Source: Micromonospora sp. NBC_01796
GTDB taxonomy: Bacteria; Actinomycetota; Actinomycetes; Mycobacteriales; Micromonosporaceae
Direction: 5' to 3'
Assembly: GCF_035917455.1 (NCBI RefSeq)
Contig: NZ_CP109078.1
Coordinates: 5,130,001-5,194,000, forward strand
DNA length: 64,000 nucleotides
Of the stretch, positions 1 to 64,000 are shown one piece after another. A model generated the notes under the pieces. That model searched no databases. It saw nothing but the letters and a program-made list of their open reading frames with translations, and was not told the origin of the DNA. Position 1 is the stretch's first letter; each line of letters opens with the position of its first letter. Made by a program: the position numbers and the translations under genes.

Positions 1-323
1 ATTTCGCCTACCTTGCGGTACTAGCCGGGTGCCTCGTCGGGGCACTCTGGCTGGAACCGATCCTCCGGGTGAACGTGCTCCGCCGCTGGCGGCGCCTCCT
101 GCTCACCATCGTCCCGGTGGCGGCGATCTTCGTACTCTGGGACCTCGCCGCGATCGCCGCCGGACACTGGACCTTCGACCCGGCGCAGATCACCGGGGTC
201 CTGTTCCCCGGCGGGCTGCCCCTGGACGAGGTGCTCTTCTTCCTGGTCGTGCCGGTCTGTGCCGTACTCGGGTTCGAGGCGGTCCGTGCGGTGCGAGGCT
301 GGCCGGCGGGGGACGAGGAATGA
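1..323 (+). CDS. crtYc: Lycopene cyclase subunit CrtYc, 5' truncated by the window edge
   Basis: The reading frame is open from base 3 to the TGA at 321-323 and gives the last 106 residues of a small integral membrane protein. Hydrophobic segments are visible around FAYLAVLAGCLVGALW, LLLTIVPVAAIFVLWDLAAI and DEVLFFLVVPVCAVLGFEAV. The sequence around WTFDPAQITGV and LPLDEVLFFLVVP is typical of the CrtYc/CrtYd lycopene cyclase family, where two small subunits together cyclise one or both ends of lycopene to beta-rings in the cytoplasmic membrane. The partner subunit follows 34 bases downstream in the same orientation. The start codon lies outside the window. An epsilon-cyclase or a longer-chain-acting homologue cannot be excluded. 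Confidence 0.85.
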   Translation, partial: FAYLAVLAGCLVGALWLEPILRVNVLRRWRRLLLTIVPVAAIFVLWDLAAIAAGHWTFDPAQITGVLFPGGLPLDEVLFFLVVPVCAVLGFEAVRAVRGWPAGDEE

Positions 324-357
324 CGGCCGGGGGACGACGAGCGGATCGGGTCGACCG

Positions 358-750
358 GTGAGTTACACCGTCGCGGCGCTGCTCGGAGTGGTCGGTGCCG
401 TGCTGGTCGACCTGTACGTGCTGCGTGCCCGACTGGTCCGGCGCCGGGTGTTCTGGGCGACCTACCCGATCATCATCTTCTTCCAGTTGATCTCGAACGG
501 CATCCTGACCGGGCGCCGGATCGTCCGGTACGACCCGGACGCGATCATCGGCCTGCGGCTGGTCTACGCCCCCGTGGAGGACCTCCTGTTCGGCTTCGCC
601 CTGGTCCTGCTCACCCTCTCGGTCTGGGTCTGGCTGGGGCGCCGGGGCGTGCAGCGGACCCCGACCGCCGGGACCGGTGGCCGGCTGCGGTGGCCGCCCC
701 GCCGCCGCCCCGCCGCCACGGCCAGTTCGGACCGGACCCAACCGGACTGA
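358..750 (+). CDS. crtYd: Lycopene cyclase subunit CrtYd
   Basis: A 130-residue membrane protein read from GTG 358, the first start after crtYc that keeps the conserved N-terminus SYTVAALLGVVGAVLVDLYV. Three hydrophobic segments are visible. The motifs RVFWATYPIIIFFQLISNG, RIVRYDP and APVEDLLFGFALVLLTLSVW are characteristic of the second subunit of heterodimeric lycopene cyclases. It would pair with CrtYc to form beta-rings on lycopene. The last ~35 residues are basic and Pro-rich and look unconserved. They lie antisense to the 3' end of the mannosyltransferase gene (140 bases of convergent overlap), and the stop codon falls inside a 9-bp tandem repeat. Confidence 0.85.
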   Translation: MSYTVAALLGVVGAVLVDLYVLRARLVRRRVFWATYPIIIFFQLISNGILTGRRIVRYDPDAIIGLRLVYAPVEDLLFGFALVLLTLSVWVWLGRRGVQRTPTAGTGGRLRWPPRRRPAATASSDRTQPD

Positions 751-2614
751 CCGGGCTGACAGGGCTGAGTGGGCTGACCGGGCCGAGACCACCGCCGCCG
801 GCCGTCCCTACCGGCGGGGAACCCGAGCGACTTCGGGGAATTCGGGCAGAACGGTCTACCCCAGTGGCACCCGTGCTCGTCGACGGACTCCGCCGGACCC
901 GGCGGGCGTTGCGGGCGGCGTACCCGGTCAGCACCGCGACGAGGACAACGTCGAACAGTGCGCCGGGCAGTTTCGTCCGTACCGCGAGGCCCAGCCCGTC
1001 CGGCAGGACCAGGAAACCCGTCGCCAGCACCACCACGGCCAGCGGAACTCGCCACCACCGTTGCCCGACGGTCGCGGCGAGCACGGTGACGGCGGTCAGG
1101 GCGTACCAGGGGTAGAAGACGGGGGAGAGCAGGGTCACCGCCCCGAACGCCAGACCGCACGCGGTCGTCACGGACCGTCGGGCGTCGACCGGTTCCCGCC
1201 CGTCGCTGCCGCGTACCGGGCGGATCGCCTCGGTGGCCCGCCAGGCGCGGAGCACCAGGGCGACCGCCACCGCCAGCAGGACGGTGAGGCCGAGCGTCCG
1301 GGCCACCGCCACCGCCGGGTCGTACGCCTCCGGGTGGCCGAGCACCCGCAACAGGTAGCCGGCGGCCATGCCGAGCCCGGACGGCAGCGAGGTCCACTGC
1401 ACCAGCCGGCCGGTGTCCGGTAGGGCGGCCAGCCAACCCAGGTCCAGCCCGGTGGCCACGGTGGTGGCGGCGAACGTCACCGACACCGCGAGCAGGGTGA
1501 CGCCGAGCGCCACGCCACGGGACAGCCGGACGGTGGCGGGTGCGGTCGCGCGGGGGAGGCGGACGGTGGCGGGTGCGGTCGCGCGGGGGAGGCGGACGGT
1601 GGCTGGTGCGGTCGCGCGGGGGAGGCGGACGGTGGCTGGTGCGGTCGCGCGGGGGAGGCGGACGGTGGCTGGTGCGGTCGCGAGCGGGAGGCGGACGGTG
1701 GCGAGCAGGGCGACGAACGGCAGTGCCACCAGGGCAGTGATCTTGATCGACGCGGCCAGCCCGACCGCCAGCCCCGCGAGAAGCAGCCCCGGCCAGGGAC
1801 CCAGCGGCGGGCGCCCCGACCGGACCGGACCCGGTCCAGGTACGCCGCCCGTCGACGCCCCGACGGCCAGGGCCAGCGCGGTCACCACCAGCCCCACCAT
1901 CAGCGCGTCGTTGTGCGCCCCGCCCACCAGGTGCACCGCGGTCAGCGGGGAGAGCAGGGCCAGCCAGGTGGCCGCCGCGGGTGAGGCGCCGACGGCCCGC
2001 GCCAGCCGGGGCAGGTACCGGGCGAGCAGGAGCGCACCGAGCAGGGCGAGGCCCCGGAACAGGACCACCGCCACGAGGAGTTGGTCGTCCGGTCCCGGAA
2101 CCGTCAGGCGGGCGAGCGCGATCACCCCGCCGGCCAGTGCGATCGCCAGCGGTCCGTACGGGGTGGTGGTGTGCCACCAGAGCGACGGCACCGAGTCGGT
2201 CCACGTACAGCCGCCGTCGGCGACCCCCACGGCGTACGGGTCCACCCCGTCGAGCCAGAGCGCACCCTGGCAGGCGTACGCGTACACGTCCCGGCTGCCC
2301 ATCGGCGGGGCGAACAGGAGCGGGGCGGCCCAGAGTGCCCCGGTCACCAGCAGCCACCGGTTCGATATCGGGTGACCCGGCCGGTGCAGGGTCCCGCCCA
2401 GCCGCCACCAGGTGACGGCGAGCAGGACCAGGCCGGCGAGCCAGCCGCTCAGACCCAGCCAGTACGGCCACGATGCGGAGAGGACGTCACCGGGACCCGC
2501 CCGTCCGTCGGGTGCACCGGGCAGCGCACCGGCGGTCATCAGCGTGGTCGCGGCGAGACCGGCCACCCGTGGGCGTACCGGATGGTCCGAGGTCGGGTGG
2601 TTCGGGCCGGGCAC
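611..2614 (-). CDS. Polyprenol-phosphate-mannose-dependent alpha-1,6-mannosyltransferase (MptA/MptB type)
   Basis: A 667-residue multi-spanning membrane protein of the GT-C fold. The signature region near residue 100 (FAPPMGSRDVYAYACQGALW) with GVDPYAVG carries the Asp of the first loop used by these enzymes. About a dozen hydrophobic segments follow, and SPVFYPWYALTAVTVL is a typical late motif. The family extends the alpha-1,6-mannan core of lipomannan-like glycolipids from polyprenyl-phosphomannose on the outer membrane face. The prenyl synthase-metF neighbours match the mycobacterial mptA locus I recall, so MptA is the likelier orthologue. Two oddities are five 11-residue repeats (ATVRLPRATAP) in a loop before a late membrane segment, and a ~75-residue Pro/Gly/Arg-rich C-terminus antisense to crtYd. 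The GTG start lacks a clear ribosome site. Confidence 0.8.
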   Translation of the reverse strand: MPGPNHPTSDHPVRPRVAGLAATTLMTAGALPGAPDGRAGPGDVLSASWPYWLGLSGWLAGLVLLAVTWWRLGGTLHRPGHPISNRWLLVTGALWAAPLLFAPPMGSRDVYAYACQGALWLDGVDPYAVGVADGGCTWTDSVPSLWWHTTTPYGPLAIALAGGVIALARLTVPGPDDQLLVAVVLFRGLALLGALLLARYLPRLARAVGASPAAATWLALLSPLTAVHLVGGAHNDALMVGLVVTALALAVGASTGGVPGPGPVRSGRPPLGPWPGLLLAGLAVGLAASIKITALVALPFVALLATVRLPLATAPATVRLPRATAPATVRLPRATAPATVRLPRATAPATVRLPRATAPATVRLSRGVALGVTLLAVSVTFAATTVATGLDLGWLAALPDTGRLVQWTSLPSGLGMAAGYLLRVLGHPEAYDPAVAVARTLGLTVLLAVAVALVLRAWRATEAIRPVRGSDGREPVDARRSVTTACGLAFGAVTLLSPVFYPWYALTAVTVLAATVGQRWWRVPLAVVVLATGFLVLPDGLGLAVRTKLPGALFDVVLVAVLTGYAARNARRVRRSPSTSTGATGVDRSARIPRSRSGSPPVGTAGGGGLGPVSPLSPVSPVSPVGSGPNWPWRRGGGGAATAAGHRSRRSGSAARPGAPARPRPRG
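744..779. repeat. Four 9-bp tandem units GGNCTGANN
   Basis: Units at 744-752, 753-761, 762-770 and 771-779 follow the pattern GG(A/G)CTGANN. The first contains the crtYd stop codon. On the minus strand the units encode a PVSPLSPVSPVSP stretch in the C-terminal tail of the mannosyltransferase. Confidence 0.8.
1527..1705. repeat. 33-bp in-frame minisatellite inside the mannosyltransferase gene
   Basis: Five contiguous 33-bp units begin at 1527, 1560, 1593, 1626 and 1659, followed by about 14 bases of a sixth at 1692. Units differ by one or a few substitutions. The length is a multiple of three, so copy-number changes would keep the reading frame and change the protein by 11 residues at a time. 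Confidence 0.93.
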
Positions 2615-2727
2615 GGCCCGACGGTCCCACCGCCCGTTGACGTCGATCTATCGAGCGGATGGCTTTCCGGTTGGCCCCGGATGTCCGGTCGGTGCCCACC
2701 CGGCGGCGACCGCCGCCCGGCCCTCGG

Positions 2728-3810
2728 TCAGAGGGAGCGGCGGGTGGCGACGATGGCCAGCTCGACCAGGACCTCGCGGGCCTCGGCCGTCACCTCGGCC
2801 CGGTCCAGGGCGGCCAGCGCGGTGTCGGTCAGCGTGGTGATCCGCTCCTCGGTCCGGGCCAGCGCCCCGCTGGCGGCGATCACCTCGCGGAGCTGGTCGA
2901 TCCCGTCGGGGTCGAGCCCCGGATCGCCGAGCCGCTTGGTCAGCAACGCCCGACCGGTCGCGTCGGTCGTCTCCATGGCCGCCGCCACCAGGAAGGTCCG
3001 CTTGCCCTCGCGCAGGTCGTCCCCGGCCGGCTTGCCGGTCTGGCGCGGGTCGCCGAACACTCCGAGTACGTCGTCGCGCAACTGGAACGCCTCGCCCAGC
3101 GGCAACCCGTAGCCCGAGTACGCGTCCCGCAGCGGCGCGGACGCGTCGGCGAGCGCGGCACCGAGTAGCAGCGGCCGTTCGACGGTGTACTTCGCCGACT
3201 TGTACCGGGCGATCTTGCCGGCCCGCTCGACCGAGGTGTCCCCGGACGCCTGGGCGAGCACGTCCAGGTACTGCCCGATGGTCACCTCGGTACGCATCTC
3301 ATCGAAGACCGGCCGGGCCCGCTGCACCTGGTACGGGTCCAGCCCGGCGCCGTGCAGCAACTGGTCGGACCAGACCAGGCAGAGATCACCGAGCAGGATG
3401 GCGGCGGAGTCGCCGAAACCGTCGGCGTTGCCGACCCAACCGGCGCCCCGGTGGTGTGCGGCGAACCGGCGGTGCACCGCAGGCTCGCCCCGGCGGGTGT
3501 CGGAGCGGTCCATCAGGTCGTCGTGGATCAGCGCGCTGGCCTGCACGAACTCCAGTGCGGCCAGGGCGGCCACCACCTGGTCGGAGTCGGTGCCGCCGGC
3601 ACCCCGGTAACCCCAGTAGGCGAACGCCGGGCGCAGCCGCTTGCCGCCGCGCAGGACGAACGCCTCCAGCGCCTCGGCCACCGGGAGCAGGGCGTCGTCG
3701 GCGGCGGCCAGCCAGGCGCGCTGCCCGGCGAGGAAGTCGGCCAACGCCCTGTCGGTCCGGTCCCGCAGGCCTGCGCGGTCCACGGGCGGGACGGGAGCAG
3801 CATCGGTCAC
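2728..3810 (-). CDS. Polyprenyl (geranylgeranyl) diphosphate synthase
   Basis: A 360-residue trans-isoprenyl diphosphate synthase. The basic GGKRLRP motif lies near residue 55, the first Asp-rich motif is DDLMD within ALIHDDLMDRSDTRRG, and the second is DDVLG within FQLRDDVLGVFGDP. These bind Mg-diphosphate and condense isopentenyl diphosphate onto an allylic primer. It probably makes geranylgeranyl diphosphate for carotenoids or a longer primer for polyprenyl carriers; product length cannot be read here with confidence. The start is GTG at 3810, with no strong ribosome site. It is followed after 113 bases by the mannosyltransferase in the same direction and is divergent from metF, an arrangement like idsA2 in mycobacteria. 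Confidence 0.88.
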   Translation of the reverse strand: MTDAAPVPPVDRAGLRDRTDRALADFLAGQRAWLAAADDALLPVAEALEAFVLRGGKRLRPAFAYWGYRGAGGTDSDQVVAALAALEFVQASALIHDDLMDRSDTRRGEPAVHRRFAAHHRGAGWVGNADGFGDSAAILLGDLCLVWSDQLLHGAGLDPYQVQRARPVFDEMRTEVTIGQYLDVLAQASGDTSVERAGKIARYKSAKYTVERPLLLGAALADASAPLRDAYSGYGLPLGEAFQLRDDVLGVFGDPRQTGKPAGDDLREGKRTFLVAAAMETTDATGRALLTKRLGDPGLDPDGIDQLREVIAASGALARTEERITTLTDTALAALDRAEVTAEAREVLVELAIVATRRSL

Positions 3811-4092
3811 GCCCTGACGCTAGCCGTTCCCGGAACAACCCGCCTCCGCACCCCGGTCGCCCACCCGTACCCGGGTCCGGCCGCCGGCCCCGGCCACGGC
3901 CGTTTCCCGGCCGGCAGGCTGGGCCGCCCACGGCCGCGGTCGCTGCGGCATCGATCCGGGTACGCCGGCCGCGTGTGCTTTCTCACCCCCGCGCCCACCT
4001 CGGGGGGCAGCGGTCGGGCGCTGGGGCGGATCGACCGGCCGGTAAATGGGAAGGTGCGGATATTCGACCCAGTAGGCCGGTAAGGTCGTAGG

Positions 4093-5010
4093 GTGGCGCT
4101 CGGTCTCCCCTCTGTTCTCCCCAATCCGCAACCTGCGATCGGGGACCTCGTTCGTGGACCCCGGCCGTCGTTCTCGTTCGAGTTCGGGCCGGCGAAGACC
4201 CCCGAGGGTGAGCGGCTGCTCTGGCAGGCCATCCGGGAGCTGGAGTCGCTCCAGCCGTCCTTCGTCTCGATCACCTACGGTGCCGGCGGATCGACCCGGG
4301 ACACCACGGTCGCGGTCACCGAACGGATCGCCACCGACACCACGCTGCTGCCGATGGCGCACCTCACCGCGGTCAACCACTCCGTCGCCGAGCTGCGACA
4401 CATCGTCGGCCGGCTCGCCGGGGTGGGCGTACGGAACCTCCTGGTGGTCCGGGGCGACCCGCCGGGTGACCCGACCGGCGAGTGGGTCCGGCACCCCGAC
4501 GGCGTCCTGTACGCCGAGGACCTGGTCCGCCTGGTGCGGGAGTCCGGTGACTTCAGCGTCGGGGTGGCGGCCTTCCCGTACAAGCACCCGCGCTCGCCCG
4601 ACGTGGCGACCGACACCGAATACTTCATCCGCAAGTGCCGGGCCGGGGCGGACTTCGCCATCACCCAGATGTTCTTCGACGCCGAGGACTACCTCCGGCT
4701 GCGGGACCGGGTCGCGGCGGCCGGATGCGACACCCCGATCCTGCCGGGTGTCATGCCGGTAACCAAGATCACTACGATCGAGCGGTCCGAGCAGTTGTCC
4801 GGCGCCCCGTTCCCGCCCGCGCTCGCCGCCCGCTTCGCCAAGGTCGCCGACGACCCGGACGCGGTCCGCGAACTCGGCATCGCGCAGACCAGCGAGATGT
4901 GTCAGCGACTGCTCGCCGAGGGCGCCCCCGGCATCCACTTCATCACCTTCAACCGCTCCACCGCGACCCGCGAGATCTGGCAGAACCTCCAGGTCGGCGT
5001 CGAGGTGTGA
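4093..5010 (+). CDS. metF: 5,10-methylenetetrahydrofolate reductase
   Basis: A 305-residue protein covering the whole bacterial MetF TIM barrel. Visible landmarks are FSFEFGPAKTPEGE (the Glu of FEF is the conserved catalytic region), PSFVSITYGAGGSTRD, NLLVVRGDPPGDP (flavin contact region), VAAFPYKHPRSPD, FAITQMFFDAEDY and PILPGVMPV. It reduces methylene-THF to methyl-THF for methionine synthesis. GTG 4093 is chosen because it immediately precedes conserved sequence. A TAAGGT hexamer at 4081-4086 ends only 6 bases upstream, which would fit a leaderless transcript (inference). The gene is divergent from the prenyl synthase and is followed 44 bases later by a phosphatidyltransferase gene. Confidence 0.93.
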   Translation: MALGLPSVLPNPQPAIGDLVRGPRPSFSFEFGPAKTPEGERLLWQAIRELESLQPSFVSITYGAGGSTRDTTVAVTERIATDTTLLPMAHLTAVNHSVAELRHIVGRLAGVGVRNLLVVRGDPPGDPTGEWVRHPDGVLYAEDLVRLVRESGDFSVGVAAFPYKHPRSPDVATDTEYFIRKCRAGADFAITQMFFDAEDYLRLRDRVAAAGCDTPILPGVMPVTKITTIERSEQLSGAPFPPALAARFAKVADDPDAVRELGIAQTSEMCQRLLAEGAPGIHFITFNRSTATREIWQNLQVGVEV

Positions 5011-5054
5011 GCAACCCGGCCGCGCGAGCCCGCGCCTGCGTCGACAATTGACCC

Positions 5055-5735
5055 GTGGCGGGCACCCGGCTGGAATGGGACGAGTACGCGGCCACCTGGG
5101 CGCGGCTGCACGGCGACTTCGACCCGCGTAAGGCGGCGCCGACCGTACAGGGGTGGCTGCGTTTCGCGTACCAGATCGGGCACCTGCTGGGTCGCTTCCG
5201 GGTGTCGCCGACGGCGGTGACCGTGGTCGGCACCCTGTTCTGCGTCCTGGTCCCGGTGGTCGTCCTCCGGGAACCGGGCGGACCCTTCATCGCCGCCGGT
5301 CTGGTCCTGCTCGCCGCGGTGGCCGACAGCGTCGACGGGGCGCTCGCCGTGGTCACCGGCCGCACCACCCGACTCGGCTACGTCTACGACTCGGTCGCCG
5401 ACCGGGTCGGTGAGGCCGCCTGGCTGATCGCGTTCTGGCTGCTCGGCGCGCCGGGGCCGCTGGTCGTGGCGGCCGGGGCGCTGTCCTGGCTGCACGAGTA
5501 CGTGCGGGCCCGGTCGGTGTCGGCGGGGATGCGGGAGATCGGGGCGGTGACGGTGGGGGAGCGGCCGAGTCGGGTGTTGGTGGCGTTGGTCGGGTTGGTG
5601 TTGGCGGGGGCGGTCCGGATCTTCTCGTTCGATGTGGCGGCGGGGGCTGTCACGGTGGTTGCCGCTGTTTGGGTTTTGCTTGCTGGGTACGGGCTTGTTC
5701 AGTTGCTTGGCGCTGTTCGTCGGGCGTTGCTCTGA
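5055..5735 (+). CDS. CDP-alcohol phosphatidyltransferase family membrane protein
   Basis: A 226-residue protein with about six hydrophobic segments after a hydrophilic ~35-residue N-terminus (GTRLEWDEYAATWARLHGDF). The family motif is present as DSVDG-x2-A-V-x8-G-x3-D-x3-D (ADSVDGALAVVTGR then LGYVYDSVADR). All four metal-binding Asp are kept, but the Arg of the usual DGxxAR is Val. The family moves a phosphatidyl or similar group from a CDP-activated donor to an alcohol in the membrane; the acceptor is not evident. The GTG start follows metF by 44 bases. Third-position composition drifts to G/T over the last 200 bases, just before the hairpin repeat at 5791. Confidence 0.82.
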   Translation: MAGTRLEWDEYAATWARLHGDFDPRKAAPTVQGWLRFAYQIGHLLGRFRVSPTAVTVVGTLFCVLVPVVVLREPGGPFIAAGLVLLAAVADSVDGALAVVTGRTTRLGYVYDSVADRVGEAAWLIAFWLLGAPGPLVVAAGALSWLHEYVRARSVSAGMREIGAVTVGERPSRVLVALVGLVLAGAVRIFSFDVAAGAVTVVAAVWVLLAGYGLVQLLGAVRRALL

Positions 5736-5756
5736 TTTCTTTTGTTGCGGTGCGTG

Positions 5757-5925
5757 GTGGTGGGGGTTGGGGGCGGCTCGCGGTGGTGGGGGTTGGGGGC
5801 GGCGTGCCCCGCGAAGGCCGTCAGGCTTGATCCCTTCGCGGGTCACGCCGCCCCCAACCCCTTCCGGCTTGCGCTGGTCGGGTTTGCGGCGAGTGGGTGG
5901 GCGCACGATCGGCTTTGGTACGAGC
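5757..5925. repeat. Large hairpin repeat, copy 1 of 2 (stem 5791-5817 / 5833-5859)
   Basis: A 27-bp stem with a 15-nt loop and one mismatch lies at 5791-5859. The same arms, loop (CCGTCAGGCTTGATC) and about 60 bases of flanking sequence recur at 35099-35232. A partial duplication of the left arm precedes it (around 5757-5780). It starts within about 55 bases of the preceding stop codon, so it could act as a transcription terminator or a mobile hairpin element. No transposase is linked. Most of the 5736-6030 gap is this element. Confidence 0.85.
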
Positions 5926-6030
5926 CAGCCCGGCGGACCGCGTCGGTGAGCTGTGGTGGCTTGTTGTCACACTGCGGGGGTGGCCGTTCTTCGATCCGTT
6001 GTCGAAACCGTTGTGTCGCCGTTGTTCCGG

Positions 6031-6513
6031 GTGTTTTGCCTGCATTCGCGGGGTGAGCACGAGCAGCGGGATCTGGCGGAGGCGGCGCGGCTTGCTTGGG
6101 CTGACACGATCGGGTTCGCGTCGAGCGCTCTCGGGGTCCATACCGCGACCGACTTGAGCAATGCGCTGGTGTCGGTGGAGACGTGGTCGCGAATGCCCTT
6201 GATCCTGCCGGACCAGCGGCCGTTCGACTTTGCCTGGGAGGGGGTCCTCGACTTTCCGGACGAGAGCTGGTGCATCGCCGAGTCACTCGACTCGGCGGTG
6301 CAGGTCGGTATCGAGCTGGCGTCCGGGGCGGGCAGCTACGGCGTACGGGTGATCGCGTACAACCACAACGCCGTGCTCGACCGGTTCGAGGAGGCACGTG
6401 CTTTACCCGGCGACGGGTTCACTACTGCGCTCACCGAACTCCGGCGGCTCGAACCCGCGGCAGCGGAGCGCTACCAGGTGCAGTTGTGGCCGGTGGGGCG
6501 ACGTCGGGGATAG
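6031..6513 (+). CDS. Hypothetical protein
   Basis: I do not recognise a family. About 160 residues, soluble in appearance, acidic in the middle (RPFDFAWEGVLDFPDESWCIAESLDSAVQVGIELASG) and ending in a basic tail. Coding potential is judged from a sustained open frame with protein-like composition from about residue 8 (HEQRDLAEAARLAWADTIGFA) to the end. The start is uncertain: GTG 6031 is proposed; GTG 5953 is also in frame and neither has a good ribosome site. It stands alone between the hairpin repeat and a terminator-like hairpin, in a stretch with more A/T and G/T-rich codons than the flanking core genes. Confidence 0.5.
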   Translation: MFCLHSRGEHEQRDLAEAARLAWADTIGFASSALGVHTATDLSNALVSVETWSRMPLILPDQRPFDFAWEGVLDFPDESWCIAESLDSAVQVGIELASGAGSYGVRVIAYNHNAVLDRFEEARALPGDGFTTALTELRRLEPAAAERYQVQLWPVGRRRG

Positions 6514-6688
6514 GCGCGTGGGGTTTTGCCTGCTCTGGGTGGGGTTGGGGGGTGTGGCCGGCCTGGGCTGTGGTCGTCTACTGCCCCTATGGGGGCAGTT
6601 AGTCGTCACAGCTCGGGCCAGCCTGGTGGGTCGGGGCGTTCGAGCCTCGGGGTATCGGGGACTGTTCGAGTCGGGTTTGTCGGTGGAG

Positions 6689-6722
6689 AAGGGAGGGGCG
6701 CTCGTGGGAGCGCCCCTCCCTT
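6689..6722. terminator. Perfect 14-bp hairpin, likely bidirectional terminator
   Basis: Arms 6689-6702 and 6709-6722 pair perfectly around a 6-base loop. It lies between the hypothetical gene ending at 6513 and the convergent operon ending at 6828. A smaller hairpin (CTGCCCC / GGGGCAG around 6581-6597) is also present. No gene is supported in 6514-6827. Confidence 0.75.
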
Positions 6723-6827
6723 GTTCCCGTCCCTCTTTGGTGGGCAGCGGTGTTCGCTGGGTGAGCGCGGGGGACGCTCTGCGGGCCGTGCCCTGGTGGC
6801 GTCGACCGACGAGGGGCGGGGACGTGC

Positions 6828-7133
6828 TCAGATGGGTCGGCGGCGGCGTCGGGTTTCGTGGGCGGCTACCCAGCCGATGATGCGGGCGTGGATGGCGGCG
6901 GGCTCGGGTGGCGCGGTCAGTGACGAGTCGATCGAATAGAGGTCGTCGAGCGCGTGGACGAACTGGCCGGCGAGATACAGGTACAGCGCGACCCGGCGGC
7001 CCTCGAACCCGTGGATCAAATTGAGTCTGGCGTCGGGGCAGGGCCACGGTAGGGCGTCGATGTGGCAGAACCAGAACGGTCTGAGGGGACCGTGGTCCTG
7101 TAGCTCCGGAATGCGTTGCCCCTGCGCGGTCAT
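6828..7133 (-). CDS. Hypothetical protein, third gene of a coupled operon
   Basis: 101 residues from ATG 7133, which overlaps the stop of the upstream gene as ATGA, so translation is probably coupled. The protein has a Trp/Phe/His-rich middle (RPFWFCHIDALPWPCPDARL), a region GFEGRRVALYLYLAGQFVHALDDLYSID that looks helical, and ends in an Arg cluster. I do not recognise a family and see no catalytic motif. A longer in-frame reading to 7220 exists but has no ribosome site and runs inside the neighbouring gene. Confidence 0.6.
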   Translation of the reverse strand: MTAQGQRIPELQDHGPLRPFWFCHIDALPWPCPDARLNLIHGFEGRRVALYLYLAGQFVHALDDLYSIDSSLTAPPEPAAIHARIIGWVAAHETRRRRRPI

Positions 7134-7432
7134 TCGCCGGTCCAATCGACCTGGCCGGCGACCGTGGGTAGCGGGCGCGGCTCGTAGCCGGGCAGGGCGC
7201 GGCGGTGCACGACGAAGCACCCCTCGGGTTGCTCGGGCTGGCCGGGTGGCCGCTCGGCGCCACGCAGGGCAATCCAGTCGCCCGCGTAGGTCTCGGTGCT
7301 GGCCGGCACGTGTGTGACGCGCATGTGCAGGTCAGCCGCGCCGCGTACGAGAGGGCCACGGTCGCCCCGGTAGTAGTCACCCGCCTCGGCGTTGACGATG
7401 TCTCCGAGGCTCACCAGTGGTCGGCCGGTCAT
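7130..7432 (-). CDS. Hypothetical protein, second gene of a coupled operon
   Basis: 100 residues from ATG 7432, overlapping the previous gene by ATGA and the next by ATGA. It begins MTGRPLVSLGDIVNAEAGDYYRG and contains LHMRVTHVPASTETYAGDWIALRG, which looks like a small beta-rich domain, then CFVVHRRALPGYEP and an acidic C-terminus. No family is recognised. Tight coupling to both neighbours suggests that the three products are made in fixed ratio and act together. Confidence 0.65.
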   Translation of the reverse strand: MTGRPLVSLGDIVNAEAGDYYRGDRGPLVRGAADLHMRVTHVPASTETYAGDWIALRGAERPPGQPEQPEGCFVVHRRALPGYEPRPLPTVAGQVDWTGE

Positions 7433-7632
7433 CTCCGCTCACCGCTCTGGCGGTCCACGCGGTATCCGAGCCGCTGGCCGAGTGTCAGGAGTGGATAGAA
7501 GAGGACGGTTGGTGCGGTTGACCAGGTAGGGCGTGCGGGCGGAGGGGGCGGTGGCGGTGGTGGGGGTTGCGGCGGCACGGACCCGAGCGACCACGGCCAG
7601 ACGGCCCTGCACCAACGACGGAAGACGAACAC
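7429..7632 (-). CDS. Short poly-proline protein, first gene of a coupled operon
   Basis: 67 residues from GTG 7632, with a strong ribosome site (GAGGAGG, 6 bases upstream) that decides this start over longer readings. An N-terminal Trp-rich basic segment (FVFRRWCRAVWPW) is followed by PPQ and ten consecutive prolines written with mixed codons (CCC, CCA, CCG, CCT), then a hydrophobic stretch TAPTVLFYPLLTLGQ and a charged tail. Runs of proline slow ribosomes unless EF-P acts, so this could be both a protein and a regulatory leader for the two coupled genes (inference). No family is recognised. Confidence 0.6.
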   Translation of the reverse strand: MFVFRRWCRAVWPWSLGSVPPQPPPPPPPPPPARPTWSTAPTVLFYPLLTLGQRLGYRVDRQSGERR

Positions 7633-7654
7633 GTCACACCTCCTCGGATTGGAA

Positions 7655-7686
7655 GGGGCGCCCCTGGCGCAGGTCAGGGGCGCCCC
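7655..7686. promoter_or_regulatory. 12-bp hairpin in the leader of the poly-proline operon
   Basis: Arms 7655-7666 and 7675-7686 pair perfectly around an 8-base loop. The hairpin ends 22 bases upstream of the GTG at 7632 and about 9 bases from its ribosome site, so it would lie in the 5' leader if transcription starts further upstream, near the divergent promoter region. Confidence 0.6.
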
Positions 7687-7758
7687 GTTGACGCGACCGC
7701 CGGGCTCTACCTCCACACCTCCACCGGCCACGCCAACCTCAGGAATCAGGCTGACTTG

Positions 7759-7811
7759 CGTACTGGAACAAACACACAGCGTTGCGGTAGGTTCTTCGTC
7801 TGTTCAGTACG
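7759..7811. promoter_or_regulatory. Inverted repeat between divergent XRE gene and three-gene operon
   Basis: CGTACTGGAACA (7759-7770) and TGTTCAGTACG (7801-7811) are inverted copies with one base missing in the right arm, 30 bases apart. They flank a possible -10 (TAGGTT, 7788-7793) and end 17 bases before the XRE start. This is a plausible operator for the regulator at 7829. Confidence 0.45.
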
Positions 7812-7828
7812 TCCTATGAGGAGACGGA

Positions 7829-8596
7829 ATGAACCACGCACTTCAAGTCGCGATGATCGAGTCGGGACACACCGCCGAATCGTTGGCCGCCGAAATCGGC
7901 GTTGATCCGAAAACGGCGGCCCGATGGGTAACTCCGGGACGGATTCCGCAGACACGTCACCGTGCTCGGGTTGCTGAGCTGGTGGGACGGGACGTAGGGG
8001 ACCTTTGGCCGGACGTACTGAAGCGTCGGCATCCGACCTGGTTGCGTGAGTGGTTGGAGTACGAGCGCGATGCGCGGTTGCTCCGCTGGTTCGAGCCCGC
8101 CCTGGTGCCTGGGTTACTCCAGACGGAGGCGTACGCGCAGGCCGTCATCGGGTGGGGTGGCCTGTTCAACGTCGACGAGGTGGACGAACTCGTGGCGTCG
8201 CGAATAGAGCGACAGCCGGTCCTGGATGGGCGGAGGCCACCGCAGTTCTTCGCGATGATCGACGAGGCTGTGGTCCGGCGGTGCGTGGGTAGCCGGGCGA
8301 TCATGGCGGAGCAGTGTGCACACCTGGTCCGACTCGCTGAGCGGCCCCATGTGCATATTCAGGTGGTGCCGGCGAGTGCGGGGGGTCATGCTGGGCTCGC
8401 CGGGGGTTTCATCCTGGCGAAGGGTCCGTACGGGGAGGCGGCCCACCTCGATGATCGGCTACGCGCGCACGTATTCAACACGCAAGACGACATTGATACC
8501 CTCGTGGCAGCGTGGGAAGCCATCAGGGCCGTAGCCCTGTCCGCTCCTCAAACCCTCGATCTGATCAAGGAAGTAGCAGCGACATGGCAGACCTGA
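7829..8596 (+). CDS. XRE-family helix-turn-helix regulator with DUF5753 domain
   Basis: 255 residues. Residues ~1-60 form a HTH domain (MNHALQVAMIESGHTAESLAAEIGV then DPKTAARWVTPGR). The rest is the DUF5753 ligand/partner domain, recognised by EYERDARLLRWFEPALVPGLLQT near residue 75, EAYAQAVIG, SRIERQPVL, and the late HVHIQVVPASAGGHAGLAGGF. In actinomycetes such genes are almost always followed by a DUF397 gene, as here, and the pair often acts in developmental or metabolic control. The reading frame overlaps the DUF397 start by 13 bases. A purine-rich GAGGAGACGG precedes ATG 7829. Confidence 0.9.
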   Translation: MNHALQVAMIESGHTAESLAAEIGVDPKTAARWVTPGRIPQTRHRARVAELVGRDVGDLWPDVLKRRHPTWLREWLEYERDARLLRWFEPALVPGLLQTEAYAQAVIGWGGLFNVDEVDELVASRIERQPVLDGRRPPQFFAMIDEAVVRRCVGSRAIMAEQCAHLVRLAERPHVHIQVVPASAGGHAGLAGGFILAKGPYGEAAHLDDRLRAHVFNTQDDIDTLVAAWEAIRAVALSAPQTLDLIKEVAATWQT

Positions 8597-8775
8597 CCGG
8601 TGCCATCTGGCGGAAGTCGACCCGCAGCAGCAACGGTGGGTCGACCTGCGTCGAGGTGGCGAAGAACCTTCCCGGTGTTGTCGGCGTACGGGACAGCAAG
8701 GACCCGGCTGGGCCCGCTCTGGCCTTCGGTCCGGCCGCCTGGCGCGCGTTTGTCGGGCTGGCGAAACAGCACTGA
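8584..8775 (+). CDS. DUF397 domain protein
   Basis: 63 residues from ATG 8584, inside the end of the XRE gene, so translation is coupled. The family signature is complete: WRKSTRSSNGGSTCVEVA, then VGVRDSKDP and a C-terminal FGPAAWRAFVGLAK. These small proteins accompany XRE-DUF5753 regulators and are proposed partners or antagonists of them. No catalytic residues are expected. Confidence 0.92.
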   Translation: MADLTGAIWRKSTRSSNGGSTCVEVAKNLPGVVGVRDSKDPAGPALAFGPAAWRAFVGLAKQH

Positions 8776-8843
8776 ACCGGTCGCGGCGGGCGCCCTGACG
8801 GGTGCCGCGCCGCGAAGCGCGGACTGCCCGGCGCGTGCGACGC

Positions 8844-9869
8844 TCAGGGGGTGGGCTGGCGGCCTGCCTCGGTGAGTAGGCGGTCGCCGAGGTCGGTCCG
8901 GGAGTAGAGCACCTGTCGGCCCGCTCGGCGCGAGGTGAGCAGCCCGGCGGCGCGCAGCGCCTGGAGGTGCACGCTGAGCGTCGGCGCGGCCAGCGCCATC
9001 TGGGTGGCGGCCTGGCTGGTCGACATCGGCAGGTCGAGTTGGGTCAGCAGGGCGGCCCGGGTCTGCCCGAGGACCCCGGCGAGGGCCGAACTGGTCTGCT
9101 CGGGGTGCTTCTCCCAGAGCCGGCCGAGGCCGCGCGGGGAGTAGGAGACGCTGGGAGACTCCGGCTGCGCGGTCCGTACCAGGACGTCCGGCCAGGCGAA
9201 GGCACACGGTACGAGGAGCAGCCCGCGCCCGCCACAGTCGGCGTGACCCTCGTAGTACTTGGCGATCCTCAGCGTCTGGTCGGCGAACGTGACCGATGGG
9301 TGCAGGTTGGTCATCATCCGGTCGACGCCGCCCTCGGCCAGGGCATCGAGCCGGTACGCGATGTCGTCGTTGAGCAACGCGTCGATCCTCGGCCAGTCCG
9401 GGGCGATCGCGACCCGGTGGTACGCGTCCAGCGCCTCGGTGACGGGGCCGATGCCGGCGTCGGGTCGGCGTACCAGCGCTTGGAGCAGGGTTCGCCGTTC
9501 TTCGTGGCCGGGCCCGTGCTGGGCGGCCCGGTGGGCGGCCAGGTGTGCCAGCTCCCGCGCCACGATCTCCGGATCGGTGTCGGCGACCTGCGCGAGCGCG
9601 TCACCGAAGGTGGAGGACCGGCGGCTCGGGGGCGGTAGGAGAAAATCGGGGATGTAGCCCGCCGGGCGTACCAGCGCCCGCAGGAGGTCGAGGTCGTGCT
9701 CGCGCAGCCGGCTCGTCCGCTCGGCGAACCTGGCGATCCACGGCCGGTGCAGGTGCCCTCCCCGACCGGCGGCGGCCAGCGTACGCAGGCTCGCGACGGT
9801 TTCGGTGAGGGGCGATGCGGCGAAGCGTACGCGGGTAAGGTCGGTCGCCGTGAAGTGCAGGTGAATCAC
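8844..9869 (-). CDS. ArsR-family transcriptional regulator (DUF5937-like N-terminal domain)
   Basis: 341 residues from GTG 9869, preceded by a good ribosome site (GGAAGGAG). The C-terminal ~90 residues form a winged helix: LAGVLGQTRAALLTQLDLPMS, TSQAATQMALAAPTLSVHLQALRAAGLLTSRRAGRQVLYSRTDLG. The N-terminal ~230 residues are alpha-helical and of the kind found in actinomycete ArsR proteins annotated DUF5937 (IHLHFTATDLTRVRFAASPL). No metal-binding Cys pair is visible, so this is probably not a metal sensor. It is divergent from a reductase gene with a perfect palindrome between them, so autoregulation and control of that neighbour are likely. Confidence 0.85.
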   Translation of the reverse strand: MIHLHFTATDLTRVRFAASPLTETVASLRTLAAAGRGGHLHRPWIARFAERTSRLREHDLDLLRALVRPAGYIPDFLLPPPSRRSSTFGDALAQVADTDPEIVARELAHLAAHRAAQHGPGHEERRTLLQALVRRPDAGIGPVTEALDAYHRVAIAPDWPRIDALLNDDIAYRLDALAEGGVDRMMTNLHPSVTFADQTLRIAKYYEGHADCGGRGLLLVPCAFAWPDVLVRTAQPESPSVSYSPRGLGRLWEKHPEQTSSALAGVLGQTRAALLTQLDLPMSTSQAATQMALAAPTLSVHLQALRAAGLLTSRRAGRQVLYSRTDLGDRLLTEAGRQPTP

Positions 9870-9883
9870 CCGGGCGCTCCTTC

Positions 9884-9905
9884 CGATTAGGTCTGAGCCT
9901 AATCG
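9884..9905. promoter_or_regulatory. Palindromic operator CGATTAGG-N6-CCTAATCG
   Basis: Perfect 8-bp arms at 9884-9891 and 9898-9905 separated by 6 bases, 15 bases upstream of the ArsR gene start and about 70 bases upstream of the divergent reductase gene. Size and symmetry suit an ArsR dimer. Binding by this regulator is inferred from position. Confidence 0.65.
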
Positions 9906-9973
9906 TGGCCGTGCACGCAACACCACCGGAGACTGAGGACATCCACCCGGACCACACGGATAGGACACCGAAG

Positions 9974-10555
9974 ATGCGCAAGCTGATCTACACCGCCTTC
10001 GTTTCGCTGGACGGCGTTGTCGACTCTCCCGGCGGCGGCAGCCCGACCGAGGCGCACCGCAGCGGCGGCTGGACCTACAAGGACATCGAGTTCCTGCCGG
10101 AGGCGTACGAGCTGAAGGGTCGGGAGACGGAGGAGGCCACCGCGCTGATGTTCGGCCGGGCCAGCTACGAGGTGTTCTCGCCGATCTGGCCCGACATCGA
10201 GGACTTCGCGCCCCTCAAGGAACTGCCGAAGTACGTCGTCTCGACCACCCTCGGCGAGGACGCCCTGGTCGACAACTGGGGTGACATCACGATCCTGCGT
10301 ACGCTCGACGACGTCGCGAAGCTGAAGGAGACCGACGGCGGGCCGATCGTCATCCACGGCAGCGCCACCCTCGCCCGCAACCTCTCCGACGCCGGCCTGA
10401 TCGACCGCTACCACCTGCTGGTCTTCCCGGTACTGCTCGGCGGCGGCAAGCGGATGTTCAGCGAGACCGACAAGGACAAGCAACTGTTGAAGCTGGTCGA
10501 GTCGAAGACGTACAACAACGGCATCACCATGTTCGTCTACGACGTCGTCCGCTGA
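9974..10555 (+). CDS. Dihydrofolate reductase / RibD C-terminal domain family protein
   Basis: 193 residues from ATG 9974. The fold is recognised from MRKLIYTAFVSLDGVVDSPGG, LMFGRASYEVFSPIWPD, KYVVSTTL, GGPIVIHGSATLARNLSDAGLIDRYHLLVFPVLLGGGKRMF. Members are NADPH-dependent reductases of the YyaP/RibD-C group, usually of unknown substrate. An in-frame GTG at 9905 would add 23 residues unlike the family. It probably belongs to the regulon of the divergent ArsR. Confidence 0.85.
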   Translation: MRKLIYTAFVSLDGVVDSPGGGSPTEAHRSGGWTYKDIEFLPEAYELKGRETEEATALMFGRASYEVFSPIWPDIEDFAPLKELPKYVVSTTLGEDALVDNWGDITILRTLDDVAKLKETDGGPIVIHGSATLARNLSDAGLIDRYHLLVFPVLLGGGKRMFSETDKDKQLLKLVESKTYNNGITMFVYDVVR

Positions 10556-10575
10556 GGTGGCCGTGCGCCGGTGAC

Positions 10576-11157
10576 TCAGTTGTCGGTCAGGGTCTTTACC
10601 AGGGCGGGGGACAGGTCGCGGTCGGCGTACAGCAGGCGGATGGCGTGGGGGTCGGGGTTGCCGGCGTCCGGGCCGCGCCAGACCTGTCGCAGACCGGCCC
10701 GTTCGGTCGTACGCTGCGACCGGGTGTTGCCCTCCAGCAGGTACGCGGTCAGCGGCAGGTCCGGGCGTACGTCGCGAGCGGCGGCGACCGCCGCGCGGAT
10801 GATCTCCTGGGCGTACCCCTGGCCCCAGAAGGTCGGATGGAGGCGGAAGCCGAGGTTCCAGGCCACGCCGAAGCGGACGAAACAGCCGCCGATCCCGACG
10901 AGTTGGCCCTCGGTGGCCGGCTCGGTGCTCCGGGCTACCCACATGCTCAGACCGTCGCGCTGCCAGCCGGCCAGCCAACGATCGACCATCGTGGCGGTCT
11001 GCTCCTGGCTGGACTGACGGCTGATCGGGTCGGCGCGCCAGACCTGCGGGTCCGCGTACAACTGGTGGAGTTCCGCCAGGTCGGACGGCTGCGGAACGCT
11101 CAGCACGAGGCGGTCGGTGGTGGGGTTGGCACCGGATCCGGGTGCGTCGATGCGCAT
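10576..11157 (-). CDS. GNAT-family N-acetyltransferase
   Basis: 193 residues from ATG 11157. It resembles the RimJ/RimL-type branch: TDRLVLSVPQPSDLAELHQLYADP near the start, LVGIGGCFVRFG, WNLGFRLHPTFWGQGYAQEIIRAA carrying the acetyl-CoA loop (Q/GxGxA-like, GQGYA), and a C-terminal NTRSQRTTERAGLRQVW. It transfers acetyl from acetyl-CoA to an amine; the substrate is unknown. It is convergent with the reductase gene, 20 bases away. Confidence 0.88.
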   Translation of the reverse strand: MRIDAPGSGANPTTDRLVLSVPQPSDLAELHQLYADPQVWRADPISRQSSQEQTATMVDRWLAGWQRDGLSMWVARSTEPATEGQLVGIGGCFVRFGVAWNLGFRLHPTFWGQGYAQEIIRAAVAAARDVRPDLPLTAYLLEGNTRSQRTTERAGLRQVWRGPDAGNPDPHAIRLLYADRDLSPALVKTLTDN

Positions 11158-11270
11158 TCTGTCCGTCCTCACTCCGCCGTCTCGATGAACGGTGCCGAGG
11201 TTAACGGGTACGGCCCGGCGCGCGACCGCAATTTTCGCCCTCGTCCTGATCCGTCGAACAGCACCGGGGG

Positions 11271-12767
11271 TCAGGCGGGGCCGATCTGGTTGGCGACGAT
11301 CTGGGCGGAGAGGGTGACCATGGGCAGGCCGCCGCCGGGGTGGGTGGAGCCCCCGACCAGGAAGAGTCCGGGCACCGGGCCCCGGTTCGGTGGGCGGAGC
11401 AGGCCACCGGCGGTGCCGTAGATCGCCCCGCCGGGGGTGCTGGTCGCGGTGGCCAGGTCGGCGGGCGTACGGACCTCGCGGAACAGCAGGCGGTCGCGTA
11501 CGTCGGTGCCGCGCGCGGCGAGCACGTCCAGGATCCGGTCGGCGTAGGCGTCGGCGAGTCCGGGGCGCCGCCAGTTGACCGCCGACAGGGAACGGCCCTG
11601 CCTCGCGGCGTTGACCAGCACGAACCACGCCTCGTGCCCGTCCGGGCGGACCGCCGGGTCGTCGGCCACGGTGACGAACACGGTCGGGTCCGGCGCCGGT
11701 CGGGCCGGTACGCCGTGACCGGCGTCGCCGAAAACCGCGTCGAACTCGGCGTCGTAGTCGGTCGGGAAGAACACGTTGTGGTGCGCCAACCCGGACGAGC
11801 CTTGCACACCGAGCAGGAGCACGAAACCGGACAGGCTCCGGTCGGCCAGCCCGGCGAGCCGGTCGGGGCGGGGGAGCAGATCCCGGTAGACGGTGAGGGC
11901 GTCCACATTGGCCACCACCACGTCGGCCCGTACGGGGGTGTTGGTGCCGGCGAGGCGTACGCCGTGCACCCGGCCGCCGGCGGCGTCGATGGCCGTGACC
12001 GTGCTGCCGGTCTGCACCACCACGCCCAGGTCGAGGCAGCGGGAGAGCAGTGCGTCGGCGAGTGAACCGAGCCCGCCGCGCAGGTACCAACCACCGAAGG
12101 TCAGTTCGGCGTACGGGACCGCGGCGAGTGCGGCCGGGGCCCGGCGCGGGTCGGTCCCGGTGTAGGTGGCGTACCGGTCCAGCAGCATTCGTAGCCGTGG
12201 GTCGCGCAGGTACGACCGGCCCATCCCGCGCAGGCTCTGACCGGGGCGGATGGCGGCCAGGTCACCCAGCCGCCAGGCGAGCCGGGCCAGGTCCAGGGGT
12301 GAGTCGACACTGTCGCGGAGGATGTCCCGCCACGCGGCGTGCCAGATCCGGCCGGACCGCCGCCACAGCCGCTGCCAGTCGGCCTCGGCCTGCGGCCCGA
12401 ACACGTCACCGATCCGGGACGCGAAGGTGCCCGGATCGGTGCACGAGTCGAGCACGGTCGCGGATGCCTCACCCAGCGGCGGGAAGTGGTGCCGGACGAT
12501 CGGGTCCAGCGGCACCAGGTCCAGGTATTCGTCGAGTTTCGCGCCGGTGGCCAGGAACAGGTCGACGAAGACCTGCGGCAGGGTGAGCAGGCTGGGGCCG
12601 GTGTCGAAGTGGAACGTACCGGCCGGGGTGTCCCGCGAGTACCGGCCGAGTTTGCCGCCGACCGTGTCGGACCGTTCGAAGACGGTGACCTCGTGCCCTC
12701 CGGCAGCCAACCGGGCCGCCGTGGCCAGCCCACCGACTCCGGCGCCGACAACGACAATTCGACTCAC
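11271..12767 (-). CDS. CrtI/CrtD-type carotenoid desaturase (phytoene desaturase family)
   Basis: 498 residues from GTG 12767, chosen for the GAGGAGG ribosome site 7 bases upstream. The N-terminal FAD fold IVVVGAGVGGLATAARLAAG with HEVTVFERSDTVGGKLG and the C-terminal VGGSTHPGGGLPMVTLSAQ are diagnostic for the bacterial CrtI family. Members desaturate phytoene to lycopene or add a 3,4 double bond (CrtD). Neighbouring hydratase and glycosyltransferase genes favour a CrtD role after CruF, but the sequence alone does not decide. It follows the glycosyltransferase gene by 67 bases in the same orientation. Confidence 0.85.
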   Translation of the reverse strand: MSRIVVVGAGVGGLATAARLAAGGHEVTVFERSDTVGGKLGRYSRDTPAGTFHFDTGPSLLTLPQVFVDLFLATGAKLDEYLDLVPLDPIVRHHFPPLGEASATVLDSCTDPGTFASRIGDVFGPQAEADWQRLWRRSGRIWHAAWRDILRDSVDSPLDLARLAWRLGDLAAIRPGQSLRGMGRSYLRDPRLRMLLDRYATYTGTDPRRAPAALAAVPYAELTFGGWYLRGGLGSLADALLSRCLDLGVVVQTGSTVTAIDAAGGRVHGVRLAGTNTPVRADVVVANVDALTVYRDLLPRPDRLAGLADRSLSGFVLLLGVQGSSGLAHHNVFFPTDYDAEFDAVFGDAGHGVPARPAPDPTVFVTVADDPAVRPDGHEAWFVLVNAARQGRSLSAVNWRRPGLADAYADRILDVLAARGTDVRDRLLFREVRTPADLATATSTPGGAIYGTAGGLLRPPNRGPVPGLFLVGGSTHPGGGLPMVTLSAQIVANQIGPA

Positions 12768-12834
12768 CCCGTACGCCTCCTCAGGCATGGTCGACGGCGC
12801 ACCCTGCTCCGGTGGGCGGGCAGTGGGCCGGGTG

Positions 12835-13974
12835 TCAGTGCACCGGTCGGCCACGCCAGAACAGGCGTTGCCGCCTGTGCAGATGGTACGACCGCAGGGT
12901 CAGCCAACCGAGCAGCGCGACCGAGAGTGGGTGTGCCAATACGTCCGGCCAGGTCCGGCCGCCGCTCGCCCGCGCGCTGACCACCCTCCCCGCCACGCCC
13001 AGCAGGTAGGCGGCGAACGCGACCCAGGCCAGCGGTGCCGCCCCGGCGACCGCCGCACCGACCGCGAGCAGCGGGGGCACGGTGTAGAGGAGCAGGAGCA
13101 GGGCCAGGACGGTCGCGGCGGCCACCGGTGAGCCGAACGACGCCCAGAGCGACTTGGTGTAACCGTCGCGCAGCTCGGCCCAGGAGCCGTACATCCGGCA
13201 GTCCGCGAGAGCGGAGCCGTCGGCCAGGGCGATCCGGCCGCCGGCCCGTTTGACCGCGCGGGCCAGCTCGATGTCCTCCAGGATCCTCTCGCGTACCGCC
13301 GCGTGTCCGCCGGCCCGCCGGTAGCCGTCCCGGTCCAGCACCAGGAACTGACCACCGGCGGCGGCCAGCGACGGCCGGGGCGACCGTTCCATCAGCCGCA
13401 ACGGCAGGAAGGTCAGCCAGGTCCACTGCAGCAACGGCTGGACCAGCCGCTCACCGATCGACCCGGCCACGATCCGGGGGTACGGGGTGAGCAGCGTCGC
13501 CCCCGCCGTACGGAGCGCGGTCACCGCACCCGCCACGGCGTACGGGGCGAGGACCACGTCGGCGTCGACGAACACCAGCGCGCCCGACCGGGGTACGGCG
13601 GCGTCGGCGAGCTGCTGGCAGGCGTACGGCTTCCCGAGCCAGCCGGGCGGTGGTGGTGAACCGGTGAGCAGGCGTACCCGTGGGTCATCGGCGGCGAGCT
13701 GCCGGACCAGGTCGGCGGTGCCGTCGGTCGAACCGTCGTCGAGGACCACGATCTCCAGGTCGGGCACGCCCCGCTGGGCCAGCAGCGAACGCAGGCACGG
13801 GGTCAGGCGGTCCGCCTCGTCGCGCAGCGGAAGCAGGACCGACACCGGCTCGTCCAGGGTGGCCCGCAGGGGCGGCCGGCGCAGCCAGCGGGTGGCGTTG
13901 ACCAGGCTGTGCAGGGTCAGCCCGGCGACCACGGCGCAACCGATCCAGACCGGGGCGGCGGCGGCCCAGCTCAT
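12835..13974 (-). CDS. Family 2 glycosyltransferase, CruG-like carotenoid glycosyltransferase
   Basis: 379 residues from ATG 13974, overlapping cruF as ATGA. One N-terminal membrane segment, then a GT-A domain: PVSVLLPLRDE, EIVVLDDGSTDGTADLV, VFVDADVVLAPYAV (the DxD metal site), GGQFLVLDRDGYRRAGGH and ERILEDIELARAVKRAGG. Two or three membrane segments follow at the C-terminus. The pairing with a CruF hydratase is the arrangement of CruF-CruG, where CruG adds sugar to the 2'-hydroxyl of myxol-type carotenoids. The sugar donor is not evident. Confidence 0.82.
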   Translation of the reverse strand: MSWAAAAPVWIGCAVVAGLTLHSLVNATRWLRRPPLRATLDEPVSVLLPLRDEADRLTPCLRSLLAQRGVPDLEIVVLDDGSTDGTADLVRQLAADDPRVRLLTGSPPPPGWLGKPYACQQLADAAVPRSGALVFVDADVVLAPYAVAGAVTALRTAGATLLTPYPRIVAGSIGERLVQPLLQWTWLTFLPLRLMERSPRPSLAAAGGQFLVLDRDGYRRAGGHAAVRERILEDIELARAVKRAGGRIALADGSALADCRMYGSWAELRDGYTKSLWASFGSPVAAATVLALLLLLYTVPPLLAVGAAVAGAAPLAWVAFAAYLLGVAGRVVSARASGGRTWPDVLAHPLSVALLGWLTLRSYHLHRRQRLFWRGRPVH

Positions 13975-14744
13975 GCGCGTACCCGATGGGGTTGATGGGG
14001 GCGGACCAGCGTGCCGGCCAGTGGCAGCGCGACCACCGACATGGCCAGCGCCCCCCAACCGGCCGAGCCGGGCAGGTCGAGGAAAACCGCGTGGGCGAGC
14101 ACGCTGGAGGCGTAGGTCCAGAGGTAGAGCGCGTACATCGGGGTGTCGACGCCGTCGAGCGGGGGCGCGGTCGGGGCGAGCCGGGCCAGCAGGGCCATCA
14201 GCACCACCGCGACCAGGAGCCACCCCAGGTAGTTGCCGACCGGCACACCGGGCACCCCGGGCAGGGCCGGGGTCGGATCCCGCCAGGTCCAGTAACCCTC
14301 GGCGACCATCTGCGGGTCGAGGAAGATGTCCCAGGCGGCGAGCCCGACGCCGGCCAACGCGACCCGCCCGATGCCGGGCCGGGTCAGCCGGGCCGCCGCC
14401 AACCACGCCGGCCACGCCATCCAGGTCCAGGCCAGCGGGATGACCAGCGGTACGCCGCCGAGCTTCGGACCGAGCTGCCCGGAGTAGTCGTAGGCACCGA
14501 ACGGGAAACCGGTCGTCACGCCCAGCGCCTCGACCGCCCAACCACCGACGGTGGTCACCAGGACCAGCGTGGCGGCGGCCCGGGGACCCCGGCTGAGCAG
14601 GGCGTGGCCGACCGACAGCAGGTAGCCGAGGACAACCGTGACGATGGTCAGCCGGGCCCGGTCCTGACCCTCGGTCAGCGGGTAGCCGATCTGCGCCAGC
14701 ACCAGGATGACCAGCAGGAACCAGGGCAGCCGGGTCCGGTTCAC
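13971..14744 (-). CDS. cruF: Carotenoid 1',2'-hydratase (CruF, DUF422)
   Basis: 257 residues from GTG 14744, with a GGAGG ribosome site 6 bases upstream. A polytopic membrane protein with seven or eight hydrophobic segments. The DUF422 motifs EALGVTTGFPFGAYDYSGQLG, LGGVPLVIPLAWTWMAWPAW, and AAWDIFLDPQMVAEGYWTW contain the conserved Glu/Asp residues of CruF. It adds water across the terminal double bond of an acyclic carotenoid end. The product feeds the overlapping glycosyltransferase. Also annotated bisanhydrobacterioruberin hydratase in archaea. Confidence 0.88.
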   Translation of the reverse strand: MNRTRLPWFLLVILVLAQIGYPLTEGQDRARLTIVTVVLGYLLSVGHALLSRGPRAAATLVLVTTVGGWAVEALGVTTGFPFGAYDYSGQLGPKLGGVPLVIPLAWTWMAWPAWLAAARLTRPGIGRVALAGVGLAAWDIFLDPQMVAEGYWTWRDPTPALPGVPGVPVGNYLGWLLVAVVLMALLARLAPTAPPLDGVDTPMYALYLWTYASSVLAHAVFLDLPGSAGWGALAMSVVALPLAGTLVRPHQPHRVRA

Positions 14745-14761
14745 ATCGATCCTCCGGCCGG

Positions 14762-15346
14762 TTATCCGGGTGAACCGGGATCGTCGTCGTGCTCGCCCGG
14801 TGGCGGATGGGGCAGCGGCAACTCCCGGCCGAGTACGGCGAACGACCGCTCGTCGCCGGGAAAGTGGAAGTCGCGCAGCACGTCGACGAAGCCGAACCGC
14901 CGGTAGAGCCGCCACGCCCGGGACTTCCGCTCGTCCGCCTCCGGGGTGGACAGCAGTGTGGTGCTCGCCCCCGCCATGGCGAGCAGGGCGGTCAACTGCC
15001 GGGCGCCGAGCCCGTGCCCCTGTGCCGCCGGCCGTACGTGCAACTCGACCACCTCGAAGCAGTCGGCGAACCAGGTCTTGCGGGCGTCGCCGGGCAGCGC
15101 GGTGTGCACCTGGTCGTGCCACCACTGCCCCGGGTACGAGTGGTAGCCGTAGCCGAAACCGGCCAGCCGCCCGTCGTTGGTCAACGTGGCCACCGCCCGG
15201 AAACCACGGCGGCGTACGTGAGTGGCGATGTAACCCCGGCGCGCCTCCAGCAACTCGGCCCGGTAACCCATCGCCTCGCCGTAGACCGTCACCACGTCGT
15301 CCAGCCGCCGGACGAGATCGTCCGGCTGCCACGGCACCAACCTCAT
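14762..15346 (-). CDS. GNAT-family N-acetyltransferase
   Basis: 194 residues from ATG 15346. The GNAT core is visible at LAGFGYGYHSYPGQWWHDQV, FEVVELHVRPAAQGHGLGARQLTALL (acetyl-CoA loop QGHGLG) and WRLYRRFGFVDVLRDFHFPGD. The C-terminus is Pro/acidic. Only 17 bases separate it from cruF, so both may share a transcript, but nothing indicates that it acts on carotenoids. Confidence 0.87.
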   Translation of the reverse strand: MRLVPWQPDDLVRRLDDVVTVYGEAMGYRAELLEARRGYIATHVRRRGFRAVATLTNDGRLAGFGYGYHSYPGQWWHDQVHTALPGDARKTWFADCFEVVELHVRPAAQGHGLGARQLTALLAMAGASTTLLSTPEADERKSRAWRLYRRFGFVDVLRDFHFPGDERSFAVLGRELPLPHPPPGEHDDDPGSPG

Positions 15347-15375
15347 GCCTGCCCGCTCCTCACTGCGCCACCGCC

Positions 15376-15447
15376 GTCACGCTCGTTGTCATCCCCGCTC
15401 GTCGCGATGGTCACGCTCGTTGCCACGGTCACGCTCGTCACGCTCGT
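15376..15447. repeat. Degenerate short direct repeats (GTCACGCTCGT)
   Basis: The 11-mer GTCACGCTCGT occurs at 15376, 15410 and 15428, and a 10-base copy overlaps the last one (15438-15447). Related fragments continue to 15480. They fill the 131-base gap between the GNAT and CrtA-like genes. Confidence 0.75.
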
Positions 15448-15477
15448 GCTTGCCACCATCGTCACTCTCGGCGACCG

Positions 15478-16203
15478 TCACGTCGGGCCACCATCGTGAC
15501 CGGTCCAGTCCAGTACGGTCCGGTCGCCACGGACCGCGCGTACCTCGAACCGCGCGAAGAGCTCTTCGGCGTACCAGCGTTCGGTCGGGGTGCGCATGAT
15601 CGCGTTTTGGTGCTCCGGCTGACGGTACGCGAAGGCGAGCAGGTCCGCGCTGCTGCGCCACACGCTGACCGTGCCCTGCCAGCCCAGCGGCGCCTCACCG
15701 ATGCCGAACCGGGCGGTCAGGCCGGGGGTGTCCGGCAGCGCGGCGGCGACCGCCGGAATGGCCCGCCAGAACGTCGCCGCCCGTGCCGGCCGCAGCCGCG
15801 CCCGAGTCAGCGCCAGCACCGGACCGTCCACCGATCCGCTCCGGGTGGTCGGGTTGCCGAAGGGTTCGGCTCCGGCCCAGCGGCCCCGGCTGGCCAGCGG
15901 GCGCAGGTCGAGGCGGGCGCAGGAGGTGGCGATCCGGCCCCAGGCCCGGCCCACCGGGCTGTCGTCGAAGCCGGCCGCCCGTGCCGGATCCGCCCAGACC
16001 ACCAGCGCCGCCCAACGGGTCAGGTCGGCGTCGGTAGGCCCGAAGCCGCTGCCTGTGCCTGTGCCGAGCAGCTTGGCGAACGCTACGCCGGGGGTGGCCC
16101 GCAGTCGGCGCCGGTCGACCGCCATCCGGATCAGCGCACGCGGCACCGCCCGGCGGGGCAACCGCCAGACGTGCAGGGTGACCAGCTCGGGAACCGGGTT
16201 CAC
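15478..16203 (-). CDS. CrtA-like (spheroidene monooxygenase family) protein
   Basis: 241 residues from GTG 16203, overlapping the deacylase stop as GTGA. Family features I recognise are FAKLLGTGTGSGFGPTDADL, RWAALVVWADP, SPVGRAWGRIATSCARLDLRPL, a central LALTRARLRPARAATFWRAIP, and the end FGIGEAPLGWQGTVSVWRSS with AFAYRQPEHQNAI and WYAEELFARF. CrtA-type enzymes are haem-containing carotenoid oxygenases that introduce keto groups at C2. In actinomycetes homologues are common in carotenoid clusters, and this one sits beside cruF. The exact reaction here is inferred. Confidence 0.78.
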   Translation of the reverse strand: MNPVPELVTLHVWRLPRRAVPRALIRMAVDRRRLRATPGVAFAKLLGTGTGSGFGPTDADLTRWAALVVWADPARAAGFDDSPVGRAWGRIATSCARLDLRPLASRGRWAGAEPFGNPTTRSGSVDGPVLALTRARLRPARAATFWRAIPAVAAALPDTPGLTARFGIGEAPLGWQGTVSVWRSSADLLAFAYRQPEHQNAIMRTPTERWYAEELFARFEVRAVRGDRTVLDWTGHDGGPT

Positions 16204-16688
16204 GCCACCTCGGCCGGGGTGCCGGCGGTGAGTCGTAACAGCTCGGCGTAGGTGGTGGGGAAAACCGCCTGCGGCACCCCGCCGGCCGCCCAGACCTCGG
16301 TGTACTCGTCGAGCGCGGTGTCGACCAGGGTACGGACCGCACCCGGATGCCCGATCGGGGCGACCCCGCCGATCGGCTGGCCGGTGTGCTCGCGTACGAA
16401 CTCCGGGGTGGCCCGCTTGAGCGCGGTCAGCCCGAGTACGACAGCCAACCGGGGTACGTCGACCCGGTGCGCACCCGAGGTGAGCACCAGCAGCGGGGCG
16501 CCGTCCGCGTTGAAGATCAGCGAGTTGGCGATCTGCCCGACCTCGATGCCGAGTACACCGGCCGCCGCGGCGGCGGTGTGCACCGCCTCGGGCAGGATCC
16601 GTACCCGGACCGGCTCGCCGGAGCCGTCCCGCGCGTCCGCCCGGTCCAGTACGTCCTGCACCGCTTGCACGTTGGCATGAAGCTGCAT
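16200..16688 (-). CDS. YbaK/ProX-type aminoacyl-tRNA deacylase
   Basis: 162 residues from ATG 16688; an upstream in-frame start at 16730 would add unconserved sequence. The YbaK/EbsC fold is seen in EVGQIANSLIFNADGAPLLVLTSGAHRVD, and the active region in TALKRATPEFVREHTGQPIGGVAPIGHP, including the conserved Lys. These proteins hydrolyse misacylated tRNA-Pro or similar. Overlap with the CrtA-like gene suggests co-transcription, probably without functional connection. Confidence 0.87.
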   Translation of the reverse strand: MQLHANVQAVQDVLDRADARDGSGEPVRVRILPEAVHTAAAAAGVLGIEVGQIANSLIFNADGAPLLVLTSGAHRVDVPRLAVVLGLTALKRATPEFVREHTGQPIGGVAPIGHPGAVRTLVDTALDEYTEVWAAGGVPQAVFPTTYAELLRLTAGTPAEVA

Positions 16689-16766
16689 GCCCTTATCTTG
16701 CCCACACCACCTCGGTGATCCGACGAGCACCCGCCGTCGAGGTCATCCCGTACCGACCCCAGGGCT

Positions 16767-17780
16767 CTATGCGGCCGACCGGCTCCGTGCGCGCGAGCGG
16801 CCGTACGCGGCAAGGGCGTGGAAGGCGGCCTTCGGTGTCCACGAGCCGTCCGGCAGCATCCGGACGATCCCGCGCGCGGCCAGGTCGAAGTCCCGGTCCG
16901 GGTCGTCGGTGGTGGGCAGGTGGCGGTTCGCGAACGTGTACACGAACGCCGCCTCCACCCCGCCGGCCTCGTAGTCGCGTAGCAGGTCCACGACGTACCG
17001 GGCCTGGCCCTCCTCGTCGCGCTCCAGCCCCGGGGTGAGCTTCGCGGCGCGGCCGTGCTCGTCGTACGTCACCGGCTCGGTCGCGCCCGCTACGTCGGCC
17101 GCCCCGTGGAAGGTGCAGCAGCCGAACTCGGTCGCGGCGTACGGCTTGCCCTGCCCCACCGCGACCGCCAGGGTCTGCGGGAACGTCGCGGCGTTGGTCG
17201 CGTCGCGGTACCCCGCGTCGCTGGCGATGATGTCGAACGGCGCCCAGTCCACGGCCTCCAGCGGGATCGAGGCGTAGCCGACGGGTCCGGCGAACCGCTC
17301 CCGTACGGCGGGTAGTGCCTCGGTGAGGAAGTCGTGCACGGCGGCGCGTGCGGCCGGGACCGCGTCCCGCATCCGCATCGGGTCGGTGAACAGCGCCATC
17401 CGCTCGGCCAGGTCGTCGCCGGGCAGGAAGCCGTCGGTGAACATGGCGATCTCGGAGCCGGTGAGGTAAACGACCGACGCCCCGCTGCGCCGCAGCCGCT
17501 CGGCCCGTTCGGCGCCGTCGAGCACGAACGCCAGCAGCCCGTCGCGGTCGAGGCCGTTGGTGAACGGGGAGTACCAGACCTCAAGCCCGGCCTCGGCGGC
17601 GAACCGCGCGGCCAGTTCGAGCCGGTCCTGGATCCCGCCGGTGATGCGTACCGCGTCGCAGTGCAACTCGTCGCGGATGACACGCAGGTCGCGTCGCACG
17701 GCCTCGGGGTCGAACGGCTCGTGGGTGGTGGACCCCGCGCTCACGAAACCGGTGTCGTAGTTCATGCCGAAGACGCGCAT
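16767..17780 (-). CDS. TIM-barrel glycosidase-like protein of unknown function
   Basis: 337 residues. ATG 17780 is chosen over ATG 17801 because a GAGGAG ribosome site lies 9 bases before it and the upstream start abuts the TetR operator. The protein starts RVFGMNYDTGF and contains CDAVRITGGIQDRLELAARFAAEAGLEVWYSPF, GFLPGDDLAERM, FDIIASDAGYRD, YAATEFGCCTFHGAAD and VEAAFVYTFANRHLP, consistent with a cytosolic (beta/alpha)8 hydrolase with acid residues in strand ends. Homologues are often labelled abortive infection proteins; I see no basis for a defence role. It is controlled by the divergent TetR, judging by the shared operators. Confidence 0.65.
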   Translation of the reverse strand: MRVFGMNYDTGFVSAGSTTHEPFDPEAVRRDLRVIRDELHCDAVRITGGIQDRLELAARFAAEAGLEVWYSPFTNGLDRDGLLAFVLDGAERAERLRRSGASVVYLTGSEIAMFTDGFLPGDDLAERMALFTDPMRMRDAVPAARAAVHDFLTEALPAVRERFAGPVGYASIPLEAVDWAPFDIIASDAGYRDATNAATFPQTLAVAVGQGKPYAATEFGCCTFHGAADVAGATEPVTYDEHGRAAKLTPGLERDEEGQARYVVDLLRDYEAGGVEAAFVYTFANRHLPTTDDPDRDFDLAARGIVRMLPDGSWTPKAAFHALAAYGRSRARSRSAA

Positions 17781-17801
17781 CGGACGACTCTCCTCGCTCA
17801 T

Positions 17802-17841
17802 AGGGTACGTCGCGTACCTTATAGGGTACGTCGCGTACCCT
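17802..17841. promoter_or_regulatory. Two tandem TetR operators, centres about 21 bp apart
   Basis: The right site, 17823-17841, is a perfect 8-3-8 palindrome AGGGTACG-TCG-CGTACCCT. The left site, 17802-17819, is identical except for one missing C. Same-face spacing suits two dimers. The pair lies between a divergent hydrolase-like gene and tetR, ending 7 bases before the tetR start. Confidence 0.85.
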
Positions 17842-17848
17842 GCAAGGC

Positions 17849-18430
17849 ATGGGTACGAGGCGCCGGGGCGAGGAGTTGGAACGGGCGATCCTGCACGCGG
17901 CGGCGGAGGAACTGCGCGAGTCCGGGTACGCGGGAATGACCATGGATCGGGTCGCCGTCCGGGCCGGTACCAACAAGAACGCGATCTACCGCCGGTGGCC
18001 GCACCGGGCGGCGCTGGGCATCGCGGCGTACCGTCACCTGTCCGACGCGGTGATGCCGAACCCGGACACCGGCACCCTGCGGGGCGACGCGTTGGAGATG
18101 CTGCGGCGGGCGAACGAGACCTGGTCGTCGCCGCACGGGGCGATCCTGCGCGGGTTGCTCGCCGCCGCGGCCGACGACCCCGAACTGCTCACCCTGATGC
18201 GGGAGCGGTCCGGAGCGGACACCATGGACCGTGCCTGGCTGGCGATGCTGGAGCGCGCCGCCGCCCGGGGTGAGGCGCCGGCCGGGGCCGCGCACCGCCG
18301 GGTGGCGATGACGCCGATGATGCTGCTGCGCGCCGAGTACGCGATGCGCGGCATCCCCTCCGTACCCGACGAGGTGCTGGTCGAGATCGTCGACGAGGTG
18401 TTCCTCCCGCTCGTACGCGGCCGAGGCTGA
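17849..18430 (+). CDS. TetR/AcrR-family transcriptional regulator
   Basis: 193 residues from ATG 17849. The HTH is within residues 12-58: ERAILHAAAEELRESGYAGM, TMDRVAVRAGTNKNAIYRRWPHR. The C-terminal domain, with LRGLLAAAADDPELLTLMRE, is of the common actinomycete type that binds an unknown small ligand. It is divergent from the TIM-barrel gene with tandem operators between, so it most likely represses itself and that gene. There is no strong ribosome site. Confidence 0.9.
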   Translation: MGTRRRGEELERAILHAAAEELRESGYAGMTMDRVAVRAGTNKNAIYRRWPHRAALGIAAYRHLSDAVMPNPDTGTLRGDALEMLRRANETWSSPHGAILRGLLAAAADDPELLTLMRERSGADTMDRAWLAMLERAAARGEAPAGAAHRRVAMTPMMLLRAEYAMRGIPSVPDEVLVEIVDEVFLPLVRGRG

Positions 18431-18491
18431 TCGGGCCCGATGGGGTGTCGCCGGGGGCGCGGGCGGACGCGAATCGATCTACGTTGACTGG

Positions 18492-19331
18492 ATGACGACA
18501 CCACTGCGAGTACTGATCTCGGCCGACATGGAGGGCGTCGCGGGAGTCGTGCACCCCACCGAGACCAACCCGGAACGGTACGACTACGAACGGGGCCGCC
18601 GACTGATGACGGCCGAGGTGAACGCCGTGATCGCGGGCGTGCTGGATGCCGTACCGGAGGCGGCGGTGCGGGTGGCGGACGCGCACGGGACGTTCCGCAA
18701 CATCCTGCCGGAGGAACTCGACCGCCGGGTCCGGCTGGTCCGGGGTCGGCCCCGCCCGCTCGGCATGCTCGGCGGGCTCGACGACAACACCGGGGCGGTG
18801 CTCTTTGTCGGTTACCACGCCCGTGCGGGTGCCGGCCCGGCGGTGTTGGCCCACACTATCAGCGACGCGGTCCTGGACCTGCGGATCAACGGCCAGTCGA
18901 TGGGGGAGATCGGCCTCAACACCGCCCTGGCCGGGCACCACGGTGCACCGGTGGTCCTGCTCGGCGGTGACGACGCCGCCTGCGCGGAGCTGAACGCCCT
19001 GGTCCCGGCGGCGGTGACGGTGCCGGTGAAGGTCGCCCTGGGTCAGGCGGCCGGCGAGACTCTCCATCCCGAGGAGGCCCGGGAGCGCCTGCGCGCCGCG
19101 GCCACAACGGCGATCGAGAACCGAGGGCAGGTCCCGCCCCTCACCCTGACCGGACCACTGGCCGTAGAGGTCGACCTGTACGCCCCGGCCACCGTCGACC
19201 TGGCGACCCTCATCCCCGGAGTGTCCCGCGCCCCCGGCGCCCGCACCGTAACCTTCACCGCCAACAACACGTCCGAAGCCCACTCCCTCATCCAACTCCT
19301 GACCCACCTGGCCCAAATCAAACCCGCCTGA
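18492..19331 (+). CDS. M55 family D-aminopeptidase (DppA-like)
   Basis: 279 residues from ATG 18492. The zinc-binding motifs of family M55 are present: RVLISADMEGVAGV (SxDxEG), VRVADAHGTFRN (DxHG), GMLGGLDDNTGAVLFVGYHARAGAG (GYHA). Such enzymes form ring-shaped decamers and release D-Ala or similar from D-peptides, possibly recycling peptidoglycan. The C-terminal coding sequence is markedly A/C-rich on this strand (about 46 of 60 bases in 19261-19320), the left half of a composition switch centred on the following palindrome. Confidence 0.88.
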   Translation: MTTPLRVLISADMEGVAGVVHPTETNPERYDYERGRRLMTAEVNAVIAGVLDAVPEAAVRVADAHGTFRNILPEELDRRVRLVRGRPRPLGMLGGLDDNTGAVLFVGYHARAGAGPAVLAHTISDAVLDLRINGQSMGEIGLNTALAGHHGAPVVLLGGDDAACAELNALVPAAVTVPVKVALGQAAGETLHPEEARERLRAAATTAIENRGQVPPLTLTGPLAVEVDLYAPATVDLATLIPGVSRAPGARTVTFTANNTSEAHSLIQLLTHLAQIKPA

Positions 19332-19344
19332 CCCCCGATCGCCT

Positions 19345-19407
19345 CGTTGATCATGAAGTTAGCGCGCCGGATCGGGCGTTTCGAGGTAGCTAACTTCATG
19401 ATCAACG
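19345..19407. repeat. Large palindrome with a perfect 19-bp stem, between convergent genes
   Basis: Arms 19345-19363 and 19389-19407 pair perfectly around a 25-base loop; the arms contain TGATCATGAAGTTAG. The left arm contains the stop codon of the EamA gene (19359-19361), so that protein's C-terminus is encoded by the element. It probably terminates transcription in both directions. Strand composition flips here from A/C-rich to G/T-rich. Confidence 0.9.
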
Positions 19408-20345
19408 CGATGGTCGGGGGTGGGGAGGGGGGTGGGGAGGCGGGCGGTTTCGGCTAGGGCTACGCCGGCTAGGACTACGAGGCCGCCGGTGATCTGGATG
19501 GGGGTGAGGGATTCGGTGGTGCCGAGGGTCAGCCAGGCGACGATCGAGGCGATCACGGGTTCGGCCATGCCGAGGATGCTGACGCTGGTCGCCGGCAGGT
19601 GGCGCAGGGCGCCGGAGACGAGCAGGAACGGCGCGATCGAGCCGAGCACCACCACGTACGCGCAGAGCAGCAGGACCGGTACGCCGCCGCTGCGCTCCCC
19701 GAGCGGCTCCCAACCCCCGCTGCCGGTGGTGACCGCCCTGGTCAACAGACCGGCCACGGCCGACGCGCCGAACGCCCAGGTGGTCAGGGAGAGGGTGTCC
19801 CGCTGCTGCACACCCCGCGCGCCGAGCACGTAGTAACAGGCGAGCACCACCGCCGCCATGAGCCCGGCGAGTACGCCGACCCCGTCCAGGTTCAGCGAGC
19901 CCCAGATCTCGGCCACACAGGCCAGCCCCGCCAGGCTCGCGGCCAGCCCGAACCAGAGCCGGGGGCGGGCCCGCTGGTGCTGGCCGAACCGGGCCCAGAG
20001 CGCGACCAGCAGCGGTGCGGTGTACTCGAACAGCAGCCCGATCCCGACCGGCAGGCGGGAGATCGCCACGAAGTAGAGCATCGGGGTGAGGAAGAACCCG
20101 GCCAGGCCGAACCCGATCAGCAGCGGCAGGTCGCGGAGGGTGACCCGCAGGCGGCGTACGCCCGGACGCAGCAGCACGCTCAACAGCAGCAGCCCGGCGA
20201 AGGCACCCGCCGCCCGGATCAGGGTGAGCTGCGGTGCCTCGATCCCGGCGCGCAGCACCAGCTTCGACACGGTGCCGTTGACCGCGAACAGCGCGCTGGC
20301 CGAGAGGACCATGATCACGCCGAGAGCCGGGTTACGAGTCGTCAC
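19359..20345 (-). CDS. EamA/DMT-family transporter (10-TMS drug/metabolite exporter type)
   Basis: 328 residues from the ATG at 20345. About ten hydrophobic segments form two EamA repeats: the first opens LGVIMVLSASALFAVNGTVSKLVL, the second includes VLACYYVLGARG and ends LTPIQITGGLVVLAGVALAE. The motif AEPVIASIVAWLTLG is typical of RhaT/EamA exporters. The substrate is unknown; neighbouring D-aminopeptidase does not define it. The final residues (HEVSYLETPDPAR) are encoded in the palindrome and are probably not conserved. Confidence 0.87.
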   Translation of the reverse strand: MTTRNPALGVIMVLSASALFAVNGTVSKLVLRAGIEAPQLTLIRAAGAFAGLLLLSVLLRPGVRRLRVTLRDLPLLIGFGLAGFFLTPMLYFVAISRLPVGIGLLFEYTAPLLVALWARFGQHQRARPRLWFGLAASLAGLACVAEIWGSLNLDGVGVLAGLMAAVVLACYYVLGARGVQQRDTLSLTTWAFGASAVAGLLTRAVTTGSGGWEPLGERSGGVPVLLLCAYVVVLGSIAPFLLVSGALRHLPATSVSILGMAEPVIASIVAWLTLGTTESLTPIQITGGLVVLAGVALAETARLPTPLPTPDHRVDHEVSYLETPDPAR

Positions 20346-20433
20346 CGGCTGAGATTACCGATGCGCCGTCAGGACTCAACCGTCAGCTGGCCGTTACTCC
20401 CACGGTTCGGATGGTCGATCACGCAACGGCTGA

Positions 20434-20649
20434 CACGGCAGGTCGGGCGGCAAACTCGCCGCAGCCGGCGGGGACCACCGGGTGGCGTTCGCCGGCTACG
20501 AGAACCGGATGGGCCCGCGCGTCACCGTCAACCGGAAGCGCCCGCCGGGCGGCACCAGCGGCTTCGCGCCGAGCACCCGACGGGGCATGATGATGGGCGG
20601 CATCCAGAAGGGTGCGAACGCGATCGCCCTCCGGGCGTACGGCGGCTGA
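20434..20649 (+). pseudogene. Remnant of a FAD-dependent monooxygenase C-terminus
   Basis: An open stretch of about 71 codons with no start, bounded upstream by a stop and ending in TGA 20647-20649. It reads KLAAAGGDHRVAFAGYENRM, then GPRVTVNRKR and MMMGGIQKGANAIALRAYGG. This resembles the last helix region of PHBH/UbiH-like FAD monooxygenases (…DHRxAxxxYExRMxPxVxxNQ…). The N-terminal two thirds are absent. It is probably a decayed gene; a chance open frame is possible in DNA of this composition. Confidence 0.45.
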
Positions 20650-20665
20650 CCATGTCGGGGATCGG

Positions 20666-21250
20666 ATGACCAGCTTTCCGGCCGAGGCGCGTCATGTCCG
20701 GGACACCGACCTGCCGGTGCACCACCGGCTCTGGGCGTTGCGCGGCTGCGCGCTGAGCTTCCCGCCGTACGGATTCCGCGCGACCTGGCACCATCTGGTC
20801 CGCTCCGCGCGCATTCCGTACCGGCTCGACGACGAACCGGATGCCCTGGTCCGGGCGGTGGACGAACTCGAAGCCGCCCGACAACTCGCGCTCGGGTACG
20901 CCGCTCCCGTGGTTGCCGCCCGCCGCCGGTCGAAGGCCGCCGGGCAGCGCGTCCCGGTGGTGTCGAGCCACTGGGTGTTCGGACAGTGGTCCTCGCTGGC
21001 CTACTGCCCGGACTTCGCCCACCACCCCGACGAACCGCTGCCGGTCGTGTTGGGCCGGGTCATCGCCGCCCACCGCGCCGGGACCGTCGATTCCGGACAG
21101 TGCACAGTCTGCGGTGCGGACCGCACCAGACCCCGGGCCTGTACCCGGTGCGGGGTCCACCCGGACGGTCCGGCCGCGCCCTCGGCCCGTTTCCGGCACC
21201 CGGACGAAGCCGACCGCTGGCGACGCACCTGGCAACGATCCGGGCCGTGA
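20666..21250 (+). CDS. Hypothetical protein with a CxxC...CxxC zinc-ribbon-like C-terminus
   Basis: 194 residues from ATG 20666. I do not recognise a family. The N-terminal part is rich in Trp/His/Arg (LPVHHRLWALRGCALSFPPY, ATWHHLV), a middle segment VPVVSSHWVFGQWSSLAYCPDFA follows, and the end has CTVCGADRTRPRACTRCG, two CxxC pairs 11 residues apart that could bind zinc. An earlier in-frame start at 20612 would add 18 residues. The gene follows the monooxygenase remnant and has no obvious partner. Confidence 0.6.
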   Translation: MTSFPAEARHVRDTDLPVHHRLWALRGCALSFPPYGFRATWHHLVRSARIPYRLDDEPDALVRAVDELEAARQLALGYAAPVVAARRRSKAAGQRVPVVSSHWVFGQWSSLAYCPDFAHHPDEPLPVVLGRVIAAHRAGTVDSGQCTVCGADRTRPRACTRCGVHPDGPAAPSARFRHPDEADRWRRTWQRSGP

Positions 21251-21301
21251 ACGGCACCGACCGGTCGTCGGCCCGGCCCAGCGCCAGCAGTGCCTCGGCC
21301 C

Positions 21302-21589
21302 CTACCCCAGCCGACGGGTGCGGTCCTTCGGCGGTTGGGGTAGGGGCGGTTCGGGGATGACGAACAGCATGCGGCGCTCGGCCATCCGTTTGCGGAGCCG
21401 GCGGACCATCCTCAGGAGCAGGCCGAACAGATCCCGGAGCGCTATCCCGACGACCAGGGCCAGCAGGGAGCCGATCACCTTGGCGTGCCAGCCGCCCTCG
21501 GCGAACTGGGCCGGAAGTTCGGTCGCGGCGACGAACCCCGCAAACAGCCGCCAGCCCATCTTCGGCTCGTCCCTGTTCGCCACGCACAC
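21302..21589 (-). CDS. Small membrane protein of unknown function
   Basis: About 95 residues from a proposed GTG 21589; the start is uncertain and the frame stays open to 21847. A single or double membrane stretch is visible (WHAKVIGSLLALVVGIALRDLFGLLL), followed by a strongly basic segment RMVRRLRKRMAERR and a Pro-rich end. No family is recognised. Upstream, 21590-22260 shows no supportable gene, only high-GC open frames on both strands. Confidence 0.4.
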   Translation of the reverse strand: MCVANRDEPKMGWRLFAGFVAATELPAQFAEGGWHAKVIGSLLALVVGIALRDLFGLLLRMVRRLRKRMAERRMLFVIPEPPLPQPPKDRTRRLG

Positions 21590-22272
21590 ATCCTGGCACC
21601 TGTGTGCCACCAGATTCGTCCCCCGAAAAGGAGCGCCTCCCGGTGCATCGCCGGTGAGCTGATCGGTCGGGGAGCGGTGGGCGGCCTCAGCGTCCGAGGG
21701 CTGGGTGACGGCGGCCTCGACGTGCGGCCGGGTGGTAGGGAAGACGGGTACGGGATGCGCCGCGTGGGCCGGCCGTGGCATCGACGGCGGGCCCACGCGT
21801 ACGGCGTCGTCCCTGGTGGGGGCGGCGCCGGGGCGCCCCGTACACACCGCCCGGGCCGGCGGTGCCGGTGGTTCACCGGGACGGGTCGGATGATCGGGTT
21901 ACCTGCTTCGGCACCTGTTGATCAACGCTGTGCAGGCTAGCCAGCCTGTCCCCATGAACGGGGGAAGCGCAGATGAAGCCCGTACGACCGGGTCGTGAAA
22001 CAAGCCCGCCCCGGTGCGCGGCGGGCGGGCGTGGCCGATCCGGGCCCGCCTCCCGTTCCCGGTGGCACGACTCCGGGAAGTGTCGGCCCCGGTCGATGTC
22101 CCCGCCGGTGCCGGTGACGGGTGGCGTCCGTGGTGTCGGGCCTGGTTTCCCCGGCTCCGGGCCGGTTCCGGGCCTGGTCCGCATCGGTACGGGCGGCGGG
22201 TTCCGGTCGGTCGGGACCGGTGTCTCGGTGGTTGCGTTTTTGTCGGGGGCGAGGTGTACTGTCATCAGTAGT

Positions 22273-22288
22273 TAGAACGCGTGTTCGA
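22273..22288. promoter_or_regulatory. LexA (SOS) box upstream of the HEPN gene and imuA
   Basis: TAGAAC-GCGT-GTTCGA matches the actinobacterial SOS consensus TCGAAC-N4-GTTCGA at 11 of 12 defined bases. A weaker half-site (TCGAAC at 22320) follows. It lies 345 bases before the HEPN start, so either the leader is long or the true gene start is further upstream. The interval 22289-22632 holds no other gene that I can support. Confidence 0.75.
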
Positions 22289-22632
22289 TTGAGTCGTCGG
22301 CTTGGGTCGCTGGCTTGAGTCGAACGCTCGTCCTGACCACCGGGAGCAGCGTTCGCGGCGTAGTTCCCGGCGTGCGGTTCCGCGGACCGCGCGGGCTCCG
22401 GGCACACCAGTCCGGGCCACCAAGGCAGGATCACCGTTCGCCGCCCACGACCCCCGGGCGGCGGGCGGTGACCCCGCCGGGTCAGCCGGCCGGGTGCGGT
22501 GTGGGGAAGCACCCACATCCGGCCGGCACCACCGGTGCGTCTTCCTCCGCAGCGGGCTATTCGACAGTGCGTGGCCATCCGGGCTCCCCGCCCGACCGGT
22601 GGCGACACGGCGGCGACGCGGAGGAGAGTCCC

Positions 22633-23082
22633 ATGCCGACCAGCCCGGTTCAGGTGCCGACGGTGCCGGCGCACATACTGCCGCACCGGACTCCGGCCCA
22701 GCTGCTCATGATTGCCCGGCGCGGGCTGGCGGAAGCCGCCCAGACCCGACCCGACGGCCTGCGGTACGCGGCGGCGCACCTGGCCGCCCTGCGCGCCGCC
22801 GCGGCGATGCTCGCCGCCCGTGCCCGTCCCGCACCCACCCGCCGCAACCGGGTCACCAGCGTCTGGGCCCTGCTCGTGCTCGTCGCACCGGAGCTGGGGG
22901 AGTGGGCCACCTACTTCGCCACCGGCGCGACCAAGCGGGCCGCCGCCGAGGCCGGCATCCCGCGGGTGGTGACCGCCCGGGAGGCCGACGACCTGCTCCG
23001 CTCGGCCGAGCAGTTCGTGGCCGTGGTCGAGGCCGCGCTCGGCCTGTCCCACCAACCCGCCATCGACGGACTCGCCGCCTGA
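22633..23082 (+). CDS. SAV_6107-type HEPN domain protein
   Basis: 149 residues from ATG 22633, with a GAGGAGAG ribosome site. An all-helical small protein: TPAQLLMIARRGLAEAAQ, LRYAAAHLAALRAAAAMLAAR, NRVTSVWALLVLVAPELGEWATYFA, and TAREADDLLRSAEQFVAVVEAALG. I recognise it as the SAV_6107-like HEPN family, which in actinomycetes commonly precedes mutasome genes. HEPN proteins are often RNases or act on nucleotides; an R-x4-H arrangement (RYAAAH) is present but in the N-terminal helix, so activity is uncertain. It is probably SOS-induced with imuA. Confidence 0.78.
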   Translation: MPTSPVQVPTVPAHILPHRTPAQLLMIARRGLAEAAQTRPDGLRYAAAHLAALRAAAAMLAARARPAPTRRNRVTSVWALLVLVAPELGEWATYFATGATKRAAAEAGIPRVVTAREADDLLRSAEQFVAVVEAALGLSHQPAIDGLAA

Positions 23083-23084
23083 GC

Positions 23085-23154
23085 GGCAACCGGACCCGCA
23101 CGGACCGACCGGCGGTAGTGGCGACCGGACTCGTACGGACCGACCGGCGGTAGC
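23085..23154. repeat. Two 35-bp tandem direct repeats between the HEPN gene and imuA
   Basis: Units 23085-23119 and 23120-23154 are adjacent and differ at four positions. They occupy most of the 109-base gap. Function unknown. Confidence 0.85.
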
Positions 23155-23191
23155 AGCGGCACAGACACTTCAACGGGGATGGGTGAGTTCC

Positions 23192-23944
23192 ATGGCGGGC
23201 CGGATGACGGTCGGGTCGGCTGCGCTGGCGGACCTGGTCCGGCCGGCGAGCGCCCCGGACGCCGCCGGTGCCTACCGGACGCTGCCGGTGCTGCCCGAGC
23301 TGATCGGCCTGCTGCCCAACCGGGGACTGCGCCGGGGCAGCACGGTGGCGGTCGGCACCGGCCAACCGGCCCGCAGCGGCGGCACCTCACTCCTGCTGGC
23401 GTTGCTCGCCGAGGCATCCCGCGCCGGTTCGTGGTGCGCGGTGGTCGGCGTACCGACCCTCGGCATGGTCGCGGCGGCCGAACTCGGCATCGCGCTGGAC
23501 CGGCTCGCCCTCGTACCGCACCCCGGCCCGGAGTGGGCCACCGTGGTCGCCGCCCTGATCGACGGGGTCGACGTGGTGGTCATCGCCGTACCGGGCACGG
23601 TCAGCGCCACGGTCACCGACCGACTGGCCGCCCGAGCCCGGCAGCGCGGCAGCGTGCTCCTCCCGTACGGGCAGTGGGCCGGTGCCGACGTCACCCTCCG
23701 GGTGGTCGCGGGGGCGTGGGAGGGGCTCGGCCAGGGGCGGGGTCGGCTGCGCCGGCGCGAGGTGACCGTCTCCGCCCGGGGGCGGGGTGCCGCCGCCCGT
23801 CCCAAGGAGATCAAGGTCTGGATGCCCGGCGACGACGCCACCCGTGTGGTTAAGCCGGTCGGTGGCACCCGGACGGCCGGATCGTCCGCGACCTGGCCGG
23901 AGCCGGTGTCCCGGCGTACCCCGCTCACCCTGGTCGGGCCGTGA
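23192..23944 (+). CDS. ImuA-like protein (RecA-fold mutasome accessory)
   Basis: About 250 residues from ATG 23192 (GTG 23183 is also possible). A degenerate RecA/SulA-like fold: LLPNRGLRRGSTVAVGTGQP, SLLLALLAEASRAGSWCAVVGVPTLGMVAAAELGIALDRLALVPHPGPEWATVVAAL and DVVVIAVPGTVSA, where strand order resembles RecA but the Walker A is not canonical. A basic Arg-rich segment GRLRRREVTVSARGRG precedes the C-terminus. In actinobacteria ImuA' works with ImuB and DnaE2 in damage-induced mutagenesis, probably as an adaptor. The next gene follows after an intergenic SOS box. Confidence 0.82.
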   Translation: MAGRMTVGSAALADLVRPASAPDAAGAYRTLPVLPELIGLLPNRGLRRGSTVAVGTGQPARSGGTSLLLALLAEASRAGSWCAVVGVPTLGMVAAAELGIALDRLALVPHPGPEWATVVAALIDGVDVVVIAVPGTVSATVTDRLAARARQRGSVLLPYGQWAGADVTLRVVAGAWEGLGQGRGRLRRREVTVSARGRGAAARPKEIKVWMPGDDATRVVKPVGGTRTAGSSATWPEPVSRRTPLTLVGP

Positions 23945-24003
23945 GGCGCCCGACCGTGCGCGTCCCGGGACGGGGCAGCGCGGGCAGCCCCGCCAAACTA
24001 GAA

Positions 24004-24019
24004 TCGAACACATGTTCTA
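24004..24019. promoter_or_regulatory. LexA (SOS) box upstream of imuB-dnaE2
   Basis: TCGAAC-ACAT-GTTCTA matches TCGAAC-N4-GTTCGA at 11 of 12 defined bases and lies about 35-50 bases before the imuB start, between imuA and imuB. imuB-dnaE2 thus probably has its own damage-inducible promoter. Confidence 0.85.
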
Positions 24020-24052
24020 AGGTGGCTCGACGGGCTGGTCGAGAGGGGCGTG

Positions 24053-25651
24053 ATGGGGGGCGGGACGGGGGAGGCCGGGCGGCCGGCACCGGTGCGCACC
24101 CTGCTCGTCTGGTGCCCGGACTGGCCGGTCATCGCGGCCGAGATCGTCGACGGGGTGCCGGCGTCGGCCCCGGTCGCCGTGTTGCACGCCAACCGGGTCC
24201 TTGCCTGCTCCACCGCCGCCCGTGCCGAAGGGGTGCGCCGTGGGCTGCGTAAACGGGAGGCACAGAGCCGCTGCCCGCAACTGATCGCGGTCGACCACGA
24301 TCCCGGTCGGGACGCCCGCGCCTTCGAGTCGGTGGTCGCCGCGATCGAGGAAGTGGCCGCCGGGGTCGAGGTGATCCGGCCGGGTGTCTGCGCGCTCGCC
24401 GCTCGCGGCCCCGCCCGCTACTTCGGTGGCGAGGAACAGGCCGCCGAGCGGATCGTCGAGCACGTCGCCCAGACCTGCCTGGTGGAGAGCCAGATCGGCA
24501 TCGCCGACGGGCTGTTCGCCGCCGGCCTGGCCGCCCGCACCGGGCAGATCGTCCCGCCCGGCGGCGCTCCGGAGTTCCTGGCCGACCTGCCGGTGGAGGC
24601 ACTCGGCCGACCGTCCCTGACCGACCTGCTGCGTCGGCTCGGGCTGCGTACCCTGGCCGATTTCGCGGCCTTGCCCGCAGGCGACGTGCTGGCCCGGTTC
24701 GGGTTCGACGCCGCGCTCGCCCACCAACTCGCGGCCGGCCGCGACCACCGCCGGCTCGCGGTCCGCCGCCCGCCGCCCGACCTGGCCGTGACCGAGACGT
24801 ACGACGAAGCGCTGGACCGGGTCGACGCCGCCGCGTTCGCCGCCCGTGCCCTCGCCGAACGGCTGCACGAGACCCTCGCCGGACACGCCCTGGCCTGCAC
24901 CCGGCTCGGCATCGAGGCGGTCACCGAGCACGGCCAGGAACTGCACCGGGTCTGGCGGCACGACGGGCTGCTCACCTCGGCCGCGATCGCCGACCGGGTG
25001 CGCTGGCAGCTCGACGGCTGGCTCTCCGGGACCAACCGGCGTCCCGGTGCCGCCGGGCGGGTCGCACCGTCCCGGCCGACCTCGGGGATCATCCGGCTCC
25101 GGCTGATCCCCGACGGGCTGCTGGCCCAGGCCGGCCTCCAGCCGGGACTGTGGGGCGAGACCGGCGTCGAGCGGGACCGGGCACACCGGGCGCTGAGCCG
25201 GGTGCAGGGCATCCTCGGCCCCGAGTCGGTGCTCACCGCCGTGCTCGGCGGTGGGCGGTCCGACGCCGACCGGGCCCGGCTGGTGCCGTGGGGCGACGAA
25301 CGGACCCCGGGCCGACCGGCGGAGCCGCCCTGGCCGGGGCGGTTGCCGCCGCCGGCACCGGCGGTGGTGCTGGCCGCGCCGCTGCCGGCCGCGGTCTACG
25401 ACGACGCGGGTGAACCGGTCACGGTGACCGCCAGGTTGCAGGTCAGCGCCGCCCCGGTCCGGTTGGTGGTGGGCGCCGCCGCGCCGGTCGAGATCGTCGG
25501 CTGGGCCGGGCCCTGGCCGCTGGACGAGCGTTGGTGGGCGCCGGCCGAGTCCCGGCGCCGGGCCCGCTTCCAGGTCCGGCTCGCCGACGGGGGTGCGCTG
25601 CTGCTCTCCCTCGCCGGTGGCCAGTGGGCGGTGGAGGCGATTTATGACTGA
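24053..25651 (+). CDS. imuB: ImuB, catalytically inactive Y-family polymerase homologue
   Basis: 532 residues from ATG 24053 (GTG 24050 directly before it is an alternative). The Y-family fold begins RTLLVWCPDWPVIAAEIV, the ImuB form in which the catalytic acidic residues of the palm are replaced, followed by PVAVLHANRVLACSTAARAEGVRRG. A helix-hairpin-helix region LRRLGLRTLADFAALPAGDVLARFG and a little-finger-like domain follow, then a variable C-terminus. ImuB recruits DnaE2 and the beta clamp for translesion synthesis. It lies directly upstream of dnaE2 and behind an SOS box. Confidence 0.88.
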   Translation: MGGGTGEAGRPAPVRTLLVWCPDWPVIAAEIVDGVPASAPVAVLHANRVLACSTAARAEGVRRGLRKREAQSRCPQLIAVDHDPGRDARAFESVVAAIEEVAAGVEVIRPGVCALAARGPARYFGGEEQAAERIVEHVAQTCLVESQIGIADGLFAAGLAARTGQIVPPGGAPEFLADLPVEALGRPSLTDLLRRLGLRTLADFAALPAGDVLARFGFDAALAHQLAAGRDHRRLAVRRPPPDLAVTETYDEALDRVDAAAFAARALAERLHETLAGHALACTRLGIEAVTEHGQELHRVWRHDGLLTSAAIADRVRWQLDGWLSGTNRRPGAAGRVAPSRPTSGIIRLRLIPDGLLAQAGLQPGLWGETGVERDRAHRALSRVQGILGPESVLTAVLGGGRSDADRARLVPWGDERTPGRPAEPPWPGRLPPPAPAVVLAAPLPAAVYDDAGEPVTVTARLQVSAAPVRLVVGAAAPVEIVGWAGPWPLDERWWAPAESRRRARFQVRLADGGALLLSLAGGQWAVEAIYD

Positions 25652-25684
25652 CCACACCGCCGAGTGGGAAGCGGGTGCTCGCCG

Positions 25685-28600
25685 GTGAGCTTCCACAACC
25701 CGAAGATGCCCTGGTCGGAGCTGGAACGTACGCTGTCGGGCCGGCGTAAGGCGGGCGACGGGCCGGCCGGTCACCTGCACGTGGTGGACCCGCTCGCCGA
25801 CGAGGCACCGGCCAGCCGGCGGCGGGAGCGTTACGCCTCACCGGCACGGCCGATCACGCCCCCCGACGGCACCGTCCCGTACGCCGAACTGCACGCGCAC
25901 ACCAACTTCAGCTTCCTCGACGGGGCCAGCCACCCGGAGGAGATGGCCGAGGAGGCGGCCCGGTTGGGGCTGACCGCGCTCGCGGTGACCGACCACGACG
26001 GGTTCTACGGTGTGGTCCGGTTCGCCGAGGCGGCTCGGGCCCTGCACCTGCCCACCATCTTCGGTGCCGAACTCTCCCTCGGCCTGCCCGGACCGGCCAA
26101 CGGTGAACCGGATCCGCTCGGCCGGCACCTGCTGGTGCTCGCGCACGGCCCGGAGGGGTACGCCCGGCTGGCCCGGACCATCGCCCGTGCCCAGTTGCGC
26201 GGCGGCGAGAAGGGCCGTCCGGTCTACGGCGCCCACCGGAACGGGCCGGGAGGTGACACCACCGGCGGCGGTGCCGGCCCCGGCACGAGGGGCGCGGGCG
26301 GTGGCGGCCGGTCGGGGCGGACCGGCGGACGGTCCCGGTCGGGGCGTACCGGTGACACCCTTCCGCTGGTCGACGCCGGTGCGCTGATCGGCGCCGACCT
26401 GGAGGAGATCGCCGCCGACCTGCGCGACCACGTCCTGGTGCTCACCGGATGCCGCAAGGGGCCGGTGCCGGCGGCGCTGCTCACCGACGGGGTCGAGGCG
26501 GCGGCCCGGGAACTGGACAGGTTGACCGCGCTGTTCGGGGCGGAGACGGTGGCGGTGGAGCTGACCGACCACGGCGACCCGACCGACTCCGACCGCAACG
26601 ACGCCCTCGCCGACCTGGCCGCCCGCGCCGGACTGCCGACCGTGGCCACCAACAACGTGCACTACGCGACCCCGTCGCGGCGGCGGCTGGCCACCGCGCT
26701 GGCGGCCGTACGGGCCCGGCGCAGCCTGGACGAACTCGACGGGTGGCTCCCGGCGGCGGCCACCGCCCACCTGCGCGGTGGGGCCGAGATGGCGGCCCGG
26801 TTCGCCGCCTACCCCGGTGCGGTGGCGCGGGCCGCCCGGTTCGGCGCCGAGCTCGCCTTCGACCTGCAACTGGTCGCGCCCGACCTGCCCGCCCACCCGG
26901 TGCCGTCCGGGCACACCGAGATGACCTGGCTGCGTCGCTTGACCATGGACGGGGCGCTGGAGCGCTACGGCCCGCGCGAGGCCCACCCGCAGGCGTACGA
27001 GCAGCTCGAACACGAGTTGAAGATGATCGACGAGCTGGGTTTCCCGGGCTACTTCCTGGTGGTGCACGACATCATCACGTTCTGCCGGGAGAACAACATC
27101 TACTGCCAGGGGCGCGGCTCGGCGGCGAACTCGGCGGTCTGTTACGCGCTGCGGGTCACCAACGTCGACGCGGTCCGGCACCACCTGCTCTTCGAGCGTT
27201 TCCTCGCCCCGGAACGCGACGGGCCGCCCGACATCGACGTGGACATCGAGTCCGACCGGCGCGAGGAGGTGATCCAGTACATCTACACGAAGTACGGCCG
27301 GGAGCACACCGCGCAGGTCGCGAACGTGATCTCGTACCGGCCCCGGTCGGCGGTGCGGGACATCGCCAAGGCGTTCGGTTTCTCGCCCGGCCAGCAGGAC
27401 GCCTGGAGCAAGCAGATCGACCGGTGGGGTGAGGTGGCGAGCGTGGACGTCGAGGAGATCCCCGAGCACGTCGTCGCGTACGCCAACGAGTTGCAGACCT
27501 TCCCCCGGCACCTGGGCATCCACTCCGGCGGCATGGTGATCTGCGACCGGCCGGTGATCGAGGTCTGCCCGGTGGAGTGGGGGCGGATGCCCGGCCGCAG
27601 TGTGCTCCAGTGGGACAAGGACGACTGCGCCAACGCCGGACTGGTCAAGTTCGACCTGCTCGGGCTCGGCATGCTCTCCGCGCTGCACTACGCGTACGAC
27701 ATGATCGGGTCCACCCTCGACCTGAGCAGCATGACGCTGGACGACCCCGAGGTGTACGACATGCTCTGCCGGGCCGACTCGGTCGGGGTGTTCCAGGTGG
27801 AGAGCCGGGCCCAGATCGCCACCCTGCCCCGGCTCAAGCCCCGCGAGTTCTACGACCTGGTGGTCGAGGTGGCGCTGATCCGGCCGGGTCCGATCCAGGG
27901 CGGCTCGGTGCACCCGTACATCCGGCGCAAGAACGGGCAGGAGGAGGTCACGTACGCCCATCCGCTGATGCGCAACGCGCTGGAGAAGACGCTCGGGGTG
28001 CCGCTGTTCCAGGAGCAGCTGATGCAGCTCGCGATCGACCTGGCCGGTTTCGACGCGGCCGGTGCCGACCAGCTGCGCCGGGCGATGGGGTCGAAGCGGT
28101 CGACCGAGCGGATGGACCGGATCCGCGACCGGCTCTACGCCGGCATGGCCGAGCGGGGCATCACCGGTGAGCTGGCCGACGACGTTTTCCTCAAGCTCTC
28201 CGCGTTCGCCAGCTTCGGCTTCCCGGAGAGCCACGCGATGAGTTTCGCCTACCTGGTCTACGCCTCCTCCTGGCTCAAGCGCTACTACCCGGCCCCGTTC
28301 CTGGCCGCGCTGCTCAACGCCCAGCCGATGGGTTTCTACTCGCCGCAGACCCTGGTCGACGACGCCCGCCGGCACGGGGTCGAGGTACGCCGGCCGGACA
28401 TCAACGCAAGCGGCGCCCAGGCGGTGCTGGAGTCCACCCCGCAGACCCGGTGGGGCAGCGGGCCCGGTGAGCCGTCGCACCGGTGGGGGCTGGGCGGCCC
28501 AGCGGTGCGCCTGGGGCTGGCCGGGGTACGCACCGTCGGCGTCGACCTGGCGGAGCGGATCGAGGCGGAACGGACCGCGCACGGCCCGTACGCGGACATG

Positions 28601-29200
28601 CCGGACCTGGTCCGCCGGGTCGGCCTGCCGGCCGCGCAGTTGGAGGCGCTGGCCACCGCGGACGCCTTCGCGTGTTTCGGGCTGAGCCGGCGGGCGGCCC
28701 TCTGGGCGGCCGGTGCGGCGGCGCAGGAGAAACCGGGCCGGTTGCCGGGCACGGTGGCCGGGGCGACCGCGCCCACCCTGCCGGGCATGTCGGCGGTGGA
28801 CCGGCTGGTCGCCGACGTGTGGGCCACCGGGCTCTCCCCGGAGAACCATCCGGCCCGGTTCGTCCGGGACCGGCTCGACGCGCTCGACGCGGTGCCGATC
28901 GCGAAGCTGGGCCAGGTGGAGTCGGGTAGGCGGGTCCGGGTCGGCGGCATCGTCACCCACCGGCAGCGACCGGCCACGGCCGGTGGGGTGACCTTCCTGA
29001 ACCTGGAGGACGAGACCGGCATGCTCAACGTGATCTGTTCACCGGGGCTGTGGCAGCGCTACCGGAAGGTGGCCCGGACCAGCAACGCCCTGGTCGTCCG
29101 GGGTCGGCTGGAGCGGGCCGAGGGGGTGACGAACCTGATCGCCGACCGGCTGGACACGATCACCGCCCCGGTCACGCCCGCGTCCCGCGACTTCCGCTGA
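25685..29200 (+). CDS. dnaE2: Error-prone DNA polymerase DnaE2
   Basis: About 1171 residues from GTG 25685, which begins SFHNPKMPWSELERTLSG; an earlier in-frame start at 25664 overlaps less conserved sequence. Domains in order: PHP (YAELHAHTNFSFLDGASHPE, LAVTDHDGFYGV) at residues ~65-330, palm with catalytic Asp in PPDIDVDIESDRREEVIQYIY, fingers, HhH, and a C-terminal OB fold (VRVGGIVTHRQRP, FLNLEDETG). An Arg/Gly-rich insertion of ~40 residues (nt 26240-26360) lies in the PHP region. It performs SOS-induced mutagenic synthesis with ImuA/ImuB. Confidence 0.95.
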   Translation: MSFHNPKMPWSELERTLSGRRKAGDGPAGHLHVVDPLADEAPASRRRERYASPARPITPPDGTVPYAELHAHTNFSFLDGASHPEEMAEEAARLGLTALAVTDHDGFYGVVRFAEAARALHLPTIFGAELSLGLPGPANGEPDPLGRHLLVLAHGPEGYARLARTIARAQLRGGEKGRPVYGAHRNGPGGDTTGGGAGPGTRGAGGGGRSGRTGGRSRSGRTGDTLPLVDAGALIGADLEEIAADLRDHVLVLTGCRKGPVPAALLTDGVEAAARELDRLTALFGAETVAVELTDHGDPTDSDRNDALADLAARAGLPTVATNNVHYATPSRRRLATALAAVRARRSLDELDGWLPAAATAHLRGGAEMAARFAAYPGAVARAARFGAELAFDLQLVAPDLPAHPVPSGHTEMTWLRRLTMDGALERYGPREAHPQAYEQLEHELKMIDELGFPGYFLVVHDIITFCRENNIYCQGRGSAANSAVCYALRVTNVDAVRHHLLFERFLAPERDGPPDIDVDIESDRREEVIQYIYTKYGREHTAQVANVISYRPRSAVRDIAKAFGFSPGQQDAWSKQIDRWGEVASVDVEEIPEHVVAYANELQTFPRHLGIHSGGMVICDRPVIEVCPVEWGRMPGRSVLQWDKDDCANAGLVKFDLLGLGMLSALHYAYDMIGSTLDLSSMTLDDPEVYDMLCRADSVGVFQVESRAQIATLPRLKPREFYDLVVEVALIRPGPIQGGSVHPYIRRKNGQEEVTYAHPLMRNALEKTLGVPLFQEQLMQLAIDLAGFDAAGADQLRRAMGSKRSTERMDRIRDRLYAGMAERGITGELADDVFLKLSAFASFGFPESHAMSFAYLVYASSWLKRYYPAPFLAALLNAQPMGFYSPQTLVDDARRHGVEVRRPDINASGAQAVLESTPQTRWGSGPGEPSHRWGLGGPAVRLGLAGVRTVGVDLAERIEAERTAHGPYADMPDLVRRVGLPAAQLEALATADAFACFGLSRRAALWAAGAAAQEKPGRLPGTVAGATAPTLPGMSAVDRLVADVWATGLSPENHPARFVRDRLDALDAVPIAKLGQVESGRRVRVGGIVTHRQRPATAGGVTFLNLEDETGMLNVICSPGLWQRYRKVARTSNALVVRGRLERAEGVTNLIADRLDTITAPVTPASRDFR

Positions 29201-29234
29201 CCCCCGCGCGAGGGGGTGGCCTAGGCTCGTCCGG

Positions 29235-30014
29235 GTGGAGCGAACACAGATCGGGTCCGGCGCGGTGCGCGGCCGACCGGCGCCAGCAACCGGACCGTAC
29301 CCGGCCCCGCGTACGGCAGTGGTCTGGGCGGTGCTGCGCCGGGAACTCGACCGGCTCGCCGGGCGGACCCTGACCGTCCTGGACGTCGGCGGCGGCACCG
29401 GCGGCTTCGCCGTACCGCTGGCCGAGGCCGGGCACCGGGTGACCGTGGTCGATGCCAGCCCGGACGCGCTCGCCGCGCTGACCCGGCGGGCCGCCGAGGC
29501 GGGGGTGGCCGACCGGATCCTGGCCGTCCAGGGGGACGGGGACGCTCTCGCCGGGCTGGTCGAGCCGGCCGGCGCCGACCTGGTGCTCTGCCATGCCGTG
29601 CTGGAGGTGGTCGACGATCCGGCCGGTGTGGTGGCGGCGGTGGCGACCGCGTTGCGCCCCGGTGGGGCGGCGAGTGTGCTGGTCGCGAGCCGGGCGGCGG
29701 CCGTACTGAGCCGGGCGATGAACGGGCACCTCGACGTCGCCGCCGCGCTGCTCGCCGACCCGGACGGGTGCGCCGGGCCACGGGACACCCTGCGACGGCG
29801 TTACGACGCGGAGACCGCCGCCGCGCTGCTCGGCGCCGCCGGGCTGCGGGTGGAGCAGACCCACGGCGTACGCGTCTTCGCCGATCTGATCCCCGCCGCC
29901 GCTGCCGACGGTGACCCGCAGGCGCTGCTGGACCTGGAGATCGCCGCGGCGGCCCTGCCCCCCTACCGGGACATGGCCGCCCAACTGCACCTCTTCGCCC
30001 GCCGCCCCGAATGA
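29235..30014 (+). CDS. Class I SAM-dependent methyltransferase
   Basis: 259 residues from GTG 29235. The SAM-binding motif I is LTVLDVGGGTGGFAVPLAEAG, followed by RVTVVDASPDAL (acidic residue for ribose), GDGDALAG and LVLCHAVLEVVDDPAGV (motif IV region). The substrate is unknown. It overlaps the following phosphodiesterase-family gene by four bases (ATGA), so the two are probably made together. Distance from dnaE2 is 34 bases, which leaves read-through possible. Confidence 0.88.
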   Translation: MERTQIGSGAVRGRPAPATGPYPAPRTAVVWAVLRRELDRLAGRTLTVLDVGGGTGGFAVPLAEAGHRVTVVDASPDALAALTRRAAEAGVADRILAVQGDGDALAGLVEPAGADLVLCHAVLEVVDDPAGVVAAVATALRPGGAASVLVASRAAAVLSRAMNGHLDVAAALLADPDGCAGPRDTLRRRYDAETAAALLGAAGLRVEQTHGVRVFADLIPAAAADGDPQALLDLEIAAAALPPYRDMAAQLHLFARRPE

Positions 30015-31252
30015 CCGGTCCCTCGGCCCGGCCCGACCCCGCCGCCCGGCCCGGTGCGGTGACGCTGCCGTTCGGTGCCCACGGTCCGTTCGACCAGGTA
30101 CGACCGGAGTACGGCGGGGACAGTCTCGCCGACCTGCTGCCCAGCGTGCTGGCGGTGCTCGGGGTGCCGGGGGCCACCGATCCGCTGGGGCTGACCGCCC
30201 AACTCGCCGGCGTACGCCGGATCGCGGTCCTGCTGGTCGACGGACTCGGCTGGTACCAGTTGCCGACCGCGGCCCCGTACGCGCCGGTGCTGACCGACCT
30301 GGTGGCCCGGACCGGTCGGCCGCTCACCAGCGGGTTCCCGTCGACCACCCCGACGAGCCTGGTCAGTCTCGGCACCGGGGCGGCGCCGGGGGCGCACGGG
30401 GTGCTCGGTTTCCGGGTCAACGTGCCGGGCACCGACCGGGTGCTCACCCACATCAACTGGTCCGGTACGGCCGACGACCCCCGTGCCCCGGACCCGGATC
30501 CCCGTACCTGGCAGCCGTTGCCGACCCAGTTCGAACTGGCGGAGGCGGCCGGGGTGGCGGTGACCGTGGTGAGCCGTCCCGAGCATGCCGGCAGCGGCCT
30601 GACGGTGGCGGCCAACTCCGGTGGTGTCTACCGGGGTGCCGCCGAGGTGGACACGCTGGCCACCGAGATGCTGGCCGCGCTGACCGCCGGTCCCGGTCCC
30701 ACCCTGGTCTCCGGTTACCACCCGGACATCGACAAGCACGGGCACCTGTCCGGGGTCGACTCGACGGCCTGGCGGGAGGCGGTGGCCGACCTGGACCGGC
30801 TGCTCGACCGGTTGGTCCACGGGCTGCCGGCCGATGCCGCGCTGCTGGTCACGGCCGACCACGGGCAGCTCAACGTCCCGCCGGACCGGCGCTTCGACCT
30901 CGATCTCGATCCTCGGCTGCGGGCCGGCGTACGGGTGGCGGCGGGTGAGCCGCGGGTCCGTTACCTGCACGCCCTGCCGGGGGCGGTGGACGACGTGCTG
31001 GCCGCCTGGACCGAGGTGCTGGGGCCGGCGGCGTGGGTGGCGCCGAGGGCGGAGGCGGTCGCCGCCGGCTGGTTCGGCCCGGTGCCGGAGGCACACCTGG
31101 CCCGGATCGGCGACGTGGTCGTCTGCTGCCGCGACTCGTACGCGGTCCTGGCCACCCGCACCGACGCCCCGATCGAGGCGAACCTCGTCGCGTACCACGG
31201 CTCCTGGACCGCCGCCGAGATGACCATCCCCCTCCTCCTCGCCCGCCCCTGA
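30011..31252 (+). CDS. Nucleotide pyrophosphatase/phosphodiesterase (alkaline phosphatase superfamily)
   Basis: 413 residues, start overlapping the methyltransferase stop. The metal sites of the type I phosphodiesterase family are visible: RIAVLLVDGLGWYQLP (first Asp), SGFPSTTPTSLVSLGTG (nucleophile Thr in the STTPTS block), GYHPDIDKHGHLSG (Asp and His ligands), LLVTADHGQLN (Asp-His). Such enzymes hydrolyse phosphodiester or pyrophosphate bonds in nucleotides or lipids. No signal peptide is seen, so it is probably cytosolic. The 3' end is A/C-rich before the palindrome. Confidence 0.88.
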   Translation: MTGPSARPDPAARPGAVTLPFGAHGPFDQVRPEYGGDSLADLLPSVLAVLGVPGATDPLGLTAQLAGVRRIAVLLVDGLGWYQLPTAAPYAPVLTDLVARTGRPLTSGFPSTTPTSLVSLGTGAAPGAHGVLGFRVNVPGTDRVLTHINWSGTADDPRAPDPDPRTWQPLPTQFELAEAAGVAVTVVSRPEHAGSGLTVAANSGGVYRGAAEVDTLATEMLAALTAGPGPTLVSGYHPDIDKHGHLSGVDSTAWREAVADLDRLLDRLVHGLPADAALLVTADHGQLNVPPDRRFDLDLDPRLRAGVRVAAGEPRVRYLHALPGAVDDVLAAWTEVLGPAAWVAPRAEAVAAGWFGPVPEAHLARIGDVVVCCRDSYAVLATRTDAPIEANLVAYHGSWTAAEMTIPLLLARP

Positions 31253-31270
31253 CCCCATGGTCAGCGCCTA

Positions 31271-31322
31271 ATACAGAGAAAGAGGGGCTATCCGGCGCGG
31301 AATAGCCCCTCTTTCTCTGTAT
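31271..31322. repeat. Palindrome of the ATACAGAGAAAGAG family, copy 1
   Basis: Perfect 21-bp stem, arms 31271-31291 and 31302-31322, 10-base loop (CCGGCGCGGA). A related copy lies at 35394-35455, with two stem positions changed in both arms so that pairing is kept. It follows the phosphodiesterase gene stop by 18 bases and precedes the aldehyde oxidoreductase operon, so it may be a terminator. Strand composition flips here. Confidence 0.92.
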
Positions 31323-31433
31323 CAGCGCGCCCCCCCGGAGGGGGAGGGCAGGTGGGGAAACGGGTGTTCGGGTTCCTGGATTGGGCTAGTTTCAGGTAAT
31401 TCGTGCATCCGTTGGTGGGGCGAGGGGCGGGCA

Positions 31434-31940
31434 GTGGATACCGAAGTGACGTTGCGGGTGGACGGGACCGTCTACACGCTGGGGGTGGACACCCGGACCA
31501 CGCTCCTGGACGCGCTGCGGGAGCGACTCGGCATCACCAGCCCGAAGAAGGGCTGTGACCACGGGCAGTGCGGAGCCTGCACGGTCCTGCTCGACGGGTG
31601 GCGGTCCAACAGTTGCCTCGCCCTCGCCGTCGCCCACGACGGGGCGGAGATCACCACCGCCGCCGGGCTGGCCGTGGACGGCACCCTGCACCCGATGCAG
31701 GAGGCGTTCGTCGAGTGCGACGCCTTCCAGTGCGGCTACTGCACCCCCGGCCAGATCGTCTCCGCGGTGGGCATGCTGGACGAGGTCGACTCCGGGTGGC
31801 CGAGCGCGGTGACCGCCGCCGGTGACGTCGAGGTGGTGCTCGACGAGGCGGAGATCCGGGAACGGATGAGCGGCAACATCTGCCGCTGCGCGGCGTACGC
31901 CAACATCGTCCCCGCCATCGCCCGGGTGGCCCGCCGATGA
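31434..31940 (+). CDS. Aldehyde/xanthine oxidoreductase, [2Fe-2S] subunit (PaoA-like)
   Basis: 168 residues from GTG 31434. Plant-type [2Fe-2S] site KKGCDHGQCGACTVLL with a later Cys in SNSCLALAV, and C-terminal helical cluster FQCGYCTPGQIVSAVGML and MSGNICRCAAYANIVPAI. Both clusters are complete. It would pass electrons from the Mo site to FAD. Unlike E. coli PaoA there is no Tat signal peptide, so the complex is probably cytoplasmic. Overlaps the FAD subunit by ATGA. Confidence 0.93.
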   Translation: MDTEVTLRVDGTVYTLGVDTRTTLLDALRERLGITSPKKGCDHGQCGACTVLLDGWRSNSCLALAVAHDGAEITTAAGLAVDGTLHPMQEAFVECDAFQCGYCTPGQIVSAVGMLDEVDSGWPSAVTAAGDVEVVLDEAEIRERMSGNICRCAAYANIVPAIARVARR

Positions 31941-32938
31941 GGCCGCTGCGCTACGCCCGCGCCCAGGACGTACCCCAGGCGGTACGGATGCTCGCCGAGG
32001 CGCCGTACGGGGCGTACCTCGCCGGCGGGACGAACCTGGTCGACCTGATGAAGCTCGGAGTGGCCACACCGGAACTGCTGGTCGACGTACGGCGGCTCAC
32101 CTCCGAGCGGATCGAGGACCTGCCCGACGGCGGGATCCTGGTCGGCGCGGCGGTACGCAACAGCGAACTGGCCGCCGACCCGACGATCCGTACCCGCTAT
32201 CCGGTGCTCTCCCAGGCGCTGCTCGCCGGTGCCTCGGGCCAGTTGCGCAACCTCGCCACCACCGGCGGGAACATGCTCCAACGCACCCGCTGCCCGTACT
32301 TCCAGAACATCACCACCCCGTGCAACAAGCGCGTACCCGGCACCGGGTGCTCGGCCCGTGAGGGGCACCAGCGGGACATGGCGATCCTCGGCGCCTCCTC
32401 GGAGTGCGTCGCCACCCACCCGTCGGACATGGCGGTCGCGCTGGCCGCGCTCGACGCGGTGGTCCGTACCCGGGGACCGGACGGCGACCGGAGCATCCCG
32501 CTCACCGAGCTGCACCGGCTGCCCGGCGAGGAGCCCGGCCGGGACACCGTCCTGCGCCACGGCGAGCTGATCATGAATGTGGAGCTGCCGCCGCTCGGGT
32601 TCGCCGCGAACTCCCGGTACCGCAAGGTCCGCGACCGGGCGTCGTACGCGTTCGCCCTGGTCTCGGTGGCCGCGGCGGTCGACGTCGTGGACGGCGTCGT
32701 ACGCGACGTCCGGCTCGCCCTCGGCGGGGTGGCGCACAAGCCGTGGCGGGCCAACCGGGCCGAGGACCTGCTCCGTGGCGCCCCGGCGACCGAGCACAGC
32801 TTCGCCGAGGCGGCCGACGCCGAACTGGCCGCCGCGCGTCCGCTGCCCGGCAACGCGTTCAAGGTGCCGCTGGCCCGCGCGGTCATCATCCGTACCCTGC
32901 TCGACCTCACCGAGGACCTGGCCGAGGACGGCCGGTGA
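31937..32938 (+). CDS. Aldehyde oxidoreductase, FAD/[4Fe-4S] subunit (PaoB-like)
   Basis: 333 residues from ATG 31937. The FAD-binding domain of CO-dehydrogenase medium chains is shown by EAPYGAYLAGGTNLVDLMKLG and GQLRNLATTGGNMLQRTRC. The segment RCPYFQNITTPCNKRVPGTG with a following Cys and SSECVATHPSDMAVALAALD matches the extra [4Fe-4S] insertion of PaoB, not found in ordinary xanthine dehydrogenases. This places the enzyme in the PaoABC group of aromatic aldehyde oxidoreductases. Followed 52 bases later by the molybdenum subunit. Confidence 0.9.
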   Translation: MRPLRYARAQDVPQAVRMLAEAPYGAYLAGGTNLVDLMKLGVATPELLVDVRRLTSERIEDLPDGGILVGAAVRNSELAADPTIRTRYPVLSQALLAGASGQLRNLATTGGNMLQRTRCPYFQNITTPCNKRVPGTGCSAREGHQRDMAILGASSECVATHPSDMAVALAALDAVVRTRGPDGDRSIPLTELHRLPGEEPGRDTVLRHGELIMNVELPPLGFAANSRYRKVRDRASYAFALVSVAAAVDVVDGVVRDVRLALGGVAHKPWRANRAEDLLRGAPATEHSFAEAADAELAAARPLPGNAFKVPLARAVIIRTLLDLTEDLAEDGR

Positions 32939-32990
32939 GCGGGGTCGTCGTCGGCGGGTGGCCGCTCGGCATGGACGGGAGGGCAGGTAG

Positions 32991-35090
32991 ATGACGATCA
33001 CGCCGCGGGCGATCGGTCGGCCGATGAGCCGGATCGACGGCCCGGACAAGGTACGGGGCCTGGCCCGGTACGCCTTCGAACACCCGGTCGAGGCACCGCT
33101 CTACCTCTACCCGGTGCAGTCCACCATCGCCACCGGCCGGATCACCGCGATCGACACCGTCGCCGCCTGCGCCGAACCGGGGGTGGTCGCCGTACTCACC
33201 CACGACAACGCGCCCCGGCTGGACAGGGTGGAAAGCGGCGAGCACGTCATCCTCCAGTCGGACCGGGTCGCCTTCCGGGGCCAGTTCATCGGCGCGGTGC
33301 TGGCGCAGACCCCGGAGACCGCCCGGTACGCCGCCGGACTGGTCCGGTTCACCTACGACGCCGGCCAGCCCGACCTGGACCTGCGGGTGGACCGGGACGA
33401 CTTCACGGTGCCGGCGCAGGTGCTGCCGCAGTTCCCGATGAACACCACCCAGGGAGACGTCGACACCGCGCTCGCCACGGCCGCGGTCACCCTGGACGCC
33501 ACGTACACCACGCCGATGGTCCACCACAATCCGATGGAGCCGCACAGCACCGTCGCGCACTGGACCGACAACCGGCTCACCCTCTACGTCTCCAGCCAGG
33601 GGGTCTACCGGGTCAAGCAGGTGGTGATGGCCCTGTTCGCGCTCGAAGCCGACCAGGTACGGGTGATCTCCCGGCACGTCGGCGGTGGATTCGGCTCCAA
33701 GGTGCTGCCGCGCGCGGACGTGGTTCTGGCGGTCATGGCCGCCCGGATGCTGCCCGGTCGGCCGGTGAAGTTCGCGCTCACCCGCCAGCAGATGTTCGCC
33801 CAGGTCGGCTACCGCTCCCCGACCATCCAGCGGGTCCGGCTCGGTGCCGACGGCGCGGGTCGGCTGGTGGCGATCGAGCACGGGTCGGTGGAGCAGACCT
33901 CCAGGGTGGTCGAGTTCGCCGAGCACGCCACCCGGATGACGCAGAGCGTCTACGCCGCCCCGCACCGGCGCAGCTCGCAGCGGCTGGCGGCGCTGGACGT
34001 ACCGACGCCGAGCATCATGCGGGCGCCGGGGGAAACGCCGGGGATGTGGGCGCTGGAGTCGGCGATGGACGAGATGGCCATCGCCTGCGGGCTGGACCCG
34101 ATCGAGTTCCGGATCCTCAACGAGCCGAGCGTGCACCCGACCACCGGCCTGCCGTTCTCCAGCCGGAACCTGGTCGAGTGCCTGCGCGAGGGGGCCCGCC
34201 GGTTCGGCTGGGAGGGGCGGGATCCGACGCCGGGCAGCCGCCGGGAGGCGGGGTGGCTGGTCGGTACGGGGGTGGCCGCGTCGACGTACGGGGTGCTGAG
34301 CTTCCCCGGTTCGGTGGCCCGGATCCGGCTCGGATCGGACGCCCGGTACGCGGTCGAGATCGCCGCCGCCGACATCGGCACCGGCGCCTGGACCGCGCTG
34401 ACCCAGATCGCCGCCGACGCGCTGGGGGTGGGGGTCGACCGGATCGATCTCGCCATCGGGGACACCGTCCTGCCGATGGCCACGGGGGCCGGTGGTTCGA
34501 CCGGGATCACCTGCTGGGGGTCGACGATCGTGGCGGCGGCCGACCAGTTCCGCCGGACCCTGGCCGACCAGTACGGCGGGCAGGTGCCGCCGGACGGGCT
34601 GGAGGTCGAGGCGGCGATGCCGGTGAACCCGCACGTCGGCAAGTTCGCGATGGACAGCTTCGGCGCCCAGTTCGCCGAGGTACGCGTACACCCGGAGACC
34701 GGTGAGGTACGGGTGACCCGGCTGCTCGGTGTCTTCGCCGTCGGGAAGGTGATCAACGCGAAGACCGGGCGGTCACAGCTCGTCGGCGGCATGACCATGG
34801 GGCTGTCGATGGCGTTGCACGAGCACAGCGTGCTCGATCACCGGTTCGGTCACGTGGTGAACCAGGACCTGGCCCAGTATCACGTGGCGAGCAACGCGGA
34901 CGTGGGTTCGGTGGAGGCGTACTGGGTGGACGAGCACGATCCGTACGTGAATCCGATGGGGTCGAAGGGGATGGGTGAGATCGGGATCGTGGGGACGGCG
35001 GCGGCTGTGGGTAATGCTGTTTTTCACGCTACTGGGGTTCGGGTTCGGGATCTGCCGTTGACTCTGGACAAGCTGTTGGGGCGGCTCTAG
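32991..35090 (+). CDS. Aldehyde oxidoreductase, molybdopterin cofactor subunit (PaoC-like)
   Basis: 699 residues from ATG 32991. It starts RPMSRIDGPDKVRGLARYAFE, then QGVYRVKQVVMALFALEADQVRVISRHVGGGFGSK (Mo-cofactor contact), IMRAPGETPGMWALESAMDE, and GSKGMGEIGIVGTAAAV, where the Glu is the conserved catalytic base. The family oxidises aldehydes to acids with molybdopterin cytosine dinucleotide. No PaoD/XdhC-type maturation gene follows in the window; the next sequence is a hairpin repeat. The last ~100 bases are G/T-rich in third positions. Confidence 0.92.
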   Translation: MTITPRAIGRPMSRIDGPDKVRGLARYAFEHPVEAPLYLYPVQSTIATGRITAIDTVAACAEPGVVAVLTHDNAPRLDRVESGEHVILQSDRVAFRGQFIGAVLAQTPETARYAAGLVRFTYDAGQPDLDLRVDRDDFTVPAQVLPQFPMNTTQGDVDTALATAAVTLDATYTTPMVHHNPMEPHSTVAHWTDNRLTLYVSSQGVYRVKQVVMALFALEADQVRVISRHVGGGFGSKVLPRADVVLAVMAARMLPGRPVKFALTRQQMFAQVGYRSPTIQRVRLGADGAGRLVAIEHGSVEQTSRVVEFAEHATRMTQSVYAAPHRRSSQRLAALDVPTPSIMRAPGETPGMWALESAMDEMAIACGLDPIEFRILNEPSVHPTTGLPFSSRNLVECLREGARRFGWEGRDPTPGSRREAGWLVGTGVAASTYGVLSFPGSVARIRLGSDARYAVEIAAADIGTGAWTALTQIAADALGVGVDRIDLAIGDTVLPMATGAGGSTGITCWGSTIVAAADQFRRTLADQYGGQVPPDGLEVEAAMPVNPHVGKFAMDSFGAQFAEVRVHPETGEVRVTRLLGVFAVGKVINAKTGRSQLVGGMTMGLSMALHEHSVLDHRFGHVVNQDLAQYHVASNADVGSVEAYWVDEHDPYVNPMGSKGMGEIGIVGTAAAVGNAVFHATGVRVRDLPLTLDKLLGRL

Positions 35091-35098
35091 CTGGGTGG

Positions 35099-35232
35099 GG
35101 TTGGGGGCGGCGTGCCCCGCGAAGGCCGTCAGGCTTGATCCCTTCGCGGGGCACGCCGCCCCCAACCTCTTTCGGCTTGCTCCGGTCGGGGTGGCGGCGG
35201 GTGCGTCGCCGCACAATCGGTTTCGGGTACGG
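35099..35232. repeat. Large hairpin repeat, copy 2 of 2 (stem 35099-35125 / 35141-35167)
   Basis: A perfect 27-bp stem with a 15-base loop (CCGTCAGGCTTGATC), 8 bases after the stop of the molybdenum subunit. Copy 1 is at 5791-5859; similarity continues about 60 bases past the hairpin in both. The rest of 35168-35393 holds no gene I can support. Confidence 0.9.
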
Positions 35233-35393
35233 CGAATGCGGGTGGCCGGAGGTTTGCGATGCCGCCGGGCGTGGGAAGGTCGACTCGGGCCGGCGGTATC
35301 GCCGAGGCCGGAGCGGCGCTCGGTGCCTGTTCGACACGAACGTCATGAGCGCGAGCAAGCACCCCACCCCACCCACCCCCGCGCTGCACGGGG

Positions 35394-35455
35394 CGCTAAT
35401 ACAGAGAAAGAGTGGTTATCCGGCGTGGAATAACCACTCTTTCTCTGTATTAGCG
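35394..35455. repeat. Palindrome of the ATACAGAGAAAGAG family, copy 2
   Basis: A perfect 26-bp stem, arms 35394-35419 and 35430-35455, 10-base loop (CCGGCGTGGA). It is a longer version of 31271-31322, with two compensated base-pair changes. It lies just downstream of the aldo/keto reductase stop (35486) on the other strand and after copy 2 of the 27-bp hairpin, so it may terminate both transcripts. Confidence 0.92.
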
Positions 35456-35485
35456 CGGGTCAGCGCGGTCACGCGGTGGAGTGGG

Positions 35486-36481
35486 TCAGGCGGTGGTCTG
35501 GTTCAGGCGGGTTAGGTGGTCCGGGGTTAGTTTGAGGTCTAGGGCGGGGAGGGCGGCTTCGTAGTGGGGGAGGGTTCTGGGGCCGATCAGGGGGACGAGG
35601 GTGGGGTTGTCCTGGTGTAGGAGCCAGGCCAGGACCAGTTGGTTCGGGGTGACGTCGAGTTCGGCGGCGATGGCGTCGAGTACGGCGAGCCGGGCGGTCG
35701 AGTCGGCACCCCGGTACGGGTCGAGTACGGGGTGTTCGCGGCGCTTGGTGGCGTCGTCGTAGCTGCCCTTGAGGATCGGCGAGTACGCGACCAGGGTGAG
35801 GTCGTCGTGCGCCCGCAGGTAGTCGAGCTGCTCGTCGTCGACGATCGCGGAGTGGTCCACGCCGGGGCGGCGGCGCAGGTAGGAGTGCTGCTGCTGAAGG
35901 GCGACCGGGGCCGGCCAGCCGTACCGGTCGCAGAGCTGGCGGATGCTCTCCAGCCGCCAGGTGTGCACGTTGGACCACCCGAGGTAGCGGACCTTGCCGG
36001 CGGTGACGAGGCCGGCGAGCGACTCCAGGGTCTCCTCCAGCGGGGTGGAGTGGTCGTCGACGTGCACGTAGTAGAGGTCGACGTGGTCGGTGCCGAGCCG
36101 GCGCAGGCTGTCGTCGAGTTCGCGGCGTACGGTGTCGGCGCCGGCACCGGAGTAGCCGTGGGGGGCCCGTACTCGGCCGTCGAGTACGGCGGCCGGGTCG
36201 GCCACCCAGGCGGTGCCCTTGGTGGCGAGGAACACCTGGTCGCGGCGCCCGGAACGGGCGAACCAGCGGCCCAGGAGGGACTCGCTCTCGCCGCCCCGGA
36301 ACGGTGGTCCGGGCCACCAGGCGTAACAGTTGGCGGTGTCGAGGAAGGTGCCGCCGGCGTCGAGGTAGCGGTCGAGCATCGCGTACGACGACTCCTCGTC
36401 GGTCATCGTGCCCATCAGCATGCAGCCGAGAGCGAGCTGGCTGACCTGCTCGCCGGTGCGGCCCAGAGCGACGGTTTGCAT
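35486..36481 (-). CDS. Aldo/keto reductase
   Basis: 331 residues from ATG 36481, with a ribosome site GGAG 7 bases upstream. AKR features: the start QTVALGRTGEQVSQLALGCM, the DTANCYAWW segment with catalytic Asp and Tyr, VFLATKGTAW (catalytic Lys), and DDSLRRLGTDHVDLYYVHVDD (active-site His). It uses NADPH to reduce aldehydes or ketones of unknown identity. The upstream promoter is of the MerR-controlled type. The gene's last 300 bases are strongly C/A-rich on the coding strand, next to the palindrome. Confidence 0.92.
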   Translation of the reverse strand: MQTVALGRTGEQVSQLALGCMLMGTMTDEESSYAMLDRYLDAGGTFLDTANCYAWWPGPPFRGGESESLLGRWFARSGRRDQVFLATKGTAWVADPAAVLDGRVRAPHGYSGAGADTVRRELDDSLRRLGTDHVDLYYVHVDDHSTPLEETLESLAGLVTAGKVRYLGWSNVHTWRLESIRQLCDRYGWPAPVALQQQHSYLRRRPGVDHSAIVDDEQLDYLRAHDDLTLVAYSPILKGSYDDATKRREHPVLDPYRGADSTARLAVLDAIAAELDVTPNQLVLAWLLHQDNPTLVPLIGPRTLPHYEAALPALDLKLTPDHLTRLNQTTA

Positions 36482-36516
36482 CGAGGAACTCCAATCGGTT
36501 GGGGTGTCCGGGGGCC

Positions 36517-36547
36517 ACGTTATGAGTTGAGGTGCACTCGAAGTCAA
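36517..36547 (-). promoter_or_regulatory. MerR-type promoter of the aldo/keto reductase gene (19-bp spacer)
   Basis: On the minus strand, TTGACT (36547-36542) and TAACGT (36522-36517) are separated by 19 bp. The spacer holds a near palindrome around GTGCAC (TTCGA-GTGCAC-CTCAA). A stretched 19-bp spacer with central dyad symmetry is the hallmark of MerR-activated promoters. No merR gene is in the window. Confidence 0.7.
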
Positions 36548-36602
36548 GGGCCGGACCGACGGGGCGGCGGGGTGTGTCGTACCGGGGGGCTAGCCTGCGG
36601 TT

Positions 36603-37862
36603 ATGGGGCGGAGCCAGGCGGTGCGGGGCGAGGGTGATCCGCGCTTCGGCCCGGACGGCGACGACGAGGGCTGCCCGATCCTGCACGTCGACATGGACGC
36701 GTTCTTCGCGGCGGTCGAGGTGCGCAAGCGGCCGGAGCTGGCCGGTCGGCCGGTGGTGGTCGGCGGGATCGGCCCGCGCGGCGTGGTCAGCTCGGCCAGC
36801 TACGAGGCCCGGCGGTACGGGGTGCGCAGCGCGATGCCGTCGATGCGGGCGCGGGCGCTCTGCCCGCACGCGGTGTTCCTGCCGCCGGACTTCGCGGAAT
36901 ACTCGGCCGCCTCCCGTGCGGTGATGGAGATCTTCCGTTCGGTCACCCCGCTGGTGGAGCCGCTCTCGTTGGACGAGGCGTTCCTCGACGTGTCCGGGGC
37001 CCGGCGGCTGCTGGGGCGCCCGGTGGAGATCGCCCGGATGATCCGGGCCCGGGTGGCCGAGCAGGAGCGGATCACCTGTTCGGTCGGGGTGGGGCCGACC
37101 AAGTTCATCGCCAAGCTCGGTTCGACCCGGGCCAAGCCGGACGGGCTGTTGGTGGTGCCGGCCGGGCTGGTGCTCGAATTCCTGCATCCGCTGCCGGTCG
37201 AGGCGCTCTGGGGGGTGGGGGAGCGCTCCGCGGAGACGTTGCGCCGGCTCGGGCTGACCACCGTCGGTGATCTCGCCCAGGCCAGGGTGGAGATGCTCCG
37301 GGGGGCGTTGGGTGAGGCGGCGGCCCGGCACCTGCACGAGTTGGCCTGGGGGCGCGACCCGCGCGGGGTCAGCCCGGAGCAGGTGGAGAAGTCGATCGGT
37401 GCGGAGGTCACCTTCGACACCGACATCGGGGATCCGGAGTTGATCCGGCGGGCGCTGTTGGCGCTGGCGGAGAAGGTCGGCGTACGGCTGCGCCGGGCGG
37501 GTCAGGTGGGGCGGACGGTGTCGATCAAGGTTCGGCTGTCCGACTTCCGTACGGTGAACCGGTCCCGGACCCTGAGCGGTGCCACGGACGTCGCGCATGA
37601 GTTGTTCGAGGTTTCCTGGGCCCTGTTCGTCGCGCTCAATGTGACTGACCGGATCCGGCTCGTGGGGGTACGAATGGAGGGGTTGGCCGACGAGCGGGCA
37701 ACTCCCAGACAGCTCGCTCTCGACGAGCCGGAGCACGGTTGGCGGGACGCGGAGGCGGCGGCGGACGCCGCAGCCGCCCGTTTTGGCCGTGCGATCGTGC
37801 GTCCGGCGAGTCTGTTGGGGCGTGATGACCTGCGCCGGACGGAAAATCAGGCGCGACCGTAG
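36603..37862 (+). CDS. dinB: DNA polymerase IV (Y-family, active)
   Basis: 419 residues from ATG 36603. The catalytic motifs are intact, unlike ImuB: ILHVDMDAFFAAVEVRKRPE, YEARRYGVRSAMPSMRA, LSLDEAFLDVSGARRLLG (the DE pair) and SVGVGPTKFIAKLGS. Little finger follows HhH region ALWGVGERSAETLRRLGLTTVGDL. A QLALD sequence near residue 370 is a likely beta-clamp-binding motif. The N-terminal ~25 residues are acidic and variable. It replicates across damaged bases. No clear LexA box was seen upstream. Confidence 0.94.
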   Translation: MGRSQAVRGEGDPRFGPDGDDEGCPILHVDMDAFFAAVEVRKRPELAGRPVVVGGIGPRGVVSSASYEARRYGVRSAMPSMRARALCPHAVFLPPDFAEYSAASRAVMEIFRSVTPLVEPLSLDEAFLDVSGARRLLGRPVEIARMIRARVAEQERITCSVGVGPTKFIAKLGSTRAKPDGLLVVPAGLVLEFLHPLPVEALWGVGERSAETLRRLGLTTVGDLAQARVEMLRGALGEAAARHLHELAWGRDPRGVSPEQVEKSIGAEVTFDTDIGDPELIRRALLALAEKVGVRLRRAGQVGRTVSIKVRLSDFRTVNRSRTLSGATDVAHELFEVSWALFVALNVTDRIRLVGVRMEGLADERATPRQLALDEPEHGWRDAEAAADAAAARFGRAIVRPASLLGRDDLRRTENQARP

Positions 37863-37977
37863 GTCGTCCCGCTTTCCGAGCGCCGACCCCCCTCGTAGAC
37901 TTGCGCTAAGCAGCCGGTTGGCTGCCACGGTCTGTCGGTCCGACCGGACCGACTCAACGTGACCGGGGAGGAGTGCC

Positions 37978-38361
37978 GTGCCGCTCTCGGAGCACGAGCA
38001 GCGGCTGTTCGAGCAGATCGAACAGTCGCTTGCCGAGGACCCCAAATTCGCCTCGGCTGTGCGTGCCAGCGACCCGCGTTTCCACGCGCGACGTCGCCTG
38101 CTCGTCGCCGCTGGCGTGATCATCGCTGGCCTTGCACTGGTCGTTTACGGCACGGTGGACAAGACTCCGCTCATCGGAGTGGCTGGCTTCGTGGTCATGC
38201 TGGGCGCGGCCGCGTTTGCGATGCAGTCCCATCGCAAGGCGCAAACGCCCGATCTGCGCGTGGTTGGCGGTTCGACCAGCCGGCGTACGCGTGGTCGGCG
38301 GATGTCATTGCTCGACCGTCTCGAGGACCGGTGGCGGCAACGGCCGGAAGGCCATCGCTGA
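37978..38361 (+). CDS. DUF3040 membrane protein
   Basis: 127 residues from GTG 37978, preceded by GGGGAGGAG. The family signature is MPLSEHEQRLFEQIEQSLAEDPKFA followed by two membrane segments (LLVAAGVIIAGLALVVYGT, LIGVAGFVVMLGAAAFAM) and a basic C-terminus. Homologues lie close to mraZ in many actinobacteria; here the moxR, leuS and murT-gatD blocks intervene. Function is unknown. Confidence 0.9.
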   Translation: MPLSEHEQRLFEQIEQSLAEDPKFASAVRASDPRFHARRRLLVAAGVIIAGLALVVYGTVDKTPLIGVAGFVVMLGAAAFAMQSHRKAQTPDLRVVGGSTSRRTRGRRMSLLDRLEDRWRQRPEGHR

Positions 38362-38570
38362 CACCGGATGGTTCCGCCTTCGCGGGTTCGCCCGCGAGGC
38401 GGTCAACCGGACACCCTCGACGGTATCCGGTTGATGCTTTTTGTTCGTGTTGCGGGTGTTTCGTCCGTTAAGTCGTTATTTAGTACGGCTTCGCCGGCTG
38501 CGGCGAGGCAACCCCGGTAAACCCGCATCGCCCGCTACCGCCCAGCGGGTCCGGTGCCCCGGTCGTGGAA

Positions 38571-38615
38571 AACCCGTGGTGCCCGGAACCAGTCCGGTTC
38601 CGGGCACCACGGGTT
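38571..38615. terminator. Perfect 20-bp hairpin between convergent genes
   Basis: Arms 38571-38590 and 38596-38615, 5-base loop; one more A-T pair can be added. It lies between the DUF3040 gene and the transglutaminase gene, which converge here, and ends 18 bases from the latter's stop. Both strands have A or T runs next to the stem, as expected for a bidirectional terminator. Confidence 0.85.
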
Positions 38616-38633
38616 TCTGCTGTCTACCGTTTC

Positions 38634-41096
38634 CTACCGGGCCGCCCGGTTGGCGAGCAGCCGCCGCGGGCTCCACCGCAGCATCCCCTCGCGCAGTTGC
38701 GAGTTCGCGGTGACGAACCGGCCCGACCCGTCCATGATCGCCAACCGCCAGCGCAGCAGCACCGACGGCGGCAGCACCGCGGCCAGCAGCCGGGTACGCC
38801 GATCGGCCCGAGCCGACAGGGACTCCCGGATCGTCCGCAGGGCCGGGTTCAACTCCCCGCCGGTGAGCGGGGCGCGGGCGTACCGGGCCCGCTCCTCGGC
38901 CCGACCGAGCAGCCGGGCGGCGTCCGCCCCGGTGACACTGAGCCCCTCGGCCACCAACCGGTCGGCGGTCGCCCGAGGCGTCTCCGTCCGGTCCACCGTG
39001 ACCCGGAAGTCGACCATCGTGTCGATCAACTCGTCCCAGGCCGCGTGGGCGTCGGCGCGGAGCCGATCCGCCTCGGCCCCGGTGGCCACCACCCGGACCA
39101 CACCCGGCGGCGGATCACCCTCGGCCGGGGCGAGCGCGGTGGCGGTCGCCGCGACCGTCGCCACCTGCCGTCGCCGCCGCAGCGAGGACCGCAACAGCGC
39201 CGGTACGGCAAGCAGCAGGAGCAGCACCAGCACCCCTCCACCGGCCCAGTACGGCCAGGTGGTCGCGGCGGTCGTCACCTGTCCGTCGGCGCCCACGATC
39301 CCGTCGTCGAAGCCACGGTCCAGCCGGTCGTCCGGGTTCGGCCCGGCCGTGCTGCCCACACCCGGTGCCGCGGTCGGCACCGCCGCCGGAGCGACCGGAT
39401 CGGGCTGGTCGGTGTCCGGCGCGTACTCCGTACGGGTGGAGCCGGTCACGTTCGCCGCCGGGGTGGCGTCGAACGGGACCCAGCCGACGCCGGAGAAGTA
39501 GACCTCGGTCCAGGCGTGCATGTTCAGGTTGGTCAGCGTGTACGTGTTGTCCTGCCGACCGCTGCCGACGGTGAAGCCGAACGCCACCCGGCTCGGGATG
39601 TCGGCCGCCCGGACCAGCCAGGCCAGCGCCGCCGCGTACTGCTGGCAGAAGCCGACCTTGCTGGTGAGGAAGTTGACGATGTCCTCACCGCTGGTGCCGC
39701 CCTGGGTGCTGAGGCTGTAGCTGAACCCGTTCTGCCGGGAGAAGTAGTCGTACAGCGCGCGGACCTTCGCGTACTGCGTCTGCTTTCCCTCGGTCAGCCG
39801 GGCCACCAGTTCGTCGACCTGCGGCACCGGCGGCACGTCGGTGAACTGCCGCTGGATCGGGTCGCTGCGGGTCAGCGGCGCGACCCCCTCCAGCACCTTC
39901 TGGTTGTAGGCCGACCGGACATAGTCGAACGAGTACTTCTTGCCCTTGGACTGCCGCCGGGTGGAGAAGACGGTCTGGGTGCCCCGGTCGTAGAGCCAGT
40001 TCGAGTCCAGGTTCTGCACCGCCACCGGGTTGGAGTAGATCGGCAGCAGCGGCATGTTGAAGTTGGTCACCTCGACCTGGGCCCGGTAGGTCTGGAACGA
40101 CACTCCGGGTGCCGCCCCGGTGCGCGGGTCGGGAATCTTGTTCACCGGTGTCCCGGTCGGCGTACGGACCTCGAAGCCGCCCGACCGCAACTGGTCCGCC
40201 GCACCGAAGCGCAGGTAGAACGGATCGGGCTCGTTCGTGGTGACCTTCACGTAGTCGGTGACCGTGGTCTGGTTGAGCTGCCCGCGCAGGGCGGCGAACA
40301 ACTGGACCCCGCCACCGGCTCCGCCCCGGCCGTTACCCTCACCGACCCCGGTCCCGGTGTTGTTGAACCGGTTGAGCAGCCCGTTGGTCATCTGCGGGGC
40401 GGCCAGCGGCAGCAGCACCGCGATCACCACCCCGACCACGGCGAGTCGCCGCCCTGCCGCCGCCAGCGGCGACGGTTCCCAGATGTCGACGTCGCGCCCG
40501 TCGCCGGTGAACCGGCGCCCGAAGTGCCGGACCCGGTTGACGTTGTCGGCCACCAGGAGCCAGAGGAAGCCGATCGCGCCGACGATGAACGGCAGCGCCG
40601 GTACGTTCTCGACGTACACCGCGACCGGGACCGAGTAGATGGCGAGCATCGGCAGTCCGGCCAGCGCCGGGCGGCGCAACCCGACGGTGAGCAGGTCCAC
40701 CACGATCGCGACCGAGCCCACCCCCAGTACGGTCACGAACAGCAGCCCGTCGGTGTCCGGGACCTTCACCCCGTACGAGCGCATGTCCCCGGCCGAGGCG
40801 TTGAGCAGCGCGCCGAAGTGGGCGATCGTGTCCGGCGTCGGCAGCACGCCGAGCAGTTCGCCGCCGCTGCCGAACAGCCAGGTCAGGCCGAGCAGCAGCG
40901 CCCCGAGCATGCTCAGCACCTGGGCCCAGACCGGCGCCCGCAGCGACCGGGTCAGGGTGGCGACCCCGGCGATCAGCGCGACCGCGAGCGTCGACTGGAG
41001 CAGCCAGGTCCACCGCTCGAAGATCGCCGACAGCGGCGCGGCGGAGAGCAGGGTCGCCGCCGCCGCGACGAACCCGAGATGACGTCGTCCCCTCAT
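38634..41096 (-). CDS. TgpA-like transglutaminase-domain membrane protein
   Basis: 820 residues from ATG 41096, overlapping the DUF58 gene by ATGA. Five or six membrane segments occupy residues ~1-235, then a periplasmic-side region with the transglutaminase core: KVGFCQQYAAALAWLVRAADIPSRVAFGFTVG (nucleophile Cys), NMHAWTEVYFSGVGWVPFDATP (His and Asp). A further membrane segment (YWAGGGVLVLLLLLAVPALL) and a cytosolic helical domain close the protein. The family is linked with MoxR-DUF58 operons and is thought to modify envelope proteins. Its substrate is unknown. Confidence 0.9.
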   Translation of the reverse strand: MRGRRHLGFVAAAATLLSAAPLSAIFERWTWLLQSTLAVALIAGVATLTRSLRAPVWAQVLSMLGALLLGLTWLFGSGGELLGVLPTPDTIAHFGALLNASAGDMRSYGVKVPDTDGLLFVTVLGVGSVAIVVDLLTVGLRRPALAGLPMLAIYSVPVAVYVENVPALPFIVGAIGFLWLLVADNVNRVRHFGRRFTGDGRDVDIWEPSPLAAAGRRLAVVGVVIAVLLPLAAPQMTNGLLNRFNNTGTGVGEGNGRGGAGGGVQLFAALRGQLNQTTVTDYVKVTTNEPDPFYLRFGAADQLRSGGFEVRTPTGTPVNKIPDPRTGAAPGVSFQTYRAQVEVTNFNMPLLPIYSNPVAVQNLDSNWLYDRGTQTVFSTRRQSKGKKYSFDYVRSAYNQKVLEGVAPLTRSDPIQRQFTDVPPVPQVDELVARLTEGKQTQYAKVRALYDYFSRQNGFSYSLSTQGGTSGEDIVNFLTSKVGFCQQYAAALAWLVRAADIPSRVAFGFTVGSGRQDNTYTLTNLNMHAWTEVYFSGVGWVPFDATPAANVTGSTRTEYAPDTDQPDPVAPAAVPTAAPGVGSTAGPNPDDRLDRGFDDGIVGADGQVTTAATTWPYWAGGGVLVLLLLLAVPALLRSSLRRRRQVATVAATATALAPAEGDPPPGVVRVVATGAEADRLRADAHAAWDELIDTMVDFRVTVDRTETPRATADRLVAEGLSVTGADAARLLGRAEERARYARAPLTGGELNPALRTIRESLSARADRRTRLLAAVLPPSVLLRWRLAIMDGSGRFVTANSQLREGMLRWSPRRLLANRAAR

Positions 41097-42393
41097 CGCA
41101 TCCCTCCGGCAACCGTCTCGGCCATCGCGGCCCGCCAGGCGAAGCCCTGCGATCCGCGCGCCGCCTGCGGCCACAGCGCGGGCAGCCGGCTGCCGTGCTC
41201 GACCGCGATCACCCGCCACCCGCTCTGCATCAGGCCCAGTACGGCGGCGCCGTGGGCGTTGTCGGCCTCGGTCCGCGCCGGTGCCGGCAGGGTGAGCCAG
41301 GTGGTGCTGTCCACCAGGAACGCGAGGCAGGTCGCGCCGTTGCCCCGCAGCCCGGCCAGGACCTCGGCCTCGGCGGTGCTCAGCGTGCCCAGGATCGCGA
41401 TGATCAGCCCACCGTCGGACCGTTGCCGGACCCGTTCGACCAGGGTCGCCACGTCACCGCGCTGGGACAGCCGGACGTCGGCGAGGTGGTCCAGCAGCAG
41501 ACCCTCGCCGCCGCCCTCGTTCGCGTCGGCGTCCATCCCGGAACCGGTGACCAGCCGCAGCTTGTAACCGGACTGGCGCAGGTGCACGGCGACGCTGGCG
41601 GCGGCCGAGACCGCCCACTCGAAGCTGGCGGTCGGCCCCTCGCCCCGATGCGCCGACGCCCTGGTGTCCAGCACCACGGTCGCCCGGCTCTCCCAGGGCT
41701 GCTCCTCCCGCCGCACCATCAGCTCGCCGGTACGGGCGGTCGACTTCCAGTGCACCCGGCGCAGATCGTCGCCGCGCCGGTACTCCCGGGTCGCCGCGTC
41801 GTCCTCGCCGTGCACCGCCACCGACCGGGCCCGGCTGTCGCCGGTGCCGGCGTACTCACCGGCCAACCGGACCTGGGGCAGGGCGGTGACCTGGGGGATG
41901 ACGGTGAGCCGGTCGACGCTGGGGAACGCCCGGGTCAGCTCGCACAGCCCGAACGGGTCGGTCAGCCGGACCACCAGCGGACCGACCTCGTACCGGCCGC
42001 GCACGTCGGCGCGGACCGTGTACGCCACCGAGCTGGCCTGGTGCGCGCCGAGCCGCTCCAGCACCACCCGGGGCCGGCTGCCCAACGCGTACGGCAGCCG
42101 GTCCTCCAGCAGCAGGGTCCCGGTCGGCAGCCGGGACATGTTCTGCAGGCGCAGCACCACGCGGGAACTGGCACCGATCGGCACCCGCTGCGGTTCCAGC
42201 GACCGGCTGCAGGCCAGCTTGTACCGGCTGCGGCCGACGTACGCGGCGGCCAGCAGCGGCAACACGCCGAGCAGCACGGCCACCCGGAGCAGGTCCTGTT
42301 CGCCCAGGATCGCCGCGGAGATGGCCGCCGCCACCGCCGCGGCGAGGAAGGACCGGCCGCGGGTGGTGAGCCCGCGCAGTGCCTCGCGCACGG

Positions 42394-42397
<4 letters not shown>
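41093..42397 (-). CDS. DUF58 domain protein
   Basis: 434 residues from GTG 42397, overlapping moxR by GTGA. Two membrane segments at the N-terminus (FLAAAVAAAISAAILG, LLRVAVLLGVLPLLAAAYVG), a beta-rich central region, then the DUF58 signature EYRRGDDLRRVHWKSTARTGELMVRREEQ and a von Willebrand-like fold (TVVLDTRASAHRGEG). DUF58 proteins act with MoxR ATPases, probably in assembly of envelope complexes. Confidence 0.9.
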
Positions 42398-43458
<1,061 letters not shown>

Positions 43459-43692
43459 GGGCCTCCTCCTCGTCGCAGCACGGCTTCTCTGTCCAGACCT
43501 GCTGGGCCGGCCGTAAGGTTCGCGGGAAAATACGGTCGCGGGGCGCGCCCGGATCACCCGCATGGAATCAGGCTAGCCGGAACTCACGCCCAAGCCGACC
43601 ACACGTGCGGTCCCGGTGGCCGGTCGGCCCGTACCGGCGACCCGTGGAACCAGGCGCGACAGCCCGACGGGTGGAGGCGTAGACTGCGGGGC

Positions 43693-43731
43693 ATGGCCCG
43701 GGCCTACCTGCTTCTTAGTGAGCCGTGCTGA
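43693..43731 (+). CDS. leuS leader peptide MARAYLLLSEPC
   Basis: A 12-codon open frame with three consecutive Leu codons (CTG CTT CTT, 43708-43716), two of them rare in this GC-rich genome. A GCGGGG sequence precedes the ATG. It is followed by a 10-bp hairpin and a poly-T terminator, then leuS. This is the arrangement of ribosome-mediated attenuation: low charged tRNA-Leu would stall the ribosome at the Leu codons. Confidence 0.75.
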   Translation: MARAYLLLSEPC

Positions 43732-43782
43732 CGCCACTGAGCGCGACAGCACGGCTACCCCTCCTGTGTGAGGGGCTTTTTT
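43721..43782 (+). promoter_or_regulatory. Attenuator: pause hairpin and intrinsic terminator before leuS
   Basis: First hairpin: arms 43721-43730 and 43747-43756 (perfect 10 bp). Terminator: CCCCTC (43758-43763) and GAGGGG (43770-43775) with CTGTGT loop, then six T's (43777-43782). Poly-T terminators are uncommon in such DNA. The antiterminator pairing was not worked out. No T-box consensus was seen. Confidence 0.72.
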
Positions 43783-43857
43783 ATGCCCGGAAAAGCATGC
43801 CCTGAAATGCGAAACGTGCCCGTGTACGCACAACGGTGAGCGCGGCGAGGAGAAGAC

Positions 43858-46707
<2,850 letters not shown>

Positions 46708-46710
46708 CCC

Positions 46711-46780
46711 CACCCCGCCCCTACCCCCCACCCCCACCCCCACCCCCACCCCCTACCCCCTACCCCGCCCCCGTCGACCT
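46711..46780. repeat. CCCCA/CCCCTA low-complexity tract
   Basis: About 70 bases of C with scattered A/T (repeats of CCCCCA and CCCCTA) directly after leuS. On the minus strand this is G-rich and could form quadruplex-like structures. It leads into the palindrome at 46782. Confidence 0.9.
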
Positions 46781-46781
46781 G

Positions 46782-46862
46782 CCCGTCGATCTTGCAGTTG
46801 TGGTGCCCGTATCACGCCGTTTCGGGCGGTACGGGCACCACCACAACTGCAAGATCGACGGG
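46782..46862. repeat. Large palindrome (GATCTTGCAGTTGTGG family)
   Basis: Arms 46782-46811 and 46830-46862 form a 30-bp stem with a three-base bulge (extra CCA in the right arm) and an 18-base loop. It lies between the convergent leuS and TVP38-like genes. Composition changes from A/C-rich on the left to G/T-rich on the right (13 of 60 G/T in 46681-46740, 43 of 60 in 46921-46980). Confidence 0.9.
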
Positions 46863-46905
46863 GAGTGGGGCGGGGACGGGGGACGGCGGGCAGGGGGTGG
46901 GGGTG

Positions 46906-47598
46906 TTACGGGGTGGGGGTGGTGGTGTGGCGGTGGGCTCGTTCTGCTCGGCGCCAGCGGGTGATGAGGATGGCGGCGGCGATCAGGCCGAAGCTGGCGG
47001 GTGCCACCGCGAGCCAGTTGAACTCGTCCGGGTCGGCCACGGCGGCGCCGATCGCGGCGTAGCCGAAGGCGGACGGGATCGTGGCGAGGACGCTGCCGAT
47101 CAGGAACGGGACCACCCGGGCGCCGGTGGTGCCGTAGCCGTAGCTGACCAGCCCGAACCCGCCGACCGGCAACAACCGTACGGTGATCACCCCGAGCACG
47201 CTCTGCCGGCTGAACCAGCCGTCCAGGCGGGCCAGGCGGCCCCGTACCCGTTCGGCGACGAAGTCGCGGCCGAGCAACCGACCGACGGTGAAGCCGAGCG
47301 CGGCGGCGACCAGCGCGGCGGCCAGGGTGTAGCCGGCGCCGCCGAGCGGGCCGAACAGCGCTCCCCAGGCCACCGTGATCAGGGTCCGGGGGACCAGGGC
47401 CACCATCAGCAGGGCCCCACCGAGGACCGCGGCCACCGGGGCGGCCGGACCGAGCCGGTCGACCATCCGGGGCGCCGCCGCCAGATCGGGCTGTACGAGC
47501 AGCAGCGCCAGGCCGAAGAGCCCGAGGATGAGCAGCAGCGACCCGAACCGCACGACCGACCGCTGCCGCAGCAGCCGCCGGAGGTGCGGGACGATCAC
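46906..47598 (-). CDS. TVP38/TMEM64 (VTT domain) membrane protein
   Basis: 230 residues from GTG 47598, overlapping gatD by GTGA. Six or so membrane segments; the VTT core is VPRTLITVAWGALFGPLGGAGYTL with ALGFTVGRLLGRD and VITVRLLPVGGFGLVSYGYG. DedA/VTT proteins are membrane transporters or lipid scramblases; undecaprenyl-phosphate recycling by the related DedA group would suit its place after murT-gatD, but that is inference. C-terminus is basic and Thr/Pro-rich, next to the palindrome. Confidence 0.85.
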   Translation of the reverse strand: MIVPHLRRLLRQRSVVRFGSLLLILGLFGLALLLVQPDLAAAPRMVDRLGPAAPVAAVLGGALLMVALVPRTLITVAWGALFGPLGGAGYTLAAALVAAALGFTVGRLLGRDFVAERVRGRLARLDGWFSRQSVLGVITVRLLPVGGFGLVSYGYGTTGARVVPFLIGSVLATIPSAFGYAAIGAAVADPDEFNWLAVAPASFGLIAAAILITRWRRAERAHRHTTTPTP

Positions 47599-48377
47599 GA
47601 TCGGGCGGCGGCCACGCCGGCCACCCGCTCGGCCCGCAGTCGCTCCTGCCAGGTGTCGTCGAGCGGGGGCAGGTTGCTGACCCCGGTCGCCCACCGCAAC
47701 AGCAGGTCGGCCAGGGCCGGGTTGCGGGCCAGCGCCGGCCCGTGGGAGTACGTCCCGAGCAGTTTCCCGCGCCATGCGCCCTCGCTGCTGCCGTCGTTGC
47801 CGATGCCGGTGCTGACCCGGGCCAGCGCGGAGACGCCGGGGCCCAGGTGGGTCCGGCCACCGTGGTTCTCGAAACCGCTCAGCGGGGGCAGCCCGAGGCG
47901 GGGATCGACCTCACCGGCGAGTTCGCCGACGGCCCGCGACGGCCCCCGGTCCGAGTGCAGGTCCAGCAGGTCCAGCCCGGCGCACTTGGTGCCCTTGGCG
48001 AAGAACGAGCCGCCGAGCAGTTGGTAGCCGGCGCAGACCGCGAAGACGACCGAGCCCTGGGCGACCGCCCGGTGCAGGCCCCCGTCGGCGATCAGTCGCT
48101 GCGCCCCGAGCGCCTGCGGCCCGTCCTCACCGCCGCCGAGCAGGTAGATGTCGGCGGTGGTGGGCAGCGGTTGGTCGGACCGGACCTCGATCGTCTCCAC
48201 CGGCATGCCGCGCTGCTGGGCCCGGCGGGCCAGGATCAGCATGTTGCCCCGGTCGCCGTAGGTGGAGAGCAGGTCCGGGTAGAGCCAGGCGATCCGCAGC
48301 GTGCTCTCCGAGCCGCTGGGCGAGTCGGTCGCGTAACCGCTGGGCCGGTCGACCGGGAAGTACGAGTTAGTTGACAC
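47595..48377 (-). CDS. gatD: GatD-type glutamine amidotransferase for lipid II amidation
   Basis: 260 residues from GTG 48377, overlapping murT by 11 bases. A class I (triad) glutamine amidotransferase of the CobB/CobQ type: LRIAWLYPDLLSTYGDRGNM, YLLGGGEDGPQ, VVFAVCAGYQLLGGSF (nucleophile Cys) and LLGTYSHGPALARNP (His). It releases ammonia for MurT, which amidates the D-Glu of lipid II to D-isoglutamine. The partner gene lies directly upstream in the operon. Confidence 0.92.
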   Translation of the reverse strand: MSTNSYFPVDRPSGYATDSPSGSESTLRIAWLYPDLLSTYGDRGNMLILARRAQQRGMPVETIEVRSDQPLPTTADIYLLGGGEDGPQALGAQRLIADGGLHRAVAQGSVVFAVCAGYQLLGGSFFAKGTKCAGLDLLDLHSDRGPSRAVGELAGEVDPRLGLPPLSGFENHGGRTHLGPGVSALARVSTGIGNDGSSEGAWRGKLLGTYSHGPALARNPALADLLLRWATGVSNLPPLDDTWQERLRAERVAGVAAARS

Positions 48378-49614
48378 GGTCCAACTCCGCTCGGATGTCC
48401 TGGAAGGCGGTGTAGTTCGCGATCACCTCGAGTCGTCCCGGCGGCACCGCCGAGATCGCCTCGGTGAAGGTCCGTACGTGCCGGAACGGCACCTGGTTCA
48501 CGTCCAACCGGACCGCCAGGTCGTACGCCCGGTCGCCGGTGATCAGCACCTGTCGGCCGCGCAGCGGGGCGAAGTCCACGTCGAACAGCCACGAGGTGTC
48601 CAGCCCGTCGGGGTCGCGGGCGTTGATGGACAGCAGGGTCGGCGCGTCGTCGGCCATGTCGAAGGCCTCCAGCCAGCTCGCCGGGTTCTTCGCCAGCAGC
48701 AGCCGGATGTTGCGCCCGTCGCGGAGGACCTGGGCGTACCGGCCGGCGACCGAGGCGACCCCGCCCAGCCGGCTCACCGCGTCGGCCGGCCGTACGCCGA
48801 ACTCGGCGGCGACGGCCAGCGCGGTGGCCGCGTTGCCGAGGTTGACCTGGCCGGGGAGTTGGAGCACCACCTTGTGCCAGGCACCGGACGGGTCGAGCAC
48901 ACCGTCGTCCTCGACCACCCACTGCGGCTCGGGTCGGCGCAGCCAGCAGCCGGTGCACCACCACTGGTCCTGGGCCCGCTCGATCGGCGAGCCGCACTCG
49001 GGGCAGACCCACGAGTCGTCGTGCCAGCGCTGCCCGGCGCTGAACCAGGTGACCGTCGGGGTGTTCAGGTTCCCGCTGCGCATCTCCGGCGGGGTCGCGG
49101 CCCAGACCACCATCGGGTCGTCGGCGTTGGCCACCACCCGCAGCTCCGGGTACCGCACCAGGGCGGACCGCCAGAGCTGGGCCATCATGCTGACCTCCTT
49201 GGCCCGGTCGAGCTGGTCGCGGGAGAGGTTGAGCAGGGCGACCACGTGCGGCTCGGTGGCCTCGAGGACCTGGGCCAGGTAGTGCTCGTCGACCTCCAGC
49301 ACCGCGTACGGGGTGTTGCCCGCCTTGGCCAGCGCGGAGGTGTGCCCGCTGGGCATGTTGGCGCCGAAGGAGTTGGTGGCCACCGGGCCGAGTACACCCA
49401 CGGCGGCGGCGGTCAGTCGGGTGGTGGTGGTCTTGCCGTTGGTCCCGGAGATGAGGGCGATGGCCCGGCCGGCCGACAGGTGCGCCAGCAGGTCCGGATC
49501 GATCTTCAGGCCGATCCAGCCGCCGATCACCGAGCCGTCGCCGCGGCCGGCGGCCCGGGACAGCGCCGCCGCCGTACGCGACACGGAGCTGGCCACCTTC
49601 GCCCGTAGGGGCAT
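48367..49614 (-). CDS. murT: MurT, Mur-ligase-like lipid II isoglutaminyl synthase subunit
   Basis: 415 residues from ATG 49614; GTG 49629 is also in frame and neither has a clear ribosome site. The Mur ligase P-loop is IALISGTNGKTTTTRLTAAAV. An inserted zinc ribbon CPECGSPIERAQDQWWCTGC is diagnostic of MurT, and the C-terminal domain (LITGDRAYDLAVRLDV) is DUF1727. With GatD it forms D-isoglutamine in the peptidoglycan stem, needed for efficient cross-linking. The gene is divergent from mraZ across 502 bases. Confidence 0.93.
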   Translation of the reverse strand: MPLRAKVASSVSRTAAALSRAAGRGDGSVIGGWIGLKIDPDLLAHLSAGRAIALISGTNGKTTTTRLTAAAVGVLGPVATNSFGANMPSGHTSALAKAGNTPYAVLEVDEHYLAQVLEATEPHVVALLNLSRDQLDRAKEVSMMAQLWRSALVRYPELRVVANADDPMVVWAATPPEMRSGNLNTPTVTWFSAGQRWHDDSWVCPECGSPIERAQDQWWCTGCWLRRPEPQWVVEDDGVLDPSGAWHKVVLQLPGQVNLGNAATALAVAAEFGVRPADAVSRLGGVASVAGRYAQVLRDGRNIRLLLAKNPASWLEAFDMADDAPTLLSINARDPDGLDTSWLFDVDFAPLRGRQVLITGDRAYDLAVRLDVNQVPFRHVRTFTEAISAVPPGRLEVIANYTAFQDIRAELDRVN

Positions 49615-49929
49615 TCTCGCGTCCGTCACGCGAGCGAGGTTACCGGACAGCGGCGGTGCCCAGACCGTCGCACGAGGCGTCCGGTCGCGCGGGACCGCTC
49701 GACCGGCCCGGCGAGGCCGCCGGTTGTCTGCTCCACTTTCCGCCCCACCATTTCTCTCCCTCCACCTTTCTCCCCACTTTCCTCCCCGGACGGGGTTCGC
49801 GCCCGGCGATGGCGTGGTGATGGTCGGCGCAACGGCACTGGAAAGCGCGCGACGAGTGCGGGGTGGCCGTACTCGCGGTCGCTTTTGATCTTTGTCGGAA
49901 AGCGGACGCCGGAAGGGCGGTCGGCACCC

Positions 49930-49944
49930 CTCCACTTCGCCCCA
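49930..49944 (-). promoter_or_regulatory. Possible MraZ box pair on the murT side
   Basis: On the minus strand, TGGGG (49944-49940) and TGGAG (49934-49930) are exactly 10 bp apart, as in MraZ operators. Further TGGGG/TGGAG words on this strand at 49776, 49764, 49747 and 49735 are spaced 12, 17 and 12 bp, less regular. The assignment is tentative. Confidence 0.4.
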
Positions 49945-50007
49945 CCCCCTCTGACGTGCAGTTTTGTGAATGACACCGTCGTGGTTTCCCTGCGTTTCCG
50001 GTTGCGG

Positions 50008-50046
50008 GTGGAGGGAAGTGGAGTAGAGTGGGGCCCAATGGTGGGG
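50008..50046 (+). promoter_or_regulatory. Phased MraZ boxes upstream of mraZ
   Basis: GTGGAG (50008), GTGGAG (50018), GTGGGG (50028) and GTGGGG (50041): three at exact 10-bp spacing and a fourth 13 bp on. MraZ binds TGGGN repeats with 5-bp spacers, which this matches, so mraZ is probably autoregulated. A small hairpin (50074-50080 / 50088-50094) follows in the leader. Nothing else is supported in 49630-50007. Confidence 0.7.
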
Positions 50047-50116
50047 CCGGGAGGGCCCGCCGGCCCGGGGGACAGCGGCGCCGCGAACGCCGCTGCAAGG
50101 GCGAGGGGGTTGAGCC

Positions 50117-50548
50117 GTGTTTCTCGGCACTCATACCCCGCGCCTGGACGAAAAGGGCCGGCTGATTCTTCCGGCCAAGTTCCGGGACGAGCTGGCGGGA
50201 GGTGTCGTGATCACCAAAGGGCAGGAGCGCTGCCTGTACGTCTTTCCGACGCCCGAGTTCCAGCGGATCGCGGATCAGCTGCGCGAGCAGCCCATGACGC
50301 ACAAGGCCGCCCGGGCGTACAGCCGGGTGTTCTTCGCCAGCGCGCACGACGAGGTGCCGGACAAGCAGGGCCGGGTGACTATTCCGGGCCACCTGCGGGA
50401 ATACGCGGCGCTCGACCGGGAGCTGGTGGTCATCGGCGCCAGCACCAGGGTGGAGATCTGGGACAAGCGCGCCTGGGAGACCTACCTCGCGGAAAGCGAA
50501 GACGACTTCGCCGACATCGAGGAGGGGGTGTTGCCCGGCGGGCTGTAG
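50117..50548 (+). CDS. mraZ: Transcriptional regulator MraZ
   Basis: 143 residues from GTG 50117, with GAGGGGG 7 bases upstream. Two SpoVT/AbrB-like halves carry the paired DxxxR motifs: [17 protein letters not shown] and [17 protein letters not shown]. Typical length. MraZ forms rings and represses the dcw cluster through TGGGN boxes, which are present upstream. First gene of the dcw cluster here, 206 bases before rsmH. Confidence 0.96.
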
Positions 50549-50754
50549 GGCGGGCCAACACGCCCGACGTACTGCGAGATCTCCAGCCGCTCCTGTTCCT
50601 GGCGCCTCTTCCCCGGTGCCAGGCGCGCGATCCGCTGACCGGCCTTACCAGGGGCGGGTCGACGGGCCAGAGCGGATGGGGATCTGGCGGTATGACGAGC
50701 GGTTGACAGCATACAGGCGTGAACAGAGAAGGAAGCCGGTCAGTGGGGGTCGAC

Positions 50755-51888
50755 ATGGGGGAGCTGCGCGGCACGCACGTGCCAGTGTTGCTTGAGCGGT
50801 GTCTCGAGCTGCTCGCCCCCGCGCTGGACCGGGGCGACCGTACGATCCACGTCGACGCGACGCTCGGCCTCGCCGGCCACGCCGAGGCGGTGCTGGCCGC
50901 GTACCCGCGGACGATCCTGATCGGGCTCGACCGTGACCCCGAGGCCCTGGCACACGCCCGGGCCCGGCTGGCCCGGTACGCCGACCGGATCCACCTGGTG
51001 CACGCGGTCTACGACGAGCTGCCGGACGTGCTCGACCGGCTCGGTTATCCCACGGTCGACGGCGTGCTGTTCGACCTCGGGGTGTCGTCGCTGCAACTCG
51101 ACGCGCCCGACCGCGGGTTCGCCTACGCCCAGGACGCGCCGCTGGACATGCGGATGGACCAGACCCGCGGGGTGACCGCGGAGGAGATCGTCAACAGCTA
51201 CTCGCACGGTGAACTCGCCCGGGTGCTCCGGCTCTACGGCGAGGAACGGTTCGCCGGTCGGATCGCCTCGGCGATCATCCGGGAACGGGAACGGTCCCGG
51301 ATCACCTCCTCGGCGTTCCTCGCCGAGCTGGTTCGGGACTCGATTCCGGCGGCTGCCCGCCGTACCGGTGGGCACCCGGCAAAAAGATCGTTTCAAGCGT
51401 TGCGGATCGAGGTAAACCGGGAGCTGGCCGCGCTGGAGACAGCGCTGCCGGCCGCGTTGGACGCGCTCGCGGTGGGCGGTCGGCTGGTGGTGCTGTCGTA
51501 CCACTCGCTGGAGGACCGGATCACCAAGCAGGCGTTCGCCGGCCGGGCCCGGAGCACCGGTCCGGTCGACCTGCCGGTCGAACTGCCCGGCACCGGTCCG
51601 ACGCTGCGCCTGCTCAACCGCAGCGCGGAGTTGCCGACCGAGGCGGAGGTCGCGGCCAATCCGCGAGCCGCCTCGGTGCGACTGCGGGCAGCGGAACGGA
51701 TCGATCCGGACCGGGCGACCGGGCCGGCGGAGAACAGGCGGGCCGACCGCGAACGGCCCCGTCGACGGGTGAAGGCATTGCACGCCCCCGGTGCCGTGGC
51801 GCCGGGACGGTCCAACGTGGACCGGGAGAAGGGGCCATCGGGGCCAGGGGACGAAGGCGGGACGGCAGTAGAGGGGGAGGGATCATGA
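50755..51888 (+). CDS. rsmH: 16S rRNA m4C1402 methyltransferase RsmH (MraW)
   Basis: 377 residues from ATG 50755, chosen because [16 protein letters not shown] follows as in the family; GTG 50719 is also in frame. SAM motif [19 protein letters not shown], then [47 protein letters not shown] and [17 protein letters not shown]. The last ~70 residues are charged, Arg/Gly-rich and not part of the domain. It methylates N4 of C1402 in 16S rRNA. It overlaps ftsL by ATGA. Confidence 0.95.
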
Positions 51889-52613
51889 ACGTCAACAAGC
51901 GCGACCACCGGGACCAGACCGGCGCGGAGCAGCGCACACCACGGTCGGGGGGCCGGACCGTGGCGGAGCGGGCGACGACGGAGCGGACCACCCGGGCGGC
52001 CCGGTCGGTGCCGGGTCAGCAGACTCGTGCCCGGGGGGCGCGCGAGTTCCCGACGCAGGGCAGTTTTCCGACCCAGGGCAGTGCCGCGCTCCGTTCGCCG
52101 GAGCTGGCGCCGACCCGGGACCACGCCGAGCGGGCGCGCGAGCGTGCTCGGGTAGCGCATCCGGCCGGCACGGACCGGGCCGGTGGCGCGGCTGCCCGGG
52201 CCCGCGAGGCACACCCCGCCGGTACGGGTCGGGCGGAGGCGCCGCGGCTGCGGGTCGCTCCGCCGATGCCGGTGAGCGTGCCGCGGGCGCCCTTCGTCGG
52301 GCTGATCCTGGCGGTTGTCGTCGGCGGAGTGCTCGGGGTCCTGGTGGTCAACACCAAGATCAACGAGAACGCCATCCGGTTGGACAAGCTGCAGAAGCAG
52401 CAGGCCACGCTCGACCTCCAGCAGCAGCAGCTCGACAAGGAGATCGCCGACGCGCAGACGCCGGGCAACCTGGTCGCCCAGGCCCGCAAGCTGGGCCTGG
52501 TGGAGTCCGGTCCGCCGGCCTTCATCCGGCTGCCCGACGGACGGGTGATCGGCGTACCGCAGCCGGCCGGTGGGCAGCCGGCCATCACCAGTCAGCAGAA
52601 CGCGGGGGGTTAG
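51885..52613 (+). CDS. ftsL: FtsL-like cell division protein
   Basis: 242 residues from ATG 51885. A ~130-residue basic, disordered cytosolic N-terminus (with repeated FPTQGS and AHPAGT units), one membrane segment [20 protein letters not shown], then a coiled coil [20 protein letters not shown] with QQQQLDKEI, and a short extracytoplasmic tail. Topology and position between rsmH and ftsI identify FtsL; sequence conservation is low in the family. It links FtsQ/FtsB-type partners to FtsWI. The N-terminus is much longer than in E. coli FtsL. Confidence 0.85.
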
Positions 52614-52614
52614 C

Positions 52615-54906
52615 GTGTCGCCACGCTCCGATGAACCGCGCCGGGACGGGTCAGCGTCCCGGCGCGGTTCGTCCCAGGCCGGCTCGGAGCGCGACACCGG
52701 AGCACGCGGTGCCAACCGGGACGCCACCGGACGCGGCACCAACCGGGACGCCACCGGACGGGGTGCCGCCCGGGGCGCCGCCCCCGAGGGCGAGCAGGGC
52801 CTCGGCGGGATTTCCGGCGCGCGGGCGTACACCCCTCGGGGTCGTACCCTGCGGGACGCGCCCGAGCTTCGCCGTACGCCCAGGTCCACCCGCTCGGCGG
52901 ACCCGTTCCGACCCGCGTTGCAGGTGCTCGACGGCGGCCGGACCGGTGGCGGACGGACCCGGCGCGATGCCCCCGAGCCCACCGCCGGGCGCGGTGCCGG
53001 CACCGGGCGGCCGGTGCCGCCACGTGCCGCCCGCGCCGCCGACGTCGCCAAGCCGGTCCCCGCGCCCCGGCGCCGCACCACCACCGGCGCGGCCGGCAGT
53101 CCCGGCCGCCCCGGCGCCGCCCCGCGTCGAGCCCCGCGCAAGCCGCCGCCCCAACCGCCCCGGCTGGCCGACTCGCGCCGCCGGCTCCGGCTGGGCACCC
53201 TGCTCGCGCTCGCGCTCTTCGCCACCATCGGCATCCGGCTCGTCGTCCTGCAGGTCGCGCAGACCCCCGCGTACGCCGAGGACGGCGTCTCCGGGCGGCT
53301 CCGGCCGGTGATCCTCGCCGCCCCCCGGGGCGCGATCTACGACCGCTCCGGCGCGGTGCTGGCACACAGCGTCGAGGCCCGCTTCGTCTACGCCGACCCG
53401 AGCATGGTGACGGACCCGGCCGGCACCGCCGACAAGCTGTCGCCGCTGCTCGGCATCCCGCGCTCCACCCTGATGGCGGACCTGGCCAAGAAGAAGACCC
53501 CGGGGGGCGGTGTCTCCCAGTTCCAGTACCTGGCCCGGGGGGTCGAGATCGGCACCGCCAAGAAGATCATGGACCTCAACCTGGAGGGCATCAACACCGG
53601 CCAGGACGAGCGGCGGGAGGTGCCCGGCGGGGACCTGGCGGCCAACCTGATCGGCTTCATCGGCGAGGACATGACCGGGCTGGAGGGGATCGAGGCCCGG
53701 TACGACGAACTGCTGCGCGGGGTCCCCGGCAAGCGGGTCTTCGAAGCCGGTGGGGGCGACCTGAACAGTCCCATCCCCGGCGGCTACGACAAGACAACCG
53801 AGCCGAAGCCGGGCAGCTCGCTGGGGCTGACCATCGACCGCGACCTCCAGTACGAGTGCCAGCGGATGCTCAGCACGTCCGCCCGGGAGGAGAAGGCCAC
53901 CGTCGCCGCCGCCGTGGTGATCGAGGTCAAGACCGGTGCGGTCCTCTGTCAGGCCAGCCACCCCACCTACAGCGCGGCCGACTGGAAGAACAGCGAGCCG
54001 ACCGACCGGGAGGACGCGGCGACCAGCTTCGTCGTCGACCCCGGCTCGGTACACAAGGCGATCACCTTCGCGGCGGCGCTGCAGGAGGGCGTGATCAAGC
54101 CCGGTGACACCATCACGGTCAACAACACCATCAGGAAGGGCGGCAAGCCCTTCAACGACACCCACCTGCTGCCGGCCGGCGTCAACCAGGCCCAGATGAG
54201 CCTGCCCGGCATCCTGGCCTACTCGTCCAACGTCGGCACGATCAAGATCGCGGACCGGTTGGGCCCGCAGAAGCTCTACGACTACCAGCGCAGGTTCGGG
54301 CTGGGCGAGGCGACCGGCGAGGGGGTGCCGGGCGAGGCCACCGGCCGGGTGCTCCCGCCGGACCAGTGGAGCGCCAGCTCGTACGGGTCGATCCCGATCG
54401 GGCACAGCGTCGACGCCACGCCGTTGCAGATGGCCGCCGCGTACGCCGCGATCGCCAACAACGGCACCTGGATCCAGCCGCACCTGGTCAAGGAGACCAT
54501 CGCGCCCGACGGCACCCGCAAGCCGGCCCCCGCACCGCAGACCCGGCAGGTGATCAGCCCGGAGAACGCGGCCGCGTTGCGGGAGATGCTGGAGGCGGTG
54601 GTGACCGTGCCGGACGCCACCGGAGTCAAGGGCGCGGTCCCCGGTTACCGGGTGGCAGGCAAGACCGGCACCGGCTTGCGGGTGCTCAACGGCTCGTACG
54701 CCCCCGGCGAGGTCGCCTCGTTCATCGGCATGGCCCCGGCGGACCAGCCCCGGTACGTCGTCGCGGTCTTCGCGTACACCCCGGGTGGTGGCGGCGGTGA
54801 CGTCTCCGCCCCGGTGTTCAAGAAGATCATGAACTTCACGCTGACCCACTACCGGGTGCCCCAAACGGTGACGAAGCCGCCGAAGTTTGTTGTCTATCCC
54901 CGCTGA
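52615..54906 (+). CDS. ftsI: Septal transpeptidase FtsI / PBP (class B)
   Basis: 763 residues from GTG 52615, one base after ftsL. A ~190-residue Arg/Gly/Pro-rich cytosolic tail with RDATGRG repeats, one membrane segment (LGTLLALALFATIGIRLVVLQVA), a dimerisation domain, and the transpeptidase: VDPGSVHKAITFAAALQEG (SxxK, active Ser), LAYSSNVGTIK (SxN) and VAGKTGTGLR (KTG). Makes septal cross-links with FtsW. Tail length is unusual compared with ~25-30 residues in E. coli. Confidence 0.95.
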   Translation: MSPRSDEPRRDGSASRRGSSQAGSERDTGARGANRDATGRGTNRDATGRGAARGAAPEGEQGLGGISGARAYTPRGRTLRDAPELRRTPRSTRSADPFRPALQVLDGGRTGGGRTRRDAPEPTAGRGAGTGRPVPPRAARAADVAKPVPAPRRRTTTGAAGSPGRPGAAPRRAPRKPPPQPPRLADSRRRLRLGTLLALALFATIGIRLVVLQVAQTPAYAEDGVSGRLRPVILAAPRGAIYDRSGAVLAHSVEARFVYADPSMVTDPAGTADKLSPLLGIPRSTLMADLAKKKTPGGGVSQFQYLARGVEIGTAKKIMDLNLEGINTGQDERREVPGGDLAANLIGFIGEDMTGLEGIEARYDELLRGVPGKRVFEAGGGDLNSPIPGGYDKTTEPKPGSSLGLTIDRDLQYECQRMLSTSAREEKATVAAAVVIEVKTGAVLCQASHPTYSAADWKNSEPTDREDAATSFVVDPGSVHKAITFAAALQEGVIKPGDTITVNNTIRKGGKPFNDTHLLPAGVNQAQMSLPGILAYSSNVGTIKIADRLGPQKLYDYQRRFGLGEATGEGVPGEATGRVLPPDQWSASSYGSIPIGHSVDATPLQMAAAYAAIANNGTWIQPHLVKETIAPDGTRKPAPAPQTRQVISPENAAALREMLEAVVTVPDATGVKGAVPGYRVAGKTGTGLRVLNGSYAPGEVASFIGMAPADQPRYVVAVFAYTPGGGGGDVSAPVFKKIMNFTLTHYRVPQTVTKPPKFVVYPR

Positions 54907-54997
54907 CCGGCCAATACGGGACATCATCGGTGGGTGCGGGCAAACCACCGGGGCGGCTGTGTGGTGCGGGTCCCTCGACCCGGTAGGGTCTGACGCC

Positions 54998-56524
54998 GTG
55001 CCCGGCAATCCACGTCCACGCACGGTGATTCCGATCCGGCTCCGCGAACTCGCCGACCGGCTCGGGGTCCAACCGCCTGACGACCCCGCCCTGGCGGTGA
55101 CCGGGGTGACCCACGCCAGTGGCGAGGTCCGACCCGGTGACCTCTACGCGGCGCTGCCCGGATCACGCCGTCACGGCGCGGAGTTCGTGTCGGCGGCGGT
55201 CGCGGCCGGCGCGGTGGCCGTACTGACCGATCCGGAGGGAACCCCGGCCGCGATCGCCGCCGGACTCCCGGTGCTGGTCGTACCGGACCCCCGCGCGGTG
55301 CTCGGCACCGTGGCCGCCGAGGTCTACGGGGAGCCCACCGCCGGGCTGATCATGATCGGCATCACCGGTACCGCAGGGAAGACCTCCACCGCGTACCTGG
55401 TCGAGTCGGGGCTGCGGGCCGCGGGCCACGTCACCGGCCTGATCGGCACGGTGGAGACCCGGCTCGGCGACCTGCGGGTGGACAGCATCCGTACCACCCC
55501 GGAGGCCACCGACCTGCACGCCATGTTCGCCGCCGCCCGGGAGCAGGGGGTGACCGCGGTGGTGATGGAGGTTTCCAGCCACGCGCTGGCCATGGGGCGG
55601 GTCGGCGGGGTCCGGTTCACCGCCGGTGGTTACACCAACTTCGGCCAGGACCACCTCGACTTCCACACCGACGCGGACGACTACTTCGCGGCCAAGGCCC
55701 GGCTGTTCGACGGCCGGTGCGACGTCGAGGTGCTCAACCTCGACGACAGGGCGCTGCGCCCGCTGTTCAAGCCGGCCACGGTCAGCTACTCGGCCGCCGG
55801 TGACCCGGACGCCACCTGGCGGGCCACCGGGATCAGCGGCTCGGGTTACGCCCAGCGGTTCACCGTCCTCGGCCCGGACGGGCTGGCGCTGGACACGACG
55901 GTGGCGCTGCCCGGTCGGCACAACGTGGCCAACGCGCTGCTCGCGATCGCCCTGCTGGTCGCCGCCGACGTGGACCCGGCGACCGCGACGGCCGGAGTGG
56001 CCGCGTGTGCGGGGGTGCCGGGCCGGCTGGAGTTGGTCGAGGCGCCCGGCCCGGTCCGCGGCGTGGTCGACTACGCCCACAAACCGGACGCGGTGGTCGC
56101 CGTACTGGCCGCCCTGCGTGAACTGACCGCGGGAGGTGGCCGGGTGATCTGCCTGATCGGCGCCGGTGGTGATCGGGACCGGCAGAAACGGCCGGTGATG
56201 GGTGCCGCCGCCGCGCGCGGTGCCGACCTGGTCATCGTCACCGACGACAACCCGCGTACCGAGGATCCGGCCGCGATCCGGGCCGAGGTCGTCCTCGGCG
56301 CGCGGGCCGTCGGCGACGGCGCCCGGATCCTGGAACTGGCCGGCCGACGGGCCGCCATCGACGAGGCGGTACGTCTGGCCGAGCCCGGCGACGTGGTCGC
56401 GGTGCTGGGCAAGGGACACGAGCGCGGGCAGGAGGTCGCCGGGCAGGTGTACCCGTTCGACGACAAGGTCGAGCTGGCGGCGGCGCTGACCGCCCGGTTC
56501 GGGCACCTGGTGGAGCAGCGATGA
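54998..56524 (+). CDS. murE: UDP-MurNAc-L-Ala-D-Glu:meso-DAP ligase MurE
   Basis: 508 residues from GTG 54998. P-loop GITGTAGKTSTAYLVESGL, VMEVSSHALAMGRV, NFGQDHLDFH (carbamoylated Lys region nearby) and VTDDNPRTEDPAAI, where DNPR is the meso-DAP specificity motif. It adds meso-diaminopimelate as third residue of the stem peptide. TAGGGT at 54984-54989 ends 8 bases before the start and could be the -10 of a leaderless transcript. It overlaps murF by ATGA. Confidence 0.96.
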   Translation: MPGNPRPRTVIPIRLRELADRLGVQPPDDPALAVTGVTHASGEVRPGDLYAALPGSRRHGAEFVSAAVAAGAVAVLTDPEGTPAAIAAGLPVLVVPDPRAVLGTVAAEVYGEPTAGLIMIGITGTAGKTSTAYLVESGLRAAGHVTGLIGTVETRLGDLRVDSIRTTPEATDLHAMFAAAREQGVTAVVMEVSSHALAMGRVGGVRFTAGGYTNFGQDHLDFHTDADDYFAAKARLFDGRCDVEVLNLDDRALRPLFKPATVSYSAAGDPDATWRATGISGSGYAQRFTVLGPDGLALDTTVALPGRHNVANALLAIALLVAADVDPATATAGVAACAGVPGRLELVEAPGPVRGVVDYAHKPDAVVAVLAALRELTAGGGRVICLIGAGGDRDRQKRPVMGAAAARGADLVIVTDDNPRTEDPAAIRAEVVLGARAVGDGARILELAGRRAAIDEAVRLAEPGDVVAVLGKGHERGQEVAGQVYPFDDKVELAAALTARFGHLVEQR

Positions 56525-57948
56525 TCGCCCTCACGCTGGCCGAGGTGGCCGCCGCGGTCGACGGGCGGCTGGTCGGTGCCGACCCCACGGCCCGGGTCAC
56601 CGGTCCGGTCGAGTTCGACTCCCGCAAGGTCCGACCCGGCTCGCTGTTCGTCGCGTTCCCCGGCGAACACGTCGACGGCCACGACTACGCCGCCGCCGCC
56701 GTGCAGGCGGGTGCGGTCGCGGTGCTCGGCACCCGCGAGGTCGACGGGGTGCCGATGGTGCTGGTCGCCGACGCGCTCACCGCGATGGGGCCGCTGGCCC
56801 GCGCGGTGGTGGACCGGCTGCCCGAGCTGACCGTGATCGGGCTGACCGGCTCGTCCGGCAAGACCAGCACCAAGGACCTGGTGGCGCAGCTCGTCTCCCG
56901 GCTCGGCCCGACCGTGGCCCCGCCCGGCTCGTTCAACAACGAGCTGGGGCATCCGTACACCGCGTTGCAGGCCGACGAGCAGACCCGTTTCCTGGTGCTG
57001 GAGAAGGGCGCCCGGGGCCCCGGTCACGTGCGTTACCTGACCCGGGTGGTGCCGCCCCGGATCGCCGTGGTGCTCAACGTCGGGGTCGCCCACGTCGGCG
57101 AGTTCGGCTCGGTCGAGGCGATCGCGCAGGCAAAGGGCGAGCTGGTCGAGGCGTTGCCGGCCGCGGCCGACGGCGGGGTCGCGGTGCTCAACGCAGACGA
57201 CCCACGCGTACGGGCGATGGCGTCGCGGACCACCGCCCGGGTGGTGCTGGTCGGGGAGGCCGCCGACGCCGAGGTACGCGCCACCGGGGTGACCCTGGAC
57301 GACCGGGGCCGAGCGTCGTTCCTCCTGGTCACGCCGGACGGAAGCGTCCCGGTGCGGCTCGGGCTGTCCGGCCGCCACCAGGTCGGCAACGCGCTCGCGG
57401 CGGCTGCCGTGGCACTCGAGGTCGGGCTGCCACTGGCCGACCTGGCCACCGCGCTCGGTGAGCTGAGGCTGGTGTCGACCCGCCGGATGGACGTCTTCGA
57501 CCGCCCCGACGGCGTGACGGTCATCGACGACTCGTACAACGCGAATCCCGCCTCGATGTCGGCCGCGCTGCGTGCGCTGGCCGAGTTCGGGCGGGACCGC
57601 AGGACCGTCGCGGTGCTCGGCTACATGGCCGAGCTCGGCGAGTTCGAGCAGCAGGGACATGATGAGGTCGGCCGGCTCGCGGCCGATCTGGGTGTCGACC
57701 GGCTCTTCGTGGTTGGTGACTCGGCGGCGCCGATCCACCACGGGGCGTCGGCGGTAGGTACTTGGGGAGGAGTGTCGGTGCTGGTGACCGATCAGGCGGA
57801 GGCGGTGGCCGCGGTACGGGCCCAACTACGCCCGGGCGACGTGGTCCTCGTGAAGGGCTCGCGCTACCGCACCTGGGAGGTGGTCGACGCGCTGCGCGCC
57901 GACGCCACGACGGGGACCGGGAACGGGACCGAAGGGGTTGACGCGTGA
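56521..57948 (+). CDS. murF: UDP-MurNAc-tripeptide:D-Ala-D-Ala ligase MurF
   Basis: 475 residues from ATG 56521. P-loop [53 protein letters not shown] and [20 protein letters not shown] are typical of MurF. It completes the UDP-MurNAc-pentapeptide with D-Ala-D-Ala. Overlaps mraY by GTGA. No unusual features beyond a short acidic C-terminus. Confidence 0.96.
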
Positions 57949-59051
57949 GGGCGGTCATCGTCGCCATCGGCGTGTCCTTCCTGGTGTCGCTCTTCGGTAC
58001 GCCGCTGGCGATCAAGCTGTTCACCCGGCTCAAGGCGGGCCAGCCGATCCGGGCCGAGGGCCCGATCATGCACCAGGGCAAGAAGGGCACCCCGACCATG
58101 GGCGGGGTGGTGTTCATCATCGCCACGGTGATCGCGTACGTCGCCGGTCACCTGGCCCTGACCACGCTGCCGAGCCAGCAGATCGCCCAGGTGCAACCGA
58201 CCATCACCGCGCTGGTGCTGCTGGGCCTGATGGTCTTCGCCGGTGCGGTCGGTTTCATCGACGACTTCCTGAAGGTCCGCAAGCGCAACAGCGCCGGGCT
58301 GAACAAGCGCGGCAAGCTGCTGGGGCAGATCCTGGTCGGCGCGGTGTTCGGGGTGATCGCGCTCTACTTCCCCAGCACCAACGGGCAGACCGTGGGCTCC
58401 ACGACGCTGTCGTTCATCCGGGACATCAACGCGCTCGAGGTCGGCAAGATCGCCTCGGTGATCATCTTCATCTTCGTGGTGATGGCCTCGACCAACGGGG
58501 TGAACCTGACCGACGGGCTCGACGGCCTGGCCACCGGCGCCTCGGTGATGGTGCTCGCCGCGTACGCGTTGATCGCGTTCTGGCAGTACCGGCACTGGTG
58601 CGCCGACCCCGACTACAACATCCGCCCCTCGACCTACTGCTACGAGGTACGCGACCCGCTGGAGATCGCACTGATAGCCGGGGCCGCGGCCGGGGCCTGT
58701 GTCGGCTTCCTGTGGTGGAACACCTCCCCGGCGCGGATCTTCATGGGTGACACCGGCGCGCTCGGCCTGGGCGGGTTGATCGGTGGCATGGCGATGTCCA
58801 CCCGTACGGTGCTGCTCCTGCCGATCATCGGTGGCCTCTTCGTGATCATCACGATGTCGGTGGTGATCCAGATCATCTCGTTCCGGACCACGGGCAAACG
58901 CGTGTTCCGGATGTCCCCGCTGCAACACCACTTCGAACTGGCGGGGTGGAGCGAGGTCAATATCGTGGTCAGGTTCTGGATCATCGCCGGGATCGGGGTC
59001 GCGATCGCCCTGGGCCTGTTCTACAGCGATTTCCTCGCCGCCGTCACCTGA
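57945..59051 (+). CDS. mraY: Phospho-MurNAc-pentapeptide transferase MraY
   Basis: 368 residues from GTG 57945. Ten membrane segments, with family motifs [31 protein letters not shown] (DDF), [17 protein letters not shown] and [15 protein letters not shown], and the C-terminal [17 protein letters not shown] (HHH-like). It transfers phospho-MurNAc-pentapeptide to undecaprenyl phosphate to form lipid I. In most actinobacteria murD follows; here 201 non-coding bases follow. Confidence 0.96.
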
Positions 59052-59078
59052 TCGTCACCGGGCTGCCGCCCGGCCCGG

Positions 59079-59122
59079 GTACGGGTGGGACCCTCCGTTC
59101 GATCGGGCGGTCCCACCCGTAC
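59079..59122. terminator. Perfect 14-bp hairpin in the mraY-ftsW gap
   Basis: Arms 59079-59092 and 59109-59122 (GTACGGGTGGGACC and complement), 16-base loop; no T run. It lies 28 bases after mraY, where murD would be expected. The remainder of the gap (59123-59252) shows no gene, so ftsW may need its own promoter here. Confidence 0.7.
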
Positions 59123-59252
59123 TCCGGGGGTCGGCTCCGTCCGATAGCCGACCCGGATCCGACACGCCGACCGTCCGCCTGCGGTGACCCGGTACGGGAT
59201 GCGTCGATGATGGGCCGATGACTGCGCTGGGTGGGACCCGGGGGCCGGCGAG

Positions 59253-60797
59253 ATGACGGGCGAGCAGCCGCGGCAGCCGGCCGCCGGCGGACGTACGACA
59301 GGATCGCCTGGACCGGGCCCGAAGCGACCGCCCGGTCCCGGCCAGGCGGACCTCGACCTGGCCGGCGGCCTGGCCGCCCTGCGCGGGCTGCTGGACCGCC
59401 CGCTGGCCTCCTACTACCTGCTGCTGTCCAGCGCCGGCCTGCTGCTGGTGATCGGGCTGACCATGGTCTTCTCCGCCACCAGCGTCACCGAGTACGCCGA
59501 GGGCGGCAACGCCTTCGGCGCGCTGGCCAAGCAGACCGTCTTCGCGGTGATCGGGCTGGTCGCCTTCTGGGCCTGCCAACGCCTGCCGGCGCGGACCTTC
59601 CGTGCCCTGGGCCGGCCGGTCCTCGCCCTGGCGGTGGGCCTGCTGCTGGTGCTCAACGGACTGCTGCTGCTGTTTCCGTACGGGGATCCCGACGACAAGG
59701 AAGGCAAGCTCGGCCCGTTGATGGCCAGCCTGAACTGGCTGCATCTGGGCCCGGTCCAGGTGCAGCCCTCGGAACTGGCGAAGTTCGCCCTGGTGCTCTG
59801 GGGCGCCGACCTGATCGCCCGCAAGGGCGCCGCGCTGGGCTACTGGCGCGAACTGGCGCTGCCACTGTTCCCGGTCGTCGGCCTGCTCTTCCTGCTGGTC
59901 GGGTACAACGACCTCGGCACCATGCTCTGCCTGCTCGCCGTGGTGGTCGGCCTGCTCTGGGCTGCCGGGGTACGGATGCGGGTCTTCGCCGTCCTGTCGA
60001 TGCTCGGGCTGGCCGGGGTCGGCCTGCTGGTCGCCGCCGCCTCCGGCGGTGGCGGTTCGGGCACCGACGGTGCCGACAACTACCGCCTGCTGCGGCTCAC
60101 CTCGTTCCTGAACCCGCCGGAGAACTGCGCCGAGGACGCCTGTTACCAGGCCCGGGAGGCGCTGCTCGCGATCGACCACGGCGGCTGGTTCGGGGTCGGG
60201 CTGGGCCGGGGGACCGGCAAGTGGAACTGGCTGCCGATGGCGCACAACGACTTCATCTTCGCGGTCGTCGCCGAGGAACTGGGCGTGGTCGGGTGCGCGG
60301 TGGTGCTCGCCCTGTTCGCCGTGCTGACGTACAGCGGACTGCGGATCGCCCGGCGGGTCGACGACCCGTTCCGGCGGCTCGCCGCCGCCGCCGCGACCAC
60401 CTGGCTGGTCACCCAGGCGATCATCAACGTCGGCGGGGTCACCGGGATGCTGCCGATCACCGGCCTTCCGCTCCCGTTCATCTCCGACGGCGGAAGTGCC
60501 CTGGTGGTGACCCTCGCCGCGATCGGGATGCTCGCCTCGTTCGCCCGCGCCGAACCGGACGCCGCCCGAGCGCTGAACGCCCGCCCGCCGGCCCGATGGG
60601 TACGACTAGTCTGGGCCCCGTTGCCGCCGCTTTCCACGGGCCGGCGCACGGGATCGAGTCCCGGTGCCGCCGCCCGTGATGCCGAGTCCCGATCGGGTAA
60701 GCGGCGCGACGGGCAGGCTCGGCCGGACGGTGGTCGGGCGCCGGGTGGTCGGGCGGCACGGGAGCGTGCCGGCTCGGCGAACGAGAGGAGACGCTGA
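59253..60797 (+). CDS. ftsW: Lipid II polymerase FtsW (SEDS family)
   Basis: 514 residues from ATG 59253. About ten membrane segments; SEDS motifs are TMVFSATSVTEY, LGPVQVQPSELAKFALVLWGADLIA, GYNDLGTMLCLLAVVVGLLW, GGWFGVGLGRGTGKWNWLPMAHNDFIFAVVAEELG and GMLPITGLPLPFISDGGSAL. Polymerises lipid II at the septum with FtsI. A ~40-residue N-terminal and an ~80-residue Arg/Gly-rich C-terminal tail are cytosolic. It overlaps murG by one base (TGATG). Confidence 0.95.
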   Translation: MTGEQPRQPAAGGRTTGSPGPGPKRPPGPGQADLDLAGGLAALRGLLDRPLASYYLLLSSAGLLLVIGLTMVFSATSVTEYAEGGNAFGALAKQTVFAVIGLVAFWACQRLPARTFRALGRPVLALAVGLLLVLNGLLLLFPYGDPDDKEGKLGPLMASLNWLHLGPVQVQPSELAKFALVLWGADLIARKGAALGYWRELALPLFPVVGLLFLLVGYNDLGTMLCLLAVVVGLLWAAGVRMRVFAVLSMLGLAGVGLLVAAASGGGGSGTDGADNYRLLRLTSFLNPPENCAEDACYQAREALLAIDHGGWFGVGLGRGTGKWNWLPMAHNDFIFAVVAEELGVVGCAVVLALFAVLTYSGLRIARRVDDPFRRLAAAAATTWLVTQAIINVGGVTGMLPITGLPLPFISDGGSALVVTLAAIGMLASFARAEPDAARALNARPPARWVRLVWAPLPPLSTGRRTGSSPGAAARDAESRSGKRRDGQARPDGGRAPGGRAARERAGSANERRR

Positions 60798-61903
60798 TGG
60801 GTCCGCTGCGGTCGGTTGTGCTTGCCGGAGGTGGCACCGGGGGGCATATCTACCCGCTGCTGGCCTTTGCCGACTGCCTGCGTCGTCACGACCCCGGTGT
60901 ACGGATCACCTGCGTCGGTACGCCGCGCGGCCTGGAGAACGAGCTGATCCCCCCGCACGGGTACGACCTGCGTCAGATCCCGGCGTACCAGCTTCCCCGG
61001 TCGATGAACCTGAACCTGCTGCGTACCCCGGACCGGATGCTCAAGGCCTCCCGGGCCGCCGGCAAGGTGCTCGACGAGGTCCGCGCGGACGTGGTGGTCG
61101 GCTTCGGCGGGTACGTCTCCGTGCCGGCGTACCTGGCCGCCTGGCGTCGGGAGCTGCCGATCGTGATCCACGAGGTGAACGTGCCGCCGGGCGTGGCCAA
61201 CCGGCTCGGGATGAAGTTCACCAAGCACATCGCGGTGGGCTTCCCGCACCAGCCGCAGCAGGCCGAGTCGCTGCGCGACGCCCGGGTGGTCGGGGTACCG
61301 CTGCGCCGGGGCATCACCGGGCTGGACCGGGTGGCCCACCGGGCCGCCGCACGGGCCCACTTCGGGCTCCGGCCCGACCTGCCGACCCTCTTCGTCTCCG
61401 GTGGTTCCCAGGGCGCCCGCTCGATCAACCTGGCGGTGTCCGGGGCGGCCAAGGAACTGGCCCGCGCCGGGGTGCAGGTGCTGCACGTGATCGGTGCCCG
61501 CAACGAGGGCATCTCCGTCCCCAGTGACCTGCCGGTCCCGTACGTGACGCTGCCTTACCTGTCCGAGATGGAACTCGGGTACGCCGCCGCCGACCTGATG
61601 CTCTGCCGGGGCGGTGCGATGACGGTCGCCGAGGTCGCCGCGATCGGGCTACCGGCGATCTACGTGCCGTACCCGCACAGCAACCAGGAGCAGAAGCGCA
61701 ACGCGCTGCCGGTGGTCGAAGCGGGCGGCGGGCTGCTCGTCGACGACGCCGAACTCACCCCGGGCTGGGTCGAGCAGAACGTGCTGCCGCTGGCCCGCGA
61801 CCCGCGCCGGCTGGCCGCGATGAGCACCGCGGTCGCGAGCTACGGCCGGCGCGACGGCGACGAGGCGTTGCTGGACTTCGTCTACGAGGCGGTGACCCGG
61901 TGA
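60797..61903 (+). CDS. murG: UDP-GlcNAc:undecaprenyl-PP-MurNAc-pentapeptide transferase MurG
   Basis: 368 residues from ATG 60797, with GAGAGGAG before it. GT-B enzyme with VLAGGGTGGHIYPLLAFADCL (first Gly-rich loop), VVGFGGYVSVPAYLAAW, VIHEVNVPPGVANRLG, LFVSGGSQGARSINLAV (second loop) and LCRGGAMTVAEVAAIGLPAIYVPYP. It adds GlcNAc to lipid I to form lipid II on the cytosolic face. Confidence 0.96.
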   Translation: MGPLRSVVLAGGGTGGHIYPLLAFADCLRRHDPGVRITCVGTPRGLENELIPPHGYDLRQIPAYQLPRSMNLNLLRTPDRMLKASRAAGKVLDEVRADVVVGFGGYVSVPAYLAAWRRELPIVIHEVNVPPGVANRLGMKFTKHIAVGFPHQPQQAESLRDARVVGVPLRRGITGLDRVAHRAAARAHFGLRPDLPTLFVSGGSQGARSINLAVSGAAKELARAGVQVLHVIGARNEGISVPSDLPVPYVTLPYLSEMELGYAAADLMLCRGGAMTVAEVAAIGLPAIYVPYPHSNQEQKRNALPVVEAGGGLLVDDAELTPGWVEQNVLPLARDPRRLAAMSTAVASYGRRDGDEALLDFVYEAVTR

Positions 61904-61935
61904 CCGGGCAGACCGCGAAGGAGAAGGTTGGCCCT

Positions 61936-63420
61936 ATGAACACCGCGCAGTCCAGTCCGGCCGGTACGGTCGCCGCCGAGGACCTCGGCACCGTACACCT
62001 GATCGGGATCGGTGGGATCGGGATGAGCGGGGTGGCCCGCCTGCTGCTCACCCGGGGCATTCCGGTCTCCGGCAGCGAGTTGCGGGAGTGGCCGGCGCTG
62101 GCCTCCCTGCGGGCCCTCGGCGGCACGATCCACATGAGTCACGAGGCGGCCAACCTCGACGGGGTGGACACGGTGGTCTACTCCACCGCCATCCCGCAGG
62201 ACCACCTGGAGATGGTCGAGGCGCGCCGGCGCGGGCTGCGGGTGCTGCACCGGTCGGAGGCGCTGGCCGCGGCGATGACCGGGCACCGGACGATCGCGGT
62301 CGCCGGGACCCACGGCAAGACCACCACCACCTCGATGCTCACGCTGATCCTCCAGCAGGCCGGCGAGGATCCGTCGTTCGTGATCGGTGGCGAGATCTCC
62401 GAGGCCGGGTCGAACGGCCACCACGGCAGCGGGCAGTACTTCGTCGCCGAGGCCGACGAGAGCGACCGCTCGTTCCTGCTCTACCGGCCGTACGTGTCGA
62501 TCATCACGAACATCGACGAGGACCACCTCAACACGTACGGCGACTACGCCGGGCTGGAGGCCGGGTTCGCCGAGTTCGCCCGGCTGACCGACCGGGACGG
62601 GTTCGTGGTCACCTGCGCCGACGACCCGGGCACCCACCGGCTGGCCGAGGCGCTGCGCGCGGAGGGTCGGACGGTCTACACGTACGGGCTGGCCGCCGAC
62701 GCCGACCTGCGACTGTCCGAGGTGGCCTCCTCGGCCGCCGGTGCGCGTTACCTGGCCACCCTGGACGGCGAGTCGCTGGGCGAGATCCAGCTGCCGATCC
62801 CCGGCCGGCACCTCGCCCTGAACAGCGCCGCCGCGGTGCTGACCGCGCTGAAGCTGGGCCTGCCGGTGTCGGCGGCGGTGACCGCCCTCGGCACCTTCCC
62901 CGGCGTACGTCGGCGGTTCGAGCGCAAGGGCGTGGTCGACGGGGTGCTGGTCTACGACGAGTACGCCTACCACCCGACCTCGATGACCGCCGCGCTGCAG
63001 ACCCTGCGGGAGGTGGCCGGTGACGGGCGCCTGATCGTGGTCTTCCAGCCGTACCGGGTCTACCGCACCCGCGACCTGCAGGACCAGCTCGCCGCCGCGC
63101 TCGGCATCGCCGACGAGGTGGTGATGCTGGAGGTCTTCGGTCCCGGCGAGGTACGCCAGCCGGGGGAGGGCGCGGCGGCGCTGACCGCGGCCGTACCGCT
63201 GCCGGCGGAGCGGAAGATCTTCCTCGAGTCCTGGGCGGACGTGCCGGCCGAGGTGGTCCGGCGGGCGGGGCGGGGCGACGTGGTGGTGACCATGGGCGCG
63301 CCGCCGATCTCGCTGATGGGCGACGAGCTGCTCGCCGCGCTCGCCGGTGAGCCGGCCGAGGCCGTCCGGGACACGGTCGCGGCCCCCGGCCCGGCCGGAT
63401 CGACTCCAACCGGCGCGTGA
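61936..63420 (+). CDS. murC: UDP-MurNAc:L-alanine ligase MurC
   Basis: 494 residues from ATG 61936, preceded by GGAGAAGG 8 bases upstream; GTG 61900, overlapping the murG stop, is also in frame. Motifs: VHLIGIGGIGMSGVARLLL, VAGTHGKTTTTSMLTLIL (P-loop), EADESDRSFLLYRP, NIDEDHLNTY. The usual DDYxHHPTE is DEYAYHPTS here; the first His is replaced by Tyr. Adds L-Ala to UDP-MurNAc. The start choice remains open. Overlaps ftsQ by GTGA. Confidence 0.94.
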   Translation: MNTAQSSPAGTVAAEDLGTVHLIGIGGIGMSGVARLLLTRGIPVSGSELREWPALASLRALGGTIHMSHEAANLDGVDTVVYSTAIPQDHLEMVEARRRGLRVLHRSEALAAAMTGHRTIAVAGTHGKTTTTSMLTLILQQAGEDPSFVIGGEISEAGSNGHHGSGQYFVAEADESDRSFLLYRPYVSIITNIDEDHLNTYGDYAGLEAGFAEFARLTDRDGFVVTCADDPGTHRLAEALRAEGRTVYTYGLAADADLRLSEVASSAAGARYLATLDGESLGEIQLPIPGRHLALNSAAAVLTALKLGLPVSAAVTALGTFPGVRRRFERKGVVDGVLVYDEYAYHPTSMTAALQTLREVAGDGRLIVVFQPYRVYRTRDLQDQLAAALGIADEVVMLEVFGPGEVRQPGEGAAALTAAVPLPAERKIFLESWADVPAEVVRRAGRGDVVVTMGAPPISLMGDELLAALAGEPAEAVRDTVAAPGPAGSTPTGA

Positions 63421-64000
63421 CGCCGGGTACGCCTCCCCGAGGCCGTCCCGCCGCACCGGGTTCGGGCGCGTCCGCCGGGCCCGGTGCGACCGGCCGGGGC
63501 GGCGCCGAGCGGCGGTGGCGACTGGTCCGGGCGGGTAGTGACGCCGTACCGCCGTCGGCCCGGCGTTTCATGCGCCGGGCCCGGCAGCGCCGGTTGCGTG
63601 CCGCGCTGCCCTGGGCCAGCGTCGGCGCGGTGCTGGTGCTCGCCGCCCTGGTCACCTGGGTCGTCTACGGCACCTCGCTGTTCGGGGTCGGCGAGTTGCG
63701 GGTGACCGGCACCGCCCTGACCACCCCCGAGCAGGTACGCGGTGCGGCCGGGGTGCCGGCCGGGCTGCCGTTGGCCCGGGTGGACCTGGCCGAGGTCCGG
63801 GACCGGGTCGGTGACCTGCCGCCGGTCGAGCGGGTGACCGTGTCCCGGCAGTGGCCGGGCACCCTGCTGGTCGAGGTGGTCGAGCGGACCGCCGTGGCGG
63901 TGGTGCCCCAGGGTCGCCAGTTCGCGGTGGTGGACGGTGCGGGTGTGGTGTTCCGGACGCTGCCGCAGCGGCCGGCCGGGTTGCCGCTGGCCCGGGTCGC
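63417..64000 (+). CDS. ftsQ: Cell division protein FtsQ, 3' truncated by the window edge
   Basis: GTG 63417 overlaps the murC stop; 194 codons are visible and the frame is open at base 64000. A ~65-residue Pro/Gly/Arg-rich cytosolic region leads to RRLRAALPWASVGAVLVLAALVTWVVYG (membrane segment), then the POTRA domain (LFGVGELRVTGTALTTPEQVRGAAG) and beta domain (PPVERVTVSRQWPGTLLVEVVERTAVAVVPQ). FtsQ joins FtsL/FtsB-type proteins. ftsZ would be expected beyond the window. Confidence 0.92.
   Translation, partial: MTPGTPPRGRPAAPGSGASAGPGATGRGGAERRWRLVRAGSDAVPPSARRFMRRARQRRLRAALPWASVGAVLVLAALVTWVVYGTSLFGVGELRVTGTALTTPEQVRGAAGVPAGLPLARVDLAEVRDRVGDLPPVERVTVSRQWPGTLLVEVVERTAVAVVPQGRQFAVVDGAGVVFRTLPQRPAGLPLARV

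Follow-up and report, generated by a model that had tools for sequence, protein, structure and literature searches.

The palindromes at which the base composition of the window (the whole analysed stretch of 64,000 nucleotides) flips from A/C-rich to G/T-rich belong to dispersed repeat families, and the compositional step is a feature of these families, not of palindromes or gene ends generally. The four skewed palindromes of the window are members of three of the four families, designated A–D. Sequence comparison indicates that every family is linked to a dedicated cognate gene in one or more of three congeneric genomes; the product of this gene is a predicted fusion of an AbiEi-fold and a Vsr/homing-endonuclease-like protein; repeats with cognate genes for putative nucleases go beyond what the first-pass annotation had read from the same DNA. 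The skew is probably (at an estimated probability of about 0.55) caused by nuclease-triggered strand-asymmetric repair or conversion.

The elements (no strand assigned) and their flanks are located as follows; the coordinates of all flanks except 35351..35392 were set to 200 bp according to the sample-wide average profile.

19345..19407, no strand: family A element, CGTTGATCATGAAGTTAGC arms, core-start spacing 43 bp, in a convergent-gene gap
31271..31322, no strand: family D element, ATACAGAGAAAGAG variant, in a gap between tandem, not convergent, plus-strand genes
35393..35456, no strand: family D element, CTAATACAGAGAAAGAGTGG arms, spacing 31 bp
46782..46862, no strand: family B element, CCCGTCGATCTTGCAGTTGTGG arms, spacing 53 bp, in a convergent-gene gap
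19145..19344, plus strand: A/C-rich left flank of element 19345, covering the 3' end of an M55 peptidase gene
19408..19607, plus strand: G/T-rich right flank of element 19345, covering the 3' part of an EamA gene (minus strand)
31071..31270, plus strand: A/C-rich left flank of element 31271, at the end of a phosphodiesterase-family gene
31323..31522, plus strand: G/T-rich right flank of element 31271, reaching the next plus-strand gene start (31434)
35351..35392, plus strand: A/C-rich left flank of element 35393, short, with another palindrome nearby (35099-35167)
35457..35656, plus strand: G/T-rich right flank of element 35393, running into an aldo/keto reductase gene
46582..46781, plus strand: A/C-rich left flank of element 46782, covering the 3' end of a leucyl-tRNA synthetase gene
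46863..47062, plus strand: G/T-rich right flank of element 46782, running into a VTT-domain gene (minus strand)

The stop codon of a minus-strand gene (19359) lies inside the family A element, and the aldo/keto reductase gene, on the minus strand, ends about 30 bp from the element at 35393..35456. Measured over 100 bp per side, the G+T fraction changed from left to right from 0.26 to 0.70 at 19345-19407, from 0.39 to 0.65 at 31271-31322, from 0.42 to 0.74 at 35393-35456, and from 0.21 to 0.78 at 46782-46862. When 40,000 positions were drawn at random from sampled stretches of the genome, 26, 175, 107, and 2 of them, respectively, reached steps of these sizes; the counts are conservative because the stretches include other family elements. 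The flip described in the first-pass annotation is thus real and far beyond chance, and its extension into coding sequence on both sides, with altered synonymous codons, was likewise confirmed. As a general property of palindromes the step did not hold up, since within the window the palindromes at 5789-5861, 35099-35167, and 38570-38616 have arms of 21–29 bp at 97–100% identity and yet no step (−0.13, −0.04, and +0.01). No Rfam match was obtained within the window at gathering scores.

A sample of 100 stretches of 20 kb plus the window, together 2.06 Mb of Micromonospora sp. NBC_01796 (Micromonosporaceae) with genes predicted by a home-made gene caller, revealed a mean step of 0.37 at 51 family elements compared to 0.04 (0.041) at 213 other intergenic palindromes. 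There were 49 strong flips from amino to keto but only 6 from keto to amino, and 38 of the former fell on families A–D. The C and D elements of this genome were skewed as well (mean steps 0.35 and 0.34); a few of the 74 elements measured were intact with little or no step (a B element at L018, −0.01; A elements at L013, 0.09, and L061, 0.15). An equal step at convergent gene ends lacking palindromes, the outcome named in the first-pass annotation as speaking against its claim, was looked for and not found: such ends had a mild skew, with a G+T fraction of 0.454 over the final 30 bases of coding sequence and 0.48–0.50 beyond 60 bases. This mild skew and the family-specific step rule out a general property of gene ends.

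Palindrome strength was rejected as driver, as arm length, loop, folding energy, and arm GC were not significantly correlated with the step among the 213 non-family palindromes. Replication polarity was discarded as cause because sides facing the origin and the terminus, whose positions were inferred from the GC skew of the sampled stretches, behaved alike. A search of the flanks for a translocation-type motif yielded mainly an enrichment of simple tracts resembling GGTGGGG and of stop codons in reverse complement. As a control, four REP clusters detected with a consensus pattern in 200 kb of Escherichia coli gave a mean step of 0.025 ± 0.038, an underpowered comparison, and a longer pattern found none.

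In elements of families A–D, a spacer that is nearly fixed in length and free to vary in sequence separates two inverted arms, which are conserved and about 22 bp long (22–26 bp by consensus strings), with spacings of 42–43 (A), 52–54 (B), 41 (C), and 31 bp (D). Between orthologues, identity was 97.3% in the arms and 58% in the spacers. The arm consensus is paired and starts with CGTT/CGTC-GATC in A–C or CTC-TGTAGAG in D; an unpaired GTAG/CGTC foot tag or a short stem was absent from it in all four families. At a variable position of the B arms, left and right variants agreed in 28 of 46 listed pairs (23.4 expected), which is not significant, so that arm independence was dismissed as proof of recognition of DNA instead of RNA. 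The arms of D (10 elements) and C (6) co-vary at other positions, and pairing may thus matter too. Of 22 spacer pairs, seven had a score higher by more than 2 when one spacer was inverted, but only two of them lay above the 99th percentile of the control.

The 51 non-edge elements comprised 23 in convergent, 26 in tandem, and two in divergent settings; in this even sample, 15.8 would be expected in divergent regions by length. Adding 20 loci picked for A elements brought the divergent count to 6 of 73. Some elements overlap the final codons of a gene. The same gene end carried different families in different species, although a transposition event was not observed, and at two sites with a B element in the genome under study, genome G001 carries a different hairpin of the GGGCCCCTTGTTA type. 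Random 90-kb samples of G001 and G002 contained a single element in total, a D in G002, so that element density outside the chosen regions is poorly constrained; the arm search behind these counts and the cross-species comparison used a best-match flag and may undercount.

Each of the eight best homologues in the three congeneric genomes has elements of its matching palindrome family on either side. In the genome under study, only 3 of 1766 sampled genes have elements of the same family on both sides, and two of these are cognate genes. MTES_1575 REase was found in all eight cognates and a weak NCBIfam match in one; AbiEi and Vsr/I-Bth0305I folds were recognised in the single structure model made. 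D224, E235, D237, and H242 are invariant across the eight proteins and represent candidate catalytic residues, and fold and synteny together suggest nuclease activity. Next to the cognates, where a type IV system would have an AbiEii nucleotidyltransferase toxin gene, the only neighbour annotated, at cognate L063, encodes a GARS enzyme. Five homologue matches were obtained in the genome under study, none of them a C- or D-flanked cognate, these being present in relatives only. If nucleases cause the skew, that of its C and D elements would need slow decay or another enzyme. G001 retains the A-cognate gene, and its four sampled A elements have 1–5 arm mismatches and weak steps of 0.14–0.26. A homologue of the A-cognate was not found in a plasmid collection. 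An L200-type homologue and a GATCGTCAG palindrome form a candidate further gene/palindrome pair. Neither these palindromes, nor the skew of their flanks, nor a cognate of the AbiEi-Vsr type was described in the literature searched, with most subscription journals outside its scope.

The skew reaches about 200 bp on each side, with the same strength left and right irrespective of how the genes are oriented. Between tandem genes, the flank facing the downstream gene is skewed as strongly as that facing the end of the upstream gene, and synonymous sites at nearby gene starts are also shifted, contrary to what a terminator of sense transcripts predicts; the two divergent elements of the sample are likewise skewed. 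RNA entering the palindrome avoids G strongly and U mildly, and this C-rich, G-poor zone extends over about 70 nt or more on both strands. Element-free orthologous sites had a smaller step or none in 10 of 10 comparisons, and the locus corresponding to the C-cognate gene in the genome under study is empty and unskewed. Within 160 bp of elements, C>G and C>T changes on the outward strand occurred at 2.87 and 3.55 times the background, and the reverse changes G>C, T>C, and G>A at 0.56, 0.56, and 0.40 times; G↔T exchanges were raised. The directional substitutions are ongoing in both lineages, and divergence from G002 at codon positions 1+2 was 0.102 near elements compared to 0.069 at control gene ends (0–80 bp). 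Because reverse changes are rarer than background, simple added mutation is insufficient and has to be complemented by conversion or selection; the substitutions reflect a fixation-like bias, which is equally expected from selection.

The interpretation in the first-pass annotation, which offered either a combined Rho-plus-hairpin bidirectional terminator or a strand-asymmetric process at the palindrome, was upheld in part. In the former, selection for two-sided termination or insulation would shape the flanks: the palindrome would be a hairpin or protein-bound roadblock met from both sides, unfoldable A/C-rich, G- and U-poor RNA would provide a Rho-loading zone of about 100–200 nt, and codons would be selected on both strands. 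Published descriptions of Rut sites give a length of 70–80 nt, a lack of structure, and a C-rich, G-poor composition (PMC12207403). The composition of the incoming RNA on both sides, the position at 3' ends (49 of 51 elements convergent or tandem, divergent regions depleted), the fixation-like pattern (C>G and C>T up; G>C, T>C, and G>A down), and the replacement of two B elements by another hairpin in G001 agree with this reading. It is the main rival of the nuclease reading but nevertheless rather doubtful, as other intergenic hairpins are almost stepless, the skewed downstream-gene flank would require equally strong selection for antisense and sense termination, gene starts and divergent elements are also affected, and cognate nucleases are not predicted by it.

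A strand-asymmetric process is favoured by the blindness to gene orientation, the family specificity, and the cognate genes, but in the form of mutation alone, for example by error-prone synthesis primed at the palindrome and proceeding outward with leading-strand-like keto enrichment, it is unlikely. Leading-strand skew enriches keto bases on the synthesised strand, and the sign of the skew fits a strand synthesised outward, as do the raised C>T, C>G, and G↔T exchanges, the symmetry irrespective of genes, and the elevated divergence at codon positions 1+2. However, rates of G>C, T>C, and G>A lower than background cannot result from added mutation, unless there is some protection of the other strand. 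That elements land at pre-existing A/C-to-G/T junctions is very improbable: ends of transcription units are mildly C-rich in general, but the element-free orthologues, the empty and unskewed C-cognate locus, and the ongoing substitutions contradict such a preference. An interpretation of the flanks as outer parts of a longer imperfect palindrome, suggested by long imperfect arms reported around 46782, was rejected with near certainty, as in-register identity of left and right flanks was 0.357 within and 0.352 between unrelated elements (74 elements), so that they share composition only.

Nuclease-triggered repair or conversion is the preferred reading. Two protein monomers would bind the paired inverted arms, as AbiEi does with 23-bp repeats, and nick or cut at the arms or act on the extruded hairpin; outward repair to about 200 bp on both sides would then leave the strand-asymmetric footprint. 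This footprint most likely would arise from biased heteroduplex conversion, or from mutation plus such bias, as suppressed reverse and raised forward changes make conversion bias likelier than added mutation alone. The location at gene 3' ends may reflect tolerance of insertions there and the ability of a hairpin to replace a terminator. Several observations speak against this reading: the C and D elements are skewed in a genome where none of the five homologue matches is a C- or D-flanked cognate, the A elements of G001 have weak steps despite its A-cognate gene, a few intact elements are almost stepless, and both the fixation bias and the position at 3' ends are also accounted for by selection or a terminator. 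More tentatively, the elements might be bacterial recombination hotspots, where domesticated AbiEi-Vsr nucleases cut their own palindromes and biased conversion in a heteroduplex of about 200 bp rewrites neighbouring codons; conversion would be strand-asymmetric if the broken copy always donates the same strand.

If nuclease-triggered repair or conversion is correct, each element is a readable 400-bp record of the action of its enzyme on DNA, a local process is strong enough to prevail beside the site over codon preference, the choice of stop codon, and some of the protein sequence, the origin of an otherwise obscure terminator-like repeat family is explained, and a parallel to REPIN-RAYT systems with an unrelated nuclease exists in a family known for antibiotic production. 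If the elements are hotspots, hotspot-driven biased conversion would have a counterpart in bacteria, and REPIN-RAYT a parallel that involves no transposase, whereas selected termination would mean a repeat-linked two-sided signal written in coding sequence.

Among known systems, bidirectional and Rho-dependent terminators share the location, the hairpin, and the C-rich, G-poor RNA zone on both strands with families A–D, whose skew differs in being limited to nuclease-linked families instead of following transcript ends, and in its blindness to gene orientation. The predicted catalytic-domain fold of the cognates resembles Vsr-type (I-Bth0305I) homing endonucleases, but no intron or intein was seen here, target-like copies are many, and the DNA-binding part is AbiEi-like. 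AbiEi-fold proteins of type IV (AbiE) toxin-antitoxin systems, the fold predicted for the cognates, are described as binding two 23-bp inverted repeats with a gap of either 3 bp or, roughly a helical turn longer, 13 bp (PMC7319586). The arms of 22–26 bp and the spacings differing by about one turn are similar; unlike these operators, A–D are scattered through the genome in tens of copies, and the cognate carries a nuclease-like domain. GTAG- and CGTC-tagged REPs are likewise palindromic, mostly downstream of genes, and often dimers, the CGTC type apparently without dedicated transposase (Di Nocera 2013, PMC3733652). Stems of CGTC REPs measure 8–9 bp and occur mostly in alpha-Proteobacteria, in contrast to the arms of about 22 bp in Micromonosporaceae, and ‘Actinobacteria’, ‘Micromonospora’, and ‘skew’ do not occur in the accessible text of that study. 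The closest likeness is to REPIN-RAYT systems as outlined in passages of Bertels and Rainey (2011; PMC3116915), where ‘GC skew’ is absent, ‘composition’ occurs twice, and no flank skew is described. Both have paired inverted conserved arms, a spacer limited in length but not in sequence, extragenic (here downstream) positions, and several families per genome, each adjoining a cognate gene of its own. The RAYT cognate is a Y1 (HUH) tyrosine transposase instead of a predicted AbiEi-fold and Vsr/homing-endonuclease-like protein, and the unpaired tag with short stem has no equivalent in A–D. By sequence, families A–D and their cognates thus appear to work like REPIN-RAYT systems, but with an unrelated predicted nuclease.

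The genome of Micromonospora sp. NBC_01796 (8.56 Mb in a single contig; the window comprises bases 5130001-5194000) was sampled as 100 evenly spaced 20-kb stretches, and 20 further stretches were picked for the presence of family A elements (defined below). A purpose-written simple gene caller, whose start sites are approximate, yielded 1794 genes (85% coding), and the palindrome finder detected 354 palindromes with arms of at least 14 bp in the sampled sequence versus 46 in base-shuffled sequence. The rise in G+T fraction from left to right flank ("step") that the first-pass annotation had described at four large palindromes was recovered at all four, with values of 0.44, 0.26, 0.32 and 0.57 in window order, which were matched by 26, 175, 107, and 2 of 40,000 random positions, respectively. 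As a trait of palindromes in general it did not hold, as flank composition revealed no step at the remaining window palindromes and 213 other intergenic palindromes averaged only 0.041. Sorting by sequence accounted for this restriction, since the strong step is a property of four families of dispersed repeats with conserved inverted arms and a spacer of near-fixed length.

Palindromic repeat families (paired elements counted in the sample)
Family A: core arm TTGATCATGAAGTTAG; 20 elements; arm starts 42-43 bp apart; window 19345-19407
Family B: core arm GATCTTGCASTTGTGG; 17 elements; arm starts 52-54 bp apart; window 46782-46862
Family C: core arm GATCTAGGGCAWATG; 6 elements; arm starts 41 bp apart
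Family D: core arm AGAGAAAGAGTGG; 10 elements; arm starts 31 bp apart; window 31271-31322 and 35393-35456

The sample contained 53 paired elements of these families, with a mean step of 0.369 (n = 51). Families A-D account for 38 of the 49 strong amino-to-keto flips, and two more resemble D relatives by eye; flips in the opposite direction numbered six. A step of 0.15 or less was found in three of 74 measurable elements of this genome, a set that includes loci picked for family A. Element density is low at about 5.4-7.7 Mb around the inferred terminus and high around the inferred origin. A GC-rich repeated palindrome, GGGGTTGGGGGCGGCGTGCCCCGC... (window 5789-5861 and 35099-35167; also L102:1546 in the sample), has a similar loop and no step, its left flank being G/T-rich in the window. 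Distant nuclease homologues lie near the palindromes GATCGTCAG... and CCATGATCATTGCTC... (L200:2559-2619 and L199:986-1066; steps 0.30 and 0.24), and a palindrome resembling that of L200 occurs at L005:980 (step 0.09); these may represent further families.

Each family is paired with a gene for a predicted nuclease-like protein, here termed its cognate. A gene flanked by two A elements matches AbiEi and REase-type Pfam models, and its sole homologue found among the sampled genes is located between two B elements. A profile search (alignment A1) of three congeneric genomes, NBC_01796 and those designated G001 and G002, returned 16 matches, of which the best eight (E 1.4e-37 or better) all carry one family on both sides. 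Because those with the same family partly share a locus across species, they constitute four paralogous groups and not eight independent cases.

Cognate genes by flanking family
Family A: NBC_01796, G002, and G001 (arms degenerate in G001)
Family B: NBC_01796 and G002
Family C: G001 and G002
Family D: G002

None of the eight weaker matches, two of which could not be given an exact position within the locus, had A-D elements on both sides, and one had a D element on one side. Among 1766 NBC_01796 genes of at least 300 bp in the sample, an element lies no more than 450 bp from 139, and three are bordered by the same family on both sides, namely both nuclease genes and a beta-helix protein gene between D elements (L008:2574-4166), the only non-nuclease gene so flanked. 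The NBC_01796 locus corresponding to the C cognate lacks cognate, C element, and skew; this empty site (L058:6128-7351), where G001 and G002 hold the gene between two C elements, contains a different gene (6326-7225) for which a family search gave no identification. G001, for which no cognate flanked by B or D was detected, yielded neither B nor D elements across 246 kb. In G002, with cognates of all four families, 250 kb contained five B and three D elements. These regions had mostly been selected because they carry elements, and the search may miss some copies.

Read outward from the elements, G+T is 0.69-0.76 at 5-60 bp and declines to 0.50 by 250-300 bp, the change being chiefly a replacement of C by G. 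The profile is alike in convergent (n = 23), tandem (n = 26), and divergent (n = 2) gene settings, the two flanks matching bin by bin in tandem settings, and replication direction had no effect. The left and right flanks show no in-register complementarity (match 0.357 within an element versus 0.352 between unrelated elements). The suggestion that the skew reaches into coding sequence and changes codon choice was borne out: where a 3′ end points towards an element, C rises from 0.46 to 0.80 and G falls from 0.45 to 0.08 at fourfold sites, A rises from 13% to 56% in twofold purine codons, and TAA makes up 29 of 76 stop codons within 60 bp versus 56 of 930 controls. Genes starting near elements display the mirror-image shift relative to start-codon controls. 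The called stop of a minus-strand EamA gene lies inside a window palindrome (19359), and the element would therefore encode the C-terminus of that protein. A pair of B elements 128 bp apart (G000:C1:4044187-4044386) offers a natural test of opposing skews in between.

Copies of the window's family A palindrome were also present in 25 stretches from named Micromonospora genomes and Micromonosporaceae bacterium KJ-029, with a mean step of 0.42 in the 23 measured, the other two being too close to a stretch end. The exact paired A pattern was present in three of 121 sampled genomes of the bacterial family (37 in NBC_01796, 20 in G002, one in another genus); the last has a step of 0.39 and no cognate homologue in the surrounding 10 kb retrieved. 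Seven NBC_01796 regions were mapped onto G002 and G001 (about 91% and 88% identity, respectively), the orthologue comparisons mostly covering regions picked for containing elements. The footprint depends on the element: in 10 of 41 element-to-genome comparisons the target had no arm, and its step was smaller in all ten (mean 0.254 with and 0.025 without the element, flanks 60-160 bp away; seven distinct gene ends, nine targets in G001). One gene end may carry different families or another hairpin in different species. The G001 orthologues of two B element loci (L083:3820 and L076:8872) have a GGGCCCCTTGTTA hairpin with a small or absent step.

Substitution rates between NBC_01796 and G002 on the outward strand, relative to background and assuming stationarity, were estimated from 1017 fourfold sites lying no more than 160 bp from 35 elements. 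C>G (2.87, interval 2.34-3.45) and C>T (3.55, 2.51-4.88) were raised, whereas G>C (0.56, 0.45-0.71), T>C (0.56, 0.40-0.76), and G>A (0.40, 0.25-0.56) were lowered, and G-T exchange was up both ways (G>T 2.87, T>G 2.31). Counts polarised with G001 gave the same picture with smaller numbers. Since the reverse rates fall below background, there is a fixation bias, by selection or biased conversion, beyond mere extra mutation; the raised G-T exchange suggests that extra mutation is also at work. Far from elements, C-G transversions at fourfold sites of the sampled genes are 3-4 times as frequent as C-T changes between these two genomes, a pattern that initially looks unusual and that GC bias probably explains.

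Our overall account, to which we give slightly better than even odds (about 0.55), is firm on the identity of elements and cognates and weak on the cause of the skew. The cognate protein would bind the arms, a nick, cut, or hairpin processing would follow, repair would run outward across about 200 bp, and strand-asymmetric conversion or mutation would leave the skew. As one possible route we propose a heteroduplex whose strand ending at the break always comes from the broken copy; opposite directions of change would then give rise to C:C and G:G mismatches (or to A:A and T:T), which would be unequally repaired. The first-pass annotation offered a combined Rho-plus-hairpin bidirectional terminator as one reading. 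Two-strand selection for Rho-type termination would explain the fixation bias equally well, but does not account for the confinement of the skew to nuclease-linked families, for the symmetry of the flanks, or for the cognates.

The 22 elements common to NBC_01796 and G002 agree at 673 of 692 arm positions and, in spacers of equal length, at 225 of 388, with spacer length the same in 20 and one base off in two. Ordinary aligned intergenic DNA is 9.8% different (46 regions passing a 60% identity filter); the spacers of A elements diverge far more than the surrounding DNA, their length nonetheless being kept. In 480 unrelated control comparisons the 99th percentile for inversion was 9.2, a value exceeded by the spacers at L063:4343 (11 inverted, -2 direct) and L085:5921 (11 and -6), whereas that at L158:4963 (9 and 3) fell slightly under it.

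A elements with spacers inverted relative to G002 (at least two of the three)
L063:4344-4402, family A element
L085:5922-5980, family A element
L158:4964-5022, family A element

For comparison, small hairpin-loop inversions have been reported from plastid genomes.
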